Assembly: GCF_964204865.1 (NCBI RefSeq)
Contig: NC_135253.1
Location: 22,046,001 to 22,110,000 of the forward strand
From: Styela clava
Lineage: Eukaryota > Chordata > Ascidiacea > Stolidobranchia > Styelidae
Length of the DNA stretch: 64,000 nt
Direction of reading: 5' to 3'
Under the pieces are notes generated by a model. It saw only the letters and a list, made by a program, of their open reading frames with translations, had not been told where the DNA came from and searched no databases. Of the stretch, positions 1 to 64,000 are shown one piece after another; position 1 is the stretch's first letter, and the number at the start of each line of letters is the position of its first letter. The position numbers and the translations under genes were made by a program.

Positions 1-202
1 TCTCACCCGTCCGCGCCTTGCCTTTCCCTGGCTCGGCGGTGTGGGGCATCGTGCTAACGTTGGCAATATACTTGCCAATGCCTGAAAACAAATAACTGAC
101 TAACTAATCCCATACCCGACATGGAATGGTGACCGGGCAAGATGATGTGGTTCACCATATAAGCCTCTCTCCCGGTAACTATGTAAATCCTACACTATCA
201 TT
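1..202 (+). repeat. tRNA-derived SINE, 3' part
   Basis: The body carries the family's signature blocks, in order: a run like 'aaataactgactaactaatc', 'ccatacccgacatgga', 'ggtgaccgggc', 'ttcaccatat', then 'ccggtaactatgtaaatcct'. The same blocks occur at about ten other places here, best preserved at 60278-60623. The tRNA-like head is degraded and the copy is cut by the window edge. Confidence 0.75.
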
Positions 203-537
203 AAACTGGTAACTATTCCTCTCTCCCGTGATGTTTAATTCAAAATCCAATTCTTTCTCATTTCACCTAATGCATCACTATAGTTCTATATGGGTTCAGT
301 AGTTCTCTGCATTTTAGTGATTGCCGATAATTTTCCTTCTGAGCGAGTTCATGTTGCCTTGTTCTGATGCTTTTTATACCTTGCTCTCCGAATCGAACCT
401 AGTAACCACTGATATGAAATGATGTGCTATTTTTTGAGTACTGGAATCTACTCAAATTATTACACCCTGAGTGAGGTGGTAAACATAGGACTCGAACCTG
501 GCATCTTTAATAGCGTGTGACGTCAGTTAGGTATAAC

Positions 538-694
538 CAGTGGTGGGATTCAAATTTTTTGTCAACCGGTTCCATCATACAAATGTCATATTTTCAGGCG
601 GTTCTGTCACGGAAAGTCATGTAACGCTAACCGGTTCGCTGATCTCATAAAATTATCTATAGAACCGGTGCGAACCAGCTGAATCCCACTACTG
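538..694. mobile_element. hAT-type MITE, 157 bp, intact ends
   Basis: It begins CAGTGGTGGGATTC and ends GAATCCCACTACTG, an inverted repeat with one mismatch. It is flanked by an exact 8-bp direct repeat GGTATAAC (530-537 and 695-702). Ends of the CAGTGG type with 8-bp duplications are diagnostic of hAT transposons. It is too short to code. Confidence 0.9.
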
Positions 695-861
695 GGTATA
701 ACCCCATTAATTACGTTGATGCCTTAAACTTGGAATTTCATATTCATTTTGGAGGAAAGAAGAGATAAAAAGACGACTTAATCATATGGCAAATCACTGA
801 CGCTGGTCAATCCAGTTACTAGTCCTTGTCAATTATGGCAATAGCTAGCTAGATATTTGTT

Positions 862-1075
862 TCAGACAAATGAACTTGATGGTGGAATAAGCCATAACCG
901 ACCGGCGGTTACATGAACCACCCTACGGCGGTTAGAGTCCAGCAATCCTCTCGTACATAACTATCCCAGAACCTGCGAACCCACGCAGGGCAACCAGAGA
1001 TGCAATGGCGAGCGAATTCTTAAGGCTTCGCATGATACGTCACACCACCGAGACTATTGGTAAGATTAATCTTGC
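862..1075 (-). repeat. tRNA-derived SINE, 5' part, antisense
   Basis: Read on the minus strand it has a B-box-like GGTTCG block followed by the family's 'gaggattgctggactc' and 'ggttcatgtaaccgccggtcggttatgg'-like blocks. It matches the head of the full SINE at 60278. It lies just downstream of the last recognised exon of the SPA17-like gene. Confidence 0.7.
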
Positions 1076-1189
1076 AGACCTATAACACAGACACTTGTAA
1101 CTATCCTCCCAAAGGTCTCCTAATTTTTGTCGAGGATTGGTGACCTCGCTTTCGGCAAGCTTGAGCTAACTCATGAAAAGCTGGAATTG

Positions 1190-4100
1190 TCATGCCAAAC
1201 AAACCTCAGATTGGATAGGTTCTACATCAGCTTCAACTTGTTCTGCTGGGGCTGCTTCGGCCTGTGGTTCCTCAGCTGCTTCCGCCTGTGGTTCTTCTGC
1301 AGTTGTTGCCGGCGGAGTCTCATCTTGCTCTGCTGTTGTTTCTGGGATGGCTAGATATAAAGACAGAGTATTTTAATTCAATTACCAAGTTCTTGCACTC
1401 TGAGTGAATAACTGATCACTTAATCCAGCCAGGGACAGGTGAAAGGTCATAACCCCCCCTTTGAAATTGAAAAAAAAAATTTTTTTATGTATCATTCATA
1501 GCAACTTTTCGCAGGTTGGTACACTTTTCAGACATTCACGTCGTTAAAAAACACATGTTTTCCGACAGTGTAACAAACACCAATAGAGTGGTTTACTTAA
1601 CCGCTGGTAGGTTGAAAAAATATGAAAATCCTGTCTCAATATAACTAATCGAACCTCCTTCAGTTGCCTCTGGAGCTGCTTCCTCCGTCTTTTCCGCTTG
1701 GGCAGCAACGGGAGCCTCTTCCTGTGCTGGTTGTGATTCTGCAGTTTCGTCTTCTTTCTAATATTAGAATGAATTTTAATTTTCATGAAACTGGCAACTG
1801 TCATAGTAAGTCATGTCTTTTCCAGTCGCATAGTATTCGGGTTATTTAGAGAATTCAGAAAAATTGTCCTGTTCAACATGGCGGAATAAGACAATTATAC
1901 TTAGTACTGTTCAAGTAAAATTTAGGAATATTGTATGAAATATTTAAAGCATTGCCAATTCATAAAAAGCAAATTTTGCTCATGATTCAATGAATTAAAT
2001 ATGATGGAAATTTCTGCCAGGAATTGAAACAATTATTATTAAGGGGTTCATAGAATTAATGAAGCAAGCAAATTACTGATTAGTGATATTGTCCTACAAA
2101 ATCCACAAGCAAATTCAAAATGGCATGCATCTACTAGACTACAAAGTTTATTGGTTACCTCACCAGGAATCAAACATAATACCTCCTGAATATCCACTAG
2201 AGTCCCTGTTATTACCCTCCCTAATCCCGGTTATTACCGTTTCAGATTCCTGCAGTGCTGGTTCAGGCTCCTCAGCAGCTGGTTCAGCTGCAGGCTCTTC
2301 AGCGGCTGGTTCAGCTGCAGGCTCTTCAGCGGCTGGTTCGGCTGCAGGCTCTTCAGCGGCTGGTTCGGCTGCAGGCTCTTCTGCGGCTGGATCAGCTGCA
2401 GGCTCTTCAGCGGCTGGTTCAGCTGCAGGCTCTTCAGCGGCTGGTTCAGCTGCAGGCTCTTCAGCAGCTGGTTCAGCTGCAGGCTCTTCTGCCGCTGGAT
2501 CAGCTGCAGGCTCTTCAGCGGCTGGTTCAGCTGCAGGCTCTTCAGCGTCTGGTTCAGCTGCAGGCTCTTCTGCGGCTGGTTCAGCTGCAGACTCTTCTGC
2601 GGCTGGATCAGCTGCAGGCTCTTCAGCGTCTGGTTCAGCTGCAGGCTCTTCAGCGTCTGGTTCAGCTGCAGGCTCTTCAGCGGCTGGTTCAGCTGCAGAC
2701 TCTTCTGCGGCTGGTTCAGTTGCAGGCTCTTCAGCGGCTGGTTCAGCTGCAGACTCTTCAGCTGCAGGATCTTCGGCGGCTGGTTCACCAGCAGGCTCTT
2801 CAGCAGTTAGTTCAGCTACAAACTCTTCAGTAGCTGGTTCAGCTGCAGGCTCTTTAGCAGCTGGTTCAGTTGCAGGCTCTTCAGCTGCCGGCTCTTCTGC
2901 GGCTGGTTCAGCTGCGGGCTCTTCAGCAGTTGGTTCAGCTACAAACTCTTCAGTAGCTGGTTCAGCTGCAGGCTCTTCAGCAGCTGGTTCAGTTGCAGGC
3001 TCTTCAGCGATTGGTTCAGCTGCCGGCTCTTCTGCGGCTGGTTCAACTGTGGGCTCTTCAGCAACTGGTTCAGTTGCGGGCTCTTCAGTGACTGGTTCGA
3101 CCGCGGGCTCTTCAGCAACTGTTCCAGCTGCAGACTCTTCAGCGACTGGTTCAGTTGCAGGCTCTTCAACAACAGGTTCAGCTGCAGGCTCTTCAGCGGC
3201 TGGTTCAGTTGCAGGCTCCTCAGCAGCCGGTTCAGCTGCAGGCTCTTCAATAGCTGGTTCAGTTGCAGGCTCTTCAGCAGCTGGTTCAGTTGCAGGCTCT
3301 TCAATAGCTGGTTCAGCTGCAGGCTCTTCAGCAACTGGTGCAGCTACAAGCTCTTCAGCGACCGGTTCTGCTGCAGGCTCTTTAGCAGCTGGTCCAGATA
3401 CAGGCTCCTCAGCGACTGGTTCAGCTGCCGGCTCCTCAGTAGCTGGTTCAGCTGCAGGCTCTTCAGTGGTTGGTTCGTTTGCAGGCTCCTCAGTTGCAGG
3501 CTCTTCTGCAGCTGGTTCTGTGGCAGGCTCTTCAATATCTGGTTCAGCTGCAGGCTCTTCAGCGGCTGGTTCGGCAGCAGGCTCTTCAGCAGATGGTTCA
3601 GCCGTAGACTCTTCAGCGACTGGTTCAACCGCAGATGGCTCTTCAGCAGGCTCTGCTGCATCTAGACCTGTCTTGGTGCAGACCAATGACTGACACACAG
3701 CAGCATGGTCTAATTCAGCATCATTCCTACTTTGGACCTCGATTGGCTCAATTGGCACTTCAGAAACTTTCTGAGGGGTGGAGACAACAGGTGAAGATGT
3801 TACTGGTGGCTTCGATTGAGCCTGGCGTCCCACCACTTCCAGCAGACCAATGTCTGAGTGTCTGCGTATACTTTCAGGCTGTGATGCTGCATCTAACGTC
3901 TCTCTGACAACAAGGGATGATTCACTTGGCGCGTTCAACTCTTCTATTTGTTGCGTATCGCTCTGCACAACGCATAACGAACTAGGAGGGCCGATACTAT
4001 CTAAACTCTCTCCTGATTGTACAAGAGCTTCTATTAAAGCTGTTTTATCTGTTGTTGCATCGCTTGCTTTTCTCTCGAACGAAGAACTGCTGCAAGCTTG

Positions 4101-7100
4101 GTCTTGTAACTGCTCTATATCTTTCTGAGTCTGATGTCATCATGTTGATGATGTCACAATTGTATGACCCCATTATTGTTCCCATGATTGTAAAAATGAT
4201 CAAGCACACATAGCAATTGTGGAGCGGATGTTAGTGATCCACACAAGAGTAGATGAGAAAAAAAGAGCTGTTGTGAGTTACATGTTAGTGCACTATACCA
4301 GGGTGGTCCAAGATTGGCAGCTCCGCGGGCCACAAAATTACTTTTGCATTGTTCGCGGGCCACAATAGTGCCAAGAACTTTGCTCGTTTAACTTTGCTAG
4401 TGGCCTCAGCAAGCCATAACACTAGTCAATTCAGTTACATTAGTGATGCTACAATATGTCAAAAGATTTTTCGGTTAATTTTATGACGAAACAACACAAA
4501 ATGCGATTTTTGATTCCTCTCCGAATGCGGCGCAAGTCACAGATAATGAGATGGCGGGCCACATGTGGCCCGCGGGCCTGGGTTTGGACCACCTGTGCTA
4601 CACTTTATAACAGGGGTGTTTATTTAACCCAGGATGTGCAACATTTTTAAACATAAACCTGTCGGATCAGGTTTTTATGCTCGATGGAGTGTTGACGAGG
4701 CCACACTAAATGGCATGGCGGGCAGGGTTGCAACCCGAGAGCCGGCTGTTGCACACCCCTGGCCTATAAGCATATTGTGTTAAGCACTACAAGCAATAAC
4801 TTTAATGATAACTATTATAATTACATCAGGCAAGAGATTTTTTAGAAGCTGCCATGTAGAAGATTGAATTAAATTTCTTCCTAGAAAATTGAGGCTCAAT
4901 TTTCATGGCTTTCAAATTTAAATAAATATCTTTTTTGGGGCTCCCGAAGTATGCGAACCAGGATGGCGGACATCGGAATGTAATATGTGTACTAGGTTAG
5001 GGTTAGGCCATAATTTTAGGTATAAATACTACAGGAGGCTCTTGGCTAGTCTTCGAACTGATAATAGGACTAAAATAAGGAAAATTGGAAAAAAATTATC
5101 GCCTAACCCTAACCTGTTACCCATGTTACGTTCCGATGTCCGCCATCTTGGTTCGCATACTTCGGGAGCACCTCTTTTTTTTAACAATATGAAAACCCAA
5201 TCTGGGGAGATTAGAGTGATTAAGCAAAAGTAAAACCAATTGCAATGTTCAAAAGACACTCAGCCCCAGCAAGTGTGCATGCAATTAGTGAAAACACTCT
5301 ACAGCAGTGCTTGCCGACCTTTTTCAGTTTGAGACCAACTTTTATTGGAATTTCTTAGTTTGGGACCCACTTTTATGGCCATTTTTTCTGTACCACTTAC
5401 AATTATTATACCAGAAAAGAAACAATGCAATTTACTATTAATGCGAAACTTGATCTTGCATATTGGATATTATCAGATCAAGTCTGATAAGGATGCATAA
5501 TTCTAATTGTTATATCGTTTCATAATTTCCCGATCTAATCGAAAACTGTATGTAACATTTGAAAACACCTCCGACTGGTTGGGAAACACCGCTCTACAGA
5601 ATAGACTTCTAGATGAAGTGAAATTAAATTTAAAATGGTTGTGAAACACTAGGGTATGTGTTATGGCATGCTCACATCAGATTGCTGGTCATCCTTTGCC
5701 ACAGCTGCAGATTTTTATCATATGGTTTTTGAACACACTAATAGGGACCTAACATTTTAAAGATCTAAAACGCAGAATTTCAAAGCAATTTAAATATGCA
5801 ATATGTTTTGGACATCCATGTTCTAAACCCAAGTAAGAGGGTGATGTGTGTCATGGGATGTGAACCTGCGACCTTGTGAGGGGTTACCAGCAGTATAGTG
5901 ATGGTTGTGCTCACAACACTTTCAAGAGCAAGTAAAACTCAAACTCATGCAGTCTACAGATGGGTAAAGAATTAGAAAATGAGACTCACAGGAGCTTTGG
6001 AAGGTGATATTGATTTTCTTGTCTTGAATCCTCGGAATGATGCTTGGATCATGGTAGCTGCTTTTTGTACCTCTGGATCCTCTGTTGGGGAAAAAAAAAT
6101 GATTTCAATATTTATCCCGTGCAATTTATTTCATAAAGATGTCCAACACCTAATACCCTACTATTTTATATACATTCTAAATACAATAATTTTCAAATGA
6201 AGAAATCGCTCCCAATTTAAACTGCGCCCAGTAATGTCTCGTACCACTGATTGGCACAACACGATTTTAAGATCTCAAAATGTTATGCCATTATGTTGTT
6301 TTGTTGACATTGCCATTATTCTTTAGGTCAACATGTGTACAAACTTTGAACATTGTAAAATACACATTTACAATCACAAAATTTACATTTAGTTATGGTC
6401 AGCAATTTATTTGGGGGGAAGTGCGCCATGAGTTTTTCCCCCGATAATTTGGCGCAGCATAAAGGAAAAGTTTGGGAACCGCTGCCCTAATCCATACCCA
6501 ATGTGAATTACGCAGATATGATGAATAAGGAGAACCAATAAATAATACTGTGCGATGTTTTTGACAATCGGAAGATTACAATTCCGTTACTGATTGCCTA
6601 GAGCATCAGAGTCCCCCCAATATTCACCACTATGTATAAGATTGACTATCAATTAATAATTGATGTGAACGATTCAAAAAAGCTAAACCAATGTGAATTG
6701 ACTAGTTCCTTTTACTGAGTATTTTCACTTTTGGTTATAAAATGGTTAAAGCAGAAACAACTCACCAAGATCAGGCATTTCTTCTTCTTCTTCTTGTTGA
6801 GTAACTTGCTCATCTTCAGCCGGAGCTGAGACAGGTTCCTGAGTGACTTCTTCGTAACTTTGTGGTGCAGGCTCTGGTTCTGCTTCCACTGCGCTTGGTA
6901 AAGTGACTTCTGATTCTACTATACGTTCGTTCACTAAGTATTCATCTGCACGACCATCTGGAAATCGATAAATAATGTTAGGATAAAGATGACTAGAATG
7001 GATCAAATATTTCCACCTTGTCAGTTTTCGAGGTTACTAATTTTTTCACCTACTCGACATCAAGTTGTATGAAGGGACAGAAGCCTATGGGCAGGGGATA

Positions 7101-8391
7101 TATTCACTTGGCTAATACAGCCAGTCCCCGAGCTCGTAATAGAACTAAAATAAGGAAAATTAGAATGAAATTATGGCCCCAACCTGGTACACACACTACG
7201 GTACCTTTTTCCTTTCTAAGAGATGAATACATTCAAGTCAAATGCCCAAAACCTATGTTCGAAATGGAATGAGCATTTATCAATGACTGGGGGCCTCCTA
7301 ATATAAAAAAGCCAGCCTTAAATCCCAAGCTGCAGTCTGGTCCTGTTTGGAGGTCAGCAGACCCATAATAATAGAATAGGATCCTTTATATTTAACCCAG
7401 GGGGAAAGAAAACCTGATAAGACAATTTTATCATATGGCGAACCACGGATCCTTGTCCGGTTACCAAAATAGTTCAGATATAGAATAGTTGATATTTATA
7501 AGTTTATGGTATAAGTATCAGATGCCATGGCAACATTAACACAAATATAAAACAATGTTGAAAGATTGTAGCGCTACAGTGACGAATATAAAACTATGTT
7601 CAGCCAGCATTTTTAGGAACCAAGCAACGACAGTGAGTATATCAGTTCTTCCGAACCTGTCAAGAGCCTTACAGTGTAATCATTTGCCATGGCAACCGTG
7701 TTTCTAGCGATAAGCACGATGTGCCTAGCGCACCCGTTAGGAATAACGATGGATAAATCTTGTGAGCAATCAAGTCCGAATGATGCGAAGTGTGTAACGA
7801 AAATCGTCGGATTACGGCTTCCTCCACTATCAAGTCCATGCTTCCGAAAACATATAACTGGCTAACTAATCCCATTACCTGGACTGGTAACCGGACGAGA
7901 GGCCATGGTTCGCCATATGATTAAGCCGTCTTATCGGTTTTCCTCTCCCCCGGGATAAATAAGTAAATCCTCCTATCCTATCCAAATAATAACTGGATAA
8001 CTAATCCCATACCCGACATGTAATGGTAACCGGTCGGGAAGACGTCATGTTCATATCACCATACGATTAAGCCGTCAAGTCAGTCAGTGGTTATTTTTTC
8101 ATGCAAAAGTATACATTGTAAATACAGAATAAGGAAAATAAAATCATTCTAGTTCTATATCATTTTAGTGTGAAGTTAGACACAGTAAACCGTCCTATGG
8201 GCTTTCTGATTCCCCGGGATAAATGCCTGTTTGTTACCTTCACGCTTCTGCAGTAAATGCTTGAAATATGCGGCGGCAAATTCGGGAATATTCTTGGGTT
8301 GTTCACGCAGTATCTCCCTTGCTAGATGTTCCAGAAGACTTTTAAATCCATGCGGAACTTGAAGCTTTATTGAACCGTACCTGACAGACAT
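1190..8391 (-). CDS. SPA17: SPA17-like RIIa/IQ protein with a giant Ala-Glu-Pro repeat tail, 6 exons
   Basis: Sperm protein 17 family: the RIIa fold dimerises and docks A-kinase anchoring proteins in the sperm fibrous sheath and axoneme, and the IQ motif binds calmodulin. Exons on the minus strand: 8391-8238, 6957-6766, 6081-5990, 4130-2238, 1757-1655, 1350-1190; phases 1,1,0,0,1 agree. Residues 1-51 match the RIIa signature closely ([20 protein letters not shown], then [16 protein letters not shown]). Residues 52-115 are acidic. Residues 125-138 are a clear IQ motif ([14 protein letters not shown]). From about residue 147 there is a Ser/Thr/Gln-rich linker, then some 470 residues of a 9-residue AAEEPAAEP repeat. 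The last two exons are also Glu/Ala/Pro/Thr-rich. The model gives about 864 residues, against about 150 for vertebrate SPA17. Weak points: the exon 5 donor (GTTCGA, or GTTATA ending 1646), the exon 4 acceptor without a strong pyrimidine tract, and a possible further donor (GTTTGT) at 1204 instead of the stop at 1192-1190. Domains are sure; the tail structure is likely. Confidence 0.85.
1430..1545. repeat. Dispersed C-run/A-run repeat fragment
   Basis: A C-run, then 'tttgaaattgaaaaaaaaa', then 'tgtatcattcatag' and 'ttttcgcagg'. Related copies lie at 17940-18070 and 42755-42865, with the same C-run, A-run and 'gtatcat..atag..ttttcgtagc' order. It lies in the last intron of the SPA17-like gene. 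Confidence 0.5.
2255..3670. repeat. 27-bp coding minisatellite
   Basis: About 52 tandem copies of a 27-bp unit, read on the plus strand as 'ggctcttcagcggctggttc' plus 'agctgca'. On the minus strand each unit encodes nine residues of the AAEEPAAEP type. Units in the 2260-2760 half are nearly identical, while those towards 3600 have drifted. Total length stays a multiple of three with no stop in the coding frame, which argues that the minus frame is under selection. Open frames on the other strand and frames come from the codon structure. Confidence 0.95.
4298..4606. mobile_element. hAT-like MITE with 'gcgggccac' motifs
   Basis: The left end 'cagggtggtccaa' mirrors the right end 'ttggaccacctgtg'. 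Inside are several 'gcgggccac' and 'gtggcccgcg' blocks shared with the elements at 19486, 23724 and 26901-27645. No clean target duplication was seen. It lies in intron 3 of the SPA17-like gene. Confidence 0.65.
4939..5173. mobile_element. Palindromic 'cccgaagtatg' MITE, long form
   Basis: Terminal inverted repeats of roughly 65 bp: left 'gctcccgaagtatgcgaacc', right 'ggttcgcatacttcgggagc', each followed inward by 'gatggcggacatcggaatg' and 'ctaggttagggttaggc'. The centre holds 'ataggactaaaataaggaaa', which marks the long form of the family. It sits in intron 3 of the SPA17-like gene. Confidence 0.85.
5305..5591. mobile_element. hAT-type MITE, 287 bp
   Basis: It starts CAGTGCTTGCCGACC and ends GGTTGGGAAACACCG, forming an imperfect inverted repeat. 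An exact 8-bp duplication CTCTACAG lies at 5297-5304 and 5592-5599. Non-coding, within intron 3 of the SPA17-like gene. Confidence 0.9.
7075..7205. repeat. Internal part of long-form palindromic MITE
   Basis: Carries 'cctatgggcaggggatatat', 'agtccccgagctcgtaatag' and 'actaaaataaggaaaatta', then 'acctggtacaca'. The copy at 12630-12775 is nearly the same. It ends at a remnant of the 'ctaacctggtacacatac' arm; the left arm is missing. Confidence 0.7.
7808..7982 (+). repeat. tRNA-derived SINE, 3' part
   Basis: Blocks 'ggattacggcttcctccac', 'tcaagtccatgcttccgaaa', 'aactggctaactaatcccat' and 'gattaagccgtcttatcgg' end in the family tail 'aaatcctcctatcctatcc'. A second, head-less copy follows at once. 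Confidence 0.85.
7985..8085 (+). repeat. tRNA-derived SINE, short 3' fragment
   Basis: A direct repeat of the neighbouring SINE tail: 'ataactggataactaatccc', 'atacccgacatg', 'accatacgattaagccgtc'. It lies 90 bp downstream of SPA17-like exon 1, inside intron 1. Confidence 0.8.
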
Positions 8392-8406
8392 CTCGACGTA
8401 ATCAAT

Positions 8407-8420
8407 TCTGGAAAAGCAAG
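8407..8420 (-). promoter_or_regulatory. Splice acceptor just upstream of the SPA17-like start codon
   Basis: On the minus strand a pyrimidine-rich 'tctcttgcttttccag' ends at 8408, leaving only 16 bases before the ATG at 8391. This is either the end of an intron in the 5' leader or a spliced-leader trans-splice site; tunicates are known to trans-splice such short-leader genes. The sequence alone cannot decide. Confidence 0.5.
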
Positions 8421-8507
8421 AGAAAATTTTGGGGTTATTTTGCCCAAAACAAAGCTGATTTATTTCTTATTTGTTTTTCCGTCTTTAATCAACCGATTAA
8501 GATGGCA

Positions 8508-8566
8508 CACAACCTGATAACCCTAACCTGGTACACATTCACATACTATGTTCAGGTTGTGAACTG
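8508..8566. repeat. Palindromic MITE remnant
   Basis: Holds 'gatggcacacaacctgataa', 'ccctaacctggtacaca' and 'atgttcaggttgtg', but both outer 'cccgaagtatg' ends are lost. Confidence 0.7.
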
Positions 8567-8770
8567 AATAGTACAGGAGCAATCAAAATTTTACCTAGAA
8601 GGCAAGCATAACTGACGATAAAGTTAAAATGTACAATAACGCGCTCGTACAGGTCTACTCTAAACAGGGCCTCAGGCAAGCAGTGATTTAGTGCATACAT
8701 TTTTTATACCATGGCTTCAAGCAAGGCACTGGGCAAGCAATCATAGTTGAGAGCATTCACCAAAAAAACA

Positions 8771-8866
8771 TGTGCCCCAAGATGGCGCACAACCTGATAA
8801 CCTAACTTGGTACACATACTATGTTCAGGTTGTGCGCCATCTTTATGCAAATACCTCGGGAGCACA
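8771..8866. mobile_element. Palindromic 'accaagatggcgcacaacct' MITE
   Basis: Left arm 'ccccaagatggcgcacaacc', right arm 'ggttgtgcgccatcttta', outer right end 'cctcgggagcac'. Between the arms lies 'taacttggtacacatactat'. The whole folds into a single hairpin. Confidence 0.85.
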
Positions 8867-9223
8867 TGAAATTTATGTTGTTTTTTGTAAAATCCCAAAA
8901 CGATACTATGCAAGTAGCTACTAATGGATAGCGCTGTTGGTATTGTACAGATTGTCTCAACAAAATCGCACCAAATGTGACAGTAGACATGCATTCAATA
9001 ATAGGTACCGTAAGTTGTTCCCCACATAGAGAGCGGTCAGTCTGCACACGATTTTTTCACGCAATTTGCTCTGAACAGACAGTCAGTCACAAATATATAT
9101 GGCAGTACTAAACCTTAACGACCAGTTTCACTTTGGCGCAAAACACTGAATTTAGTCCGATTAGGGTTTTGAATCCACGTCCTCTACCCTTACTTGCAAT
9201 AGTTTATTGAAATACGCGCTCAT

Positions 9224-9380
9224 CTTTACCGGTCACTTTCTAAAATCGGCGGGCTCTCAACGGCCAATTCACCTTTGTCACTATTCCCTAGCAGTAAATC
9301 GTGCCTGAGAAGATAAGAATCTTTGGTAAATACAGCGCAAGGCGAAAACAAATGAAATGGATTTAGTCCGTCAAAAACGA
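9224..9380 (-). pseudogene. Decayed duplicate of the exon at 9697-9857
   Basis: The minus-strand translation keeps FTKDSYLLRHDLLLGNSDKG and then LAVESPPILES before a stop, parallel to the HQDPYLGHDLLLKN and LTVEIPPIFEC of the neighbouring exon about 470 bp away. The neighbour's acceptor TTTTTGCAG is TTTTTGACG here, so the splice site is lost. I read it as a dead tandem exon duplicate. Confidence 0.4.
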
Positions 9381-9696
9381 TATTTTAAACTAGGTTGCTT
9401 CAGATACTAGATAAAATGAAAGGGTTGTATAAATGCCTTTAATAATTGAGCGGAGGTTTACCGTGTATCTATCATTTTCGATAATTACCAAAACCGTATT
9501 GCGCCTTGTTATTGTAACATAAGAGAATCAGCGCCCGTGTAAATCAATGCTATTGGCGTGCTTTTAAGCATTTTTAATAATTAGAAAATAGTCTTACACT
9601 GAACATGCTTTTGTTATTATATAGGACGAAAGCCGATTTTCCGATGGATAAATGCTATTTAATATGGTTTAAAAGTTGAACTGATTTAAGGTGTTT

Positions 9697-9857
9697 TTAA
9701 GCGTCACACTCAAATATTGGCGGGATTTCAACGGTCAACTCGACAGTATCGCCGCGGACAACTACATTATCGATATTTTTGAGCAATAGATCGTGCCCCA
9801 GATAAGGATCTTGGTGAATACAGTTAAAAAACGAAAATGAATAAAATGGAATCCGTC
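9697..9857 (-). CDS. Candidate terminal exon of an unrecognised gene
   Basis: On the minus strand an acceptor TTTTTGCAG is followed by an open frame (phase 1) of about 52 residues ending at TAA (9699-9697). It includes HQDPYLGHDLLLKNIDNVVV and TVELTVEIPPIFEC. A diverged duplicate lies at 9224-9380, and the protein-level pattern is better kept than chance would suggest. The only phase-compatible upstream exon I saw is the weak one at 15366-15432. I do not recognise the product; it may be a partial gene. Confidence 0.4.
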
Positions 9858-9968
9858 CTGCAAAAACCGTGGCTGCTTCGCACACTAAAAAAATAAAGGA
9901 GATCAAATTCCTAACTAAGCGCTGGTTAACTTTGCCTCTACGCGTTCTTTAATAAGTACAAAAATCGG

Positions 9969-10076
9969 TACTTTCGTAGTATGTGGACCAAGATGGCGCA
10001 CAACCTGAACCTAGTATTGTACCAGGTTAGGGTTGTTCAGGTTGTGCGTCATCTTGGTACGAATACATCCGGGGCC
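9969..10076. mobile_element. Palindromic 'accaagatggcgcacaacct' MITE
   Basis: Arms 'gtggaccaagatggcgcaca' and 'ttgtgcgtcatcttggtac' with outer ends 'gtactttcgtagtatg' and 'catccggggcct'. The centre is 'taccaggttagggttgttca'. Confidence 0.85.
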
Positions 10077-10539
10077 TTAAAATCAAACATTCGTTTCTTT
10101 GATACTAGGTGAACGAGCGTCAGCGGTAACTTCATGCATATTGCTTGTTTCTAAATTGAAGTGACTAATACTGAAACTATATTTGAACCAATAAAGACAA
10201 CATTAGTAGCAAGAAACTGCCGAACAGCGAGGTCGGGAAGTCTAAAATTGTTGACTGGCGCATTGTGATGAGCGATATGAGAATGCGCTCGCTATTCCAT
10301 CATAAGTTGCAATGATAAGCTTCGCGTGTTAGGACTTAGAATCCCGTTATACGTATTCAAACAGAATGATATTGTTAGATTCTTTGCCAAAATTAATTCT
10401 GTAACGTTTTATCTGACCAAAGTCAAAGCCTAGATTAACAATTTTTTACATATAAAAATCTTAAATATTTTTTTGCGAGTTCGAATCCCGTTCACGTAAA
10501 AGATAACTAACCAACTGTTATGCGTAGTCTAAATAGTTA

Positions 10540-11100
10540 ATAATGTGTCCATAAATATACATATTATAATATTAAATAACTGAACAATATTAGTAAAACT
10601 ACACCGATTAATTTATTTGTGTAATCCGGCATGAGCTAGTGTTATGCCCGACTCTCTTTTCGACTTTCGTACAGTTTCATTAGTTTACAATAGACGCAAA
10701 GGTAAATATTACAATATTATTGAATAATTAAATATTATTAACAAAACTACACTTACTACGAAATAATATTTCTGTATTAGCCAGTGTTTTATGCCTAACT
10801 CGCCTTGTGGCTTTTTGTAGTTTAAATTGTATATAACGTGTACGTGTCCATAAATACATTGTAATAATAATACTAATTAACTAAACAATATTAGTAAAAC
10901 TATAACGAATACAAAATATTATTTCTGCTATATAGCCAGGGTTATGCTAAACTTGCTTTCTCACTTTTTTACAGTTTCATTAGTTTATAATAAGTGCTGA
11001 AATAAATATTACAATAATACCCAATAACCGGACAATATTACTAAATTTACACCAAATTCAACGTCATATTTTCTCCTCGAATACAACAGAATACACAAAT
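10540..11100. repeat. About 151-bp tandem repeat, four diverged units
   Basis: The block 'taaatattacaataat..aataact..acaatattagtaaaac' recurs at about 10552, 10703, 10851 and 11003, a spacing of 150-152 bp. Each unit also carries 'agccagtgttatgcc' and 'cagtttcattagttta..ata' blocks. Identity between units looks like 65-75%. No gene or transposon ends were recognised. Confidence 0.75.
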
Positions 11101-11585
11101 ATATTTCTTTAACGTTTCAGAAATATATTTGTTTTAGTGTGCAGCAAGACTCTTGAATCACTTAGGATAGTTATATTTACTATTTCCACAGCATCCTTGC
11201 ATTATATGCATACAGATTCCCCGGCACAAAAGCATAGAAGAAGGATAGGTACCGGTAGTTAGTCCCATAGAAACCCAATCGAAAGCACAACATTTAAAGT
11301 AACACCTATTTCTTGGAAAGAATAATCTTTAACGGAAACAATTTTTCGCGCCACTCGCTCAACGGCAATGGCTTTGAAACTGGGCATTTACGCATGAATT
11401 ATGCATTTGGATGTCGCGTGAGGTTGGGATAAGTAGCATGGAAACGCTTGTTCGCCAATTTCACAGTTTAAAACTAATGGAGATGAGCGCGATATACTTG
11501 TTAAAATTCCATGAGCAGGTGGTACACGAATAGTGCGAGATGATTTCCATTGCCCCACGAGAAGCGTACTCATAACTGTGTATAG

Positions 11586-12117
11586 CAGTGGTTCCAAACC
11601 TTTTATAGCCCGAGGCTCCCTTCCAGAGTCTTTTAGCACTCATGGCTCACATGAATTTTAGGGGTCGCAAAGAGTACACTAATTTCACACAAAGTATCAT
11701 TTGTATTGTTCTTTTTTTAGACTTTTGATGTGAATCACAATTGAAAAATTAGTGCGAAACATAAATCTCACGATTTCGATAGAATACATAGGATCAGAGG
11801 AGCGGGCGCATGCATAACAATGCCGTCTTTGATCATAAGACCCGATAAGAGTCGCGGAAAATTTTAATACAAAATATTCATAAATTCTCTTTACAATTTT
11901 AAGTTTGATATGAAGTCAGTTCCCAATATATCTTAACCAGGTTTGTTGTTTTTTAATCAGTAATTGTTCAAGTATTTTTACTTCTTAATACATCTGTGAG
12001 GGCCAAAACAATATAGGGTATCGATAAATTCCCTTTGCAATTTAAAAAAAATGGAGAGTTTATAGACATCCTATACATTGAAGGGGGTCGCGATCTTAAC
12101 AGTTTGGGAAACCCTGC
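11586..12117. mobile_element. hAT-like element with nested mariner-like repeat
   Basis: Left end 'cagtggttccaaacc', right end 'agtttgggaaaccctg', inverted and of hAT type, but no clear target duplication. Inside, about 11860-12090 matches the element at 14826-15028, so a second element seems to have inserted into this one. Confidence 0.6.
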
Positions 12118-12278
12118 TCTAATATAGAAACTTGTCTTTAACTCGTTACTAAAATGACCCGCGACTCGAGATCTGAGAATTTTACCTACCCCGGTTAACT
12201 CATAACACCATGATGAGATGTTTATTCGCCGTTCCAGAAGTGTGTGTCATTGAGGTAACTAATTTTGTTTGTCTAGTT

Positions 12279-12606
12279 CAGGGTCAGTCAACTATTTTCA
12301 TCAAAGATCCGTTTACAAAACTTCAAAATGACTGAGGTCCGGACATTACAGAAAATTTATTCTTTTAAATAAACGAAACGCAATATTACGTTTAATACGA
12401 GAGCAATGAATGGCTCGCAAACATGGAAACAAATGTTGCACATCGGTATTAGTACGACAAACTGTATAGCTGTGTATTAAATTGAATCAAAATCATCTAA
12501 AACTAAAACGATGCTTATGCTGCCAAAATAAACAAGCAGACGCGGTCCAAATTAAATGGTCGAAAGATCCGGATTCGGACCGCGGTCCGCCAGTTGAGTA
12601 GCCCTG
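12279..12606. mobile_element. hAT-type MITE, 328 bp
   Basis: Ends CAGGGTCAGTCAACT and AGTTGAGTAGCCCTG, flanked by an exact 8-bp duplication GTCTAGTT (12271-12278 and 12607-12614). Subterminal 'gaggtccggac' and 'gattcggaccgcggtcc' blocks also mirror each other. Non-coding. Confidence 0.92.
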
Positions 12607-12629
12607 GTCTAGTTTACACTAATTTGTGT

Positions 12630-12775
12630 AAAGGGACTGAAAGTCTGAAACCTATGGGCAGGGGGTATATTCACTTGGATAACACAGATAGTCCCCGAAC
12701 TCGTAATAGAACTAAAATAAGGAAAATCGGAATAAAATTATGGCCTCACCCTAACCTGGTACACATACTTCATGA
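12630..12775. repeat. Internal part of long-form palindromic MITE
   Basis: Shares 'cctatgggcagggggtatat', 'tcacttgga', 'agtccccgaactcgtaatag' and 'ctaaaataaggaaaatcgga' with 7075-7205, and ends in the right arm 'cctaacctggtacacatact'. Confidence 0.75.
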
Positions 12776-13035
12776 GTACCGTTTATTTGGTATCACGTTT
12801 CAATGAGGACAATGTACTTTTACGATAAACTTAAAAAATCCTTTTCCCGCCGATAGAAAATCGTTAATAATCGTATTATAATCAAAACACGATTAAAAAT
12901 TTATGAGCAATAGTCTGGAAGTCTGAACTAAAAAGGGAGACAATAACTCCCGATCCTTCCACAATTCTTTGCGCTAGTGTATCCGTATGCGTATGATGCA
13001 AGAATGCCGTAACAGGAATAGAAATACCTTACTAT

Positions 13036-13112
13036 GCAATTCAAGAGTCCTGCTGTACACTAACACAGATGTATTTCTGTAACGTTTCGGCTGATCAAAA
13101 TCAGACTTCCTC
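13036..13112 (-). repeat. Dispersed hairpin plus 'cgaaacgttacagaaatac' repeat
   Basis: Read on the minus strand: 'ctgaggaagtctgattttg', then 'atcagccgaaacgttacag', then 'aaatacatctgtgttagtgt'. The same order occurs at 32745-32800 and, five times, in the repeat blocks upstream of tRNA-Val genes between 37.8 and 42.6 kb. Confidence 0.7.
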
Positions 13113-13321
13113 AGACAAGCAGTTTACAACAATCAAGAAGTAATTTATGGTCTATCCTACCCTAATAGTTGAACAACGTATTTGGGTAATTTGACATCGG
13201 TAGTTCGGCTTTACGTATGCATAATTTAGCGTGCCTACTTTTTTCAGTATGTCAAGTAATATATTGAAGCCTTAGATTATATCAAAGTCAATCCCGCCGA
13301 AAACTCGCTGTCTGTATAATG

Positions 13322-13600
13322 GCGATGTGGCACACGTGCTAAGCGTTGGAAATACGCACATAGCTATATGCGAGAGAATTGCTGGAATCCTTGTTGCCGT
13401 AGGGGTGGTTCATGTAACAGCTGGTCGGTTACGGCTTCCTCCACCATCAAGCCCTTACTTCCGAAACAAACAACTAACCAATCCCATACCCGACATGGAA
13501 TGGTAAGCGGACGAGATGCCGTGGTTCACCATAAGATTAAGCCGTCTTGTCGGCTTTCCCCTCCCCGGGATGAATGAGTAAATCCTATCCTATAACTGTC
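13322..13600 (+). repeat. tRNA-derived SINE, near full length
   Basis: Head 'gctaagcgttggaaatacgc', then 'gcgagagaattgctggaatc', 'ggttcatgtaacagctggtc', 'tacggcttcctccaccatca', 'catacccgacatggaatggt', 'gattaagccgtcttgtcgg' and the tail 'aaatcctatccta'. The tRNA B-box region is deleted. Confidence 0.85.
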
Positions 13601-13989
13601 TAATACGGACAGTAAAGCACGGTAGATATCATTCGAATAGCGTTAGGCAACCTATATTCATCCATATTTCTAACTGTTCTACGAAGAAGGTCATTTAATA
13701 GACGACTGGACTCACATACCAATCCTTATTTTTAACTTTCTATATTGCCTTCCAGTCTCTATCTACAGAGTATGTCATTCAAAAGCGTTCAGGACCATAT
13801 ATATATACCCCTATTCCATACCACGGCCTAATAACCTCTACAGAGGGGGCTATTTATGTAGCGACTTGGACAATATAGCGACATCATTTCCTAACATGCT
13901 GCCTATAACCCTGCCTCAGAAGAACATTCGAATAACTATCAATTCGTGCCATATATCCATCCCTATTGCTACCTTCCTGCCACCCACAC

Positions 13990-14219
13990 GCTCAAAGCGA
14001 TTACTCTACACGCGAAACAGCTTTTAGGCGTCCGTTACTACCCGACAACTTAATGCTAGGCGGAATATTCCACTCGAGTGTCGAGTTACTCGTAACCACA
14101 ATGCTACGAGACAAAACAATGAGCGTTTTATTGTCTTGTGGATGTTTTGATAAAATACCACGATTTACGTTACACCAAACCAATTCAAAAAGAACAAACA
14201 ATAGACATAAGTGAATCAT
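13990..14219 (-). other. Possible signal-peptide exon, unrecognised
   Basis: A minus-strand ATG at 14219 opens 72 codons that start with a strongly hydrophobic stretch (MIHLCLLFVLFELVW) and end at 14001. An N-glycosylation-like NST site follows. A donor-like GTAATC overlaps the stop. Part of the sequence (14157-14215) is repeated at 14710-14765, so this may be repeat-derived. Confidence 0.2.
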
Positions 14220-14225
14220 AGATGG

Positions 14226-14402
14226 ACCAGGTGGCCTAGCGTTGAATTGTTAGTCTTACCGTAACTATGCCGTTATCACGGGTTAAAATCTAGGTTCCAG
14301 CGCCCATTTCCGCCAACTCCATGCCTCGGAAGTCTATGCTTTCGAAAACAAGTAACTAGCCAACTAATCCCATATCCTACATGGACTGGTAACCGGACGA
14401 GA
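14226..14402 (+). repeat. tRNA-derived SINE with a different head
   Basis: The body blocks 'ctatgctttcgaaaacaagt', 'aactagccaactaatcccat' and 'ggactggtaaccggacgag' match the family. The head 'accaggtggcctagcgttg' with 'cgggttaaaatc' differs from the one at 60278. The 3' tail is missing. Confidence 0.65.
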
Positions 14403-14507
14403 TTTTATGATTTCGGACCCGTGACTTAATAACATTTGCAAAATTTTTGATGCTTGTATTGAGAAGTTTCTCGTGAATTCGCATTTATAAACTTTGCATA
14501 TGTTTTA

Positions 14508-14700
14508 ACACGTGGTTCACGTTACCGCTGGTCGGTTGCTTCCTCCACCATCAAGTCCATGCCTACGAACACAAGTAACTGGCTAACTAATCTCATATCT
14601 TACATGGACTGGTACCCGGACGAGAGGCCGTGATTCACCATATGATTAAGCCGTATTATCGGCTTTCCTCTTCAACGGGATAAATATATGAACCCTATCC
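14508..14700 (+). repeat. tRNA-derived SINE, 3' part
   Basis: Blocks 'acgtggttcacgttaccgct', 'ggtcggttgcttcctccacc', 'aactggctaactaatctcat', 'gtgattcaccatatgattaa' and 'aaccctatcct' at the tail. Confidence 0.8.
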
Positions 14701-14825
14701 TAACTTAAGCCGCAATTTACGTAACACCAGACCAATTCAAATGTGAAAACAATAGACGCAAGTGAATAATACGTGGGCACGGTGGCTTCGTGGTTAAAGC
14801 GTTGGACTTATGGGTGTAACACAGA

Positions 14826-15028
14826 GTGTCCATAAAGTCCCTTCACAATTTCAGTTTTGTTACGAAGTCAGTTCTCAATATATCTCTACCGGGTTTATTG
14901 TTTTTAATCAGTGATTTTTTAGGTATTTTTACTTCATTTAATACATCTGTGAGGACTAAAAGAATATATGGTATCGATAAATTCCCTTTGCACTTAAAAT
15001 AAAATTTAAGACTTCATGGACACCCTAT
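14826..15028. mobile_element. Mariner-like MITE ('gtgtccataaagtc' ends)
   Basis: Left end 'agagtgtccataaagtccct', right end 'gacttcatggacaccctat', an inverted repeat of about 20 bp that resembles Tc1/mariner ends. About 200 bp, no coding capacity. A relative is nested in the hAT-like element at 11586-12117. Confidence 0.65.
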
Positions 15029-15365
15029 GGATTGGTTAATGTAAAAATGAAGATTTCCGCTCTTCCAAACTTGTAGTAGCTTCATAGATGCATTGTTCGC
15101 AGTAAAAGGTGTATAAGACGTATAAAAAAAAAATTACGTCCAGACATGGTCAATCAATAATCAACGACCGGGCAGATCGGATTAGGACGTCACATTGTGA
15201 GTGTCTATGATTTTTTGTTTTTGTAATGTAAATCAGAGTGATCAAAACAAACTTCGTATGCTGTATTAGGCCCATAATTGGCAGGTTATCGTTGTCGGTA
15301 GCCATGTCGTCTAAGATTTTCGGGGCTTGCCTCGAGTTTTGAACCAGAAAACTAAATTTACAAAC

Positions 15366-15432
15366 CTGATTCCATCAGAATATCGTATGTTACGAAGACA
15401 CGGGGCTCACAAAAACAGTAGAACACCGTGAA
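15366..15432 (-). other. Weak candidate exon
   Basis: Minus strand: acceptor CTTTTAG, 67 open bases encoding CEPRVFVTYDILMES near the end, donor GTTTGT. Its phase 1 end would join in frame to the exon at 9857-9697 across about 5.5 kb. Nothing else supports it. Confidence 0.2.
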
Positions 15433-16003
15433 CTAAAAGCTCGGACATAAACCGAAATCTGCGCAATTTTAGCGTGGACTAACAGAACGCTGCCGGCTTT
15501 TAAGTGTTTCACGACTCTTCGCAGTATTATCGTTATTCCTTGTTTCGACTTTGTTTACTGAAATACTCAATTCGAAATGAGACGTAAAATAGCGGTATTA
15601 GTATATTAAATATATTGTGATCCGTAGGTACCACACACGTTCCGGTTCAAATGATTGGACTGGAGTGTAGGCTAATAGAAAGTTGTTAAAAATTGATTTC
15701 CGACTTACACAGATTATCAAATTTATTACGACTTTATTTACCAAACTACTCAATTCTCGAATCCGAAATGAAGCGTAAAATAACATCATTGCTTCGTTGC
15801 TAAGAGACTATTCTGTCAAGTCACGCTCCGTTCAACTTCTGGCGATGAGTAGAGACTACACTTAAAATTACGAATGATCCTTTTTACGTTTGAAAATGAT
15901 TGCAATTGCCAATAATGCTTCCGATAAACTATCGGTACTGTCACTATATTATTATGTTAGGACAAATAAAACGAGTTTATTATTGTCTCGCCTTTCACAG
16001 ATA

Positions 16004-16200
16004 GTGTGGTTCACGGAACTGCTAGTCGGTTACGGCTTCCATTCACCATCAAGTCCATGCATCCGGAACAAATACCTGGCTAACTAATTCCATATCCGAC
16101 CTGGACTGGTAATTAGACGAGAATCGTGGTTCGTCATACGATTAAGCCATCTTTTCTGCTTCCCTCTCCCCCCAAGATGAATGTGTAAAATCCTATCTTA
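16004..16200 (+). repeat. tRNA-derived SINE, 3' part
   Basis: Blocks 'gtggttcacggaactgctag', 'cggttacggcttccattcac', 'ctggctaactaattccatat' and 'gattaagccatcttttctgc' with the tail 'aaatcctatctta'. Confidence 0.8.
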
Positions 16201-16825
16201 AGTGTGTGGGACAATAACCTGTCTAATCCTAGCCTAAAATAATTGAAGAAAAGCGAATTAGGAAATTAATAGTGGAGCATTATCAGTACTAAACTAACGT
16301 TATCCTTTTTCCTGCGCCATGGAAAGACACTAGGAAGGCTATAAATAAATATAGAGACTTACTGCGCCCTCGTTCGTCTCTTTCTTTTATGCCTCGATGG
16401 GCGAGTCCAGATGGGTTGCGAGTCCTGAGCTTCTCCTGACATTTTGATGGTTATTTGTCGAGTTAATCAGCAAAAAATCTTTTTCACGGCAACTTCTTTA
16501 TTCAAAATCTCTGTACATTCAGTAAAACCCTAAAAACCTAACTAAATTTAAGCTAAACTTGTTAAAAACAGCCACACATAGGTAGCAGGCGACAGCGTTA
16601 ACTTGCTGCAAAAATCTTTTCAAATTGAACAAAATCTATCAGCTGTTTCACAAACAATAAAATAGCATTGTTACTCAACAATTGATTATTTCGTAATAAT
16701 AAATTTATTTATGGCGCAATAATTAAGCCTTATAAATAATGTAAAGTAAAATTTTAGGCCAAATTCCTCCGATTTGAGATTTAGATTCATTTTTGCTCAA
16801 TTTTTTTCAAAGATAATCAACCGCC

Positions 16826-19352
16826 ATGGCTCTGAACCGACCAATCATCAGCACCAAGGCAGGAACCACGACAAGCGTCGTACTTGGATATGATAAGGTG
16901 AGCCACAGTACAGGTTATATTGCGGCTTCGTGAAATAGCGATAACAGTACTTGGAGACCTGAAAAGGGAAAAACAAATTTTAATGCCGTACACCCAACTT
17001 TACCTACATTTCCAGTTCACGTCGGGTATGGTTAACCGGTTATTTGTTTTCGAAAGCATGGATTTGATGGTAGAGAAAGCCGTAACAGACAGCTTCGTGA
17101 GATTCGTTTCCTCCTGGCCGTTTCCCTGACAGTGTTAACTTAGATTGTTTCAAGTCTAGTGTCAACTGCTGAAGACTTTTTTTCAAGCTATATAAAGCTC
17201 TCGAGACTCTTCTGCCAATACTATTTCTATTTTAATCGAGGGTTTGCGATGTTGCTTCTAGCACACTTGCGTGAAATCCCAGCTGTGATTAATTACAGTA
17301 TCCGGAATGTCTGAGTTTGCGAAAGTTAGCAAAAATTGCAAGTGCAGTTTCAAGTATTTCGTGGCGTCTAGAACTGCCGCAAAACCATGGTGGGATTTCC
17401 AAATCATGGTCGCTATGACCAAACCCACGGCGACTGACTTTTCAGCTGCCACAAACCAACAGCAGGCTGCCGTCGTAACGGCAGCAAAACGAATACCACC
17501 AATTTTGCTGCCGTAACCACGGCATGTCCGCTGTAATGGCAGGGCTGCCCCGGGTGGTGATGAATATTGGGTAAGTTGGAACGTTTTTCTTATGGATACA
17601 GTTTGGGTGGATTTGGGGTTAGGTTTAGGTTTAAGTAGATATAATTACGCATGATAAACTAAAATATTGTACATGACTTTGTAAATATACCGATAATAAC
17701 GCCATAAAACCATGGCAGGAGAAGGCGTGGTACACTCGTGGCAGGAGCTGCCATTAAGTGGTAAGGACTGCGTCTCAAAAATTGAACAAACGTTTTTCAG
17801 ATCCCAAATTCAACAACATATCATGCTACGTTTGAATTGAACATGCCAAAGAAAATAATATGCAGACAACGAAGGTTTCAACTGCCACCCTCTGAAGTAA
17901 GTGATAAATCGGACCTGAATCAGACTACGCCAGGGACATAGCCAGTGGTGTAGCCAGAGGGTGGTTTTTCGGGTCGACCCCCCTCCCCCTCCTTTTGAAA
18001 AGTAAAAAAAAATAAAATCATTTTTCTGTATCATTGATGGCCATTTTCCGTAGCTTCAAATGCTTTTTAGACCCCAAGACGGGTATTCCAGCGTTCGATC
18101 GGACCCGCATGCCTTTTCGATCTAACTTGGCAGATAAAAATACGCCCCTTGGCATAGCCAAGAATTTTTAAAGTGGACGGGGGGGGTTCTGAAAATTTCT
18201 AATTTCCAAGTTAGACCGTAACAGCTAGCAGGTCCGTGTGGTTTTTAAAGTCATGGGGTTCTAAATAGCGTTTCAATCTACGAAAAATTGCTATGTGGGG
18301 AGTTGGGTCTGACCTTTAACCCCTGGCTGCGCCCCTGCTACTAACCCATAATGGTATTCGAGGGGTCGGGGTTCACTGACAAGAAGGTAGTATTTTTGTT
18401 CTTGTTGTTATGGAAAATCCGCTTTGCTACTGGACCAATCGCTTTGCAGTAGTTAAAGATTGATTTTTTACTAGAAATCTATTACTTTTATTTATTTCAA
18501 AAAATTCTGTGGGCTCTATGTGATGGACATTTCCCCGACCTTTGACCCTCAAAAATTTTTCCATATACTTTACCATTTGCAAAATTTTAGGGGCTTATTT
18601 TAAGAGTGGTTTCGCGAGTTGGCGCCTGTAAAATGGGGTATAAGTGTCAAACTATCATTATGATTCATCGCATACAACAATCTGTTTTTTTAAAAGTACC
18701 TGTAAAGAATTTTAGCCTAGTCTATCATTCTAGCTAGCTATTTCTACACTAATTTTTCATTACTGCAATTAAATTAAAACTCCTAAGAAGACAGGGTGAT
18801 CAATGAATTATCTGATTTATATTTAAATTTCCGAAACATAACTGAAAACTAACGAATAGAGTTCAAAAACGAGGAAATCTGTCTGAGTGTATGCGAAAAG
18901 GGAGCATTGTTACCTCACTTTTTGCATCTTGCTGATTGGCCAATGTCACGAATTAAACAAGGAAGTCGATGGTCGGGGAAAGGTCCATTCGTTTCTAGTT
19001 TCCTTAATACTTCGTTTTGGTTTTCGTGTCCATATGTTTAAGAATCTCTCGTTTGTTTTTCTAAATTATTCCTGAGTCCCATGGGACTCGATATTCCGCC
19101 GAATATTTTGTTGTTCAATTTTAATTCCTGGGAACACTTTTCATGAAATATGGGAACACTCCGTTCCGTCACGCTTGCCCGCAAATCTTTCCATTGAATC
19201 CTGTACTCAGCTAAAAATATTTTCCAGATTTTTCATCGAACAGAGCGAAAATGCCCTTTGACCGTTCATCAAGCATCATTCGGAGACACGCCCAGTTTTT
19301 TAACCAATCAAGTTTATCAGCAAAGGAAATGCGAACTAAAGAACATCATGGT

Positions 19353-19389
<37 letters not shown>

Positions 19390-21600
19390 GTAAATATTTA
19401 AATGATACATTAGGGGGAATTTCTGATCAAACTAAAGTTTTCTTTGTCTATTTAAAAAAAAATATTCAATATAGACCTGACGCGGGAAAACTACGTCTCG
19501 CGGGCCAAATCCGGCCCGTTGAGTAATTCAATCTGGCCCGCCTGATGCTGCCACAACCAAACTAAAATGAAATTATTTCAAATAAAAATAGCTCAAGAAA
19601 TTTGTTGAGATTGCGAATAAATTTAGTTTTAAAACGAGTCTTATTGTTTAACATTTTTGATTTTTCAACACTGTGAATATTCTTCATAAAATGTAAATCT
19701 TACGTCACACTTACATGGCCCGCCAGTCTACATGAGCAATTTTTTGGCCCCATGTGCCAAAATCCTCGTCCTTCCTTGAATAGACGTTTTACACGCCTTT
19801 CTCTTCTACCAAGAATCTGTGATGATTTAGTTTTCCGCCTCAATCTCTGTGTTCACGATTTTTTTTGACAGGGCATACATTTATTGAAATCGGTGCCAAT
19901 TGGGCCGCGTCAGCCATCTGATTCTCTGCATTCTTACGTTACCAATACGTCACAAATGCGAACAGATTATATGGATAGACATCACGCACTACATGACTGG
20001 ACTAAAGTCCAGCAACCAGGATTACCCAAGCTCCCGCCCATAAAGAACGCCCCATGCAAGGTGAGTGAAAAAATTAATGCAGTTGAGTTCCGTTATCTAT
20101 GACTTTTTCTTTTAAAATGGGTGGTCGCCAGGAAAAAAGAAAATTTGTCGAACGGCTATTCATTTTTACAAAGAATAACTTTTACAGAGTTGTTTTCTCA
20201 TGATGTGAGTGTCAAAATAGAAATCGGATAAATCTTGAAAGGTTTCAACCTAAATCAACCTAGAACCTTGAAGAAATAAAAACGTATTGAAAAAGAAACG
20301 AGAATATCGGTCAGAGACCGAAGACTTATCGATCGAAAGTTTGGGGATCCCGCTCTTACTCCATAGTGACACCTTGTGTCCCATCACTAATTAATCAATA
20401 ACTCGCTAATTATACGACATAATTCGCCCAAAATCAATGGGCTTCAGGTCCGAGATATGATGCACATGCAAAATCTGGAGCAGATTCAATCTCGTGAGAT
20501 ATCGCGTGCATCTAACAGACAGACAGACATACAGACTAATACCTATCAACATACTTACCGATTAAAATCGATAAGTAATGAGTAAGCACGCATTTTATTC
20601 GTGATCTCATTTGACCTTCAAATTTTCTGCTTTTCTAGCGACCACTCTGTAGTAGCAAATATTTTTTGATGCTTGCGCGTGAATGTGTATGGAAATCAAA
20701 CCAAGTGGTTTGCGATGCCTTGTTGGAATGGACACAGTATAAAAGCGGTACCTTGCTACCTATAGGCGGCTTGTTGGCTATAATGAAATGATCAATATTT
20801 CACGATCAGGCATGTACTTTCACAGTCAATACATCTAAAACAAATAACTGGCTAACTAAGCCCATAACCGACATGGACTAGTAAGCGGACGATAGGCCGT
20901 AGTTCGTCATATGATAAAAAAAGGGTACTCCTGAAGTATGCGCACCAAGATGTCGCACAACCTGAACCCTAACCTGGTACACGACCTGAGTTCAGGTTGT
21001 GCGCCATCTTGGTGCGCATACTTCGGGAGGTCCCTTGTCCAATCGGCTTTCTTCTCTCCTAGGATAAATATTAAAATCTTATATTTACCTGGTTACCGAT
21101 TCGAAGAAATATTCGATTCGATTCTGAAATCATCAGATATTTGAAAATACTCAGCTTCATATATATTATTAATTATCGATTCTAATCGGTAAGTATGTTG
21201 ATAGGTATTTGTCTGTTTGTCTGTCTGTTTGTCTGTTAGATATTCGCGATATCTCACAAAGGCGTGGTTAAATCTGCTCCAAATTTTGCATGTGTATTCA
21301 TCATATCGGACGGACCAGAAGCCTATTGATTTTGGGCGAATTATTTCGTATAATTAGCGAGTTATTAATTGATTAGTGATGGGACACAAGGTGTAATTAT
21401 GGAGTAAGAGCGTTGTTTTCGGGATCCCCTAACTTTCGATCGATAAGTCTTCGGTCTCTGAACGATATTCTCGTTTTTTTTTTGTGCAGCAAGGGCATCT
21501 TCGTTGGTACGGACACAAGACAGAGGCGGCGTATCAATTCCAATGGCCAGGAAAAGATGGATCAAATATAAATCAAGTCAAGTTTAGAATAATCAAATAA
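16826..21600 (+). CDS. Unrecognised five-exon gene, 196-residue protein
   Basis: Exons 16826-16897, 17801-17896, 19228-19350, 19872-20060 and 21490-21600. Every intron is phase 0, with donors GTGAGC, GTAAGT, GTAAAT, GTGAGT and good acceptors. The ATG has a strong context (accgccATGG). An acceptor-like TTTTTTTCAAAG ends 14 bases upstream of it, so a 5'-leader intron or trans-splicing is possible. The stop TAA is at 21598-21600, and a canonical AATAAA follows at 21618-21623. The product starts MALNRPIISTKAGTTTSVVL, ends PGKDGSNINQVKFRIIK, and is basic and rich in His, Gln, Pro and Tyr. There is no signal peptide, membrane segment or coiled coil. Exon 4 has a polar stretch (DYMDRHHALHDWTKVQQPG) followed by a Pro/Lys run. 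It could be a small structural protein such as an axonemal microtubule-associated one, but I found no family signature. Joining of all five exons is inferred from phase and open frame. Confidence 0.7.
17017..17091 (-). repeat. tRNA-derived SINE fragment, antisense
   Basis: The minus strand reads 'tgttacggctttctctacca', 'tcaaatccatgctttcgaaa' and 'ccggttaaccatacccgacg', matching the middle of the family. It lies in intron 1 of the five-exon gene. Confidence 0.7.
17450..17530. repeat. Imperfect palindrome
   Basis: 'tgccgtcgtaacggcagcaa' and, about 20 bp on, 'ttgctgccgtaaccacggca' are inverted relatives, so the region can form a hairpin. It lies in intron 1 of the five-exon gene. No element family was recognised. 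Confidence 0.5.
17940..18345. repeat. Dispersed C-run/A-run repeat
   Basis: Begins near 'gccagtggtgtagccagagg', carries a long C-run and 'gtatcattgatggccatttt', then a second G-run block near 18180 in inverted sense, ending 'gctgcgcccctgctacta'. Relatives lie at 1430 and 42755. The paired C-run and G-run suggest an inverted-repeat element. Confidence 0.5.
19354..19383. repeat. (TA)n microsatellite
   Basis: About 14 TA dinucleotides directly follow the exon 3 donor of the five-exon gene. Confidence 0.95.
19486..19770. repeat. 'ggcccgc'-rich repeat, probable hAT relative
   Basis: Left 'ctcgcgggccaaatccggcc', right 'acatggcccgccagtctaca', then 'ttggccccatgtgcc'. The motifs match the elements at 23724-24184 and 26901-27645. 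The ends and target duplication are not resolved. Intron 3 of the five-exon gene. Confidence 0.5.
20296..20577. repeat. Left arm of a long inverted repeat
   Basis: From 'aaacgagaatatcggtcaga' to 'cttaccgattaaaatcgata'. It is about 85-90% identical, in inverted orientation, to 21173-21476. It includes a 'cagacagacagacat' microsatellite. Intron 4 of the five-exon gene. Confidence 0.9.
20838..20910 (+). repeat. tRNA-derived SINE fragment
   Basis: 'ataactggctaactaagccc', 'ataaccgacatggactagta' and 'ttcgtcatatgata'. The tail is interrupted by the MITE at 20923-21033; 'aatcggctttcttctctcct' and 'aggataaatatt' resume after it. Confidence 0.75.
20923..21033. mobile_element. Palindromic 'cccgaagtatg' MITE inserted in a SINE
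   Basis: Arms 'ctcctgaagtatgcgcacca' and 'tggtgcgcatacttcgggag', with 'cctgaaccctaacctggtac' in the centre. Nearly perfect hairpin. It separates the SINE body at 20838-20910 from its tail at about 21037-21075. Confidence 0.88.
21173..21476. repeat. Right arm of a long inverted repeat
   Basis: Mirror of 20296-20577, from 'aattatcgattctaatcggt' to 'gaacgatattctcgttt'. It ends 13 bp before exon 5 of the five-exon gene; the T-run at its edge continues into the pyrimidine tract of that exon's acceptor (ttttttttgtgcag). Confidence 0.9.
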
Positions 21601-21617
21601 TTTTGTACAATTTACGA

Positions 21618-21623
21618 AATAAA
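21618..21623 (+). terminator. Poly(A) signal AATAAA
   Basis: Canonical hexamer 18 bases after the stop codon of the five-exon gene. Confidence 0.65.
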
Positions 21624-21639
21624 TCAGTGTTCCCTTTGG

Positions 21640-23640
21640 TATAAATTGTAACATTACATTTTTGTGTAGTGCAATTTTAAAACGATAAAAATAAAAAAAA
21701 TGAAAATTTGGATGACAAATTTTGATGATTTTAGCTGTAGGTAAGTAGTTGAAATGTAATTTTAACAATATATTTTTGTTGGTTATAATATTAGAACAGT
21801 AAGGAAAGGGGGAAATTGAAGATTTGTAAACTTCGCTGATTATTGCTGTGTCAGGGATCTCCAACATGCGGCCAGCCAGGCCTTTTTTTGTGGCCCACGT
21901 CATAGTTAAAATTCTTCCACAAAAAAATACGATGTTAACTATTAGTAAGTTTTATCGTGTCATTTATCATCAAAAGTCCGGTCCGACAAACTGTAAAAAG
22001 TGAAGCAAAAATTTCCCCCCTGTTATTCCACTTTACCACGTTCATGTGTTATTCTATTGTTAAATACAACAATTTCATTTCGCATGTTTCTTGTGACGAA
22101 ATAAACGAGTTTCATTCAGTTCATTGTGCCCAAAGAAAATGTTTGCAAAGCCAATTGCCTATTCACGTTGCATACCTGCGACGTTTGGCAATATTTAAGT
22201 TTGCAAGCGGTTTTTTTCAACTATGAAAGTTAGCAAGTCAGCCCTCCGCACACGACTAACGGACGAGTATTTGCATGCTGTCTTAAGACTAGCAACCAAC
22301 GCAAAAACATAACGCCAAACATCGAATGCAAATATCCAGCCCAAGTAAATGAATAGTTTCACGTCTCGTTTGCTGAAAGATTTAAGTGTAATTTTAACAC
22401 AATACACTCAGTCGATTCAGATACCCATTTTTGTACCTAATTTATTGGTCAATAAATTTCAGAAAATGGCCAGCGACATGTTTTGAGTTGGAGATCGCTG
22501 CTGTAAGTAGTTGAAATGTAATTGTAAAATTATATTTTTGCGGGGTGTAATTTTAGTACAACAAGAAAGAGAGAAAATTAAAGATTCGGATTGCAAATTT
22601 TGACGCAACATTCCATTTTCGCGTGGTGGGGGAATTAAAGATTTGGATGCATTTAGGAGTAGAACTGGTCGTATTTTGCCAGAAATTTTAACGCCAATAA
22701 TTGTATATTCAGCATTCTAGTGACCTGCAGTTTGGAGTCGTCTGTGAAGCTATCGCTAATTTAATTTCAAACAGGTAAACCACAGGTTGTGTGACACGAG
22801 CAAAAACCCGCAAAATCAAGTACTTGTACGTGACAAGATAAATATATGAAGAGTGTCAACAGCATAGGTCGTTGAAAACGAGTGTTTGTTTCGTGACTTT
22901 GAGTGTTTCACGTTCCTGACAATTTTGAATTCGAGTGAACATTTTTATCAACTTGGAAGTCTTTGGCCACGATTTTTTTTAAGCACGCCTAGGTAAATGT
23001 ATTACATCATCAGTGGGCAATTTTCTACTATTTTTTACACTCAGAACAAGGCTCCGCACATGCAGCCTCGACCGACTTGATAATGATAATGGGATATATC
23101 CGGTCGATAATGGGACCGGATTCTTTCCGATACGCCATTACCTACTCATTTTATTGCTGATTATGCAGAGCTTTGTTTGGAGCGAAAAAGGTATAGACAC
23201 GTAGTACAAAAAAATCGCGGAAACACTTTTAAGACACCCGGAAATAAATTTTATGCGACCTATGACCTCCATGGCTCATATATTTAAACAATGATCTTTT
23301 GTCTCATCGCGCTTGCCTTGCGTGGGGTCGGTTAGATTTACTCGAAATTTATTGATTTAGAAGAGGTATTATCATTTTACACAAATATTTAAATAGTCAA
23401 CCTGAAAACTAATTTAATCTCGACACAGTCTCGGCCAACTCATTTGCCATATAAGATAGTTATGTTATGTTTATTTCATGTGTGGCCACAGGTAATTTCT
23501 TAAGTTTGGTTCTAGACACAAAAGTTAATGAGTTGCTACTCGAGTTAAATGTCTTGTTGCGTAATAATTCAGATTGTTTGCCTAAACTGAAATGCTAAAC
23601 TGAAAGTAATGCGGAATACACCTAAGCTTGCGACTCTGTG
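21640..23640. other. Gene-free stretch
   Basis: No coding exon was supported. It is AT-rich, with a weak internal duplication ('gtaagtagttgaaatgtaat' at about 21740 and 22503, each followed by 'gaaagaga'/'ggaaaggg' and 'gaagatt' blocks) that suggests a decayed repeat. Confidence 0.5.
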
Positions 23641-23648
23641 TAGTTGAC

Positions 23649-24458
23649 TGGTTCTCAGCCAGTAGGCCATGACTCACTAGTGGGCCACAGAGACTTTTTC
23701 AGGTGGGCCAGGAACTTATAGATCAGAGGTCGGCAACCTACGGCCCGCGGGCCGGATCCGGTTGGTGGAACAATGTAATCCGGCCCGCGAAGCTTCACTG
23801 AGTTAAAGGTAACAAAACAGCTGTTTTGACGATTATATTCCTTACGTAACAGAATTTATTTTGAAACACTAAATTATATTGTAACGTAACAAGTATATAA
23901 TTCACAATTACTCGTTTAATGAGCATAAAATTAGATTATAATCAGACAAATGGCAACAAAACGCAGAAAAGTCGATGCTAAGTGCAAAGGGTTCAATGGC
24001 GCAGAAAATATTCAAATGGTCAGTCTTCGCGCGCTGCTTATTAACATGTAACTTCTGATCGGTGTGGAAAATTTGAATCATGGGTCATCCGTTCGGTTTT
24101 TAACTTTATAAAAATATGTGCGGCCCGCCAATGACGTGCAACGTCAATTTTGGCCCGCGAGAGACAAAAGATTGCCGACCCATGTTATAGATAATTGCGC
24201 GGGTTATTCAAAAATTTAGTTTCATTTGTGTCACTGTGGTTAAATTTTGATTAGAGTAACAATAAATGATACTGTTGTTGTTTGCTGCAGATTGGTAATT
24301 TGTATTATTATTATTAAAATGAAAGTGCCTATGCTGCGGGAAGAATAGTTTGCTTTTCTTGTAGTTCTATTCCGGCATTAAAAAGTAAATGGGCCATGGA
24401 ATTGTTGTGGAATTATTGTGCAAAAATGGTCCACGACAAAAAAGATTGAGGACCACTA
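23649..24458. mobile_element. Outer hAT-like element split by another
   Basis: Left 'gactggttctcagccagtag', right 'attgaggaccactaggccag', with 'gtgggccacag' and 'gggccatgg' subterminal blocks. It is interrupted by the complete element at 23724-24184. The outer ends are approximate and no target duplication was confirmed. Confidence 0.5.
23724..24184. mobile_element. hAT-type element, 461 bp, nested
   Basis: Ends CAGAGGTCGGCAACCT and AGATTGCCGACCCATG, flanked by an exact 8-bp duplication TTATAGAT (23716-23723 and 24185-24192). It carries 'acggcccgcgggccgg' motifs. It has inserted into the older element at 23649-24458. Non-coding. Confidence 0.92.
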
Positions 24459-24469
24459 GGCCAGTCTAA

Positions 24470-24720
24470 TTTCCATTTTATTTCGGGGAGTAAAGGCGAT
24501 AAGACGTAGCGAGATCGTCGCCCTCTAACTAAGTTGGGTATGGGAACAGCTTGTCAGATTATAGGCCATTTTTCTTTTTATATTTCCCCACATAAAGCCC
24601 GTGGATTGAATGAGTAGATTTTATTTTTATCCAGGGAGTGGAAAGCCGATAAGGTGTTATACAGTCGGGCGAATATTGGGTTGGGTATTGAGATAGTTAA
24701 TCAGTTTTAGGATTTGTTCA
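24470..24720 (-). repeat. Two degraded antisense SINE tails
   Basis: 'cggggagtaaaggcgataag' at 24484 and 'cagggagtggaaagccgata' at 24633 are the reverse of the SINE's 'gccgttatcggctttcctctcc' tail, each followed by a degraded 'ggtatggga' region. Similar pieces occur at 29325-29350 and 29510-29600. Confidence 0.5.
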
Positions 24721-25093
24721 GTTTTAGGCGATGTACGGATGAGCTGGCGCCTTTGTTTATCATGTGGGTAAGCAATTACGGCGCGCGTAATCCCGTTCAC
24801 CGAAATGTTTCATCTGGCCCACGACTGCAGTTTTATGAATATAAATTTTCGTTGGAAATATCGATAAAAAAAACGTCATAATGACCCAGATTGTTACATT
24901 GTGCTTCTTATCATTATATAAACGTTAGCCTAGCCGTTGGACTAGCTGTCGTGAAAAAAATGTTTTTATTAATAGTTTTTCATATTGAGTTTTTTAGGCT
25001 CCGGCTAAGTAGCTTATCTCAGTAAGTTGCCCCCGTGGTTTAACTTTTTATCTATGACTTATTTTGTTCCGAGTTGTAAGGATAGGATTTTCT

Positions 25094-25271
25094 GGTGCTC
25101 CCGAAGTATGTGTATCAAGATGGCACACAACCTGAACAAAGTATGTGTACCATGTTAGGGTTCAGGTTGGGTGTTCCGGAGGTATGTGCATCAATATGGC
25201 GCACAACCTGAACCCTAACCTGGTACACATACTATGTTCAGGTTGTGCGCTATCTTGGTTCACATTCTTCC
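25094..25271. mobile_element. Two palindromic MITEs side by side, in a promoter region
   Basis: First copy about 25094-25172 ('ctcccgaagtatgtgtatca', 'catgttagggttcaggttgg'), truncated at its right arm. Second copy about 25173-25271 ('ccggaggtatgtgcatcaat', 'ggttgtgcgctatcttggtt'). They end 155 bp before the start codon of the chitin-binding gene. Confidence 0.85.
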
Positions 25272-25425
25272 GAATTGCCATTTTTTTTACGACACGATTT
25301 CTTGACTCCCAGATGCGACGAAGTACAGTCAAAAAATTTGCAGGTCAAGTCTGAATCGAACATTGTTGTGAAAAAAAGTTTTTTGTTCGTTTTAAAGTTT
25401 AATACTGTTAAAAAATTAAATAAAT

Positions 25426-28400
25426 ATGCTGGCAATCCTTCTTAAATCGATGACTGTACTTTTACTGGCCAACATTATTGGATATACGACGAGCCAGACA
25501 CCCGACCCTGGTAAGTATTAACAGCTATATTATTAAGTAGTGTTCAATTAGAATGCAATCTTTTATATCATCAATTTACAGACGGGAGCCCGTGGCCCCC
25601 CCACCGCTTTGTGAGAGCAGTGGCACCCAAACCGGGGCCATGGGCCAATTGACCGCCGTACTTGAGTGAAATACTTTACCACTTCATGTTTTTTAATTTT
25701 TCACGTTCTACCTACATACCACCAATTGTTACGTAATTATTAACGTGTATAATTGTAACAATTCAATTATATCAGTATCTTAATTATGCGTACCAGAATC
25801 GGCCCTTTGCGGCGCTTTCCTATCCCGACCCACGAATATCCTTGCGCTCCTGATTTTGGGCCCCGGCCAATTAACGTTGGGAAACACAGACCTAATGTAT
25901 TATAAAGATTTCTTTCTTTACGCAAATTGCAGCTTCTTTCATTTCAGTGACTGTCATATACAGCGAAGGCTTGAAGAAAACGCCGTATCCTAGTTGTGCG
26001 AGCAGTCATCCTTCCTTCCTTTTACTTTGCAATAACGATTTCCTTTTCAATATTTTCCAGATTTCGAGGGGACTTTTCCTAAAGTAACAAAATACGGTGA
26101 GTACTCTGTTTCGTTTTTTGAGGCATCGATTGTCATCATTGAAAGTTAAAATCGTCAATCAAAAGTATTCGAAATTTGTCTCTCAGCTCCGGTTTCCGAA
26201 ACCGATAACTTTGATTCTCGACTCCAATATCAATAAGTAAACATGCCTGACTCCACCTAGACTGGCGGGTCATGTAAGTGTAACGTAAAAAGTTACATTT
26301 TATGAACACTATTTACAGTGTTACAAAAGCAAACGTAGAAAACAATGGGCCTCGTGCCAAAACCAAATTTAATCGCAATCTCAACAAATTAATTTCTAGA
26401 GTGTTAGGGTTAGGATAGTTAGCGCATGGCAAACAACTGTCTAAATTGGCTGGTAAGCGTCCCTCCTAGTTTATTGCCTCAGGCTACAGAAATACAGTGC
26501 TGCGGTACTGGAGTATTCGAAATTAGTTTGTCAGCTTTCCACTGTAGCCTTCGACTACATTTAATTATGACAGGGGTGTAATAATATACAGGGGGTATAC
26601 AGGACTCATGTATAGGCTTTGCAACGTAAAGCGCAACTTCGAGATTTAGCTATATTTAAAACTCGTTTCGCGGGTCGAACACCATTCAAAAATTGCACTT
26701 CTCCGCGGGCTGCACAATTTTTTCTTGTGGCCCGTATTTGGCCCACAGGTTGAACCCTTGAACTAGGGTAACGCCAACCAGCCAATCTGGACCGGACTCA
26801 CTGTTTGCCACGCCGCTAAATATCCTATCATTTAAATTGACGGTCACATAATTAACGTGATTTCCTAATGTTCCTCAAACAATGTCTACACTCTATATCA
26901 GGGCTGGGCAATTATTTTTGGTATCGGGCCACATTCAACATTCAAAATGCAGTGGCGGGCCTAAGTAAGTCAATCGTGCTTTTTTATTATATTACATTTA
27001 TTTATTCAAAGCACAATTATTAAAACTAGTTTAAAACACAAATTTCGAGACAATAAATAGGATCAAATAAAGCCACGCTCGCATACCAATGCCGAATTTT
27101 ATCATTAATAATGCTGGAGAGTGAGTAACAATCCGGAATTAGGATTTCTTCGGTGAAAAAACATGACGATTCACGTAACTTTGCTGTCACCATAGCATTT
27201 TTAACGTGAACTAGGCCACATGTGGCCCGCAGCCTCAATATCTGTTGCCCGCGTCGCACATGCTGAAAGGCAATAAAAAAAACATTTGATGTTGTTTTGT
27301 CGTAAAAATAACCAGAAAAATCTTTTGACATATTGTTGCATTACTAATGTTACTGAATTCACTAGTGTTATGACTATCGAAGTTGAATGATGTGCTTGGC
27401 TAATCTAAACTTTCTATTTTTTGGTCGGAAAAATGTGCTAACAATAAAAATATCATCGAGTTTTCCGGTGGTTTTTGCTTGTTTTAGCACGATATATGAC
27501 AAATAATGATCAATGTGTATGTATGCACAATGAAAGTGTTTGTTTTGTATTGTACTGTTAACATAATAGTGCCACTATTGTGGCCCGCGAACAATGCAAA
27601 AATAATTTTGTGGCCCGCGAAGCGGACAGCCTCGGACCACCCTGTGCTAGGCCATCGCAGCTTGCTATAAATCAAGTCAAGTTTTTTTTTCGAACCAGTA
27701 AATTTAACAACAATAGAACACAAATTCCGAGAAAATGATAATTAAACATTTCTACTGGGGAAGGGAAGTCGCGAGAAACCAAAGCTGGTTATCAAGCAGC
27801 GACACCCAAGGTTCAAATATATAATTTAAGAAAAGTTGAACTTTTAGAGTTTGGAATCTACTGTTTTTTACTCTGGCTTTCAACATTATCAGTAAATCAA
27901 TATATATCTTCAGAGTTCGACTGCGCGGGATACAACCTTACTGAACAGACTCGCTACAGCAGCCCTTACACGTGCAAGGAATACTACTGGTATGTAACAA
28001 CTAATAATACGCAGATGAATTAACCTTCACCATCAAGTCCATGCCTCCGAAAACAAATAACTAACTAATCCCATACCCGACATAGAATGTAGGGCTGGGC
28101 ATTTTCGAATACCTTGTGATTTCAGAATCGAATCGAATAATTTTTTCGAATCGAATCGAATCTCGAATACTTGAAAATATATAATTTTAAGCGACTTTAT
28201 TACAGTAATTGATCCTCTCAACAAATGAATTACTAAAGACAGAGAATAAATCACCCAGATAGATTACTGAGCGTTCACACAGAATAACAAACACGTTTTA
28301 TCAATAACTCACTACAGAAAATAGTCATATGTTAGAATTTCGTTGAATAAATATGACTCTAATGAAAAAAAAAATGGGGAATTCATCTCGACCATTAGCG

Positions 28401-29822
28401 CAAAGATGAAAACAAGATGGCGGCGATTCGAAAATTAGCTCTGAACCGATTCGAATAATTTACTATTCGATTCGATTCGAATATTCGATTTGAAATGCCC
28501 AGCCCTAATAGAATGTAAACCGGGCGGGAGGCCGCCATATGTTTAAGCCGAATTATCGGGATGAATATGTAAATTATATTGTATCCTAATATCTTTTTAT
28601 ACATGGTGACCTAAAATAAATCGAACACACTTAAATTTTCCAATTACTTACTTACTTATACAATCTAATGGTGATCTTTAATTTACAGGTGTGCCTATAA
28701 TGAGTTCGAAGCATATAAAGTGACTTGCAAGACACCCGGAGTAGTTTTTGATGTTGATCTTCAAGCTTGTAATCACCACTACTTGACAGCGCCACCGTGT
28801 GGGGTAAGTCCATTTAATGGAAATTTAAAAATTACTGTGGAATAAGCGTCAACATTAGGAATTCCTAGGGGACGAAATTTCCGATTTTTTTTATCGGTAA
28901 TCAAGGTCAAAATTTGGTACTCCCGTAGTATGGGTACCAGGTTGGGGTTAGGCCCTAATTGTATTCCGATATTCCTTATTTTAGTTCTATAACGAGTTCG
29001 GTGACTATGAGAGTAGGCGAACCAAATGAGTTACCTCCATATTGATATACATACTTCTGGAGGGCCTAAAACTCCTGTATATTGGACCACTTGCTGGGTT
29101 ACCTGCCATACACAGGGTGACAAAAATTCGTCCGAAAAATTTCTTTTCTTTGTCTTTGTTTTTTAAATAGTTCCTATTGTGCTTGTAGTTCTCATTTATC
29201 ATACAATGAAATTCATATAAACTTACAATTGTTATTATTATGAAATTGGGCGACATTTTCAATTCTTACCGCTGTGGGTCGGGCCAAAGAACGTATAAGT
29301 ATTAGAAAGATAATACTAATAATCATTTCGTCGGTGAGGAAACTCGATAAGACGGTGAAGTAATATGACGATATAATATGGCTTTTGTCTGCTGTTATCG
29401 GTTATAATATTAGTTATATAAATTATATATGGCAACACTCCGAGCAAAGCTTTGAATAATCACCCACTGAGGAAGAGAAGATAGATAGAAGATATGAATT
29501 TAATATCTAATTCGGGGAGAGGAGAGCCGATAAAACGGTGAAATAATATGACGATATAAGATGGCTCATATCTGGTTACCAGTCCATGCCGGGTATAAGA
29601 TTAGACAAAACGTTCCCGGAGTGATTTTACTTCGTTTTTCTTCACTCCGACCAAAGCCCGCACTGATACTTAAGGTGTTAATATATTATGAAATACTAAA
29701 ATTTTCCTAGTTTCACATGGCCTGCCAAATTTATTACACCTTGGGTGAGGCTATTTACGGTTCCAAAATAATTGTCTATTAACCTAAGTTTTATATATTT
29801 ACAGACATACGTTTACCCATGA
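25426..29822 (+). CDS. Small secreted chitin-binding (CBM14/peritrophin-A) protein, 5 exons
   Basis: Exons 25426-25510, 26061-26096, 27914-27989, 28689-28803 and 29805-29822 (stop TGA at 29820-29822). Intron phases 1,1,2,0 all agree, with donors GTAAGT, GTGAGT, GTATGT, GTAAGT. The product has 109 residues. Residues 1-23 are a signal peptide (MLAILLKSMTVLLLANIIGY, then TTS). Residues 44-103 form one chitin-binding type 2 domain with six cysteines at 44, 61, 67, 79, 93 and 103, spacing 16-5-11-13-9. The domain shows the family's hallmarks: YSSPYTCKEYYWC around the second and third cysteines, and GVVFDVDLQAC before the fifth. Such domains bind chitin in extracellular matrices, mucus or tunic; the aromatic residues near cysteine 67 usually contact the sugar. 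With one domain and nothing else it is a small lectin-like secreted factor. The tail TYVYP comes from a tiny last exon. No close AATAAA was seen. Confidence 0.85.
26901..27645. mobile_element. hAT-like element with 'gtggcccgcg' blocks
   Basis: Left 'tcagggctgggcaattattt' and 'gcgggccta', right 'gtggcccgcgaagcggacag' then 'ctcggaccaccctgtgcta'. The right half (27160-27330 and 27580-27640) is an antisense relative of the element at 4298-4606. It may be two overlapping elements. Intron 2 of the chitin-binding gene. Confidence 0.6.
28027..28580 (+). repeat. tRNA-derived SINE split by a MITE
   Basis: 'caccatcaagtccatgcctc', 'aactaactaatcccataccc' and 'gacatagaatg' lie left of the insertion; 'atagaatgtaaaccgggcgg' and 'taagccgaattatcgggat' lie right of it. 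Intron 3 of the chitin-binding gene. Confidence 0.85.
28090..28507. mobile_element. hAT-type MITE ('tagggctgggcatttcgaat'), 418 bp
   Basis: Ends TAGGGCTGGGCATTTTCGAA and TTTGAAATGCCCAGCCCTA, flanked by an exact 8-bp duplication ATAGAATG (28082-28089 and 28508-28515). The pre-insertion site is recognisable as the SINE block 'gacatggaatggtaacc'. Inside it are 'attcgattcgattcgaat' stretches. Confidence 0.93.
28914..29066. mobile_element. Long-form palindromic MITE, diverged
   Basis: 'tactcccgtagtatgggtac', 'ggttggggttaggccctaat', 'cttattttagttctataacg' (the antisense of the long-form centre) and 'atacatacttctggagggcc'. Intron 4 of the chitin-binding gene. Confidence 0.75.
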
Positions 29823-30029
29823 GAAGATGGCAGAATTTTTTCTCGTGCGATGTGCATTGAAGCGTATATCTTTGTTCGTATGAAGTGCACTGAAGCGTGG
29901 AAAAGTAGTTTTAAATATAATTAGTTTGTTATAGAAAGTATTTTTCTACTTTTGCACAATATATATTTTCATTATTATTGTCGTTTTTTTTCTATCTTGT
30001 TACTGGACATGAAGTGTATTACATGCGCT

Positions 30030-30135
30030 TCTGTGGTATGTGCATCAAGATGGCGCACAACCTGATAACCCTAACCTGGTGCACATACTATGTTCAAGTT
30101 GTGCGCCGTCTTGGTACACATACTACGGGAGCACC
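30030..30135. mobile_element. Palindromic MITE
   Basis: Arms 'gtggtatgtgcatcaagatg' and 'cgtcttggtacacatactac', centre 'aaccctaacctggtgcacat'. It lies about 210 bp after the stop codon of the chitin-binding gene. Confidence 0.85.
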
Positions 30136-30257
30136 ATTACATGTACATCACTTTGAAAAAAAAATGTTCTTGAGAACACATTTTTCTCCGCAAACAATGG
30201 ACTAATTGATTTAAAATTTGTAGTACCCAAGGTTGAAAGCTGAACAACTCACCGGGC

Positions 30258-30520
30258 AGTGGTTCTCAGACTCTTTAGGTCGAGTCCCTTTTAAAATTTT
30301 GTCAAGTCTCGCGTCCCACCTCAAAAATAACAAGCTTACAATAATCTACAAATAACTGATAGTAAGGCGAAGTATATTTTATTCAAAAAACAAGTTGAAA
30401 AAAGTAATGTGAATATTCAAAATAAGACGGTCGAGATCAAATCTAACAAATAATTTTATTTTTAATGGACTTCAGGTCTCCTCAAAAAAATGCCCCCCCC
30501 CCCCCGTTTGGGGCTGGACT
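30258..30520. repeat. hAT-like remnant
   Basis: Left end 'cagtggttctcagactcttt' is of hAT type. A C-run of 14 and 'gtttggggctggactgcac' lie near the presumed right end. No target duplication was found. Confidence 0.4.
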
Positions 30521-30611
30521 GCACTAGAGCCTAGGTTCTTAAAGTAATTCTTGCAATTACTCAGAGCTCTGTACCTTAGTTGAGTTCAAACTCAAGATGT
30601 TCACCTTTTAC

Positions 30612-31085
30612 TAAGGCTGGGCAATTCGAATCGAATAGTAAATTATTCGATTCAGAGCAAAATTTGGAATCGCCGCCATATTTTTTTCGCCAATGTTCGA
30701 GGTGAATCCCCCAATTTTTTTTATTGAAACCAGAAGTATGTGCACCAAGATGGCGCACAACCTGAGCATAGTATGTGTACCAGGTTAGGGCTCAGGTTGT
30801 GCGCCATCTTGGTGCACATACTTCGGAAGCGCCATTTTTTAATCGCGATTTGAACATATGACCAATTTATGTAGTGAGTTATTGGTAAAACGTGTTTCTT
30901 ATTGTGTGTGAACGCTCAGCAATCTGTCTGAGTGATGTATTCCATGTTTTCAGTAATTCATTTATTGACAAGACAAATTAATAAATAGAAAAGTCGCATC
31001 CAATCTCCCAAGTATTAGAGATTTAATTCGAAAAAAATATTCGATTCGCTTTTGAAATCATCAGGTATTCGAATACCCAGCCTTA
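30612..31085. mobile_element. hAT-type MITE with a nested MITE
   Basis: Ends TAAGGCTGGGCAATTCGAAT and TATTCGAATACCCAGCCTTA, the same family as 28090 and 31674. The flanks CCTTTTAC and CTCTTTAC could be a decayed 8-bp duplication. It holds the palindromic MITE at 30731-30833. Confidence 0.8.
30731..30833. mobile_element. Palindromic MITE nested in a hAT MITE
   Basis: Arms 'agaagtatgtgcaccaagat' and 'atcttggtgcacatacttcg', near-perfect hairpin, centre 'gtgtaccaggttagggctca'. Confidence 0.9.
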
Positions 31086-31187
31086 CTCTTTACTCTGTAA
31101 TAAACAACGAACCACTGGTGCATCGCGACCATATCACTTTACGGGTTTATGTTCCATTTACAAATCAAAGTATTTAATCCTTTTTTT

Positions 31188-31345
31188 CGGCGCTCCCGTA
31201 GTATGTGAAACCAAATGGTGGACACCGGAACGTAATAAGTGTACCATGTTAGGGTTAGGGCCTAATTTTATTACAATTCCCACTATTTTAGTTCTATTAT
31301 GAGTTCGGCGACTAGCCAAGTGACTCCCGTAGTATGTGTACCTGA
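31188..31345. mobile_element. Long-form palindromic MITE, diverged
   Basis: 'gctcccgtagtatgtgaaac', 'gtggacaccggaacgtaata', 'ctattttagttctattatga' and a right end 'gactcccgtagtatgtgtac' that is in direct rather than inverted orientation, so the element is rearranged. Confidence 0.65.
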
Positions 31346-31507
31346 AATTTTGGTCTGACTCTAAGCTGGATTCTAGGGGGGGGGGGGCTAAATTTAGGGA
31401 ATGGTATATATTTTGGAATTAGCGATAAAACTATTTGTAACTTATAAAAATGTGTTATGTGATTGACTGATCATTTTCGCCGGAATATGAGACACTTACT
31501 GGATATT

Positions 31508-31530
31508 CAATCAATCAATCAATCAATCGT
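31508..31530. repeat. (AATC)n microsatellite
   Basis: Five to six copies of 'caat'. Confidence 0.9.
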
Positions 31531-31673
31531 TTATTTTGTCCCCACAAAAACAACTTCAAACAAAAAATGACACAATGAATAAATTACAGTACTAATTATG
31601 TTTTTTGCGTGACCCGAGTCGCGAGGGACCTAAGAAGGTCCGCAAGCAGCGACACCTACAGCGCTGTTACAGG

Positions 31674-32070
31674 TAGGGCTGGGCATTTTCGAATACCTGA
31701 TGATTTCAGAATCGAATCGAATAATTTTTCCGAATCGAATCGAATCTCGAATACTTGGAAGGTATGAAATTGTATGTAACTTTCCTATCATTTTAGGTCC
31801 TTCAGACACATAAATTACTGAAAACATAGAATACATCACTGACAATAAAAAAAACACGTTTTCATCAATACCTCAGTACAGAATAGAGTCATATGTCAGA
31901 ATTGTGTTGAAAAAATATGGCTTCAATAAAAAAAAATTGAGAAATTTACTTCGACCATTGGCGGAAACAGTAAAACAAGATGGCGGCGATTCGAAAATTT
32001 GCTCTTAACCGATTCGAATAATTTACTATTCGATTCGATTCGAATATTCGATTCGAAATGCCCAGCCCTA
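31674..32070. mobile_element. hAT-type MITE ('tagggctgggcattttcgaa'), 397 bp
   Basis: The ends are the same as in the element at 28090-28507, to which the interior is also closely related. The flanks GTTACAGG (31666-31673) and ATTACAGG (32071-32078) agree at 7 of 8 positions. Confidence 0.9.
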
Positions 32071-32511
32071 ATTACAGGTTAGAATAAACATTATTGAATG
32101 AGGGATAAAATGAATAAATCCTAGGAATCAGGGTGGTGGTGTTGGTGGATTCATATTGAGTAATACAATTTTTTACGTGACCCCCGAATAGGGCGATAGG
32201 GAAATCACTGGATGCCAACATACGCAATAAACCGCTGATATTATAATGACTGTACATTGTCGTGTCGTTTGGAAGTTTATTTATGGAGATTAAATATCAG
32301 AGTATTTTACGTTTTATTTTTCTATTGTAGTTTGCAATCACGAATATTTTTATAATAAATAGCTTTCCTAGCACCTCTGGACTACTAATATTTTTACCGT
32401 TAGTCGTTTATTTAGATGGGTAAGAGGTGATATGACAATTCGAGCAATCTTAACAAAAATAGAATTTTGGGCGAAATATTTCATGGAAAATGTTGCAATA
32501 GGTAGAATTTT

Positions 32512-32548
32512 TGGTACTCCTGTAGTATGTGAACCAAGATGGCGGACA
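32512..32548. repeat. Single arm of the palindromic MITE
   Basis: 'ggtactcctgtagtatgtga' then 'accaagatggcggacacc'; no matching right arm. Confidence 0.6.
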
Positions 32549-32689
32549 CCTCACGCTAGATTTTTTCAATACATAATTAATGAAGTCTCAGTCAAAACAA
32601 AGTGACTAATTTGTGCTGGTGTCCGTGCACGTATAATGAAAGGGTCCTGCAGCCAAAGTATACTATTCTAAGTTATTCAAGAATCGTGT

Positions 32690-32800
32690 TGCACATCAAG
32701 TTGTTAACACAAATGTATTTTTTTTGCGAAAGTGAATTATGCTTTTCTGAAGAAGTCCGACTTTGGAAAGACGAAACGTTACAGAAATACATGTATTTGA
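32690..32800 (+). repeat. Dispersed hairpin plus 'cgaaacgttacagaaatac' repeat
   Basis: 'tctgaagaagtccgactttg' then 'gaaagacgaaacgttacaga' and 'aatacatgtattt'. The block 'cacaaatgtatttt' 60 bp upstream is its inverted partner. It lies about 90 bp before the first tRNA-Val. Confidence 0.65.
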
Positions 32801-32886
32801 ATTTGTTCTCCGTTATGCAACTGGTTCGATTTAAAATAAAACGGTTGCCGATACGAAACAATTCTGACCAAGCAAAACAAAGGGTT

Positions 32887-32959
32887 TGTTTCCGCCCGGG
32901 CTCGAACCGGGGACCTTTCGCGTGTTAGGCGAACGTGATAACCACTACACTACGGAAAC
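32887..32959 (-). tRNA. tRNA-Val-AAC: tRNA-Val (AAC), first copy in the window
   Basis: 73 nt. All stems pair; the anticodon loop is CTAACAC; A- and B-boxes are intact. The encoded 5' end is GTTTCCG and discriminator A is present; CCA is not encoded. A TTTT lies about 10 nt downstream, serving as Pol III terminator. It stands 5 kb from the next copy. Confidence 0.97.
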
Positions 32960-34073
32960 ACCGCGACCCATAGTCTGGATTTCTGCGATACATAATTACC
33001 GATTCAACTATTCAAACAGAGTTACCAATTTGTGCTGATGGATACGTTTGCAAGGATACTATGTTCCACAGAAACGCTTGCGTTAAGGCCACAGTTACAT
33101 TAATGCTTGATAAGACAATTCAATCAGGATGGCAATTACATCCACAGTGCTTTATCATTTTGATTGTCTTAGCTTTGAGTTAAACACGACACTACGTCCA
33201 ACCAAAATATGTAATTCAGCCGAAATTTTGATTTTTGAAAAATTAAAGTCTGGCTCCGCGGAACGCTATTGGTTCCCTGTTCGGCATGACCTGCTTAGTT
33301 GAAAATATATTGCAGGGATGCTGCAGCCAGAATAAAGTTGGCAACTATGAAAAGTTTCAATAAAGGACATAGATTACCGTCATCATTTATTTTGTAACTT
33401 GCAGGAAAGAAAGATATAATACAATGAAATAAAAATTAGATACAAGCTAAAAATATATACTAAAACAATTTTCATGTGTTTATTTATTCAATGTTTATTT
33501 AACATTGACCCAAACAATGTTAATAAAATTGTTATTTCTTTGGCTATTTGATCTGAACCAAAGCGAAATCGAACAGAATAATCAAAAGCTTGCAAATACA
33601 TAAACGGAGGCAATTTTTTAAGAACGAAACAATATCGAACACAGTACTATAACTATCGGGCAAAACGACGTTGGAAAGAATAAAGGACAATTAGCATATT
33701 TTCTAAATGCTAAAAAGGACAAGGACCGAAAAGCTTGATAGGATTGTCCTTTGAAATAAAGGACGGTTGGCAACCCTAAGCCAAAATGAAGATGACTATT
33801 CTATGTGAAAAAAGAGTCCTGCTGCATATCAATTCAATGGACGTTTCCCTGACCATTGACCCCGAAAAATTTCCTATACTTCACCATTGGAAAAATTTTG
33901 CCGCTTATTTTCAGGAGTGTTTTAGAGAGTTCTCGCTTATGAACTCGTTTACATATTGGTTTGAACATTTGACTAATTTATCTCGGTACTACTTACTTTT
34001 GGTGTGTTTACGTATGGTTCACTGCATCGCGTCTATTTGCTGATTACTTGATTACTTCTTGTTATGGTTAACT
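32960..34073. other. Gene-free stretch with repeat pieces
   Basis: About 33175-33320 shares 'aagtctggctccgcggaacg' and 'tattggttccctgttcggca' with the blocks next to the tRNA genes at 37.5-42 kb. About 33340-33780 is bounded by 'agttggcaactatg' and 'ggacggttggcaaccc', possibly a decayed inverted-repeat element. No exon seen. Confidence 0.5.
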
Positions 34074-34081
34074 GTCTAGAG

Positions 34082-35959
34082 CAGGGGTCACCAACGCGCT
34101 GCCCGTGGGCACCAAGTCGCCCGTGAAGACTATATGAGTCGCCCGCAGGTCTGTTCCAAACTAAGCTTAATAACGGCGCTTAAAGGTAAGCTAAATCAAT
34201 CAAATTTGGTCCTGCTATTCTTGTCTAAATCACATTTATATGGAAACTGGGAATGACACTATATTAATTGTTGTAACCATCAACACCGCCGCGACTCACT
34301 CCACCAGGAACAAACACGGAACACGCCTCACTGATGAAAATCTGCAAAACACGCTCAGAGTTACAGTATCCAGGGGTCGGTCGCTTCGCTACCCGCGAGG
34401 GGGAAATGTAAAGAAATGTGTTTAGTAAGGTAAAAAGTAGGTGTTTGTTCTGATTTTGTTGGAAGACCCTGGTCGTTGCGCCGGACGAATGGCGGCATTC
34501 GTCCGGCGCAGTGCCCCCGACCTTTTTAGTCCATTAAATATTTTAAATACCAGGTTAGAAACCGATCACCCTCAATGGAAATCAAGTTTTATTAATTTTA
34601 GGGCCCGTGATCACTCAACCGTGACGAATTTTTTTTGACATAAATTAGACCTCAATTAACTTGTATGACCCAGATATGGCCTCTCTCCCTATTACCATTC
34701 TCGAGATATAACGTAAAATCACTGGAGCATGACTGAAGAGTTGGAGAAAAAAAATTCCTTTTAAAATGGATTCAAATAATTTTTCCAAATATGCCCATGC
34801 TTTCACTTTCTCAATATGTCCTTTCAGAGTCCTGCAATAAGCCAAAATCACTAAAGCGTGACTGGGGAGTAAGAGAACAAAAATTTCTTCAAAAAAATGT
34901 TAAACAAATTTTTCCAACCATACCTATCTATTTCATTTCTCAATAGCTCCATTTTTAAGTGCGCAACCTTCTTACTCCACTGGAGGGCTATTGGGAGGGG
35001 GAAACACCGATTTCTCAGTAAAGAAAATTTCAAATATTTATACTCTTTGAGAATTAGGCAAATCTTGGCCCAAAATCCCATTCACATGCCTCAGAATTGC
35101 CTAAAAACGATAGAACCTAAGTGGGCGTGGCTTTGCACGAGTTCTCTCACCACAGAGGGCGTGGGGGCACAGCCCCCACCGCCAAAAAGACTTGGAAAAA
35201 TTCCTAATACTCGGGCAAACGCTTTCCGGCCCCGGAAACTTAGCTAAACGGCCTCTAAACCCCTAAATCACTCTCGCGTGACTTGATTGACAGCTGATTG
35301 ACCAATGAACAGCCTCGGGCCACAAAAACCCCGTTTTGACCCCTTTCCTCTGGCCCGATCGTTTCCAAAAATTTTCTGCGTCATGCGGACAGGGATACCT
35401 GACTAACGTGCTAATCACCTACCTCATCTGCCCTACCCTACATAGTGGAAATGCTCATCAGTCGGTCTCCCACGCATAGAATTTTAACTTCCACCTCACG
35501 TGCAACGTTTTCTGATTTAGACTGTGCATTCGCACTTTCAGTGCGACAGGTTGCGAGACCATCAAGTTACACGTCGGAGTACAACACTCTGCAACATCTG
35601 ATAGTACAACTGTTGAGTCCATTTTATTTTGGACTGTGCAGAGTGTTTGTGAATAATCCAATCACATTGTGATTTCCTAGGGTATTATAGTAGTGATCAC
35701 TTCAAAATCAATTTCAAATCACTCAGTTTTGAAATGCAAGTGTCATTGATAAAAATTTATTTGATATGCTGTGATAATCGTTCGATTTCCTTAAGAATCC
35801 TCCTAAAGTTTATCTGCGCTTCTACTTGACTAAATACCAGTAATTATCAATATTTGAAGCTTAATTGAGCAAACTGACTGTGTACATTAAACTGGTAGCC
35901 CGCAGCTTGATCTGCACCTAGAAAGTAGCCCTCTGCCTCGAAAAGGTTGGTGACCCCTG
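34082..35959. mobile_element. hAT-type element, 1.88 kb, intact ends
   Basis: Ends CAGGGGTCACCAACG and GGTTGGTGACCCCTG (14 of 15 positions inverted), flanked by an exact 8-bp duplication GTCTAGAG (34074-34081 and 35960-35967). The inside has 'gcccgtgggcaccaagtcgc' at the left, and three diverged direct copies of a block like 'actgaagagttggagaaaaa' then 'atttttccaaatatgcccat' at 34720-34960. I saw no transposase frame, so it is a non-autonomous element. Confidence 0.92.
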
Positions 35960-36484
35960 GTCTAGAGCTTTAGTCTGTCTTTAGATCTGTTCTCAAAAGC
36001 TTGTTAATGGTGCTATAGTCCAGTAGTCATTGGGTATGAATAATCTATTTCCTAAGTTTCTTACATTGGGATATTCTGTTCTGACAAAGCCTCATTTAAA
36101 TGTAAGTGAATTGGTATATTCTTGCTTTGTATTGTGCCTGGTAGCCTGTACTCATTTTAATATTCATCTTTATTGTTTGTCAGGTCACTTTGTCTCACTG
36201 ATATCTGGATTAAATCACTTTGAGAAAAATCTGTTCGTTTCATTTCGGGATATTAAGTAAAGAGACATAGTAGGCAAGGATGATTTGTCAATGGGCAGAA
36301 ATCCAAACTACATATTCAAAATTATCAGTTTTATTACAACCAATGATCCACGTGCCGCTTACAAGTACTGATAGCAAATTTCAGTCTATCGCAACGTTTG
36401 CGGTATCGAAATTTAATTATAACAACTAAACTAAAGGTCCTTAGAAGACATATCGACAACTGAGTTAATTAATTTACCACTATT

Positions 36485-36735
36485 TTTCAGGAACACAACT
36501 GAAAACTGGCAAATAACGCGCAACGCTACGAAAACAAAGCAACAACAATTACAACAATGCGTGGAGATCGAGCGAAAGAAGTGTCTGAGCGACTCATTGT
36601 TGTCTTATTGAACACGTGGACCTTTGGACAAAAACAAGGCCATTTTTACAACAATGCTTGGAAATCTGTCCGAGCAAAAGAAGTATTTGAGCGACTGCAT
36701 GAATTGCATTTGACACGTCATTGTTGACTTATTGC
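36485..36735. repeat. Dispersed relative of the array's L segment
   Basis: 'aactggcaaataacgcgcaa', 'cgctacgaaaacaaagcaac', 'caatgcgtggagatcgagcg' and 'agaagtgtctgagcgactca' are the reverse complement, with changes, of the distal half of each L segment in the tRNA array. A second diverged copy of the last part follows at about 36650-36735. Confidence 0.75.
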
Positions 36736-36804
36736 TGATTGATCGTTGTTAGGGATATAAATGAAAATATCGATTCTTGGGTAAACATCCATTTATGTAA
36801 CCTA

Positions 36805-37470
36805 GTTCCGTGGTTCCCAACCGCCGGTCCGCGAAGCTTTTTTGCTTGTCCGTGGAAAGTTTCATTTTGTTGTTTGTCTGCCGTCTCAATCGCTTTACCA
36901 AAGCCGAAAAGGCGAATTTACGTTGGTTCATTACGCAATTTCTCTTCCGACATCCTATTGCTGTTTGATAGGTGAGATATGGCCTGGCGATGTCTTGGCT
37001 CCGAGTAATCACACGTTTTGTGTTTCGGTTCCGATTAATCGCGAAAGCGCTCCGCCAAATCTCGCAAGATTCAGAAACCTGAAAATCAGCATGCTTGCTT
37101 TTTCAGTTCTGCATGCTTTTCTTGATTAATATTACCATCCAAATAAAAGGTTACGAATATTTCTTTGTTTAAACCAGAAAACTGTCAAGAACAGTCTAAT
37201 ATTCCAGAGATTCACCATGACACCCACCGAGATATGAACTTGTTGCGACCCGGCATGTGGTCACGAGTCGCGCAGCAAAAGCATGAGTGGCTGAGATCTT
37301 TTTCGGGTAATGCACAGCAGAATTTTGAGCCTGGTGCCAAGTTAGCAACGACTTTATCATTGTAATATAAACTAATTTTGTTTAGGTGGTCGATCAACTG
37401 CAGAGGGATTGAAATGATGAACCCGACGAAACCTCTACTTTACAGATTTATAAAAGAATCATTGTCACAC
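36805..37470. repeat. Segment duplicated at 40685-41310, first copy
   Basis: It begins with a hAT-like end ('gtggttcccaaccgccggtc') and runs through 'caatcgctttaccaaagccg', 'caagaacagtctaatattcc' and 'gaacttgttgcgacccggca' to 'acgaaacctctactttacag'. The copy about 3.9 kb downstream is about 90% identical. No right hAT end was found. Confidence 0.8.
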
Positions 37471-37479
37471 GATTTTAAG

Positions 37480-37958
37480 TATTATACGCTTTTTGGGGTC
37501 TAGCGAAGTACGCGCAGTAAGTGCTCAAATAAAGCCCAACAAAAATATGTAATTCATCGCAAATTTTGATTTTTGAAAATAAAAGTCTGTCTCCGCGGAA
37601 CGCTATTGGTTCCCTGTTTGGCATGATCTGCTTAGTTGAAAATTGAGTGCGTTCGCTGAACACGTCAAGAATTTCATTCCGCGCCAGACAGACCTAAAAA
37701 AAGCATAAAAGTTTCACATTGGATTTTTGTTTGATGTTCTTTTAATGGGTTACGACGTTTTCTTCTCTAGATCCCTTTTTTCCTATTGGAATTTGCAATC
37801 AAAACTATTTTTATAATAAATAGATTTTGTAGCACCTCTGTGAAATGCTTGTCCAAAGAAGTCTGACCTCGGTCAGACAAAACGTTGCAGAAATACATTT
37901 GTGTTAGTGTGCAGCAAGACTCTTAAATTAAATAGAAGAATCTTAACAATTGGAAAAT
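37480..37958. repeat. tRNA-flanking repeat block R1, copy 1
   Basis: From 'gggtctagcgaagtacgcgc' through 'agtctgtctccgcggaacgc', 'catgatctgcttagttgaaa' and 'gtctgacctcggtcagacaa' to 'taaattaaatagaagaatct'. It ends directly at the 3' side of the tRNA-Val gene at 37959. Other copies: 38080-38530, 39285-39754, 41335-41793; partial 40305-40470 and 42540-42650. Confidence 0.85.
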
Positions 37959-38031
37959 TGTTTCCGCCCGGGCTCGAACCGGGGACCTTTCGCGTGTTAG
38001 GCGAACGTGATAACCACTACGCTACGGAAAC
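37959..38031 (-). tRNA. tRNA-Val-AAC: tRNA-Val (AAC)
   Basis: Loop CTAACAC. One A-box change (GCGTAG for GTGTAG). TTTT terminator within 10 nt. Confidence 0.93.
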
Positions 38032-38530
38032 GTGCGGCCGCTTGTTAATATTATTCCAGGGGTAAGGTCATTTTATGGAAAGGGTCTAGCGAAGTACGCG
38101 CAGAAGTGCTCAAATAGAGCCCAACAAAAAGATGTAATTCATCGCAAATTTTGATTTTTGAAAAATAAAAGTCTGTCTCCGCGGAACACTATTGGTTCCC
38201 TGTTTGGCATGACCTGCTCAGTTGAAAATTGAGTGCGTTCTCTGAACACGTCAAGAATTTCATTCCGCACCAAACGGCCCTTAAAAAAGCATAAAAGTTT
38301 CACATTGGAATTTTGTTTGATGTTCTTTTAATGAGTTACGACGTTTTCTTCTCTAGATCTCCTTTTTCCTATTGTAATTTGCAATCAATTCTATTTTTAT
38401 AATAAATAGATTTTGTAGCACCTCTGTGAAATGCTTGACCTCGGTCAGACAAAACGTTACAGAAATACATTTGTGTTAGTGTGCAGCAAGACTCTTAAAT
38501 TAAATAGAAGAATCCTAACAATTCGAAAAT

Positions 38531-38603
38531 TGTTTCCGCCCGGGCTCGAACCGGGGACCTTTCGCGTGTTAGGCGAACGTGATAACCACTACACTACGGA
38601 AAC
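38531..38603 (-). tRNA. tRNA-Val-AAC: tRNA-Val (AAC)
   Basis: Consensus sequence; loop CTAACAC; TTTT close downstream. It pairs with the CAC gene 133 bp away, a doublet repeated at 41794/42000. Confidence 0.96.
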
Positions 38604-38736
38604 GCGCGTTCGCTTACTAATATTTACGGGTCATTATTCCAGGGGTAAGGACATTTTATGGAGAGGAAAACACATCGCCGTCAGGAATGTTTTTGTTAAA
38701 TATCATATTTTGCATTTGTGAATTTGTTCAATAGCT

Positions 38737-38809
38737 TGTTTCCGCCCGGGCTCGAACCGGGGACCTTTCGCGTGTGAAGCGAACGTGATAACCACTACAC
38801 TACGGAAAC
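38737..38809 (-). tRNA. tRNA-Val-CAC: tRNA-Val (CAC)
   Basis: Loop TTCACAC, otherwise consensus. No T-run of four or more within 25 nt downstream. Confidence 0.95.
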
Positions 38810-39285
38810 GGTTTCTTAACGGCTTATCTTTCTGCACTTCGTTCTCCAGTAGGGCAATAAGATTTGCGGATGGAGTTAGGATTGAATCAGAAATCAATAA
38901 CCTTTGCCTTAGTGTGATTTCGCTTGACCTATGTTTGAAAAAAGTTGTAAAAAGCATGGCACCAAACATGGTATAACTGAGACGAATTATTTTTGGGAAC
39001 AGTGTAATTACTTTTTACAAAATAGCAAATAAATCCATTAGCTTTCGTTAGATCATAGTCTAACTTTTTCTGACAAAACAAAGAAAATAATCGTTTGTAG
39101 AACGCTCTGACCATGTAATTGCCATCCTAAATACATTGTTTTAGTTATATCGTTAGTAGCGGGAACTTTGTATAAATGATCCTAGACCACTGATATTATC
39201 ATGCCTGTAGATTGTCAGATCGTTGGAATCGGCGTTCACAAATGCTGGTATTGAGATTTTAAAGCATTATACGCTTTTTCCGAGT
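38810..39285. repeat. tRNA-flanking repeat block R2, copy 1
   Basis: 'tgcacttcgttctccagtag', 'gatttgcggatggagttagg', 'gttgtaaaaagcatggcacc' and 'ctgatattatcatgcctgta'. Copies at 39828-40305 and 42073-42540 always follow the 5' side of a CAC gene. Confidence 0.85.
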
Positions 39286-39754
39286 CTAGCAAAGTACACG
39301 CCATAAGCGCTTAAATAACGCCGAACAAAAATTGGTAATTCAGCCTAAATCTTGATTTTGAAAAAATAAAATTCTGTCTCTTGCGGAGTTGAACGCTATT
39401 GGTACCCTGTTTGGCATGACCAGATTAGTTGAAAACGCGATTGTGAAAAATTTTTCCCGAGAAGAATTTCATTCCGCGCCAGACAGACCTAAAAAAAAGC
39501 ATAAAAGTTTCACATTGGATTTTTGTTTGATGTTCTTTTAATGAGTTACGACGTTTTCTTCTCTAGATCCCCTTTTTCCTATTGTAATTTGCAATCAATT
39601 CTATTTTTATAATAAATAGATTTTGTAGCACCTCTGTGAAATGCTTGTCCGAAGAAGTCTGACCTCGGTCAGACAAAACGTTACAGAAATACATTTGTGT
39701 TAGTGTGCAGCAAGACTCTTAAATTAAATAGAAGAATCTCAACAATTAGAAAAT

Positions 39755-39827
39755 TGTTTCGGCTCGGGCTCGAACCGGGGACCTTCCGCGTGTGAAGCGA
39801 ACGTGATAACCACTACACTACGGAAAC
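39755..39827 (-). tRNA. tRNA-Val-CAC: tRNA-Val (CAC), weakened stems
   Basis: Loop TTCACAC. A mismatch in the acceptor stem (position 67 G to C) and changes in the T-stem and the 3' anticodon side. TTTT downstream. Possibly non-functional. Confidence 0.8.
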
Positions 39828-40571
39828 GGTTGCTTAATGGCTTATTTTGCTGCACTTCGTTCTCCAGTAGAGCAATAAGATTTGCGGATGGAGTTAGGAT
39901 TGAATCAGAAAACAATAACATTTGCCTTAGTGTGATTTCGCGTGACCTATGTTTGAGAAAAGTTGTAAAAAGCATGGCACCAAACATTGTATAACTGAGA
40001 CGAATTATTTTTGGGAACAGCGTAATTACTTTTTACAAAATAGAAAATAAATTTCTTCGTAAGATCATAGTCTAACTTTTTCTCACAAAACAAAGAAATA
40101 AATCGTTTGTAGAACGCTCTGACCATGTAATTGCCATCCTAATTACATTGTCTTATTTATATCGTTAGTGGCGGGAACTTTGTATAAAAGATCCTAGACC
40201 ACTGATATTATCATGCCTGTAGATTGTCAGATCGTTGGAATCGGCGTTCACAAATGCTGGTATTGAAATTTTAAAGCATTATACGCTTTTTCCGAGTCTA
40301 GAAAAGTACACGTCATAAGCGCTCAAATAACGCCGAACAAAAATTGGTAATTCAGCCTAAATCTTGATTTTGAAAAAATAAAATTCTGTCTCTTGCGGAG
40401 TTGAACGCTATTGGTACCCTGTTTGGCATGACCAGATTAGTTGAAAACGCGATTGTGAAAAATTTTTCCCGAGTTGTGAAACTTGGAATTGACTCCAGCG
40501 AAAAGAATCATTATTATAAAACACTGCCGTCCTAATTCTATTGTCTTATTAAGTACCTAGAAAGGGCAAGC

Positions 40572-40637
40572 GTTTCCGTAGTGTAGTGGTTACGCTTTAC
40601 ACGCGAAAGGACCCCGGATCGAGCCCGGACGGAAACA
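40572..40637 (+). pseudogene. tRNA-Val (TAC) with a 7-base deletion, plus strand
   Basis: The only plus-strand copy. The bases TCACGTT between the D-loop and the anticodon stem are missing, and the B-box has a change (GGATCGAGC). It cannot fold as a tRNA. Part of a block otherwise absent from the array. Confidence 0.9.
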
Positions 40638-40684
40638 ATCGCTTTCCTCATCGCTTTACCCTATTCACAAACATGATACATGAG

Positions 40685-41310
40685 TGTTCAGTGGTTCCCA
40701 ACCGTCGGTCCGCGGGAAATTTCATTTTGTTGTTTTTCTACCGTTTCAATCGCTTTACCGTAGCGGAAAAGGCGAATTTACGTATTACGCAATTTATCTC
40801 CCGCCATCCTATTGCTATTTGATAGGTGCGATATGACCTGGCGACGTCTGGGCTCCGAGTAATCACACTTTTCGCTTAATCGCGAAAGCGCTCCGTCAAA
40901 TCTCGCAAGATTCAGAAACCTGAAAATCAGCATGCTTGCTTTTCTTCGTTCTGCATGCTTTCCTGGATTAATGTTACCATCCAAATAAAACGTTTTGGCT
41001 ATTTCTTTGTTTAAACTAGAAAAATGTCAAGAACAGTCTGATATTCCAGAGCTTCACCATGACACCCACCGAGATATGAACTTGTTGCGACCCGGCATGT
41101 GGTCACGAGTCGCGCAGAAAAAGCATGAGTGGCTGAGATCTTTTCCGGGTGATGCACAGCAGGATTTTGAGCCTGGTGCCAAGTTAGCAACAACTTTATC
41201 ATCGTAATATAAATTAATTTTGTTTAGGTGATCGATCAACTGCAGAGGGATTGAAATGATGAACCCGACGAAACCTCTACTTTACAAATTTATAAAAGAA
41301 TCATTGTCAC
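40685..41310. repeat. Segment duplicated from 36805-37470, second copy
   Basis: 'gtggttcccaaccgtcggtc', 'caagaacagtctgatattcc', 'gaacttgttgcgacccggca' and 'acgaaacctctactttacaa'; a small deletion near the start distinguishes the copies. Confidence 0.85.
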
Positions 41311-41793
41311 AAGATTTTAAGTATCATACGCTTTTCGGGGTCTAGCGAAGTACGCGCAGTAAGTGCTCAAATAAAGCCCAACAAAAAGATGTAATTCATC
41401 GCAAATTTTGATTTTTGAAAAATAAAAGTCTGTCTCCGCGGAACGCTATTGATTCCCTGTTTGGCATGACCTGCTTAGTTGAAAATTGAGTGCGTTCGCT
41501 GAACACGTCAAGAATTTTATTCCGCGCCAGACAGACCTAAAAAAAGCATAAAAGTTTCACATTGGATTTTTGTTTGATGTTCTTTTAATGAGTTTTCTTC
41601 TCTAGATCCCCTTTTTCCTATTGTAATTTGCAATCAATTCTATTTTTATAATAAATAGATTTTGTAGCACCTCTGTGAAATGCTTGTCCGAAGAAGTCTG
41701 ACCTCGATCAGACAAAACGTTACAGAAATACATTTGTGTTAGTGTGCAGCAAGACTCTTAAATTAAATAGAAGAATCTTAACAATTGGAAAAT

Positions 41794-41866
41794 TGTTTCC
41801 GCCCGGGCTCGAACCGGGGACCTTTCGCGGGTTAAGCGAACGTGATAACCACTACACTACTGAAAC
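41794..41866 (-). tRNA. tRNA-Val-AAC: tRNA-Val (AAC), degenerate
   Basis: Loop TTAACCC (A37 changed to C), acceptor mismatch at position 6 (GTTTCAG). TTTT downstream. Likely decaying. Confidence 0.75.
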
Positions 41867-41999
41867 GCGTGTCCGCTTACCAATATTTACGGGTCATTAT
41901 TCCAGGGGTAAGGACATTTTATGGAAAGGAAAAAACATTGCCGCCAGGAATGTTTTTCTTAAATATCATATTTTGCATTTGTGAATTTGTTCAATAGCT

Positions 42000-42072
42000 T
42001 GTTTCCGCCCGGGCTCGAACCGGGGACCTTTCGCGTGTGAGGCGAACGTGATAACCACTACACTACGGAAAC
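42000..42072 (-). tRNA. tRNA-Val-CAC: tRNA-Val (CAC)
   Basis: Loop CTCACAC. This is the only CAC copy with C at position 32, as in the AAC genes, so it may be one mutation away from an AAC gene. Confidence 0.95.
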
Positions 42073-42754
42073 GGTTGCATAATGGCTTATCTTTCTGCAC
42101 TCCGTTCTCCAGTAGGGCAAAAAGATTTGCGGATGGAGTTAGGATTGAATCAGAAATCAATAACCTTTGCCTTAGTGTGATTTCGCGTGACCTATGTTCG
42201 AGAAAAGTTGTAAAAAGCATGGCACCAAACATTGTATAACTGAGACGAATTATTTTTGGGAACAGCGTAATTACATTTTACAAAATAGCAAATAAATTTG
42301 TTAGCTTTCGTTAGATCATAGTCTAACTTTTTCTGACAAAACAAAGAAAATAATCGCTTGTGGAACGCTCTGACCATGTAATTGCCATCCTAATTACATT
42401 GTCTTATTTATATCGTTAGTAGCGGGAACTTTGTATAAAAGATCCTAGACCACTGATATTATCATACCTGTAGATTGTCAGATCGTTGGAATCGGCGTTC
42501 ACAAATGCTGGTATTGAGATTTTAAAGCAGTATACGCTTTTTCCGAGTCTAGCAAAGTACACGCCATAAGAGCTTAAATAACGCCGAACAAAAATTTGTA
42601 ATTCAGCCCAAATTTTGATTTTGGAAAATTAAAATTCTGTCTCCTGCAGAATTAAGGTTGCCAACTTTGTGTTCAACTATTCCGGGACACCATAATGACT
42701 AGAATTTGAAAATTGATACAACAGAAGCTTTTGAAGAAACATGCTCGAAGATGC

Positions 42755-42860
42755 GGGATTTTAGGGTCGACACCCTCCCCCTTCAAACTGTAAAAGAAAT
42801 AAAAGCATCTTTTTGTATCATACATAGTACATTTTTCGTAGCATGAAACGCTTTCTTGAT
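42755..42860. repeat. Dispersed C-run/A-run repeat fragment
   Basis: 'gtcgacaccctcccccttca', 'agaaataaaagcatcttttt' and 'gtatcatacatagtac'. Third member of the family at 1430 and 17940. It abuts the tRNA fragment at 42861, where it probably cut the gene. Confidence 0.55.
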
Positions 42861-42882
42861 AAATCCACTACACTGCGGAAAC
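42861..42882 (-). pseudogene. tRNA-Val 5' fragment
   Basis: Only the first ~20 bases (GTTTCCGCAGTGTAGTGG) remain, next to the array spacer 'cgcttgtcactggacgccaa'. It marks the left edge of the dense array. Confidence 0.85.
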
Positions 42883-43433
42883 GCTTGTCACTGGACGCCA
42901 ATTGATAAGACATTATAATAGGGATGGCAATAACATCGACATTGCTTTTATCATTATTTGGTCAATTCGCTATTTCGGAAGAATTTCTTCACATAGCAAA
43001 ATTTTGTGTCTTTTTTTATTTTGGAAGGGGGGGGGGATTTTGCTTTGTATTTCTTGTGGTATTACTATTCTTGTTCGGGTCTTCATTTTTCACTCAAGTA
43101 GTTTAACAATAAAATGCCCCTCCCTTATAATATCTTTGCTCAAAGAAGAGACACACAATCACACATACAATTACCGATTACTCCACGAGCCTAGGGGTGG
43201 ATTTCTGCGATACATAATTCCCGAATTCCCAAACCTCTTGCAAATACCCATCCCTGCTTGGGATTCGAACCTGCAAACCCACGCAAGTTAATCAGAGGTG
43301 CGCTGGCGAGCATATTCCAACGCCTAGAACGATGAGCAACACCTCCGAGGGGAGGACTCAAAATTCGAGCTATTGTATGTTTGAAATACTTATACGTGAT
43401 GTTTGTGAATGAAGTAAGGAAATTATAAACCCT

Positions 43434-43506
43434 TGTTTCCGCCCGGGCTCGAACAGGGGACCTTTCGCGTGTAAAGCGAACGTAATAACCACTACACTAC
43501 GGAAAC
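43434..43506 (-). tRNA. tRNA-Val-TAC: tRNA-Val (UAC), weakened
   Basis: Loop TTTACAC. G52 to T in the T-stem and a G-T wobble in the D-stem. Only TTT downstream. Confidence 0.85.
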
Positions 43507-43642
43507 GCTCGCCACTGGACGCCAATTGATAAGACTGTTCACTCTTATTTATATAATACCCTCAAAAACTTCCGAGTTTCCAGTCGCAAGAATTTTCACA
43601 GACAGCCGTCACGCTTGGCGGATTAAAAACCGTGTTCCCATA

Positions 43643-44014
43643 ATTAAAACGTGATACAGCGCAATTTTGGATGAAATATCAGATCTCATACGATTTATAG
43701 AAAATTTAGGAATAGATCAAAGTAATATCCTTCTGACAAAAAAATCAATCTTTCACCACTAAACATTTCAAAGCAATTGGTCTAGTATTCAACGAGAAAA
43801 GCGAATATATCATGACGAAGAAGAAGGACATCAACAAGATCAACAACATAATATCAAAACGATTCAACGGTCCACGTGTTCAATAAGACAACAACGAGTC
43901 GCTCAGACACTTCTTTCGCATGATTTCCACGCAATGTTGTTATTGTTGTTACCTTTGTTTTCGTGGCTTTGCGTGTTATTTGTCAGCTTTCATACGTGTT
44001 TTCAAAAAAAAAAA
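43643..44014. repeat. L segment, copy 1
   Basis: From 'attaaaacgtgatacagcgc' to the A-run. Its A-run is 11-12 bases; read on the minus strand it gives a T-run about 14 nt past the CAC gene at 44028. Confidence 0.9.
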
Positions 44015-44027
44015 GAGGTTGTTTCCT

Positions 44028-44100
44028 TGTTTCCGCCCGGGCTTGAACCGGGGACCTCTCGCGTGTGAAGCGAACGTGATAACCACTACACTACGGAAAC
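44028..44100 (-). tRNA. tRNA-Val-CAC: tRNA-Val (CAC)
   Basis: Loop TTCACAC. T-loop reads TTCAAGC, as in the other CAC genes that follow an L segment. Confidence 0.94.
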
Positions 44101-44394
44101 GCTCGCCACTGGACGCCAATTGATAAGACTGTTCACTCTTGTTTATATAATACCCTCAAAAACTTCCGAGTTTCCAGTCGCAAGAATTTTCACAGACGGC
44201 CGTCACGCTTGGCGGATTAAAAACCGTGTTCCCATAAACCCACGCAAGGTAATCAGAGGTGCGATGGCGAGTGTATTCCAACGCCTAGAACGATGAGCAA
44301 CAACTCCGAGGGGAAGACTCAAAATTCGAGCTATTGTATCTTCGAAATACTTATACGTAATGTTTGTTAATGAAGTAAGGAAATGATAAACCCT

Positions 44395-44467
44395 TGTTTC
44401 CACCCGGGCTCGAACCGGGGACCTTTCGCGTGTAAAGCGAACATGATATTCACTACACTACGGAAAC
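44395..44467 (-). tRNA. tRNA-Val-TAC: tRNA-Val (UAC), G19A class
   Basis: D-loop GTGAATATCAT in place of GTGGTTATCAC, with a G-T wobble at the 7-66 pair. Only TTT downstream. Probably inactive. Confidence 0.75.
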
Positions 44468-44773
44468 GCTCGCCACTGGACGCCAATTTATAAGACTGTT
44501 CACTCTTGTTTATATAAATACCCTCAAAAACTTCCGAGTTTCCAGTCGCAAGAAATTTCACAGACAGCCGTCACGCTTGGCGGATTAAAAACCGTGTTCC
44601 CATAAACCCACGCAAGGTAATCAGAGGTGCGATGGCGAGTGTATTCCAACGCCTAGAACGATGAGCAACACCTCCGAGGGGAGGACTCAAAATTCGAGCT
44701 ATTGTATGTTCGAAATACTTATACGTGACGATTGTCGATACAAAAGAGTTGTGACCAAGTCAAATGGAGGGTT

Positions 44774-44846
44774 TGTTTCCGCCCGGGCTCAAACCGGGGA
44801 ACTTCAGCGTGTTAGGCGAACGTGATAACCACTACACTACGGAAAC
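44774..44846 (-). tRNA. tRNA-Val-AAC: tRNA-Val (AAC), weakened
   Basis: Loop CTAACAC. C56 changed to T in the B-box (GGTTTGAGC) and a disturbed anticodon stem. Only TTT downstream. Confidence 0.8.
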
Positions 44847-45098
44847 TCCATCATCCTATGGGTGGATTTCTGCGATACATAATTCCCAAATTTCCAAACC
44901 AATCGCAAATAACCATCCCTGCTTGGGATTCGAACCTGCAAACCCACGCAAGGTAATCAGAGGTGCGATGGCGAGCGTATTCCAACGCCTAGAACGATGA
45001 GCAACACCTCCGAGGGGAGGACTCAAAATTCGAGGTATTTTATCTTTGAAATACTTATACGTGATGTTTGTGAATGAAGTAAGGAAATAATAAACCCT

Positions 45099-45171
45099 TG
45101 TTTCCGCCCGGGCTCGAACCGGGGACCTTTCGCGTGTAAAGCGAACGTGATAACCACTACACTACGGAAAC
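45099..45171 (-). tRNA. tRNA-Val-TAC: tRNA-Val (UAC)
   Basis: Consensus UAC copy, loop TTTACAC. Downstream has TTT only. Confidence 0.96.
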
Positions 45172-45465
45172 GCTCACCACTGGACGGCAATTGATAAGAC
45201 TGTTCAATCTTGTTTATATAATACCCTCAAAAACTTCCGAGTTTCCAGTCGCAAGAATTTTCACAGACAGCCGTCACGCTTGGCGGATTAAAAACCGTGT
45301 TCCCATAAACCCACGCAAGGTAATCAGAGGTGCGACGGCGAGCATATTCCAACGCCTAGAACGATGAGCAACACCTCCGTGGGGAAGACTCAAAATTCGA
45401 GCTATTGTATCTTCGAAATACTTATACGTGATGTTTGTGAATGAAGTAAGGAAATGATAAACCCT

Positions 45466-45538
45466 TGTTTCCGCCCGGGCTCGAACCGGGGACCTTTCGC
45501 GTGTAAAGCGAACATGATATTCACTACACTACGGAAAC
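45466..45538 (-). tRNA. tRNA-Val-TAC: tRNA-Val (UAC), G19A class
   Basis: D-loop GTGAATATCAT like 44395. It lies on the left side of L copy 2. Confidence 0.78.
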
Positions 45539-45674
45539 GCTCGCCACTGGACGCCAATTGATAAGACTGTTCACTCTTGTTTATATAATACCCTCAAAAA
45601 CTTCCGAGTTTCCAGTCGCAAGAATTTTCACAGACAGCCGTCACGCTTGGCGGATTAAAAACCGTGTTCCCATA

Positions 45675-46046
45675 GATAAAACGTGATACAGCGCAATTTT
45701 GGATGAAATATCAGATCTCATACGATTTATAGAAAATTTAGGAATAAATCAAAGTAATATCCTTCTGACAAAAAAATCAATCTTTTACCACTAAACATTT
45801 CAAAGCAATTGGTCCAGTATTCAAAGAGAAAAGCGAATATATCATGACGAAAAAGAAGGACATCAACAAGAACAACAACATAATATCAAAACGATTCAAC
45901 GGTCCACGTGTCCGATAAGACAACAACGAGTCGCTCAGACACTTCTTTCGCATGATTTCCACGCATTGTTGTTATTGTTGTTGTCTTTGTTTTCGTGGCT
46001 TTGCGTGTTATTTGTCAGCTTTCATACGTGTTTTCTAAAAAAAAAA
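45675..46046. repeat. L segment, copy 2
   Basis: Starts 'gataaaacgtgatacagcgc'. It reads 'gtgtccgataagacaacaac' where most copies read 'gtgtccaataag'. Confidence 0.9.
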
Positions 46047-46072
46047 GTGGTCGTAAGGAAATGATAAACCCT

Positions 46073-46145
46073 TGTTTCCGCCCGGGCTTGAACCGGTGAC
46101 CTTTCGCGTGTGAAGCGAACGTGATAACCACTAGACTACGGAAAC
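46073..46145 (-). tRNA. tRNA-Val-CAC: tRNA-Val (CAC), weakened
   Basis: Loop TTCACAC. D-stem mismatch (TAGTCTAG) and C49 to A in the T-stem. Confidence 0.82.
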
Positions 46146-46657
46146 GCTCGCCACTGGACGCCAATTGATAAGACTGTTCACTCTTGTTTATATAATACCC
46201 TCAAAAACTTCCGAGTTTCCAGTCGCAAGAATTTTCACAGACGGCCGTCACGCTTGGCGGATTGAAAACCGTGTTCCCATAATCCCACGCAAGGTAATCA
46301 GAGGTGCGATGGCGAGTGTATTCCAACGCCTAGACCGATAAGCAACACCTCCGAGGGGAGGACTCAAAATCTGAGCTATTGTATGTTCGAAATACTTATA
46401 CGTGACGGTTGTCGATACAAAAAAATTTCCGATTTTCCATTCGCAAGAATTTTCACAGACAGCCGTCACGCTTGGCGGATTAAAAACCGTGTTCCCATAA
46501 ACCCACGCAAGGTAATCAGAGGTGCGACGGCGAGCATATTCCAACGCCTAGAACGATGAGCAACAACTCCGAGGGGAAGACTCAAAATTCGAGCTTTTGT
46601 ATCTTCGAAATACTTATACGTGATGTTTGTGAATGAAGTAAGGAAATGATAAACTCT

Positions 46658-46730
46658 TGTTTCCGCCCGGGCTCGAACCGGGGACCTTTCGCGTGTTAGG
46701 CGAACGTGATAACCACTACACTACAGAAAC
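46658..46730 (-). tRNA. tRNA-Val-AAC: tRNA-Val (AAC)
   Basis: Loop CTAACAC. Acceptor pair 6-67 is a T-G wobble. The 5' flank is the 'tacacgagcctagggatgga' spacer. Spacing from the previous gene is unusually long (585 bp) because the SINE-head unit is partly duplicated between them. Confidence 0.93.
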
Positions 46731-46982
46731 TACACGAGCCTAGGGATGGATTTCTGCAATACATAATTCCCAAATTTCCAAACCTCTCGCAAATAACCAT
46801 CCCTGCTTGGGATTCAAACCTGCAAACCCACGCAAGGTAATCAGAGGTGCGATGGCGAGCGTATTCCAACGCCTAGAACGATGAGTAACACCTCCGAGGG
46901 GAGGACTCAAAATTCGAGCTATTTTATCTTTGAAATACTTATACATGATGTTTGTGAATGAAGTAAGGAAATAATAAACCCT

Positions 46983-47055
46983 TGTTTCCGCCCGGGCTCA
47001 AACCGGGGACCTTTTGCGTGTAAAGAGAACGTGATAACCACTACACTACGGAAAC
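46983..47055 (-). tRNA. tRNA-Val-TAC: tRNA-Val (UAC), degenerate
   Basis: Two mismatches in the anticodon stem and C56 changed to T. Confidence 0.72.
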
Positions 47056-47349
47056 GCTCACCACTGGACGGCAATTGATAAGACTGTTCACTCTTGTTTA
47101 TTTTATACCCTCAAAAACTTCCGAGTTTCCAGTCGCAAGAATTTTCACAGACAGCCGTCACGCTTGGCGGATTAAAAACCGTGTTCCCATAAACCCACGC
47201 AAGGTAATCAGAGGTGCGACGGCGAGCATATTCCAACGCCTAGAACGATGAGCAACAACTCCGAGGGGAAGACTCAAAATTCGAGCTATTGTATCTTCGA
47301 AATACTTATACGTGATGTTTGTGAATGAAGTAAGGAAATGATAAACTCT

Positions 47350-47422
47350 TGTTTCCGCCCGGGCTCGAACCGGGGACCTTTCGCGTGTAAAGCGAACATG
47401 ATAATCACTACACTACGGAAAC
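47350..47422 (-). tRNA. tRNA-Val-TAC: tRNA-Val (UAC), G19A class
   Basis: D-loop GTGATTATCAT. The 3' flank has 'ataaactct' instead of 'ataaaccct', a change shared by most G19A copies. Confidence 0.8.
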
Positions 47423-47727
47423 GCTCGCCAATGGACGCCAATTGATGAGACTGTTCACTCTTGTTTATTTATTACCCTCAAAATCTTCCGAGTTTCCAGT
47501 CGCAAGAATTTTCACATAAAGCCGTCACGCTTGGCGGATTAAAAACCGTGTTCCCATAAACCCACGCAAGGTAATCAGAGGTGCGACGGCGAGTGTATTC
47601 CAACGCCTAGAACGATGAGCAACACCTCCGAGGGGAGGACTCAAAATCCGAGCAATTGTATGTTCGAAATACTTATACGTGACAATTGTCGATACAAAAG
47701 AATTATGACAAAGTCAAATGGAGGGTT

Positions 47728-47800
47728 TGTTTCCGCCCGGGCTCGAACCGGGGACCTTCAGCGTGTTAGGCGAACGTGATAACCACTACACTACGGAAAC
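47728..47800 (-). tRNA. tRNA-Val-AAC: tRNA-Val (AAC), weakened
   Basis: Loop CTAACAC. The 3' anticodon strand is altered (GCTGA), as in 44774. Confidence 0.85.
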
Positions 47801-48052
47801 TACATGATCCTATGGGTGGATTTCTGCGATACATAATTCCCAAATTCCCAAACCTATCGCAAATAACCATCTCTGCTTGAGATTCGAACCTGCAAACCCA
47901 CGCAAGGTGATCAGAGGTGCGATGGCGAACATATTCCAACGCCTAGAAAGATGAGCAACACCTCCGAGGGGAAGACTCAAAATTCGAGCTATTTTATCTT
48001 CGAAATACTAATACGTGATGTTTGTGAATGAAGTAAGGAAATGATAAACCCT

Positions 48053-48125
48053 TGTTTCCGCCCGGGCTCGAACCGGGGACCTTTCGCGTGTAAAGCGAAC
48101 GTGATAACCACTACACTACGGAAAC
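48053..48125 (-). tRNA. tRNA-Val-TAC: tRNA-Val (UAC)
   Basis: Consensus UAC sequence; TTT only downstream. Confidence 0.96.
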
Positions 48126-48430
48126 GCTCGCCACTGGTCGCCAATTGATAAGACTGTTCACTCTTGTTTATATAATACCCTCAAAAATTTCCGAGTTTCC
48201 AGTCGCAAGAATTTTCACAGACAGCCGTCACGCTTGGCGGATTAAAAACCTTGTTCCCATAAACCCACGCAAGGTAATCAGAGGTGCGATGGCGAGTGTA
48301 TTCCTACGCCTAGAACGATGAGCAACACCTCCGAGGGGAGGACTCAAAATCCAAGCTATTGTATGTTCTAAATACTTGTACGTGACGGTTGTCGATACAA
48401 AAGAATTATGACAAAGTCAAATGGAGGGTT

Positions 48431-48503
48431 TGTTTCCGCCCGGGCTCGAACCGGGGACCTTTCGCGTGTTAGGCGAACGTGCTAACCACTACACTACAGA
48501 AAC
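48431..48503 (-). tRNA. tRNA-Val-AAC: tRNA-Val (AAC)
   Basis: Loop CTAACAC; T22 to G in the D-stem; wobble at 6-67. Confidence 0.88.
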
Positions 48504-48758
48504 TACACGAGCCTAGGAATGGATTTCTGCAATACATAATTCCCAAATTTCCAAACCTCTCGCAAATAACCATCCCTGCTTGGGATTCGAACCTGCAAAC
48601 CCACGCAAGGTAATCAGAGGTGCGATGGCGAGCGTATTCCAACGCCTAGAACAACGATGAGTAACACCTCCGAGGTGAGGACTCAAAATTCGAGCTATTG
48701 TATCTTTGAAATACTTATACGTGATGTTTGTGAATGAAGTAAGAAAATGATAAACCCT

Positions 48759-48831
48759 TGTTTCCGCCCGGGCTCGAACCGGGGACCTTTCGCGTGTAAA
48801 GCGAACGTGATAACCACTACACTACGGGATC
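48759..48831 (-). tRNA. tRNA-Val-TAC: tRNA-Val (UAC), broken acceptor stem
   Basis: The 5' end is GATCCCG, giving two acceptor mismatches. Likely a pseudogene although the body is otherwise consensus. Confidence 0.75.
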
Positions 48832-49125
48832 GCTCAGAACTGGACGGCAATTGATAAGACTGTTCACTCTTGTTTATTTAATACCATCGAAAACTTCCGA
48901 GTTTCCAGTCGCAAGAATTTTCCCTGACAGCCGTCACGCTTGGCGGATTAAAAACCTTGTTCCCATAAACCCACGCAAGGTAATCAGAGGTGCGACGGCG
49001 AGCATATTCCAACGCCTAGAACGATGAGCAACACCTCCGAGGGGAAGACTCAAAATTCGAGCTATTGTATCTTCGAAATACTTATACGTGATGTTCGTGA
49101 ATGAAGTAAGGAAATGATAAACTCT

Positions 49126-49198
49126 TGTTTCCGCCCGGGCTCGAACCGGGGACCTTTCGCGTGTAAAGCGAACATGATAATCACTACACTACGGAAAC
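49126..49198 (-). tRNA. tRNA-Val-TAC: tRNA-Val (UAC), G19A class
   Basis: D-loop GTGATTATCAT, left neighbour of L copy 3. Confidence 0.8.
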
Positions 49199-49334
49199 GC
49201 TCGCCACTGGACGCCAATTGATAAGACTTTTCACTCTTGTTTATATAATACCCTCAAAAACTTCCGAGTTTCCAGTCGCAAGAATTTTCACAGACAGCCG
49301 TCACGCTTGGCGGATTAAAAACCGTGTTCCCATA

Positions 49335-49708
49335 ATTAAAACGTGCTACAGCGCAATTTTGGATGAAATATCAGATCTCATACGATTTATAGAAAATTTA
49401 GGATTAAATCAAAGTAATATCCTTCTGACAAAAAAATCAATCTTTCACCACTAAACATTTCAAAGCAATTGGTCTAGTATTCAACGAGAAAAGCGAATAT
49501 ATCATGACGAAGAAGAAGGACATCAGCAAGAACAACAACATAATATCAAAACGATTCAACGGTCCACGTGTCCAATAAGACAACAACAAGTCGCTCAGAC
49601 ACTTCTTTCGCATGATTTCCACGCATTGTTGTTATTGTTGTTGCCTTTGTTTTCGTGGCTTTGCGTGTTATTTGTCAGCTTTCATACGTGTTTTCAAAAA
49701 AAAAAAAA
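49335..49708. repeat. L segment, copy 3
   Basis: Starts 'attaaaacgtgctacagcgc'; A-run of 13, the longest in the array. Confidence 0.92.
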
Positions 49709-49734
49709 GTGGTCGTAAGGAAATGATAAACCCT

Positions 49735-49807
49735 TGTTTCCGCCCGGGCTTGAACCGGGGACCTTTCGCGTGTGAAGCGAACGTGATAACCACTACACTA
49801 CGGAAAC
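49735..49807 (-). tRNA. tRNA-Val-CAC: tRNA-Val (CAC)
   Basis: Consensus CAC with the TTCAAGC T-loop; its terminator is the L-segment A-run read as T-run, 27 nt downstream. Confidence 0.95.
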
Positions 49808-50101
49808 GCACGCCACTGGACGCCAATTGATAAGACTGTTCACTCTTGTTTATATAATACCCTCAAAAACTTCCGAGTTTACAGTCGCAAGAATTTTCAC
49901 AGACAACCGTCACGCTTGGCGGATTAAAAATCTTGTTCCCATAAACCCACGCAAGGTAATCAGAGGTGCGGTGGCGAGTGTATTCCAACGCCTAGAACGA
50001 TGAGTAACACCTCCGAGGGGAGGACTCAAAATTCGAGCTATTGTATCTTTGAAATACTTATACGTGATGTTTGTGAATGAAGTAAGGAAAAAATAAACCC
50101 T

Positions 50102-50174
50102 TGTTTCCGCCCGGGCTCGAACCGGGGACCTTTCGCGTGTAAAGCGAACGTGATAACCACTACACTACGGAAAC
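50102..50174 (-). tRNA. tRNA-Val-TAC: tRNA-Val (UAC)
   Basis: Consensus UAC with a T6 run about 10 nt downstream ('aaggaaaaaataaaccc' on the plus strand). Confidence 0.97.
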
Positions 50175-50467
50175 GCTCACCACTGGACGGCAATTGATAA
50201 GACTGTTCACTCTTGTTTATTTAATACCCTCAAAAACTTCCGAGTTTCCAGTCGCAAGAATTTTCACAGACAACCGTCACGCTTGGCGGATTAAAACCGT
50301 GTTCCCATAAACCCACGCAAGGTAATCAGAGGTGCGATGGCGAGTGTATTCCAACGCCTAGAACGATGAGCAACACCTCCGAGGGGAGGACTCAAAATCC
50401 GAGCTATTGTATCTTTAAAATACTTATACGTGATGTTTGTGAATGAAGTAAGGAAAAAATAAACCCT

Positions 50468-50540
50468 TGTTTCCGCCCGGGCTCGAACCGGGGACCTTTC
50501 GCGTGTGAAGCGAACGTGATAACCACTACACTACGGAAAC
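50468..50540 (-). tRNA. tRNA-Val-CAC: tRNA-Val (CAC)
   Basis: Consensus CAC with T6 terminator. A unit without tRNA follows at about 50833. Confidence 0.97.
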
Positions 50541-50994
50541 GCTCGCCACTGGACGCCAATTGATAAGACTGTTCACTCTTGTTTATATAATACCCTCAAA
50601 AACTTCCGAGTTTCCAGTCGCAAGAATTTTCACAGACAACCGTCACGCTTGGCAGATTAAAAATCTTGTTCCCATAAACCCACGCAAGGTAATCAGAGGT
50701 GCGGTGGCGAGTGTATTCCAACGCCTAGAACGATGAGTAACACCTCCGAGGGGAGGACTCAAAATTCGAGCTATTGTATCTTTGAAATACTTATACGTGA
50801 TGTTTGTGAATGAAGTAAGGAAAAAATAAACCCATAAACCCACGCAAGGTAATCAGAGGTGCGGTGGCGAGTGTATTCCAACGCCTAGAACGATGAGTAA
50901 CACCTCCGAGGGGAGGACTCAAAATTCGAGCTATTGTATCTTTGAAATACTTATACGTGATGTTTGTGAATGAAGTAAGGAAAAAATAAACCCT

Positions 50995-51067
50995 TGTTTC
51001 CGCCCGGGCTCGAACCGGGGACCTTTCGCGTGTAAAGCGAACGTGATAACCACTACACTACGGAAAC
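50995..51067 (-). tRNA. tRNA-Val-TAC: tRNA-Val (UAC)
   Basis: Consensus UAC, T6 terminator. Confidence 0.97.
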
Positions 51068-51361
51068 GCTCACCACTGGACGGCAATTGATAAGACTGTT
51101 CACTCTTGTTTATTTAATACCCTCAAAAACTTCCGAGTTTCCAGTCGCAAGAATTTTCACAGACAGCCGTCACGCTTGGCGGATTAAAAACCGTGTTCCC
51201 ATAAACCAACGCAAGGTAATCAGAGGTGCGACGGCGAGCATATTCCAATGCCTAGAACGATGAGCAACACCTCCGAGGGGAAGACTCAAAATTCGAGCTA
51301 TTGTATCTTCGAAATACTTATACGTGATGTTTGTGAATGAAGTAAGGAAATGATAAACCCT

Positions 51362-51434
51362 TGTTTCCGCCCGGGCTCGAACCGGGGACCTTTCGCGTGT
51401 AAAGCGAACATGATAATCACTACACTACGGAAAC
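51362..51434 (-). tRNA. tRNA-Val-TAC: tRNA-Val (UAC), G19A class
   Basis: D-loop GTGATTATCAT; TTT only downstream; next to L copy 4. Confidence 0.8.
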
Positions 51435-51570
51435 GCTCGCCACTGGACGCCAATTGATAAGACTTTTCACTCTTGTTTATATAATACCCTCAAAAACTTC
51501 CGAGTTTCCAGTCGAAAGAATTTTCACAGACAGCCGTCACGCTTGGCGGATTAAAAACCGTGTTCCCATA

Positions 51571-51943
51571 ATTAAAACGTGCTACAGCGCAATTTTGGAT
51601 GAAATATCAGATCTCATACGATTTATAGAAAATTTAGGAATAAATCAAAGTAATATCCTTCTGACAAAAAAATCAATCTTTCACCACTAAACATTTTAAA
51701 GCAATTGGTCTAGTATTCAACGAGAAAAGCGAATATATCATGACGAAGAAGAAGGACATCAACAAGAACAACAACATAATATCAAAACGATTCAACGGTC
51801 CACGTGTCCAATAAGACAACAACAAGTCGCTCAGACACTTCTTTCGCATGATTTCCACGCATTGTTGTTATTGTTGTTGCCTTTGTTTTCGTGGCTTTGC
51901 GTGTTATTTGTCAGCTTTCATACGTGTTTTCATAAAAAAAAAA
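51571..51943. repeat. L segment, copy 4
   Basis: The A-run is preceded by 'tttcat' instead of 'tttc', the only copy with that change. Confidence 0.92.
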
Positions 51944-51969
51944 GTGGTCGTAAGGAAATGATAAACCCT

Positions 51970-52042
51970 TGTTTCCGCCCGGGCTCGAACCGGGGACCTT
52001 TCGCGTGTGAAGCGAACGTGATAACCACTACACTACGGAAAC
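51970..52042 (-). tRNA. tRNA-Val-CAC: tRNA-Val (CAC)
   Basis: Consensus CAC. Its T-loop is TTCGAGC, unlike the other L-linked CAC genes. Confidence 0.96.
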
Positions 52043-52336
52043 GCTCGCCACTGGACGCCAATTGATAAGACTGTTCACTCTTGTTTATATAATACCCTCA
52101 AAAACTTCCGAGTTTACAGTCGCAAGAATTTTCACAGACAACCGTCACGCTTGGCGGAATAAAAATCTTGTTCCCATAAACCCACGCAAGGTAATCAGAG
52201 GTGCGGTGGCGAGTGTATTCCAACGCCTAGAACGATGAGTAACACCTCCGAGGGGAGGACTCAAAATTCGAGCTATTGTATCTTTGAAATACTTATACGT
52301 GATGTTTGTGAATGAAGTAAGGAAAAAATAAACCCT

Positions 52337-52409
52337 TGTTTCCGCCCGGGCTCGAACCGGGGACCTTTCGCGAGTAAAGCGAACGTGATAACCACTACAC
52401 TACGGAAAC
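52337..52409 (-). tRNA. tRNA-Val-TAC: tRNA-Val (UAC), A37T
   Basis: Loop TTTACTC; T6 terminator. The same change recurs at 53070, showing block duplication. Confidence 0.88.
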
Positions 52410-52702
52410 GCTCACCACTGGACGGCAATTGATAAGACTGTTCACCCTTGTTTATTTAATACCCTCAAAAACTTCCGAGTTTCCAGTCGCAAAAATTTTC
52501 ACAGACAACCGTCACGCTTGGCGGATTAAAACCGTGTTCCCATAAACCCACGCAAGGTAATCAGAGGTGCGATGGCGAGTGTATTCCAACGCCTAGAACG
52601 ATGAGCAACACCTCCGAGGGGAGGACTCAAAATCCGAGCTATTGTATCTTTGAAATACTTATACGTGATGTTTGTGAATGAAGTAAGGAAAAAATAAACC
52701 CT

Positions 52703-52775
52703 TGTTTCCGCCCGGGCTCGAACCGGGGACCTTTCGCGTGTGAAGCGAACGTGATAACCACTACACTACGGAAAC
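52703..52775 (-). tRNA. tRNA-Val-CAC: tRNA-Val (CAC)
   Basis: Consensus CAC, T6 terminator. Confidence 0.97.
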
Positions 52776-53069
52776 GCTCGCCACTGGACGCCAATTGATA
52801 AGACTGTTCACTCTTGTTTATATAATACCCTCAAAAACTTCCGAGTTTACAGTCGCAAGAATTTTCACAGACAACCGTCACGCTTGGCGGATTAAAAATC
52901 TTGTTCCCATAAACCCACGCAAGGTAATCAGAGGTGCGGTGGCGAGTGTATTCCAACGCCTAGAACGATGAGTAACACCTCCGAGGGGAGGACTCAAAAT
53001 CCGAGCTATTGTATCTTTGAAATACTTATACGTGATGTTTGTGAATGAAGTAAGGAAAAAATAAACCCT

Positions 53070-53142
53070 TGTTTCCGCCCGGGCTCGAACCGGGGACCTT
53101 TCGCGAGTAAAGCGAACGTGATAACCACTACACTACGGAAAC
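53070..53142 (-). tRNA. tRNA-Val-TAC: tRNA-Val (UAC), A37T
   Basis: Loop TTTACTC, duplicate of 52337 one two-gene block later (733 bp). Confidence 0.88.
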
Positions 53143-53435
53143 GCTCACCACTGGACGGCAATTGATAAGACTGTTCACTCTTGTTTATTTAATACCCTCA
53201 AAAACTTCCGAGTTTCCAGTCGCAAGAATTTTCACAGACAACCGTCACGCTTGGCGGATTAAAACCGTGTTCCCATAAACCCACGCAAGGTAATCAGAGG
53301 TGCGATGGCGAGTGTATTCCAACGCCTAGAACGATGAGCAACACCTCCGAGGGGAGGACTCAAAATCCGAGCTATTGTATCTTTGAAATACTTATACGTG
53401 ATGTTTGTGAATGAAGTAAGGAAAAAATAAACCCT

Positions 53436-53508
53436 TGTTTCCGCCCGGGCTCGAACCGGGGACCTTTCGCGTGTGAAGCGAACGTGATAACCACTACACT
53501 ACGGAAAC
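53436..53508 (-). tRNA. tRNA-Val-CAC: tRNA-Val (CAC)
   Basis: Consensus CAC, T6 terminator. A tRNA-less junction follows at about 53801. Confidence 0.97.
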
Positions 53509-53962
53509 GCTCGCCACTGGACGCCAATTGATAAGACTGTTCACTCTTGTTTATATAATACCCTCAAAAACTTCCGAGTTTCCAGTCGCAAGAATTTTCA
53601 CAGACAACCGTCACGCTTGGCAGATTAAAAATCTTGTTCCCATAAACCCACGCAAGGTAATCAGAGGTGCGGTGGCGAGTGTATTCCAACGCCTAGAACG
53701 ATGAGTAACACCTCCGAGGGGAGGACTCAAAATTCGAGCTATTGTATCTTTGAAATACTTATACATGATGTTTGTGAATGAAGTAAGGAAAAAATAAACC
53801 CATAAACCCACGCAAGGTAATCAGAGGTGAGGTGGCGAGTGTATTCCAACGCCTAGAACGATGAGTAACACCTCCGAGGGGAGGAATCAAAATTCGAGCT
53901 ATTGTATCTTTGAAATACTTATACGTGATGTTTGTGAATGAAGTAAGGAAAAAATAAACCCT

Positions 53963-54035
53963 TGTTTCCGCCCGGGCTCGAACCGGGGACCTTTCGCGTG
54001 TAGAGCGAACGTGATAACCACTACACTACGGAAAC
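53963..54035 (-). tRNA. tRNA-Val-TAC: tRNA-Val (UAC), U33C
   Basis: Loop TCTACAC: the near-invariant U33 is C. T6 terminator. Borders L copy 5 directly although not of the G19A class. Confidence 0.8.
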
Positions 54036-54171
54036 GCTCACCACTGGACGGCAATTGATAAGACTGTTCACTCTTGTTTATTTAATACCCTCAAAAACTT
54101 CCGAGTTTCCAGTCGCAAGAATTTTCACAGACAGCCGTCACGCTTGGCGGATTAAAAACCGTGTTCCCATA

Positions 54172-54544
54172 ATTAAAACGTGCTACAGCGCAATTTTGGA
54201 TGAAATATCAGATCTCATACGATTTATAGAAAATTTAGGAATAAATCAAAGTAATATCTTTCTGACAAAAAAATCAATCTTTCACCACTAAACATTTTAA
54301 AGCAATTGGTCTAGTATTCAACGAGAAAAGCGAATATATCATGACGAAGAAGAAGGACATCAACAAGAACAACAACATAATATCAAAACGATTCAACGGT
54401 CCACGTGTCCAATAAGACAACAACAAGTCGCTCAGACACTTCTTTCGCATGATTTCCACGCATTGTTGTTATTGTTGTTGCCTTTGTTTTCGTGGCTTTG
54501 CGTGTTATTTGTCAGCTTTCATACGTGTTTTCAAAAAAAAAAAA
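54172..54544. repeat. L segment, copy 5
   Basis: Reads 'gtaatatctttctgac' where the others read 'gtaatatccttc'; A-run of 12, then 'gtggtcgtggggaaatg'. Confidence 0.92.
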
Positions 54545-54570
54545 GTGGTCGTGGGGAAATGATAAACCCT

Positions 54571-54643
54571 TGTTTCCGCCTGGGCTTGAACCGGGGACCT
54601 TTCGCGTGTGAAGCGAACGTGATAACCACTACACTACGAAAAC
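54571..54643 (-). tRNA. tRNA-Val-CAC: tRNA-Val (CAC), weakened
   Basis: Wobble at acceptor pair 5-68 and a changed T-stem pair (CCCAG). Confidence 0.88.
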
Positions 54644-54937
54644 GCTCGCCACTGGACGCCAATTGATAAGACTGTTCACTCTTGTTTATATAATACCCTC
54701 AAAAACTTCCGAGTTTACAGTCGCAAGAATTTTCACAGACAACCGTCACGCTTGGCGGATTAAAAATCTTGTTCCCATAAACCCACGCAAGGTAATCAGA
54801 GGTGCGGTGGCGAGTGTATTCCAACGCCTAGAACGATGAGTAACACCTCCGAGGGGAGGACTCAAAATTCGAGCTATTGTATCTTTGAAATACTTATACG
54901 TGATGTTTGTGAATGAAGTAAGGAAAAAATAAACCCT

Positions 54938-55010
54938 TGTTTCCGCCCGGGCTCGAACCGGGGACCTTTCGCGCGTAAAGCGAACGTGATAACCACTACA
55001 CTACGGAAAC
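54938..55010 (-). tRNA. tRNA-Val-TAC: tRNA-Val (UAC), A37G
   Basis: Loop TTTACGC; T6 terminator. Confidence 0.9.
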
Positions 55011-55303
55011 GCTCACCACTGGACGGCAATTGATAAGACTGTTCACTCTTGTTTATTTAATACCCTCAAAAACTTCCGAGTTTCCAGTCGCAAGAATTTT
55101 CACAGACAACCGTCACGCTTGGCGGATTAAAACCGTGTTCCCATAAACCCACGCAATGTAATCAGAGGTGCGATGGCGAGTGTATTCCAACGCCTAGAAC
55201 GATGAGCAACACCTCCGAGGGGAGGACTCAAAATCCGAGCTATTGTATCTTTGAAATACTTATAAGTGATGTTTGTGAATGAAATAAGGAAAAAATAAAC
55301 CCT

Positions 55304-55376
55304 TGTTTCCGCCCGGGCTCGAACCGGGGACCTTTCGCGTGTGAAGCGAACGTGATAACCACTACACTACGGAAAC
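55304..55376 (-). tRNA. tRNA-Val-CAC: tRNA-Val (CAC)
   Basis: Consensus CAC, T6 terminator. A third tRNA-less junction follows at about 55670. Confidence 0.97.
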
Positions 55377-55830
55377 GCTCGCCACTGGACGCCAATTGAT
55401 AAGACTGTTCACTCTTGTTTATATAACACCCTCAAAAACTTCCGAGTTTCCAGTCGCAAGAATTTTCACAGACAACCGTCACGCTTGGCAGATTAAAAAT
55501 CTTGTTCCCATAAACCCACGCAAGGTAATCAGAGGTGCGGTGGCGAGTGTATTCCAACGCCTAGAACGATGAGTAACACCTCCGAGGGGAGGACTCAAAA
55601 TTCGAGCTATTGTATCTTTGAAATACTTATACGTGATGTTTGTGAATGAAGTAAGGAAAAAATAAACCCATAAACCCGCGCAAGGTAATCAGAGGTGCGG
55701 TGGCAAGTGTATTCCAACGCCTAGAACGATGAGCAACACCTCCGAGGGGAGGACTCAAAATCCGAGCTATTGTATCTTTGAAATACTTATAAGTGATGTT
55801 TGTGAATGAAATAAGGAAAAAATAAACCCT

Positions 55831-55903
55831 TGTTTCCGCCCGGGCTCGAACCGGGGACCTTTCGCGTGTAAAGCGAACGTGATAACCACTACACTACGGA
55901 AAC
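55831..55903 (-). tRNA. tRNA-Val-TAC: tRNA-Val (UAC)
   Basis: Consensus UAC, T6 terminator. Confidence 0.97.
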
Positions 55904-56197
55904 GCTCAACACTGGACGGTAATTGATAAGACTGTTCACTCTTGTTTATTTAATACCCTCAAAAACTTCCGAGTTTCCAGTCGCAAGAATTTTCACAGAC
56001 AGCCGTCACGCTTGGCGGATTAAAAACCGTGTACCCATAAACCCACGCAAGGTAATCAGAGGTGCGACGGCGAGCATATTCCAACGCCTAGAACGATGAG
56101 CAACAACTCCGAGGGGAAGACTCAAAATTCGAGCTATTGTATGTTTGAAATACTTATACGTGATGTTTGTGAATGAAGTAAGGAAATAATAAACCCT

Positions 56198-56270
56198 TGT
56201 TTCCGCCCGGGCTCGAACCGGGGACCTTTCGCGTGTAAAGCGAACGTGATAACCACTACACTACGGTAAC
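56198..56270 (-). tRNA. tRNA-Val-TAC: tRNA-Val (UAC), acceptor mismatch
   Basis: 5' end GTTACCG gives an A-A mismatch at pair 4-69. Same change at 58588. Confidence 0.82.
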
Positions 56271-56561
56271 GCTTAGAACTAGACGGCAATTGATGAGACT
56301 GTTCACTCTTGTTTATTTAATACCATCGAAAACTTCCAAGTTTCCGTAAGAATTTTCCCTGACAGCCGTCACGCTTGGCGGATTAAAAACCGTGTTCCCA
56401 TAAACCCACGCAAGGTAATCAGAGGTGCGACGGCGAGCATATTCCAACGCCTAGAACGATGAGCAACACCTCCGAGAGGGAAGACTCAAAATTCGAGCTA
56501 TTGTATCTTCGAAATACTTATACGTGGTGTTTGTGAATGAAGTAAGGAAATGATAAACTCT

Positions 56562-56634
56562 TGTTTCCGCCCGGGCTCGAACCGGGGACCTTTCGCGTGT
56601 AAAGCGAACATGATAATCACTACACTACGGAAAC
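56562..56634 (-). tRNA. tRNA-Val-TAC: tRNA-Val (UAC), G19A class
   Basis: D-loop GTGATTATCAT; left of L copy 6; TTT only. Confidence 0.8.
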
Positions 56635-56770
56635 GCTCGCCACTGGACGCCAATTGATAAGACTGTTCACTCTTGTTTATATAATACCCTCAAAAACTTC
56701 CGAGTTTCCAGTCGCAAGAATTTTCACAGACAGCCGTCACGCTTGGCGGATTAAAAACCGTGTTCTCATA

Positions 56771-57135
56771 ATTAAAACGTGATACAGCGCAATTTTGGAT
56801 GAAATATCAGATCTCATACGATTTATAGAAAATTTAGGAATAAATCAAAGTAATATCCTTCTGACAAAAAAATCAATCTTTCACCACTAAACATTTCAAA
56901 GCAATTGGTCTAGTATTCAACGAAAAAAGCGAATATATCATGACGAAGAAGAAGGACATCAATAAGAACATAATATCAAAACGATTCAACGGTCCACGTG
57001 TCCAATAAGACAACAACAAGTCGCTCAGACACTTCTTTCGCATGATTTCCACGCATTGTTGTTATTGTTGTTGCCTTTGTTTTCGTGGCTTTGCGTGTTA
57101 TTTGTCAGCTTTCATACGTGTTTTCAAAAAAAAAA
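56771..57135. repeat. L segment, copy 6
   Basis: Shorter by loss of one 'aacaac' step ('aataagaacataatatc'). Confidence 0.92.
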
Positions 57136-57161
57136 GTGGTCGTAAGGAAATGATAAACCCT

Positions 57162-57234
57162 TGTTTCCGCCCGGGCTTGAACCGGGGACCTTTCGCGTGT
57201 GAAGCGAACGTGATAACCACTACACTACGGAAAC
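57162..57234 (-). tRNA. tRNA-Val-CAC: tRNA-Val (CAC)
   Basis: Consensus CAC with TTCAAGC T-loop; T-run from the L segment downstream. Confidence 0.95.
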
Positions 57235-57528
57235 GCTCGCCACTGGACGCCAATTGATAAGACTGTTCACTCTTGTTTATATAATACCCTCAAAAACTTC
57301 CGAGTTTCCAGTCGTAAGAATTTTCCCTGACAGCCGTCACGCTTGGCGGATTAAAAACCGTGTTCTCATAAACCCACGCAAGGTAATAAGAGGTGCGACG
57401 GCGAGCATATTCCAACGCCTAGAACGATGAGCAACACCTCCGAGGGGAAGACTCAAAATTCGAGCTATTGTATCTTCGAAATACTTATACGTGATGTTTG
57501 TGAATGAAGTAAGGAAAAAATAAACCCT

Positions 57529-57601
57529 TGTTTCCGCCCGGGCTCGAACCGGGGGCCTTTCGCGTGTTAGGCGAACGTGATAACCACTACACTACGGAAA
57601 C
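57529..57601 (-). tRNA. tRNA-Val-AAC: tRNA-Val (AAC)
   Basis: Loop CTAACAC, one variable-loop change, T6 terminator. Its 5' spacer keeps the SINE B-box (57690). Confidence 0.95.
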
Positions 57602-57853
57602 TACACGAGCCTAGGGATGGATTTCTGCGATTCATAATTCCCAAATTTCCAAACCTCTCGCAAATAACCATCCCTGCTTGGGATTCGAACCTGCAAACCC
57701 ACGCAAGGTAATCAGAGGTGCGATGGCGAGCGTATTCCAACGCCTAGAACGATGAGTGACACCTCCGAGGTGAGGACTCAAAATTCGAGCTATTGTATCT
57801 TTGAAATACTTATACGTGATGTTTGTGAATGAAGTAAGGAAATAATAAACCCT

Positions 57854-57926
57854 TGTTTCCGCCCGGGCTCGAACCGGGGACCTTTCGCGTGTAAAGCGAA
57901 CGTGATAACCACTACACTACGGGAAC
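57854..57926 (-). tRNA. tRNA-Val-TAC: tRNA-Val (UAC), acceptor mismatch
   Basis: 5' end GTTCCCG (C-A at pair 4-69); same change at 61569, also next to an AAC gene. Confidence 0.83.
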
Positions 57927-58220
57927 GCTCAGAACTAGACGGCAATTGATAAGACTGTTCACTCTTGTTTATTTGATACCATCGAAAACTTCCGAGTTTC
58001 CAGTCGCAAGAATTTTCCCTGACAGCCGTCACGCTTGGCGGATTAAAAACCGTGTTCCCATAAACCCACGCAAGGTAATAAGAGGTGCGACGGCGAGCAT
58101 ATTCCAACGCCTAGAACGATGAGCAACACCTCCGAGGGGAAGACTCAAAATTCGAGCTCTTGTATCTTCGAAATACTTATACGTGATGTTTGTGAATGAA
58201 GTAAGGAAAAAATAAACCCT

Positions 58221-58293
58221 TGTTTCCGCCCGGGCTCGAACCGGGGACCTTTCGCGTGTAAAGCGAACGTGATAACCACTACACTACGGAAAC
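58221..58293 (-). tRNA. tRNA-Val-TAC: tRNA-Val (UAC)
   Basis: Consensus UAC, T6 terminator. Confidence 0.97.
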
Positions 58294-58587
58294 GCTCACC
58301 ACTGGACGGCAATTGATAAGAATGTTCACTCTTGTTTATTTAATACCCTCAAAAACTTCCGAGTTTCCAGTCGCAAGAATTTTCACAGACAGCCGTCACG
58401 CTTGGCGGATTAAAAACCGTGTACCCATAAACCCACGCAAGGTAATCAGAGGTGCGACGGCGAGCATATTCCAACGCCTAGAACGATGAGCAACAACTCC
58501 GAGGGGAAGACTCAAAATTCGAGCTATTGTATGTTTGAAATACTTATACGTGATGTTTGTGAATGAAGTAAGGAAATAATAAACCCT

Positions 58588-58660
58588 TGTTTCCGCCCGG
58601 GCTCGAACCGGGGACCTTTCGCGTGTAAAGCGAACGTGATAACCACTACACTACGGTAAC
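58588..58660 (-). tRNA. tRNA-Val-TAC: tRNA-Val (UAC), acceptor mismatch
   Basis: GTTACCG 5' end as at 56198; both are followed by a G19A copy and an L segment. Confidence 0.82.
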
Positions 58661-58950
58661 GCTCAGAACTAGACGGCAATTGATAAGACTGTTCACTCTT
58701 GTTAATTTAATACCATCGAAAACTTCCGAGTTTCCGTAAGAATTTTCCCTGACAGCCGTCACGCTTGGCGGATTAAAAACCGTGTTCCCATAAACCCACG
58801 CAAGGTAATCAGAGGTGCGACGGCGAGCATATTCCAACGCCTAGAACGATGAGCAACACCTCCGAGGGGAAGACTCAAAATTCGAGCTATTGTATCTTCG
58901 AAATACTTATACGTGGTGTTTGTGAATGAAGTAAGGAAATGATAAACTCT

Positions 58951-59023
58951 TGTTTCCGCCCGGGCTCGAACCGGGGACCTTTCGCGTGTAAAGCGAACAT
59001 AATAATCACTACACTACGGAAAC
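58951..59023 (-). tRNA. tRNA-Val-TAC: tRNA-Val (UAC), G19A class
   Basis: D-loop GTGATTATTAT, one more change than its sisters. Confidence 0.76.
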
Positions 59024-59159
59024 GCTCGCCACTGGACGCCAATTGATAAGACTGTTCACTCTTGTTTATATAATACCCTCAAAAACTTCCGAGTTTCCAG
59101 TCGCAAGAATTTTCACAGACAGCCGTCACGCTTGGCGGATTAAAAACCGTGTTCCCATA

Positions 59160-59531
59160 ATTAAAACGTGCTACAGCGCAATTTTGGATGAAATATCAGA
59201 TCTCATACGATTTATAGAAAATTTAGGAATAAATCAAAGTAATATCCTTCTGACAAAAAAATCAATCTTTCACCACTAAACATTTCAAAGCAATTGGTCT
59301 AGTATTCAACGAGAAAAGCGAATATATCATGACGAAGAAGAAGGACATCAACAAGAACAACAACATAATATCAAAACGATTCAACGGTCCACGTGTCCAA
59401 TAAGACAACAACAAGTCGCTCAGACACTTCTTTCGCATGATTTCCACGCATTGTTGTTATTGTTGTTGCCTTTGTTTTCGTGGCTTTGCGTGTTATTTGT
59501 CAGCTTTCATACGTGTTTTCAAAAAAAAAAA
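59160..59531. repeat. L segment, copy 7
   Basis: Close to copy 3; A-run of 12. Confidence 0.92.
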
Positions 59532-59557
59532 GTGGTCGTAAGGAAATGATAAACCCT

Positions 59558-59630
59558 TGTTTCCGCCCGGGCTTGAACCGGGGACCTTTCGCGTGTGAAG
59601 CGAACGTGATAACCACTACACTACGGAAAC
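59558..59630 (-). tRNA. tRNA-Val-CAC: tRNA-Val (CAC)
   Basis: Consensus CAC, TTCAAGC T-loop. Confidence 0.95.
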
Positions 59631-59924
59631 GCTCGCCACTGGACGCCAATTGATAAGACTGTTCACTCTTGTTTATATAATACCCTCAAAAACTTCCGAG
59701 TTTCCAGTCGTAAGAATTTTCCCTGACAGCCGTCACGCTTGGCGGATTAAAAACCGTGTTCCCATAAACCCACGCAAGGTAATCAGAGGTGCGACGGCGA
59801 GCATATTCCAACGCCTAGAACGATGAGCAACACCTCCGAGGGGAAGACTCAAAATTCGAGCTATTGTATCTTCGAAATACTTATACGTGGTGTTTGTGAA
59901 TGAAGTAAGGAAATGATAAACTCT

Positions 59925-59997
59925 TGTTTCCGCCCGGGCTCGAACCGGGGAACTTTCGCGTGTAAAGCGAACATGATAATCACTACACTACGGAAAC
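59925..59997 (-). tRNA. tRNA-Val-TAC: tRNA-Val (UAC), G19A class
   Basis: D-loop GTGATTATCAT plus a variable-loop change (AAAGTTCCCC). Confidence 0.77.
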
Positions 59998-60133
59998 GCT
60001 CGCCACTGGACGCCAATTGATAAGACTGTTCACTCTTGTTTATATAATACCCTCAAAAACTTCCGAGTTTCCAGTCGCAAGAATTTTCACAGACAGCCGT
60101 CACGCTTGGCGGATTAAAAACCGTGTTCCCATA

Positions 60134-60850
60134 ATTAAAACGTGCTACAGCGCAATTTTGGATGAAATATCAGATCTCATACGATTTATAGAAAATTTAG
60201 GAATAAATCAAAGTAATATCCTTCTGACAAAAAAATCAATCTTTCACCACTAAACATTTCAAAGCAATTGGTCTAGTGGCGGTGTGGCTCAACGGGCTAA
60301 GCGTTAGGAATACGCTCGTCACCGCACCTCTAATTGCTCTGCGTGGGTTCGCAGGTTCGAATCCCATGCAGGGATGGTTATGTGCGAGAGGATTGCTGGA
60401 CTCCTCGCCGTCGTTGGGTGGTTCACGTACCGCTGGTCGGTTACGGCTTCCTCCACCACCAAGTCCATGCTTCCGAAAACAAACAATACAGTAAAAAACT
60501 AAATCCCATACCCGACTTGGAATGGTAACCGGACGAGAGGCCGTGGTTCGCCATATGGATAAGCCGTCTTATCGGCTTTCCTCTCCCCGGGATAAATATG
60601 TAAATCCTATCCTATCCTATCCTATTCAACGAGAAAAGCGAATATATCATTACGAAGAAGAAGGACATCAATAAGAACAACAACATAATATCAAAACGAT
60701 TCAACGGTCCACGTGTCCAATATGACAACAACAAGTCGCTCAGACACTTCTTTCGCATGATTTCCACGCATTGTTGATATTGTTGTTGCCTTAGTTTTCG
60801 TGGCTTTGCGTGTTATTTGTCAGCTTTCATACGTGTTTTCAAAAAAAAAA
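60134..60850. repeat. L segment, copy 8, interrupted by a SINE
   Basis: The normal sequence 'ggtctagtattcaacgag' is split after 'ggtctagt' (60277) and resumes at 'attcaacgag' (60624). Confidence 0.92.
60278..60623 (+). mobile_element. tRNA-derived SINE, full length, 346 bp
   Basis: Head 'ggcggtgtggctcaacgggc' (A-box), 'ggttcgcaggttcgaatccc' (B-box), then 'gagaggattgctggactcct', 'accgctggtcggttacggct', 'aagtccatgcttccgaaaac', 'ggataagccgtcttatcggc' and a tail of TATCC repeats. It is the best-preserved member here and serves as reference for the family. No target duplication beyond a base or two is visible. Confidence 0.95.
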
Positions 60851-60876
60851 GTGGTCGTAAGGAAATGATAAACCCT

Positions 60877-60949
60877 TGTTTCCGCCCGGGCTTGAACCGG
60901 GGACCTTTCGCGTGTGAAGCGAACGTGATAACCATTACACTACGGAAAC
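60877..60949 (-). tRNA. tRNA-Val-CAC: tRNA-Val (CAC)
   Basis: CAC with one D-loop change (GTAATGG). Confidence 0.93.
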
Positions 60950-61243
60950 GCTCGCCACTGGACGCCAATTGATAAGACTGTTCACTCTTGTTTATATAAT
61001 ACCCTCAAAAACTTCCGAGTTTCCAGTCGTAAGAATTTTCCCTGACAGCCGTCACGCTTGGCGGATTAAAAACCGTGTTCCCATAAACCCACGCAAGGTA
61101 ATAAGAGGTGCGACGGCGAGCATATTCCAACGCCTAGAACGATGAGCAACACCTCCGAGGGGAAGACTCAAAATTCGAGCTATTGTATCTTCGAAATACT
61201 TATACGTGATGTTTGTGAATGAAGTAAGGAAAAAATAAACCCT

Positions 61244-61316
61244 TGTTTCCGCCCGGGCTCGAACCGGGGACCTTTCGCGTGTTAGGCGAACGTGATAACC
61301 ACTACACTACGGAAAC
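61244..61316 (-). tRNA. tRNA-Val-AAC: tRNA-Val (AAC)
   Basis: Consensus AAC, T6 terminator; 5' spacer keeps the SINE B-box (61400). Confidence 0.97.
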
Positions 61317-61568
61317 TACACGAGCCTAGGGATGGATTTCTGCGATTCATAATTCCCAAATTTCCAAACCTCTCGCAAATAACCATCCCTGCTTGGGATT
61401 CGAACCTGCAAACCCACGCAAGGTAATCAGAGGTGCGATGGCGAGCGTATTCCAACGCCTAGAACGATGAGTAACACCTCCGAGGTGAGGACTCAAAATT
61501 CGAGCTATTGTATCTTTGAAATACTTATACGTGATGTTTGTGAATGAAGTAAGGAAATAATAAACCCT

Positions 61569-61641
61569 TGTTTCCGCCCGGGCTCGAACCGGGGACCTTT
61601 CGCGTGTAAAGCGAACGTGATAACCACTACACTACGGGAAC
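61569..61641 (-). tRNA. tRNA-Val-TAC: tRNA-Val (UAC), acceptor mismatch
   Basis: GTTCCCG 5' end as at 57854. Confidence 0.83.
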
Positions 61642-61935
61642 GCTCAGAACTAGACGGCAATTGATAAGACTGTTCACTCTTGTTTATTTAATACCATCGA
61701 AAACTTCCGAGTTTCCAGTCGCAAGAATTTTCCCTGACAGCCGTCACGCTTGGCGGATTAAAAACCGTGTTCCCATAAACCCACGCAAGGTAATCAGAGG
61801 TGCGACGGCGAGCATATTCCAACGCCTAGAACGATGAGCAACACCTCCGAGGGGAAGACTCAAAATTCGAGCTATTGTATCTTCGAAATACTTATACGTT
61901 ATGTTTGTGAATGAAGTAAGGAAATGATAAACTCT

Positions 61936-62008
61936 TGTTTCCGCCCGGGCTCGAACCGGGGACCTTTCGCGTGTAAAGCGAGCATGATAATCACTACACT
62001 ACGAAAAC
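61936..62008 (-). tRNA. tRNA-Val-TAC: tRNA-Val (UAC), G19A class
   Basis: D-loop GTGATTATCAT, T27 to C, wobble at 5-68. Confidence 0.75.
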
Positions 62009-62145
62009 GCTCGCCACTGGACGCCAATTGATAAGACTGTTCACTCTTGGTTATATATTACCCTCAAAAACTTCCGAGTTTCCAGTCGCAAGAATTTTCA
62101 CAGACAGCCGTCACGCTTGGCGGATTAAAAAACCGTGTTCCCATA

Positions 62146-62517
62146 ATTAAAACGTGATACAGCGCAATTTTGGATGAAATATCAGATCTCATACGATTTA
62201 TAGAAAATTTAGGAATAAATCAAAGTAATATCCTTCTGACAAAAAAATCAATCTTTCACCACTAAACATTTCAAAGCAATTGGTCTAGTATTCAACGAAA
62301 AAAGCGAATATATCATGACGAAGAAGAAGGACATCAACAAGAACAACAACATAATTTCAAAACGATTCAACGGTCCACGTGTCCAATAAGACAACAACAA
62401 GTCTTTCAGACACTTCTTTCGCATGATTTCCACGCATTGTTGTTATTGTTGTTGCCTTTGTTTTCGTGGCCTCGCGTGTTATTTGTCAGCTTTCATACGT
62501 GTTTTCAAAAAAAAAAA
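62146..62517. repeat. L segment, copy 9
   Basis: Reads 'cgtggcctcgcgtgtt' where the others read 'cgtggctttgcg'; A-run of 11. Confidence 0.92.
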
Positions 62518-62543
62518 GTGGTCGTAAGGAAATGATAAACCCT

Positions 62544-62616
62544 TGTTTCGGCCCGGGCTTGAACCGGGGACCTTTCGCGTGTGAAGCGAACGTGATAACC
62601 ACTACACTACGGAAAC
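62544..62616 (-). tRNA. tRNA-Val-CAC: tRNA-Val (CAC), acceptor mismatch
   Basis: Position 67 G to C gives a C-C mismatch. Confidence 0.83.
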
Positions 62617-62910
62617 GCTCGCCACTGGACGCCAATTGATAAGACTGTTCACTCTTTTTTTATATAATACCCTCAAAAACTTCCGAGTTTCCAGTCGCAA
62701 GAATTTTCACAGACGGCCGTCACACTTGGCGGATTAAAACCGTGTTCCCATAAACCCACGCAAGGTAATCAGAGGTGCGATGGCGAGTGTATTCCAACGC
62801 CTAGAACGATGAGCAACACGTCCGAGGGGAGGATTCAAAATCCGAGCTATTGTATCTTTGAAATACTTATACGTGATGTTTGTGAAGGAAGTAAGTAAAA
62901 AATGAACCCT

Positions 62911-62983
62911 TGTTTCGGACCGGGCTCGAACCGGGGACCTTTCGCGTGTGAAGCGAACGTGATAACCACTACACTACGGAAAC
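62911..62983 (-). tRNA. tRNA-Val-CAC: tRNA-Val (CAC), weakened
   Basis: Acceptor mismatch at 67 and a T-stem change at 65; T6 downstream. Confidence 0.8.
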
Positions 62984-63277
62984 GCTCGCCACTGGACGCC
63001 AATTGATAAGACTGTTCACTCTTGTTTATATAATACCCTCAAAAACTTCCGAGTTTCCAGTCGCAAGAATTTTCACAGACAACAGTCACGCTTGGCGGAA
63101 TAAAAATCTTGTTCCCATAAACCCACGCAAGGTAATCAGAGGTGCGGTGGCGAGTGTATTCCAACGCCTAGAACGATGAGTAACACCTCCGAGGGGAGGA
63201 CTCAAAATTCGAGCTATTGTATCTTTGAAATACTTATACGTGATGTTTGTGAATGAAGTAAGGGAATAATAAACCCT

Positions 63278-63350
63278 TGTTTCCGCCCGGGCTCGAACCG
63301 GGGACCTTTCGCGTGTAAAGCGAACGTGATAACCACTACACTACGGAAAC
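63278..63350 (-). tRNA. tRNA-Val-TAC: tRNA-Val (UAC)
   Basis: Consensus UAC. It has the spacer type with SINE B-box otherwise seen beside AAC genes, suggesting anticodon replacement or conversion. Confidence 0.95.
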
Positions 63351-63602
63351 TCCATGATCCTATGGGTGGATTTCTGCAATACATAATTCACAAATTTCCA
63401 AACCTCCCGCAAATAACCATCCCTGCTTGGGATTCGAACCTGCAAACCCACGCAAGGTAATCAGAGGTGCGATGGCGAGCGTATTCCAACGCCTAGAACG
63501 ATGAGTACCACCTCCGAGGGGAGGACTCAAAATTCGAGCTATTTTATCTTTGAAATACTTATACGTGATGTTTGTGAAAGAATTTAGGAAATATTAAACC
63601 CT

Positions 63603-63675
63603 TGTTTCCGCCCGGGCTCGAACCGGGGACCTTTCGCGTGTAAAGAGAACGTGATAACCACTACACTACGGAAAC
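63603..63675 (-). tRNA. tRNA-Val-TAC: tRNA-Val (UAC), weakened
   Basis: One mismatch in the anticodon stem (TTCTC). Confidence 0.85.
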
Positions 63676-63969
63676 GCTCACCACTGGACGGCAATTGATA
63701 AGACTGTTCACTCTTGTTTATTTAATACCCTCAAAAACTTCCGAGTTTCCAGTCGCAAGAATTTTCACAGACAGCCGTCACGCTTGGCGGATTAAAAACC
63801 GTGTTCCCATAAACCCACGCAAGGTAATCAGAGGTGCGACGGCAGGCATATTCCAACGCCTAGAACGATGAGCAACAACTCCGAGGGGAAGACTCAAAAT
63901 TCGAGCTATTGTGTCTTCGAAATACTTATACGTGATGTTTGTGAATGAAGTAAGGAAATGATAAACCCT

Positions 63970-64000
63970 TGTTTCCGCCCGGGCTCGAACCGGGGACCTT
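63970..64000 (-). tRNA. tRNA-Val, cut by the window edge
   Basis: Only the T-arm and the 3' acceptor strand are inside the window; the anticodon is not visible. Confidence 0.9.

Follow-up and report, generated by a model that had tools for sequence, protein, structure and literature searches.

The 64,000-nucleotide stretch of Styela clava DNA analysed here (the window) contains a tandem array of tRNA-Val genes with three anticodons, organized in higher-order units and including copies whose two flanks match different loci. We consider it likely, with a probability of about 0.75, that this array arose by local, young, recombination-driven tandem amplification, which was largely neutral for the individual copy and left a functional subset of genes. 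A protein pieced together from the window has its nearest counterpart in Ciona (58-60% identity), in line with an ascidian source.

The array is real. ARAGORN called 56 tRNA-Val genes in the window. Of these, 55 are complete genes on the minus strand, spanning 32887-63675, and one is a degenerate copy on the plus strand; no other isotype was called across the window, in agreement with the original prediction. No tRNA was present in positions 1-32000, and first-order Markov controls of 32001-64000 (n=30) yielded 0 tRNA genes, against 56 in the real sequence. All 55 minus-strand genes show the cloverleaf and Val anticodon of the nuclear tRNA-Val family (28 TAC, 17 CAC and 10 AAC), and score 49.7-67.1 bits against the Rfam tRNA covariance model (gathering score 29). 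An Rfam search with fast filters listed 46 of the 55, including 32887, and a further search matched all 54 genes within 36000-64000. Among the 55 genes there are 34 distinct sequences. The window ends inside another minus-strand tRNA-Val gene, whose 3' portion makes up its last 31 bases, so the array extends past the window end. The predicted figures of 56 minus-strand genes, 49 of them in the last 20.6 kb, probably correspond to 55 and 48 complete genes, respectively, each with the one cut gene added. Genes are named below by their start positions.

Table: Coordinates of the tRNA-Val array features in the window
Feature	Positions	Strand	Details
Main array	43275..64000	-	48 complete tRNA-Val genes (28 TAC, 14 CAC, 6 AAC) and 1 cut
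Example higher-order unit	48962..51571		2610 aligned columns, 97.2% identity to 53799-56403
Left cluster, other flanks	36848..42653	-	Six genes; ARAGORN and self-matches
Left-cluster genes (starts)	37959 AAC, 38531 AAC, 38737 CAC, 39755 CAC, 41794 AAC, 42000 CAC	-	
Solitary tRNA-Val(AAC)	32887..32959	-	Flanks related to array AAC genes 44774, 47728, 48431
Inverted degenerate tRNA-Val relic (TAC)	40572..40637	+	Without 7 nt where D arm meets anticodon stem
tRNA-Val truncated by the window end (3' 31 nt)	63970..64000	-	Array continues beyond the window
Chimera	39755..39827	-	Upstream flank of CAC 38737, downstream flank of AAC 38531
Chimera	46658..46730	-	Upstream flank and anticodon of AAC type; downstream flank like G19A TAC monomers
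Chimera	57529..57601	-	Like 61244; inside duplicated unit
Chimera	61244..61316	-	Upstream flank and anticodon of AAC type, TAC/CAC-monomer downstream flank; exchange 3' of anticodon
Chimera	63278..63350	-	Upstream flank of AAC type; anticodon TAC; downstream flank of TAC type; exchange 5' of position 32
G19A + C25T TAC copy, first of nine	44395..44467	-	A-box pattern disrupted; nearest downstream T4 run at 70 nt
Other G19A + C25T TAC copies (starts)	45466, 47350, 49126, 51362, 56562, 58951, 59925, 61936		

The main block (43.4-64 kb; complete genes from 43434 to 63675) consists mostly of a 367-bp monomer nested inside higher-order units, with a start-to-start distance most often of 366-367 bp (22/47; range 325-952 bp) and a spacer mostly of 294 bp. 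Its 48 complete genes form a homogeneous tandem tDNA cluster, in which neighbours lie less than 1 kb apart, run parallel on the minus strand and all specify Val. The five longest repeats of the block measure 2.2-2.6 kb at 94-98% identity, while the 25 longest self-matches printed show 90-99% identity with 0-28 gapped positions. The gene calls, anticodon counts and repeat matches bear out the predicted large, higher-order array of mixed isoacceptors for a single amino acid. Nearby copies are more alike: in 553 same-type pairs, proximity and likeness were correlated with a Spearman rho of 0.146, a value that 5 of 500 permutations attained, although this dependence on distance is small. The left cluster contains duplicated blocks of its own (36848-38083 versus 40708-41929, 91%; 38082-39390 versus 41338-42653, 94%). 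One array spacer carries an inserted dispersed repeat (60278-60622), and the matches of the array into 1-32000 comprise this repeat and a short spacer piece, with no tRNA among them.

Five copies join the flanks of different loci that clearly have only the tRNA gene in common, so the exchange probably took place inside the gene. For 39755, the upstream flank matches that of 38737 (z 15.1; downstream z -0.4) and the downstream flank matches that of 38531 (z 15.3; upstream z 2.5), and the copy is read as the result of loss of a 206-bp interval via exchange within the tRNA gene, 3' of the anticodon. For 61244, 57529, 46658 and 63278, the upstream flanks match AAC genes (z 13-17) and the downstream flanks match TAC monomers (z 16-19), with z values of -0.6 to 2.9 for the other flanks of the matched genes. 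Copy 57529 is held in a duplicated unit (56914-58430 versus 60623-62146, 97.8%), the second member of which contains 61244. Intragenic exchange probably happened three to four times. Some of the non-matching flank comparisons lie above zero (z up to 2.9), and slight shared flank sequence is possible.

Most copies keep their stems and both internal promoter boxes, as had been predicted: all 20 tested stem pairs are kept in 37/55 genes, the A-box pattern in 46/55, the B-box pattern in 52/55 and both in 43/55, using a stem map, conserved-position list, box patterns and Sprinzl numbering taken from general knowledge. When the 20 stem pairs and 16 conserved positions are considered together, only 26/55 genes are structurally clean (12 CAC, 8 TAC and 6 AAC). 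The commonest single sequences are a clean TAC form (7 copies) and a clean CAC form (6 copies). A T4 run starts no more than 30 nt downstream of 33/55 genes, including 20/26 clean genes, and a complete T4 lies inside 30 nt in 19/26 clean genes versus 11/29 others (p 0.014, with copies that are not independent). The greater frequency of near terminators on clean genes could mean that an expressed subset has been kept. One TAC form, altered at a conserved position (G19A, accompanied by C25T), has been amplified to nine copies, which are probably inactive.

Strong purifying selection on each copy was not seen in the divergence, damage and variable-site tests. Among the 48 main-array genes, 17/31 distinct tRNA-body substitutions fall at stems or conserved positions (random expectation 17.6, sd 2.3), and among all 55 genes 21/35 distinct substitutions are damaging (random expectation 20.0, sd 2.4). 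Variable sites are found at 18/72 gene positions versus 73/220 flank positions, a difference that is not significant (Fisher p 0.24); because the copies are related and not independent, p values serve only as guides and test power is limited. Flank types were clustered by single linkage at 20%, with the AAC-type downstream flank lumped with the main type. Pairs of copies diverge on average by 0.035 in the gene and by 0.053 in the flanks (541 of 1128 pairs); the lower value for the gene speaks against pure drift and leaves room for weak selection. The original prediction had favoured a role for the array rather than simple drift, which is not borne out by the random-like damage, the variable-site comparison and the nine copies of the G19A form. 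Solitary gene 32887 differs from array AAC genes 44774, 47728 and 48431 at 2-4/73 gene positions versus 21/82 flank positions (p 0.00006 to 0.0008), suggesting long-term constraint on the tRNA-Val family.

Selected dosage, in which the array is kept for high demand in all three Val isoacceptors and holds enough intact copies despite the decay of single ones, would account for the presence of all three anticodons among the 26 clean genes, the predominance of clean TAC and CAC sequences, the somewhat lower divergence of genes than of flanks, and the commoner near terminators on clean genes. It is nevertheless unlikely, given that the damage pattern is random-like and that damaged forms were amplified too, up to nine copies. 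In addition, codon usage is typical in the cat flea, which has >4000 tRNA genes and an elevated count for Val; in the part of the paper available, the authors favour indiscriminate duplication (PMC7305587). Less probable again is a chromatin role, in which the copies, irrespective of the tRNA they encode, would bind TFIIIC and serve as boundaries, as clustering sites or as nucleation points for heterochromatin. This would suit the widespread retention of the promoter boxes, and has parallels in the available parts of reports on a human tRNA tandem repeat for which a boundary function has been proposed (PMC4041453) and on the Arabidopsis SYY cluster, which overlaps heterochromatin and is not active in most tissues (PMC12308677); but because the B box coincides in part with the conserved T arm, finding it kept gives no independent evidence of such a role. 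Multiplication or mis-joining of copies by the assembler is very improbable, for although tandem repeats mis-assemble easily, the long self-matches differ by ~1-10% and carry gaps, one spacer has its own inserted dispersed repeat, the genes fall into many distinct sequences, and the flanking sequences of the left cluster and of the solitary gene are different ones.

Other identities for the repeated sequences were set aside. A SINE or other mobile element seems a less likely array source, judged from the window: a tRNA-derived SINE family would consist of dispersed copies with a tRNA-derived head and an unrelated body and tail, and the copies within the window are tandem and full-length tRNA genes. 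No viral contig exactly matched a 30-base pattern from the spacer. For a repeated reading frame of 121 aa, Pfam gave nothing above cut-off (best, one DUF, E 0.039, 13.7 bits versus a cut-off of 27); the frame runs antisense through a tRNA and is taken as chance. An Rfam search to E 0.1 over 36-64 kb for other RNA genes in the spacers gave 54 matches, all tRNA.

Tandem clusters of tDNA for the same amino acid are already known, and the Styela array is large but of a known kind. The Arabidopsis SYY (tRNA-Ser/Tyr/Tyr) cluster and other plant tDNA clusters share the tandem amplification of tDNA units (PMC12308677; PMC12652284; PMC10701932, as far as the available parts of these sources go). Examples are 27 clustered tRNA-Pro genes in Arabidopsis, 28 clustered tRNA-Ile genes in maize, and an Arabidopsis tRNA-Cys cluster of ~420-bp units. 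The SYY core is flanked by variable, pseudogene-richer regions, and 13/54 clustered Tyr genes give tRNA-like RNAs (PMC12308677). Plant clusters range from 2 to 110 genes, including three bryophyte clusters of 26, 18 and 14 identical genes, and some similar pairs have a changed anticodon (PMC12652284). In 50 plant species, 77.41% of tandem tDNA pairs that are >74.4% alike and share an amino acid show no anticodon change, and the remaining pairs therefore did change (PMC12652284). The predicted higher-order mixture of three isoacceptors is present, and mixed anticodons as such have a precedent in plants. The Styela array differs from the plant clusters in being from an animal, in combining one amino acid with three isoacceptors, and in its nested higher-order repeats, chimeric flanks and damage to about half of the copies.

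Likenesses also exist with animal homogeneous tDNA clusters and with tRNA turnover and remolding (PMC2888827; PMC4981973; PMC3923123; PMC7919458). According to the portions of this literature at hand, drosophilid tDNA pairs are mostly for the same amino acid and most are parallel, Drosophila tandem arrays expand and contract, turnover proceeds by tandem duplication typically followed by pseudogenisation, and isoacceptor shifts occur at the first anticodon base in 39/44 cases, with 39% between U and C. These portions contain no match to 48 complete one-amino-acid genes in 20.7 kb, and do not describe anticodon transfer via intragenic exchange. A literature search for tRNA-Val arrays or clusters found none, which does not establish that no such array has been published. 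For tunicate nuclear tRNA genes, only Didemnum appeared among the matches listed, by title and start of abstract, which is no proof of absence. As described in the available part of that report, Didemnum vexillum has large, variable tRNA gene numbers, with pseudogenes at >72% of loci, but its striking excess, in an early draft, is of tRNA-SeC, and no Val array is described (PMC5006418). Entamoeba likewise has tandem arrays of tRNA units, but with up to 5 genes per unit, almost all tRNA genes arrayed and microsatellite-like repeats between genes, according to the accessible part of the source (PMC2652664), in contrast to the one amino acid and mostly 294-bp spacer in Styela.

In the favoured recombination-driven amplification, at least two ancestral Val genes (a 32887-like AAC locus and a CAC/TAC locus) would have come close together, and their near-identical 73-bp gene bodies would have provided homology for unequal crossing over or related repair. 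Such exchange may have joined the flanks of different loci, placed anticodons on new flanks and helped the 367-bp monomer array to form, and more unequal exchange between monomers would have given rise to the 2.2-2.6 kb higher-order units. About half of the copies appear, from their sequences, to remain plausible Pol III tRNA genes, which may be transcribed and add to the Val tRNA pool. The remaining copies would be passengers undergoing decay, and no clear signal of selection is visible at the level of single copies. More tentatively, the tRNA gene body may itself be a recombination substrate that joins the flanks of unrelated loci and swaps anticodons, possibly creating a self-expanding, isoacceptor-mixing satellite in which the isoacceptor gene counts of a species shift without selection on codon use.

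tRNA gene counts are often taken as a proxy for translational demand. At this animal locus, recombination and mutation seem to account for much of the gain, mixing and damage of dozens of Val genes with three anticodons, so that tRNA counts taken from genomes of this kind could be misleading. Concrete breakpoints for testing tRNA genes as seeds of unequal exchange are offered by the chimeric copies.

ARAGORN, run over the whole window, called 56 tRNA genes, all tRNA-Val, of which 55 lie on the minus strand and one, a degenerate relic (40572-40637), on the plus strand, and the Rfam tRNA model recognises each of the 55 minus-strand genes (49.7-67.1 bits), 46 of them being picked up in a fast-filter run. 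This bears out the original prediction of a tRNA-Val array with no other isotype, and its counts of 56 minus-strand genes, 49 of them in the last 20.6 kb, are probably explained by one further tRNA-Val gene, cut by the window end, whose 3' part forms the final 31 bases. No tRNA genes were called in 1-32000 (ARAGORN), and 30 Markov controls of 32001-64000 yielded none. The minus-strand genes carry the anticodons TAC (28), CAC (17) and AAC (10), the corresponding numbers from 43434 onward, in the main block (43275-64000), being 28, 14 and 6.

Start-to-start distances in the main block are 366-367 bp in 22 of 47 cases (a 73-bp gene plus a 293-294-bp spacer) and otherwise span 325-952 bp. Spacer types occur repeatedly through the block, and longer units are themselves duplicated (see table). 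The dispersed repeat in the longest step matches relatives in 1-32000 (732-1049, 7806-7983, 13365-13593, 14512-14702 and others) at 71-84% over 189-336 bp. Three spacers contain 160-bp tandem duplications (50671-50993, 53639-53961 and 55507-55829; matches 96-100%). A long-spacer segment (e.g. 56987-57140 and 60702-60855) is related, in inverted orientation, to a stretch beyond the array (36476-36626, 83-85%), and an 89-bp spacer piece has weaker relatives at 18428-18508 (73-75%). The AAC-type upstream flank at ~57600-57700 (minus strand) includes a B-box-like stretch, similar to the 3' end of another tRNA and possibly an older tRNA relic.

Features of the window
Feature	Position	Strand	Remarks
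Ascidian RIIa/IQ gene	~1190-8470	minus	extent estimated from open reading frames
Long E/P/A-rich repeat, unit length 27 bp	2160-4136		658-aa open frame, in a frame neighbouring the RIIa/IQ gene
Short dispersed fold-back element	8772-8850, 9983-10062, 20940-21017, 25110-25263, 30040-30119, 30740-30817, 32529
Second tRNA-Val cluster, left of main block	36.8-42.7 kb		duplicated blocks
Long repeat unit	48597-50833 with 50836-53068		98.3% identity
Long repeat unit	48962-51571 with 53799-56403		97.2% identity
Long repeat unit	55667-57601 with 58057-59997		97.7% identity
Dispersed repeat	~60278-60622		inserted in the array's 952-bp step

The RIIa/IQ gene (RIIa domain, E 1e-13; IQ motif, E 2e-5) is SPA17-like, SPA17 being a sperm protein with both features. 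Its query protein, manually joined from three pieces, matched Ciona savignyi (60%), C. intestinalis (58%) and, over 61% of its length, Clavelina lepadiformis (59%), with no matches beyond these species at E 0.001. By these matches the window comes from an ascidian other than the three, likely a phlebobranch, the group that includes Cionidae. At up to 5 mismatches in 23, the core of the fold-back element matched at 14 places, mostly as inverted pairs ~55 bp apart.

Five copies, named here by their start coordinates, carry pairs of flanks that elsewhere are found at separate loci. Gene 39755 matches the CAC gene 38737 in its upstream flank and the AAC gene 38531 in its downstream flank. These two genes start 206 bp apart; in the simplest reading, the interval between them would have been lost through an intragenic exchange on the 3' side of the anticodon. 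Genes 46658, 57529 and 61244 join an AAC-type upstream flank and anticodon to the downstream flank of TAC/CAC monomers, while 63278 has an AAC-type upstream flank and a TAC anticodon, placing the exchange 5' of position 32. Matching flanks score z 13-19, against -1.0 to 2.9 for non-matching flanks and for parental flanks compared with each other, leaving the tRNA body as the only clear shared tract; some downstream flanks may share slight similarity. Three to four intragenic events would account for these copies, counting 57529/61244 as one duplicated event, which 46658 may share. Among same-type copies, closer neighbours are somewhat more similar (rho 0.146; 5 of 500 permutations equally high), as local unequal exchange predicts. 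The anticodon tracks the upstream haplotype, the CAC and G19A TAC copies sharing one and most other TAC copies another, which suggests few U/C changes at the wobble base, later spread by amplification. Isoacceptor shifts are reported to involve mostly the first anticodon base, 39% being between U and C (PMC3923123).

Tandem tDNA clusters for a single amino acid are on record, including 27 tRNA-Pro in Arabidopsis, 28 tRNA-Ile in maize, and three clusters in a bryophyte, with 26, 18 and 14 identical genes, and tDNA clusters of up to 110 genes, make-up unstated, are reported (PMC12652284). The SYY cluster, with a unit number of 27 (PMC10701932), has a core and edges richer in pseudogenes (PMC12308677); homogeneous tDNA pairs are described in drosophilids and others (PMC2888827), and Drosophila tRNA arrays expand and contract (PMC7919458). 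The kind of array is thus already known, and this one is a striking new case, distinguished by its breakpoints inside genes and by the mixture of three isoacceptors in a single nested array of an animal.

Intactness was scored per gene over 20 stem pairs and 16 conserved positions, all of which are kept in 26 of 55 genes (12 CAC, 8 TAC, 6 AAC) and in 22 of the 48 complete main-block genes. All stem pairs survive in 37 genes, at least one is broken in 18, and in 11 more the change affects conserved positions alone. G19A and C25T occur together in nine TAC copies, each with its first T4 run 70 nt downstream; a T4 run starts within 30 nt in 33 of 55 genes overall and 20 of the 26 clean ones. Position 37, adjoining the anticodon, varies in 52337 and 53070 (A to T), 54938 (A to G) and 41794 (A to C).

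If single copies were important, substitutions would be expected to avoid critical positions. Such avoidance was not seen in the array, where 17 of 31 distinct substitutions are damaging (expected 17.6, sd 2.3), and across all 55 genes the figure is 21 of 35 (expected 20.0, sd 2.4; sequence positions 32 and 34 excluded). Among 32 monomers that agree in flank type, variable sites number 18 of 72 in the gene (wobble position excluded) and 73 of 220 in the flanks (p 0.24). Mean pairwise divergence is lower in the gene (0.035) than in each flank (0.053; 541 of 1128 pairs), making weak constraint on array gene bodies possible. A dosage or chromatin role for the array is possible, with little support. 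The flanks of the solitary AAC gene 32887, left of the second cluster, are recognisably related to those of three array AAC genes, from which it differs at 2-4 of 73 positions in the body versus 21 of 82 in the flanks; over this greater distance the body is clearly the better conserved. The tRNA-Val family is constrained; individual array copies mostly lack the look of constraint. The sequence is best explained by recombination-driven amplification accompanied by partial decay.
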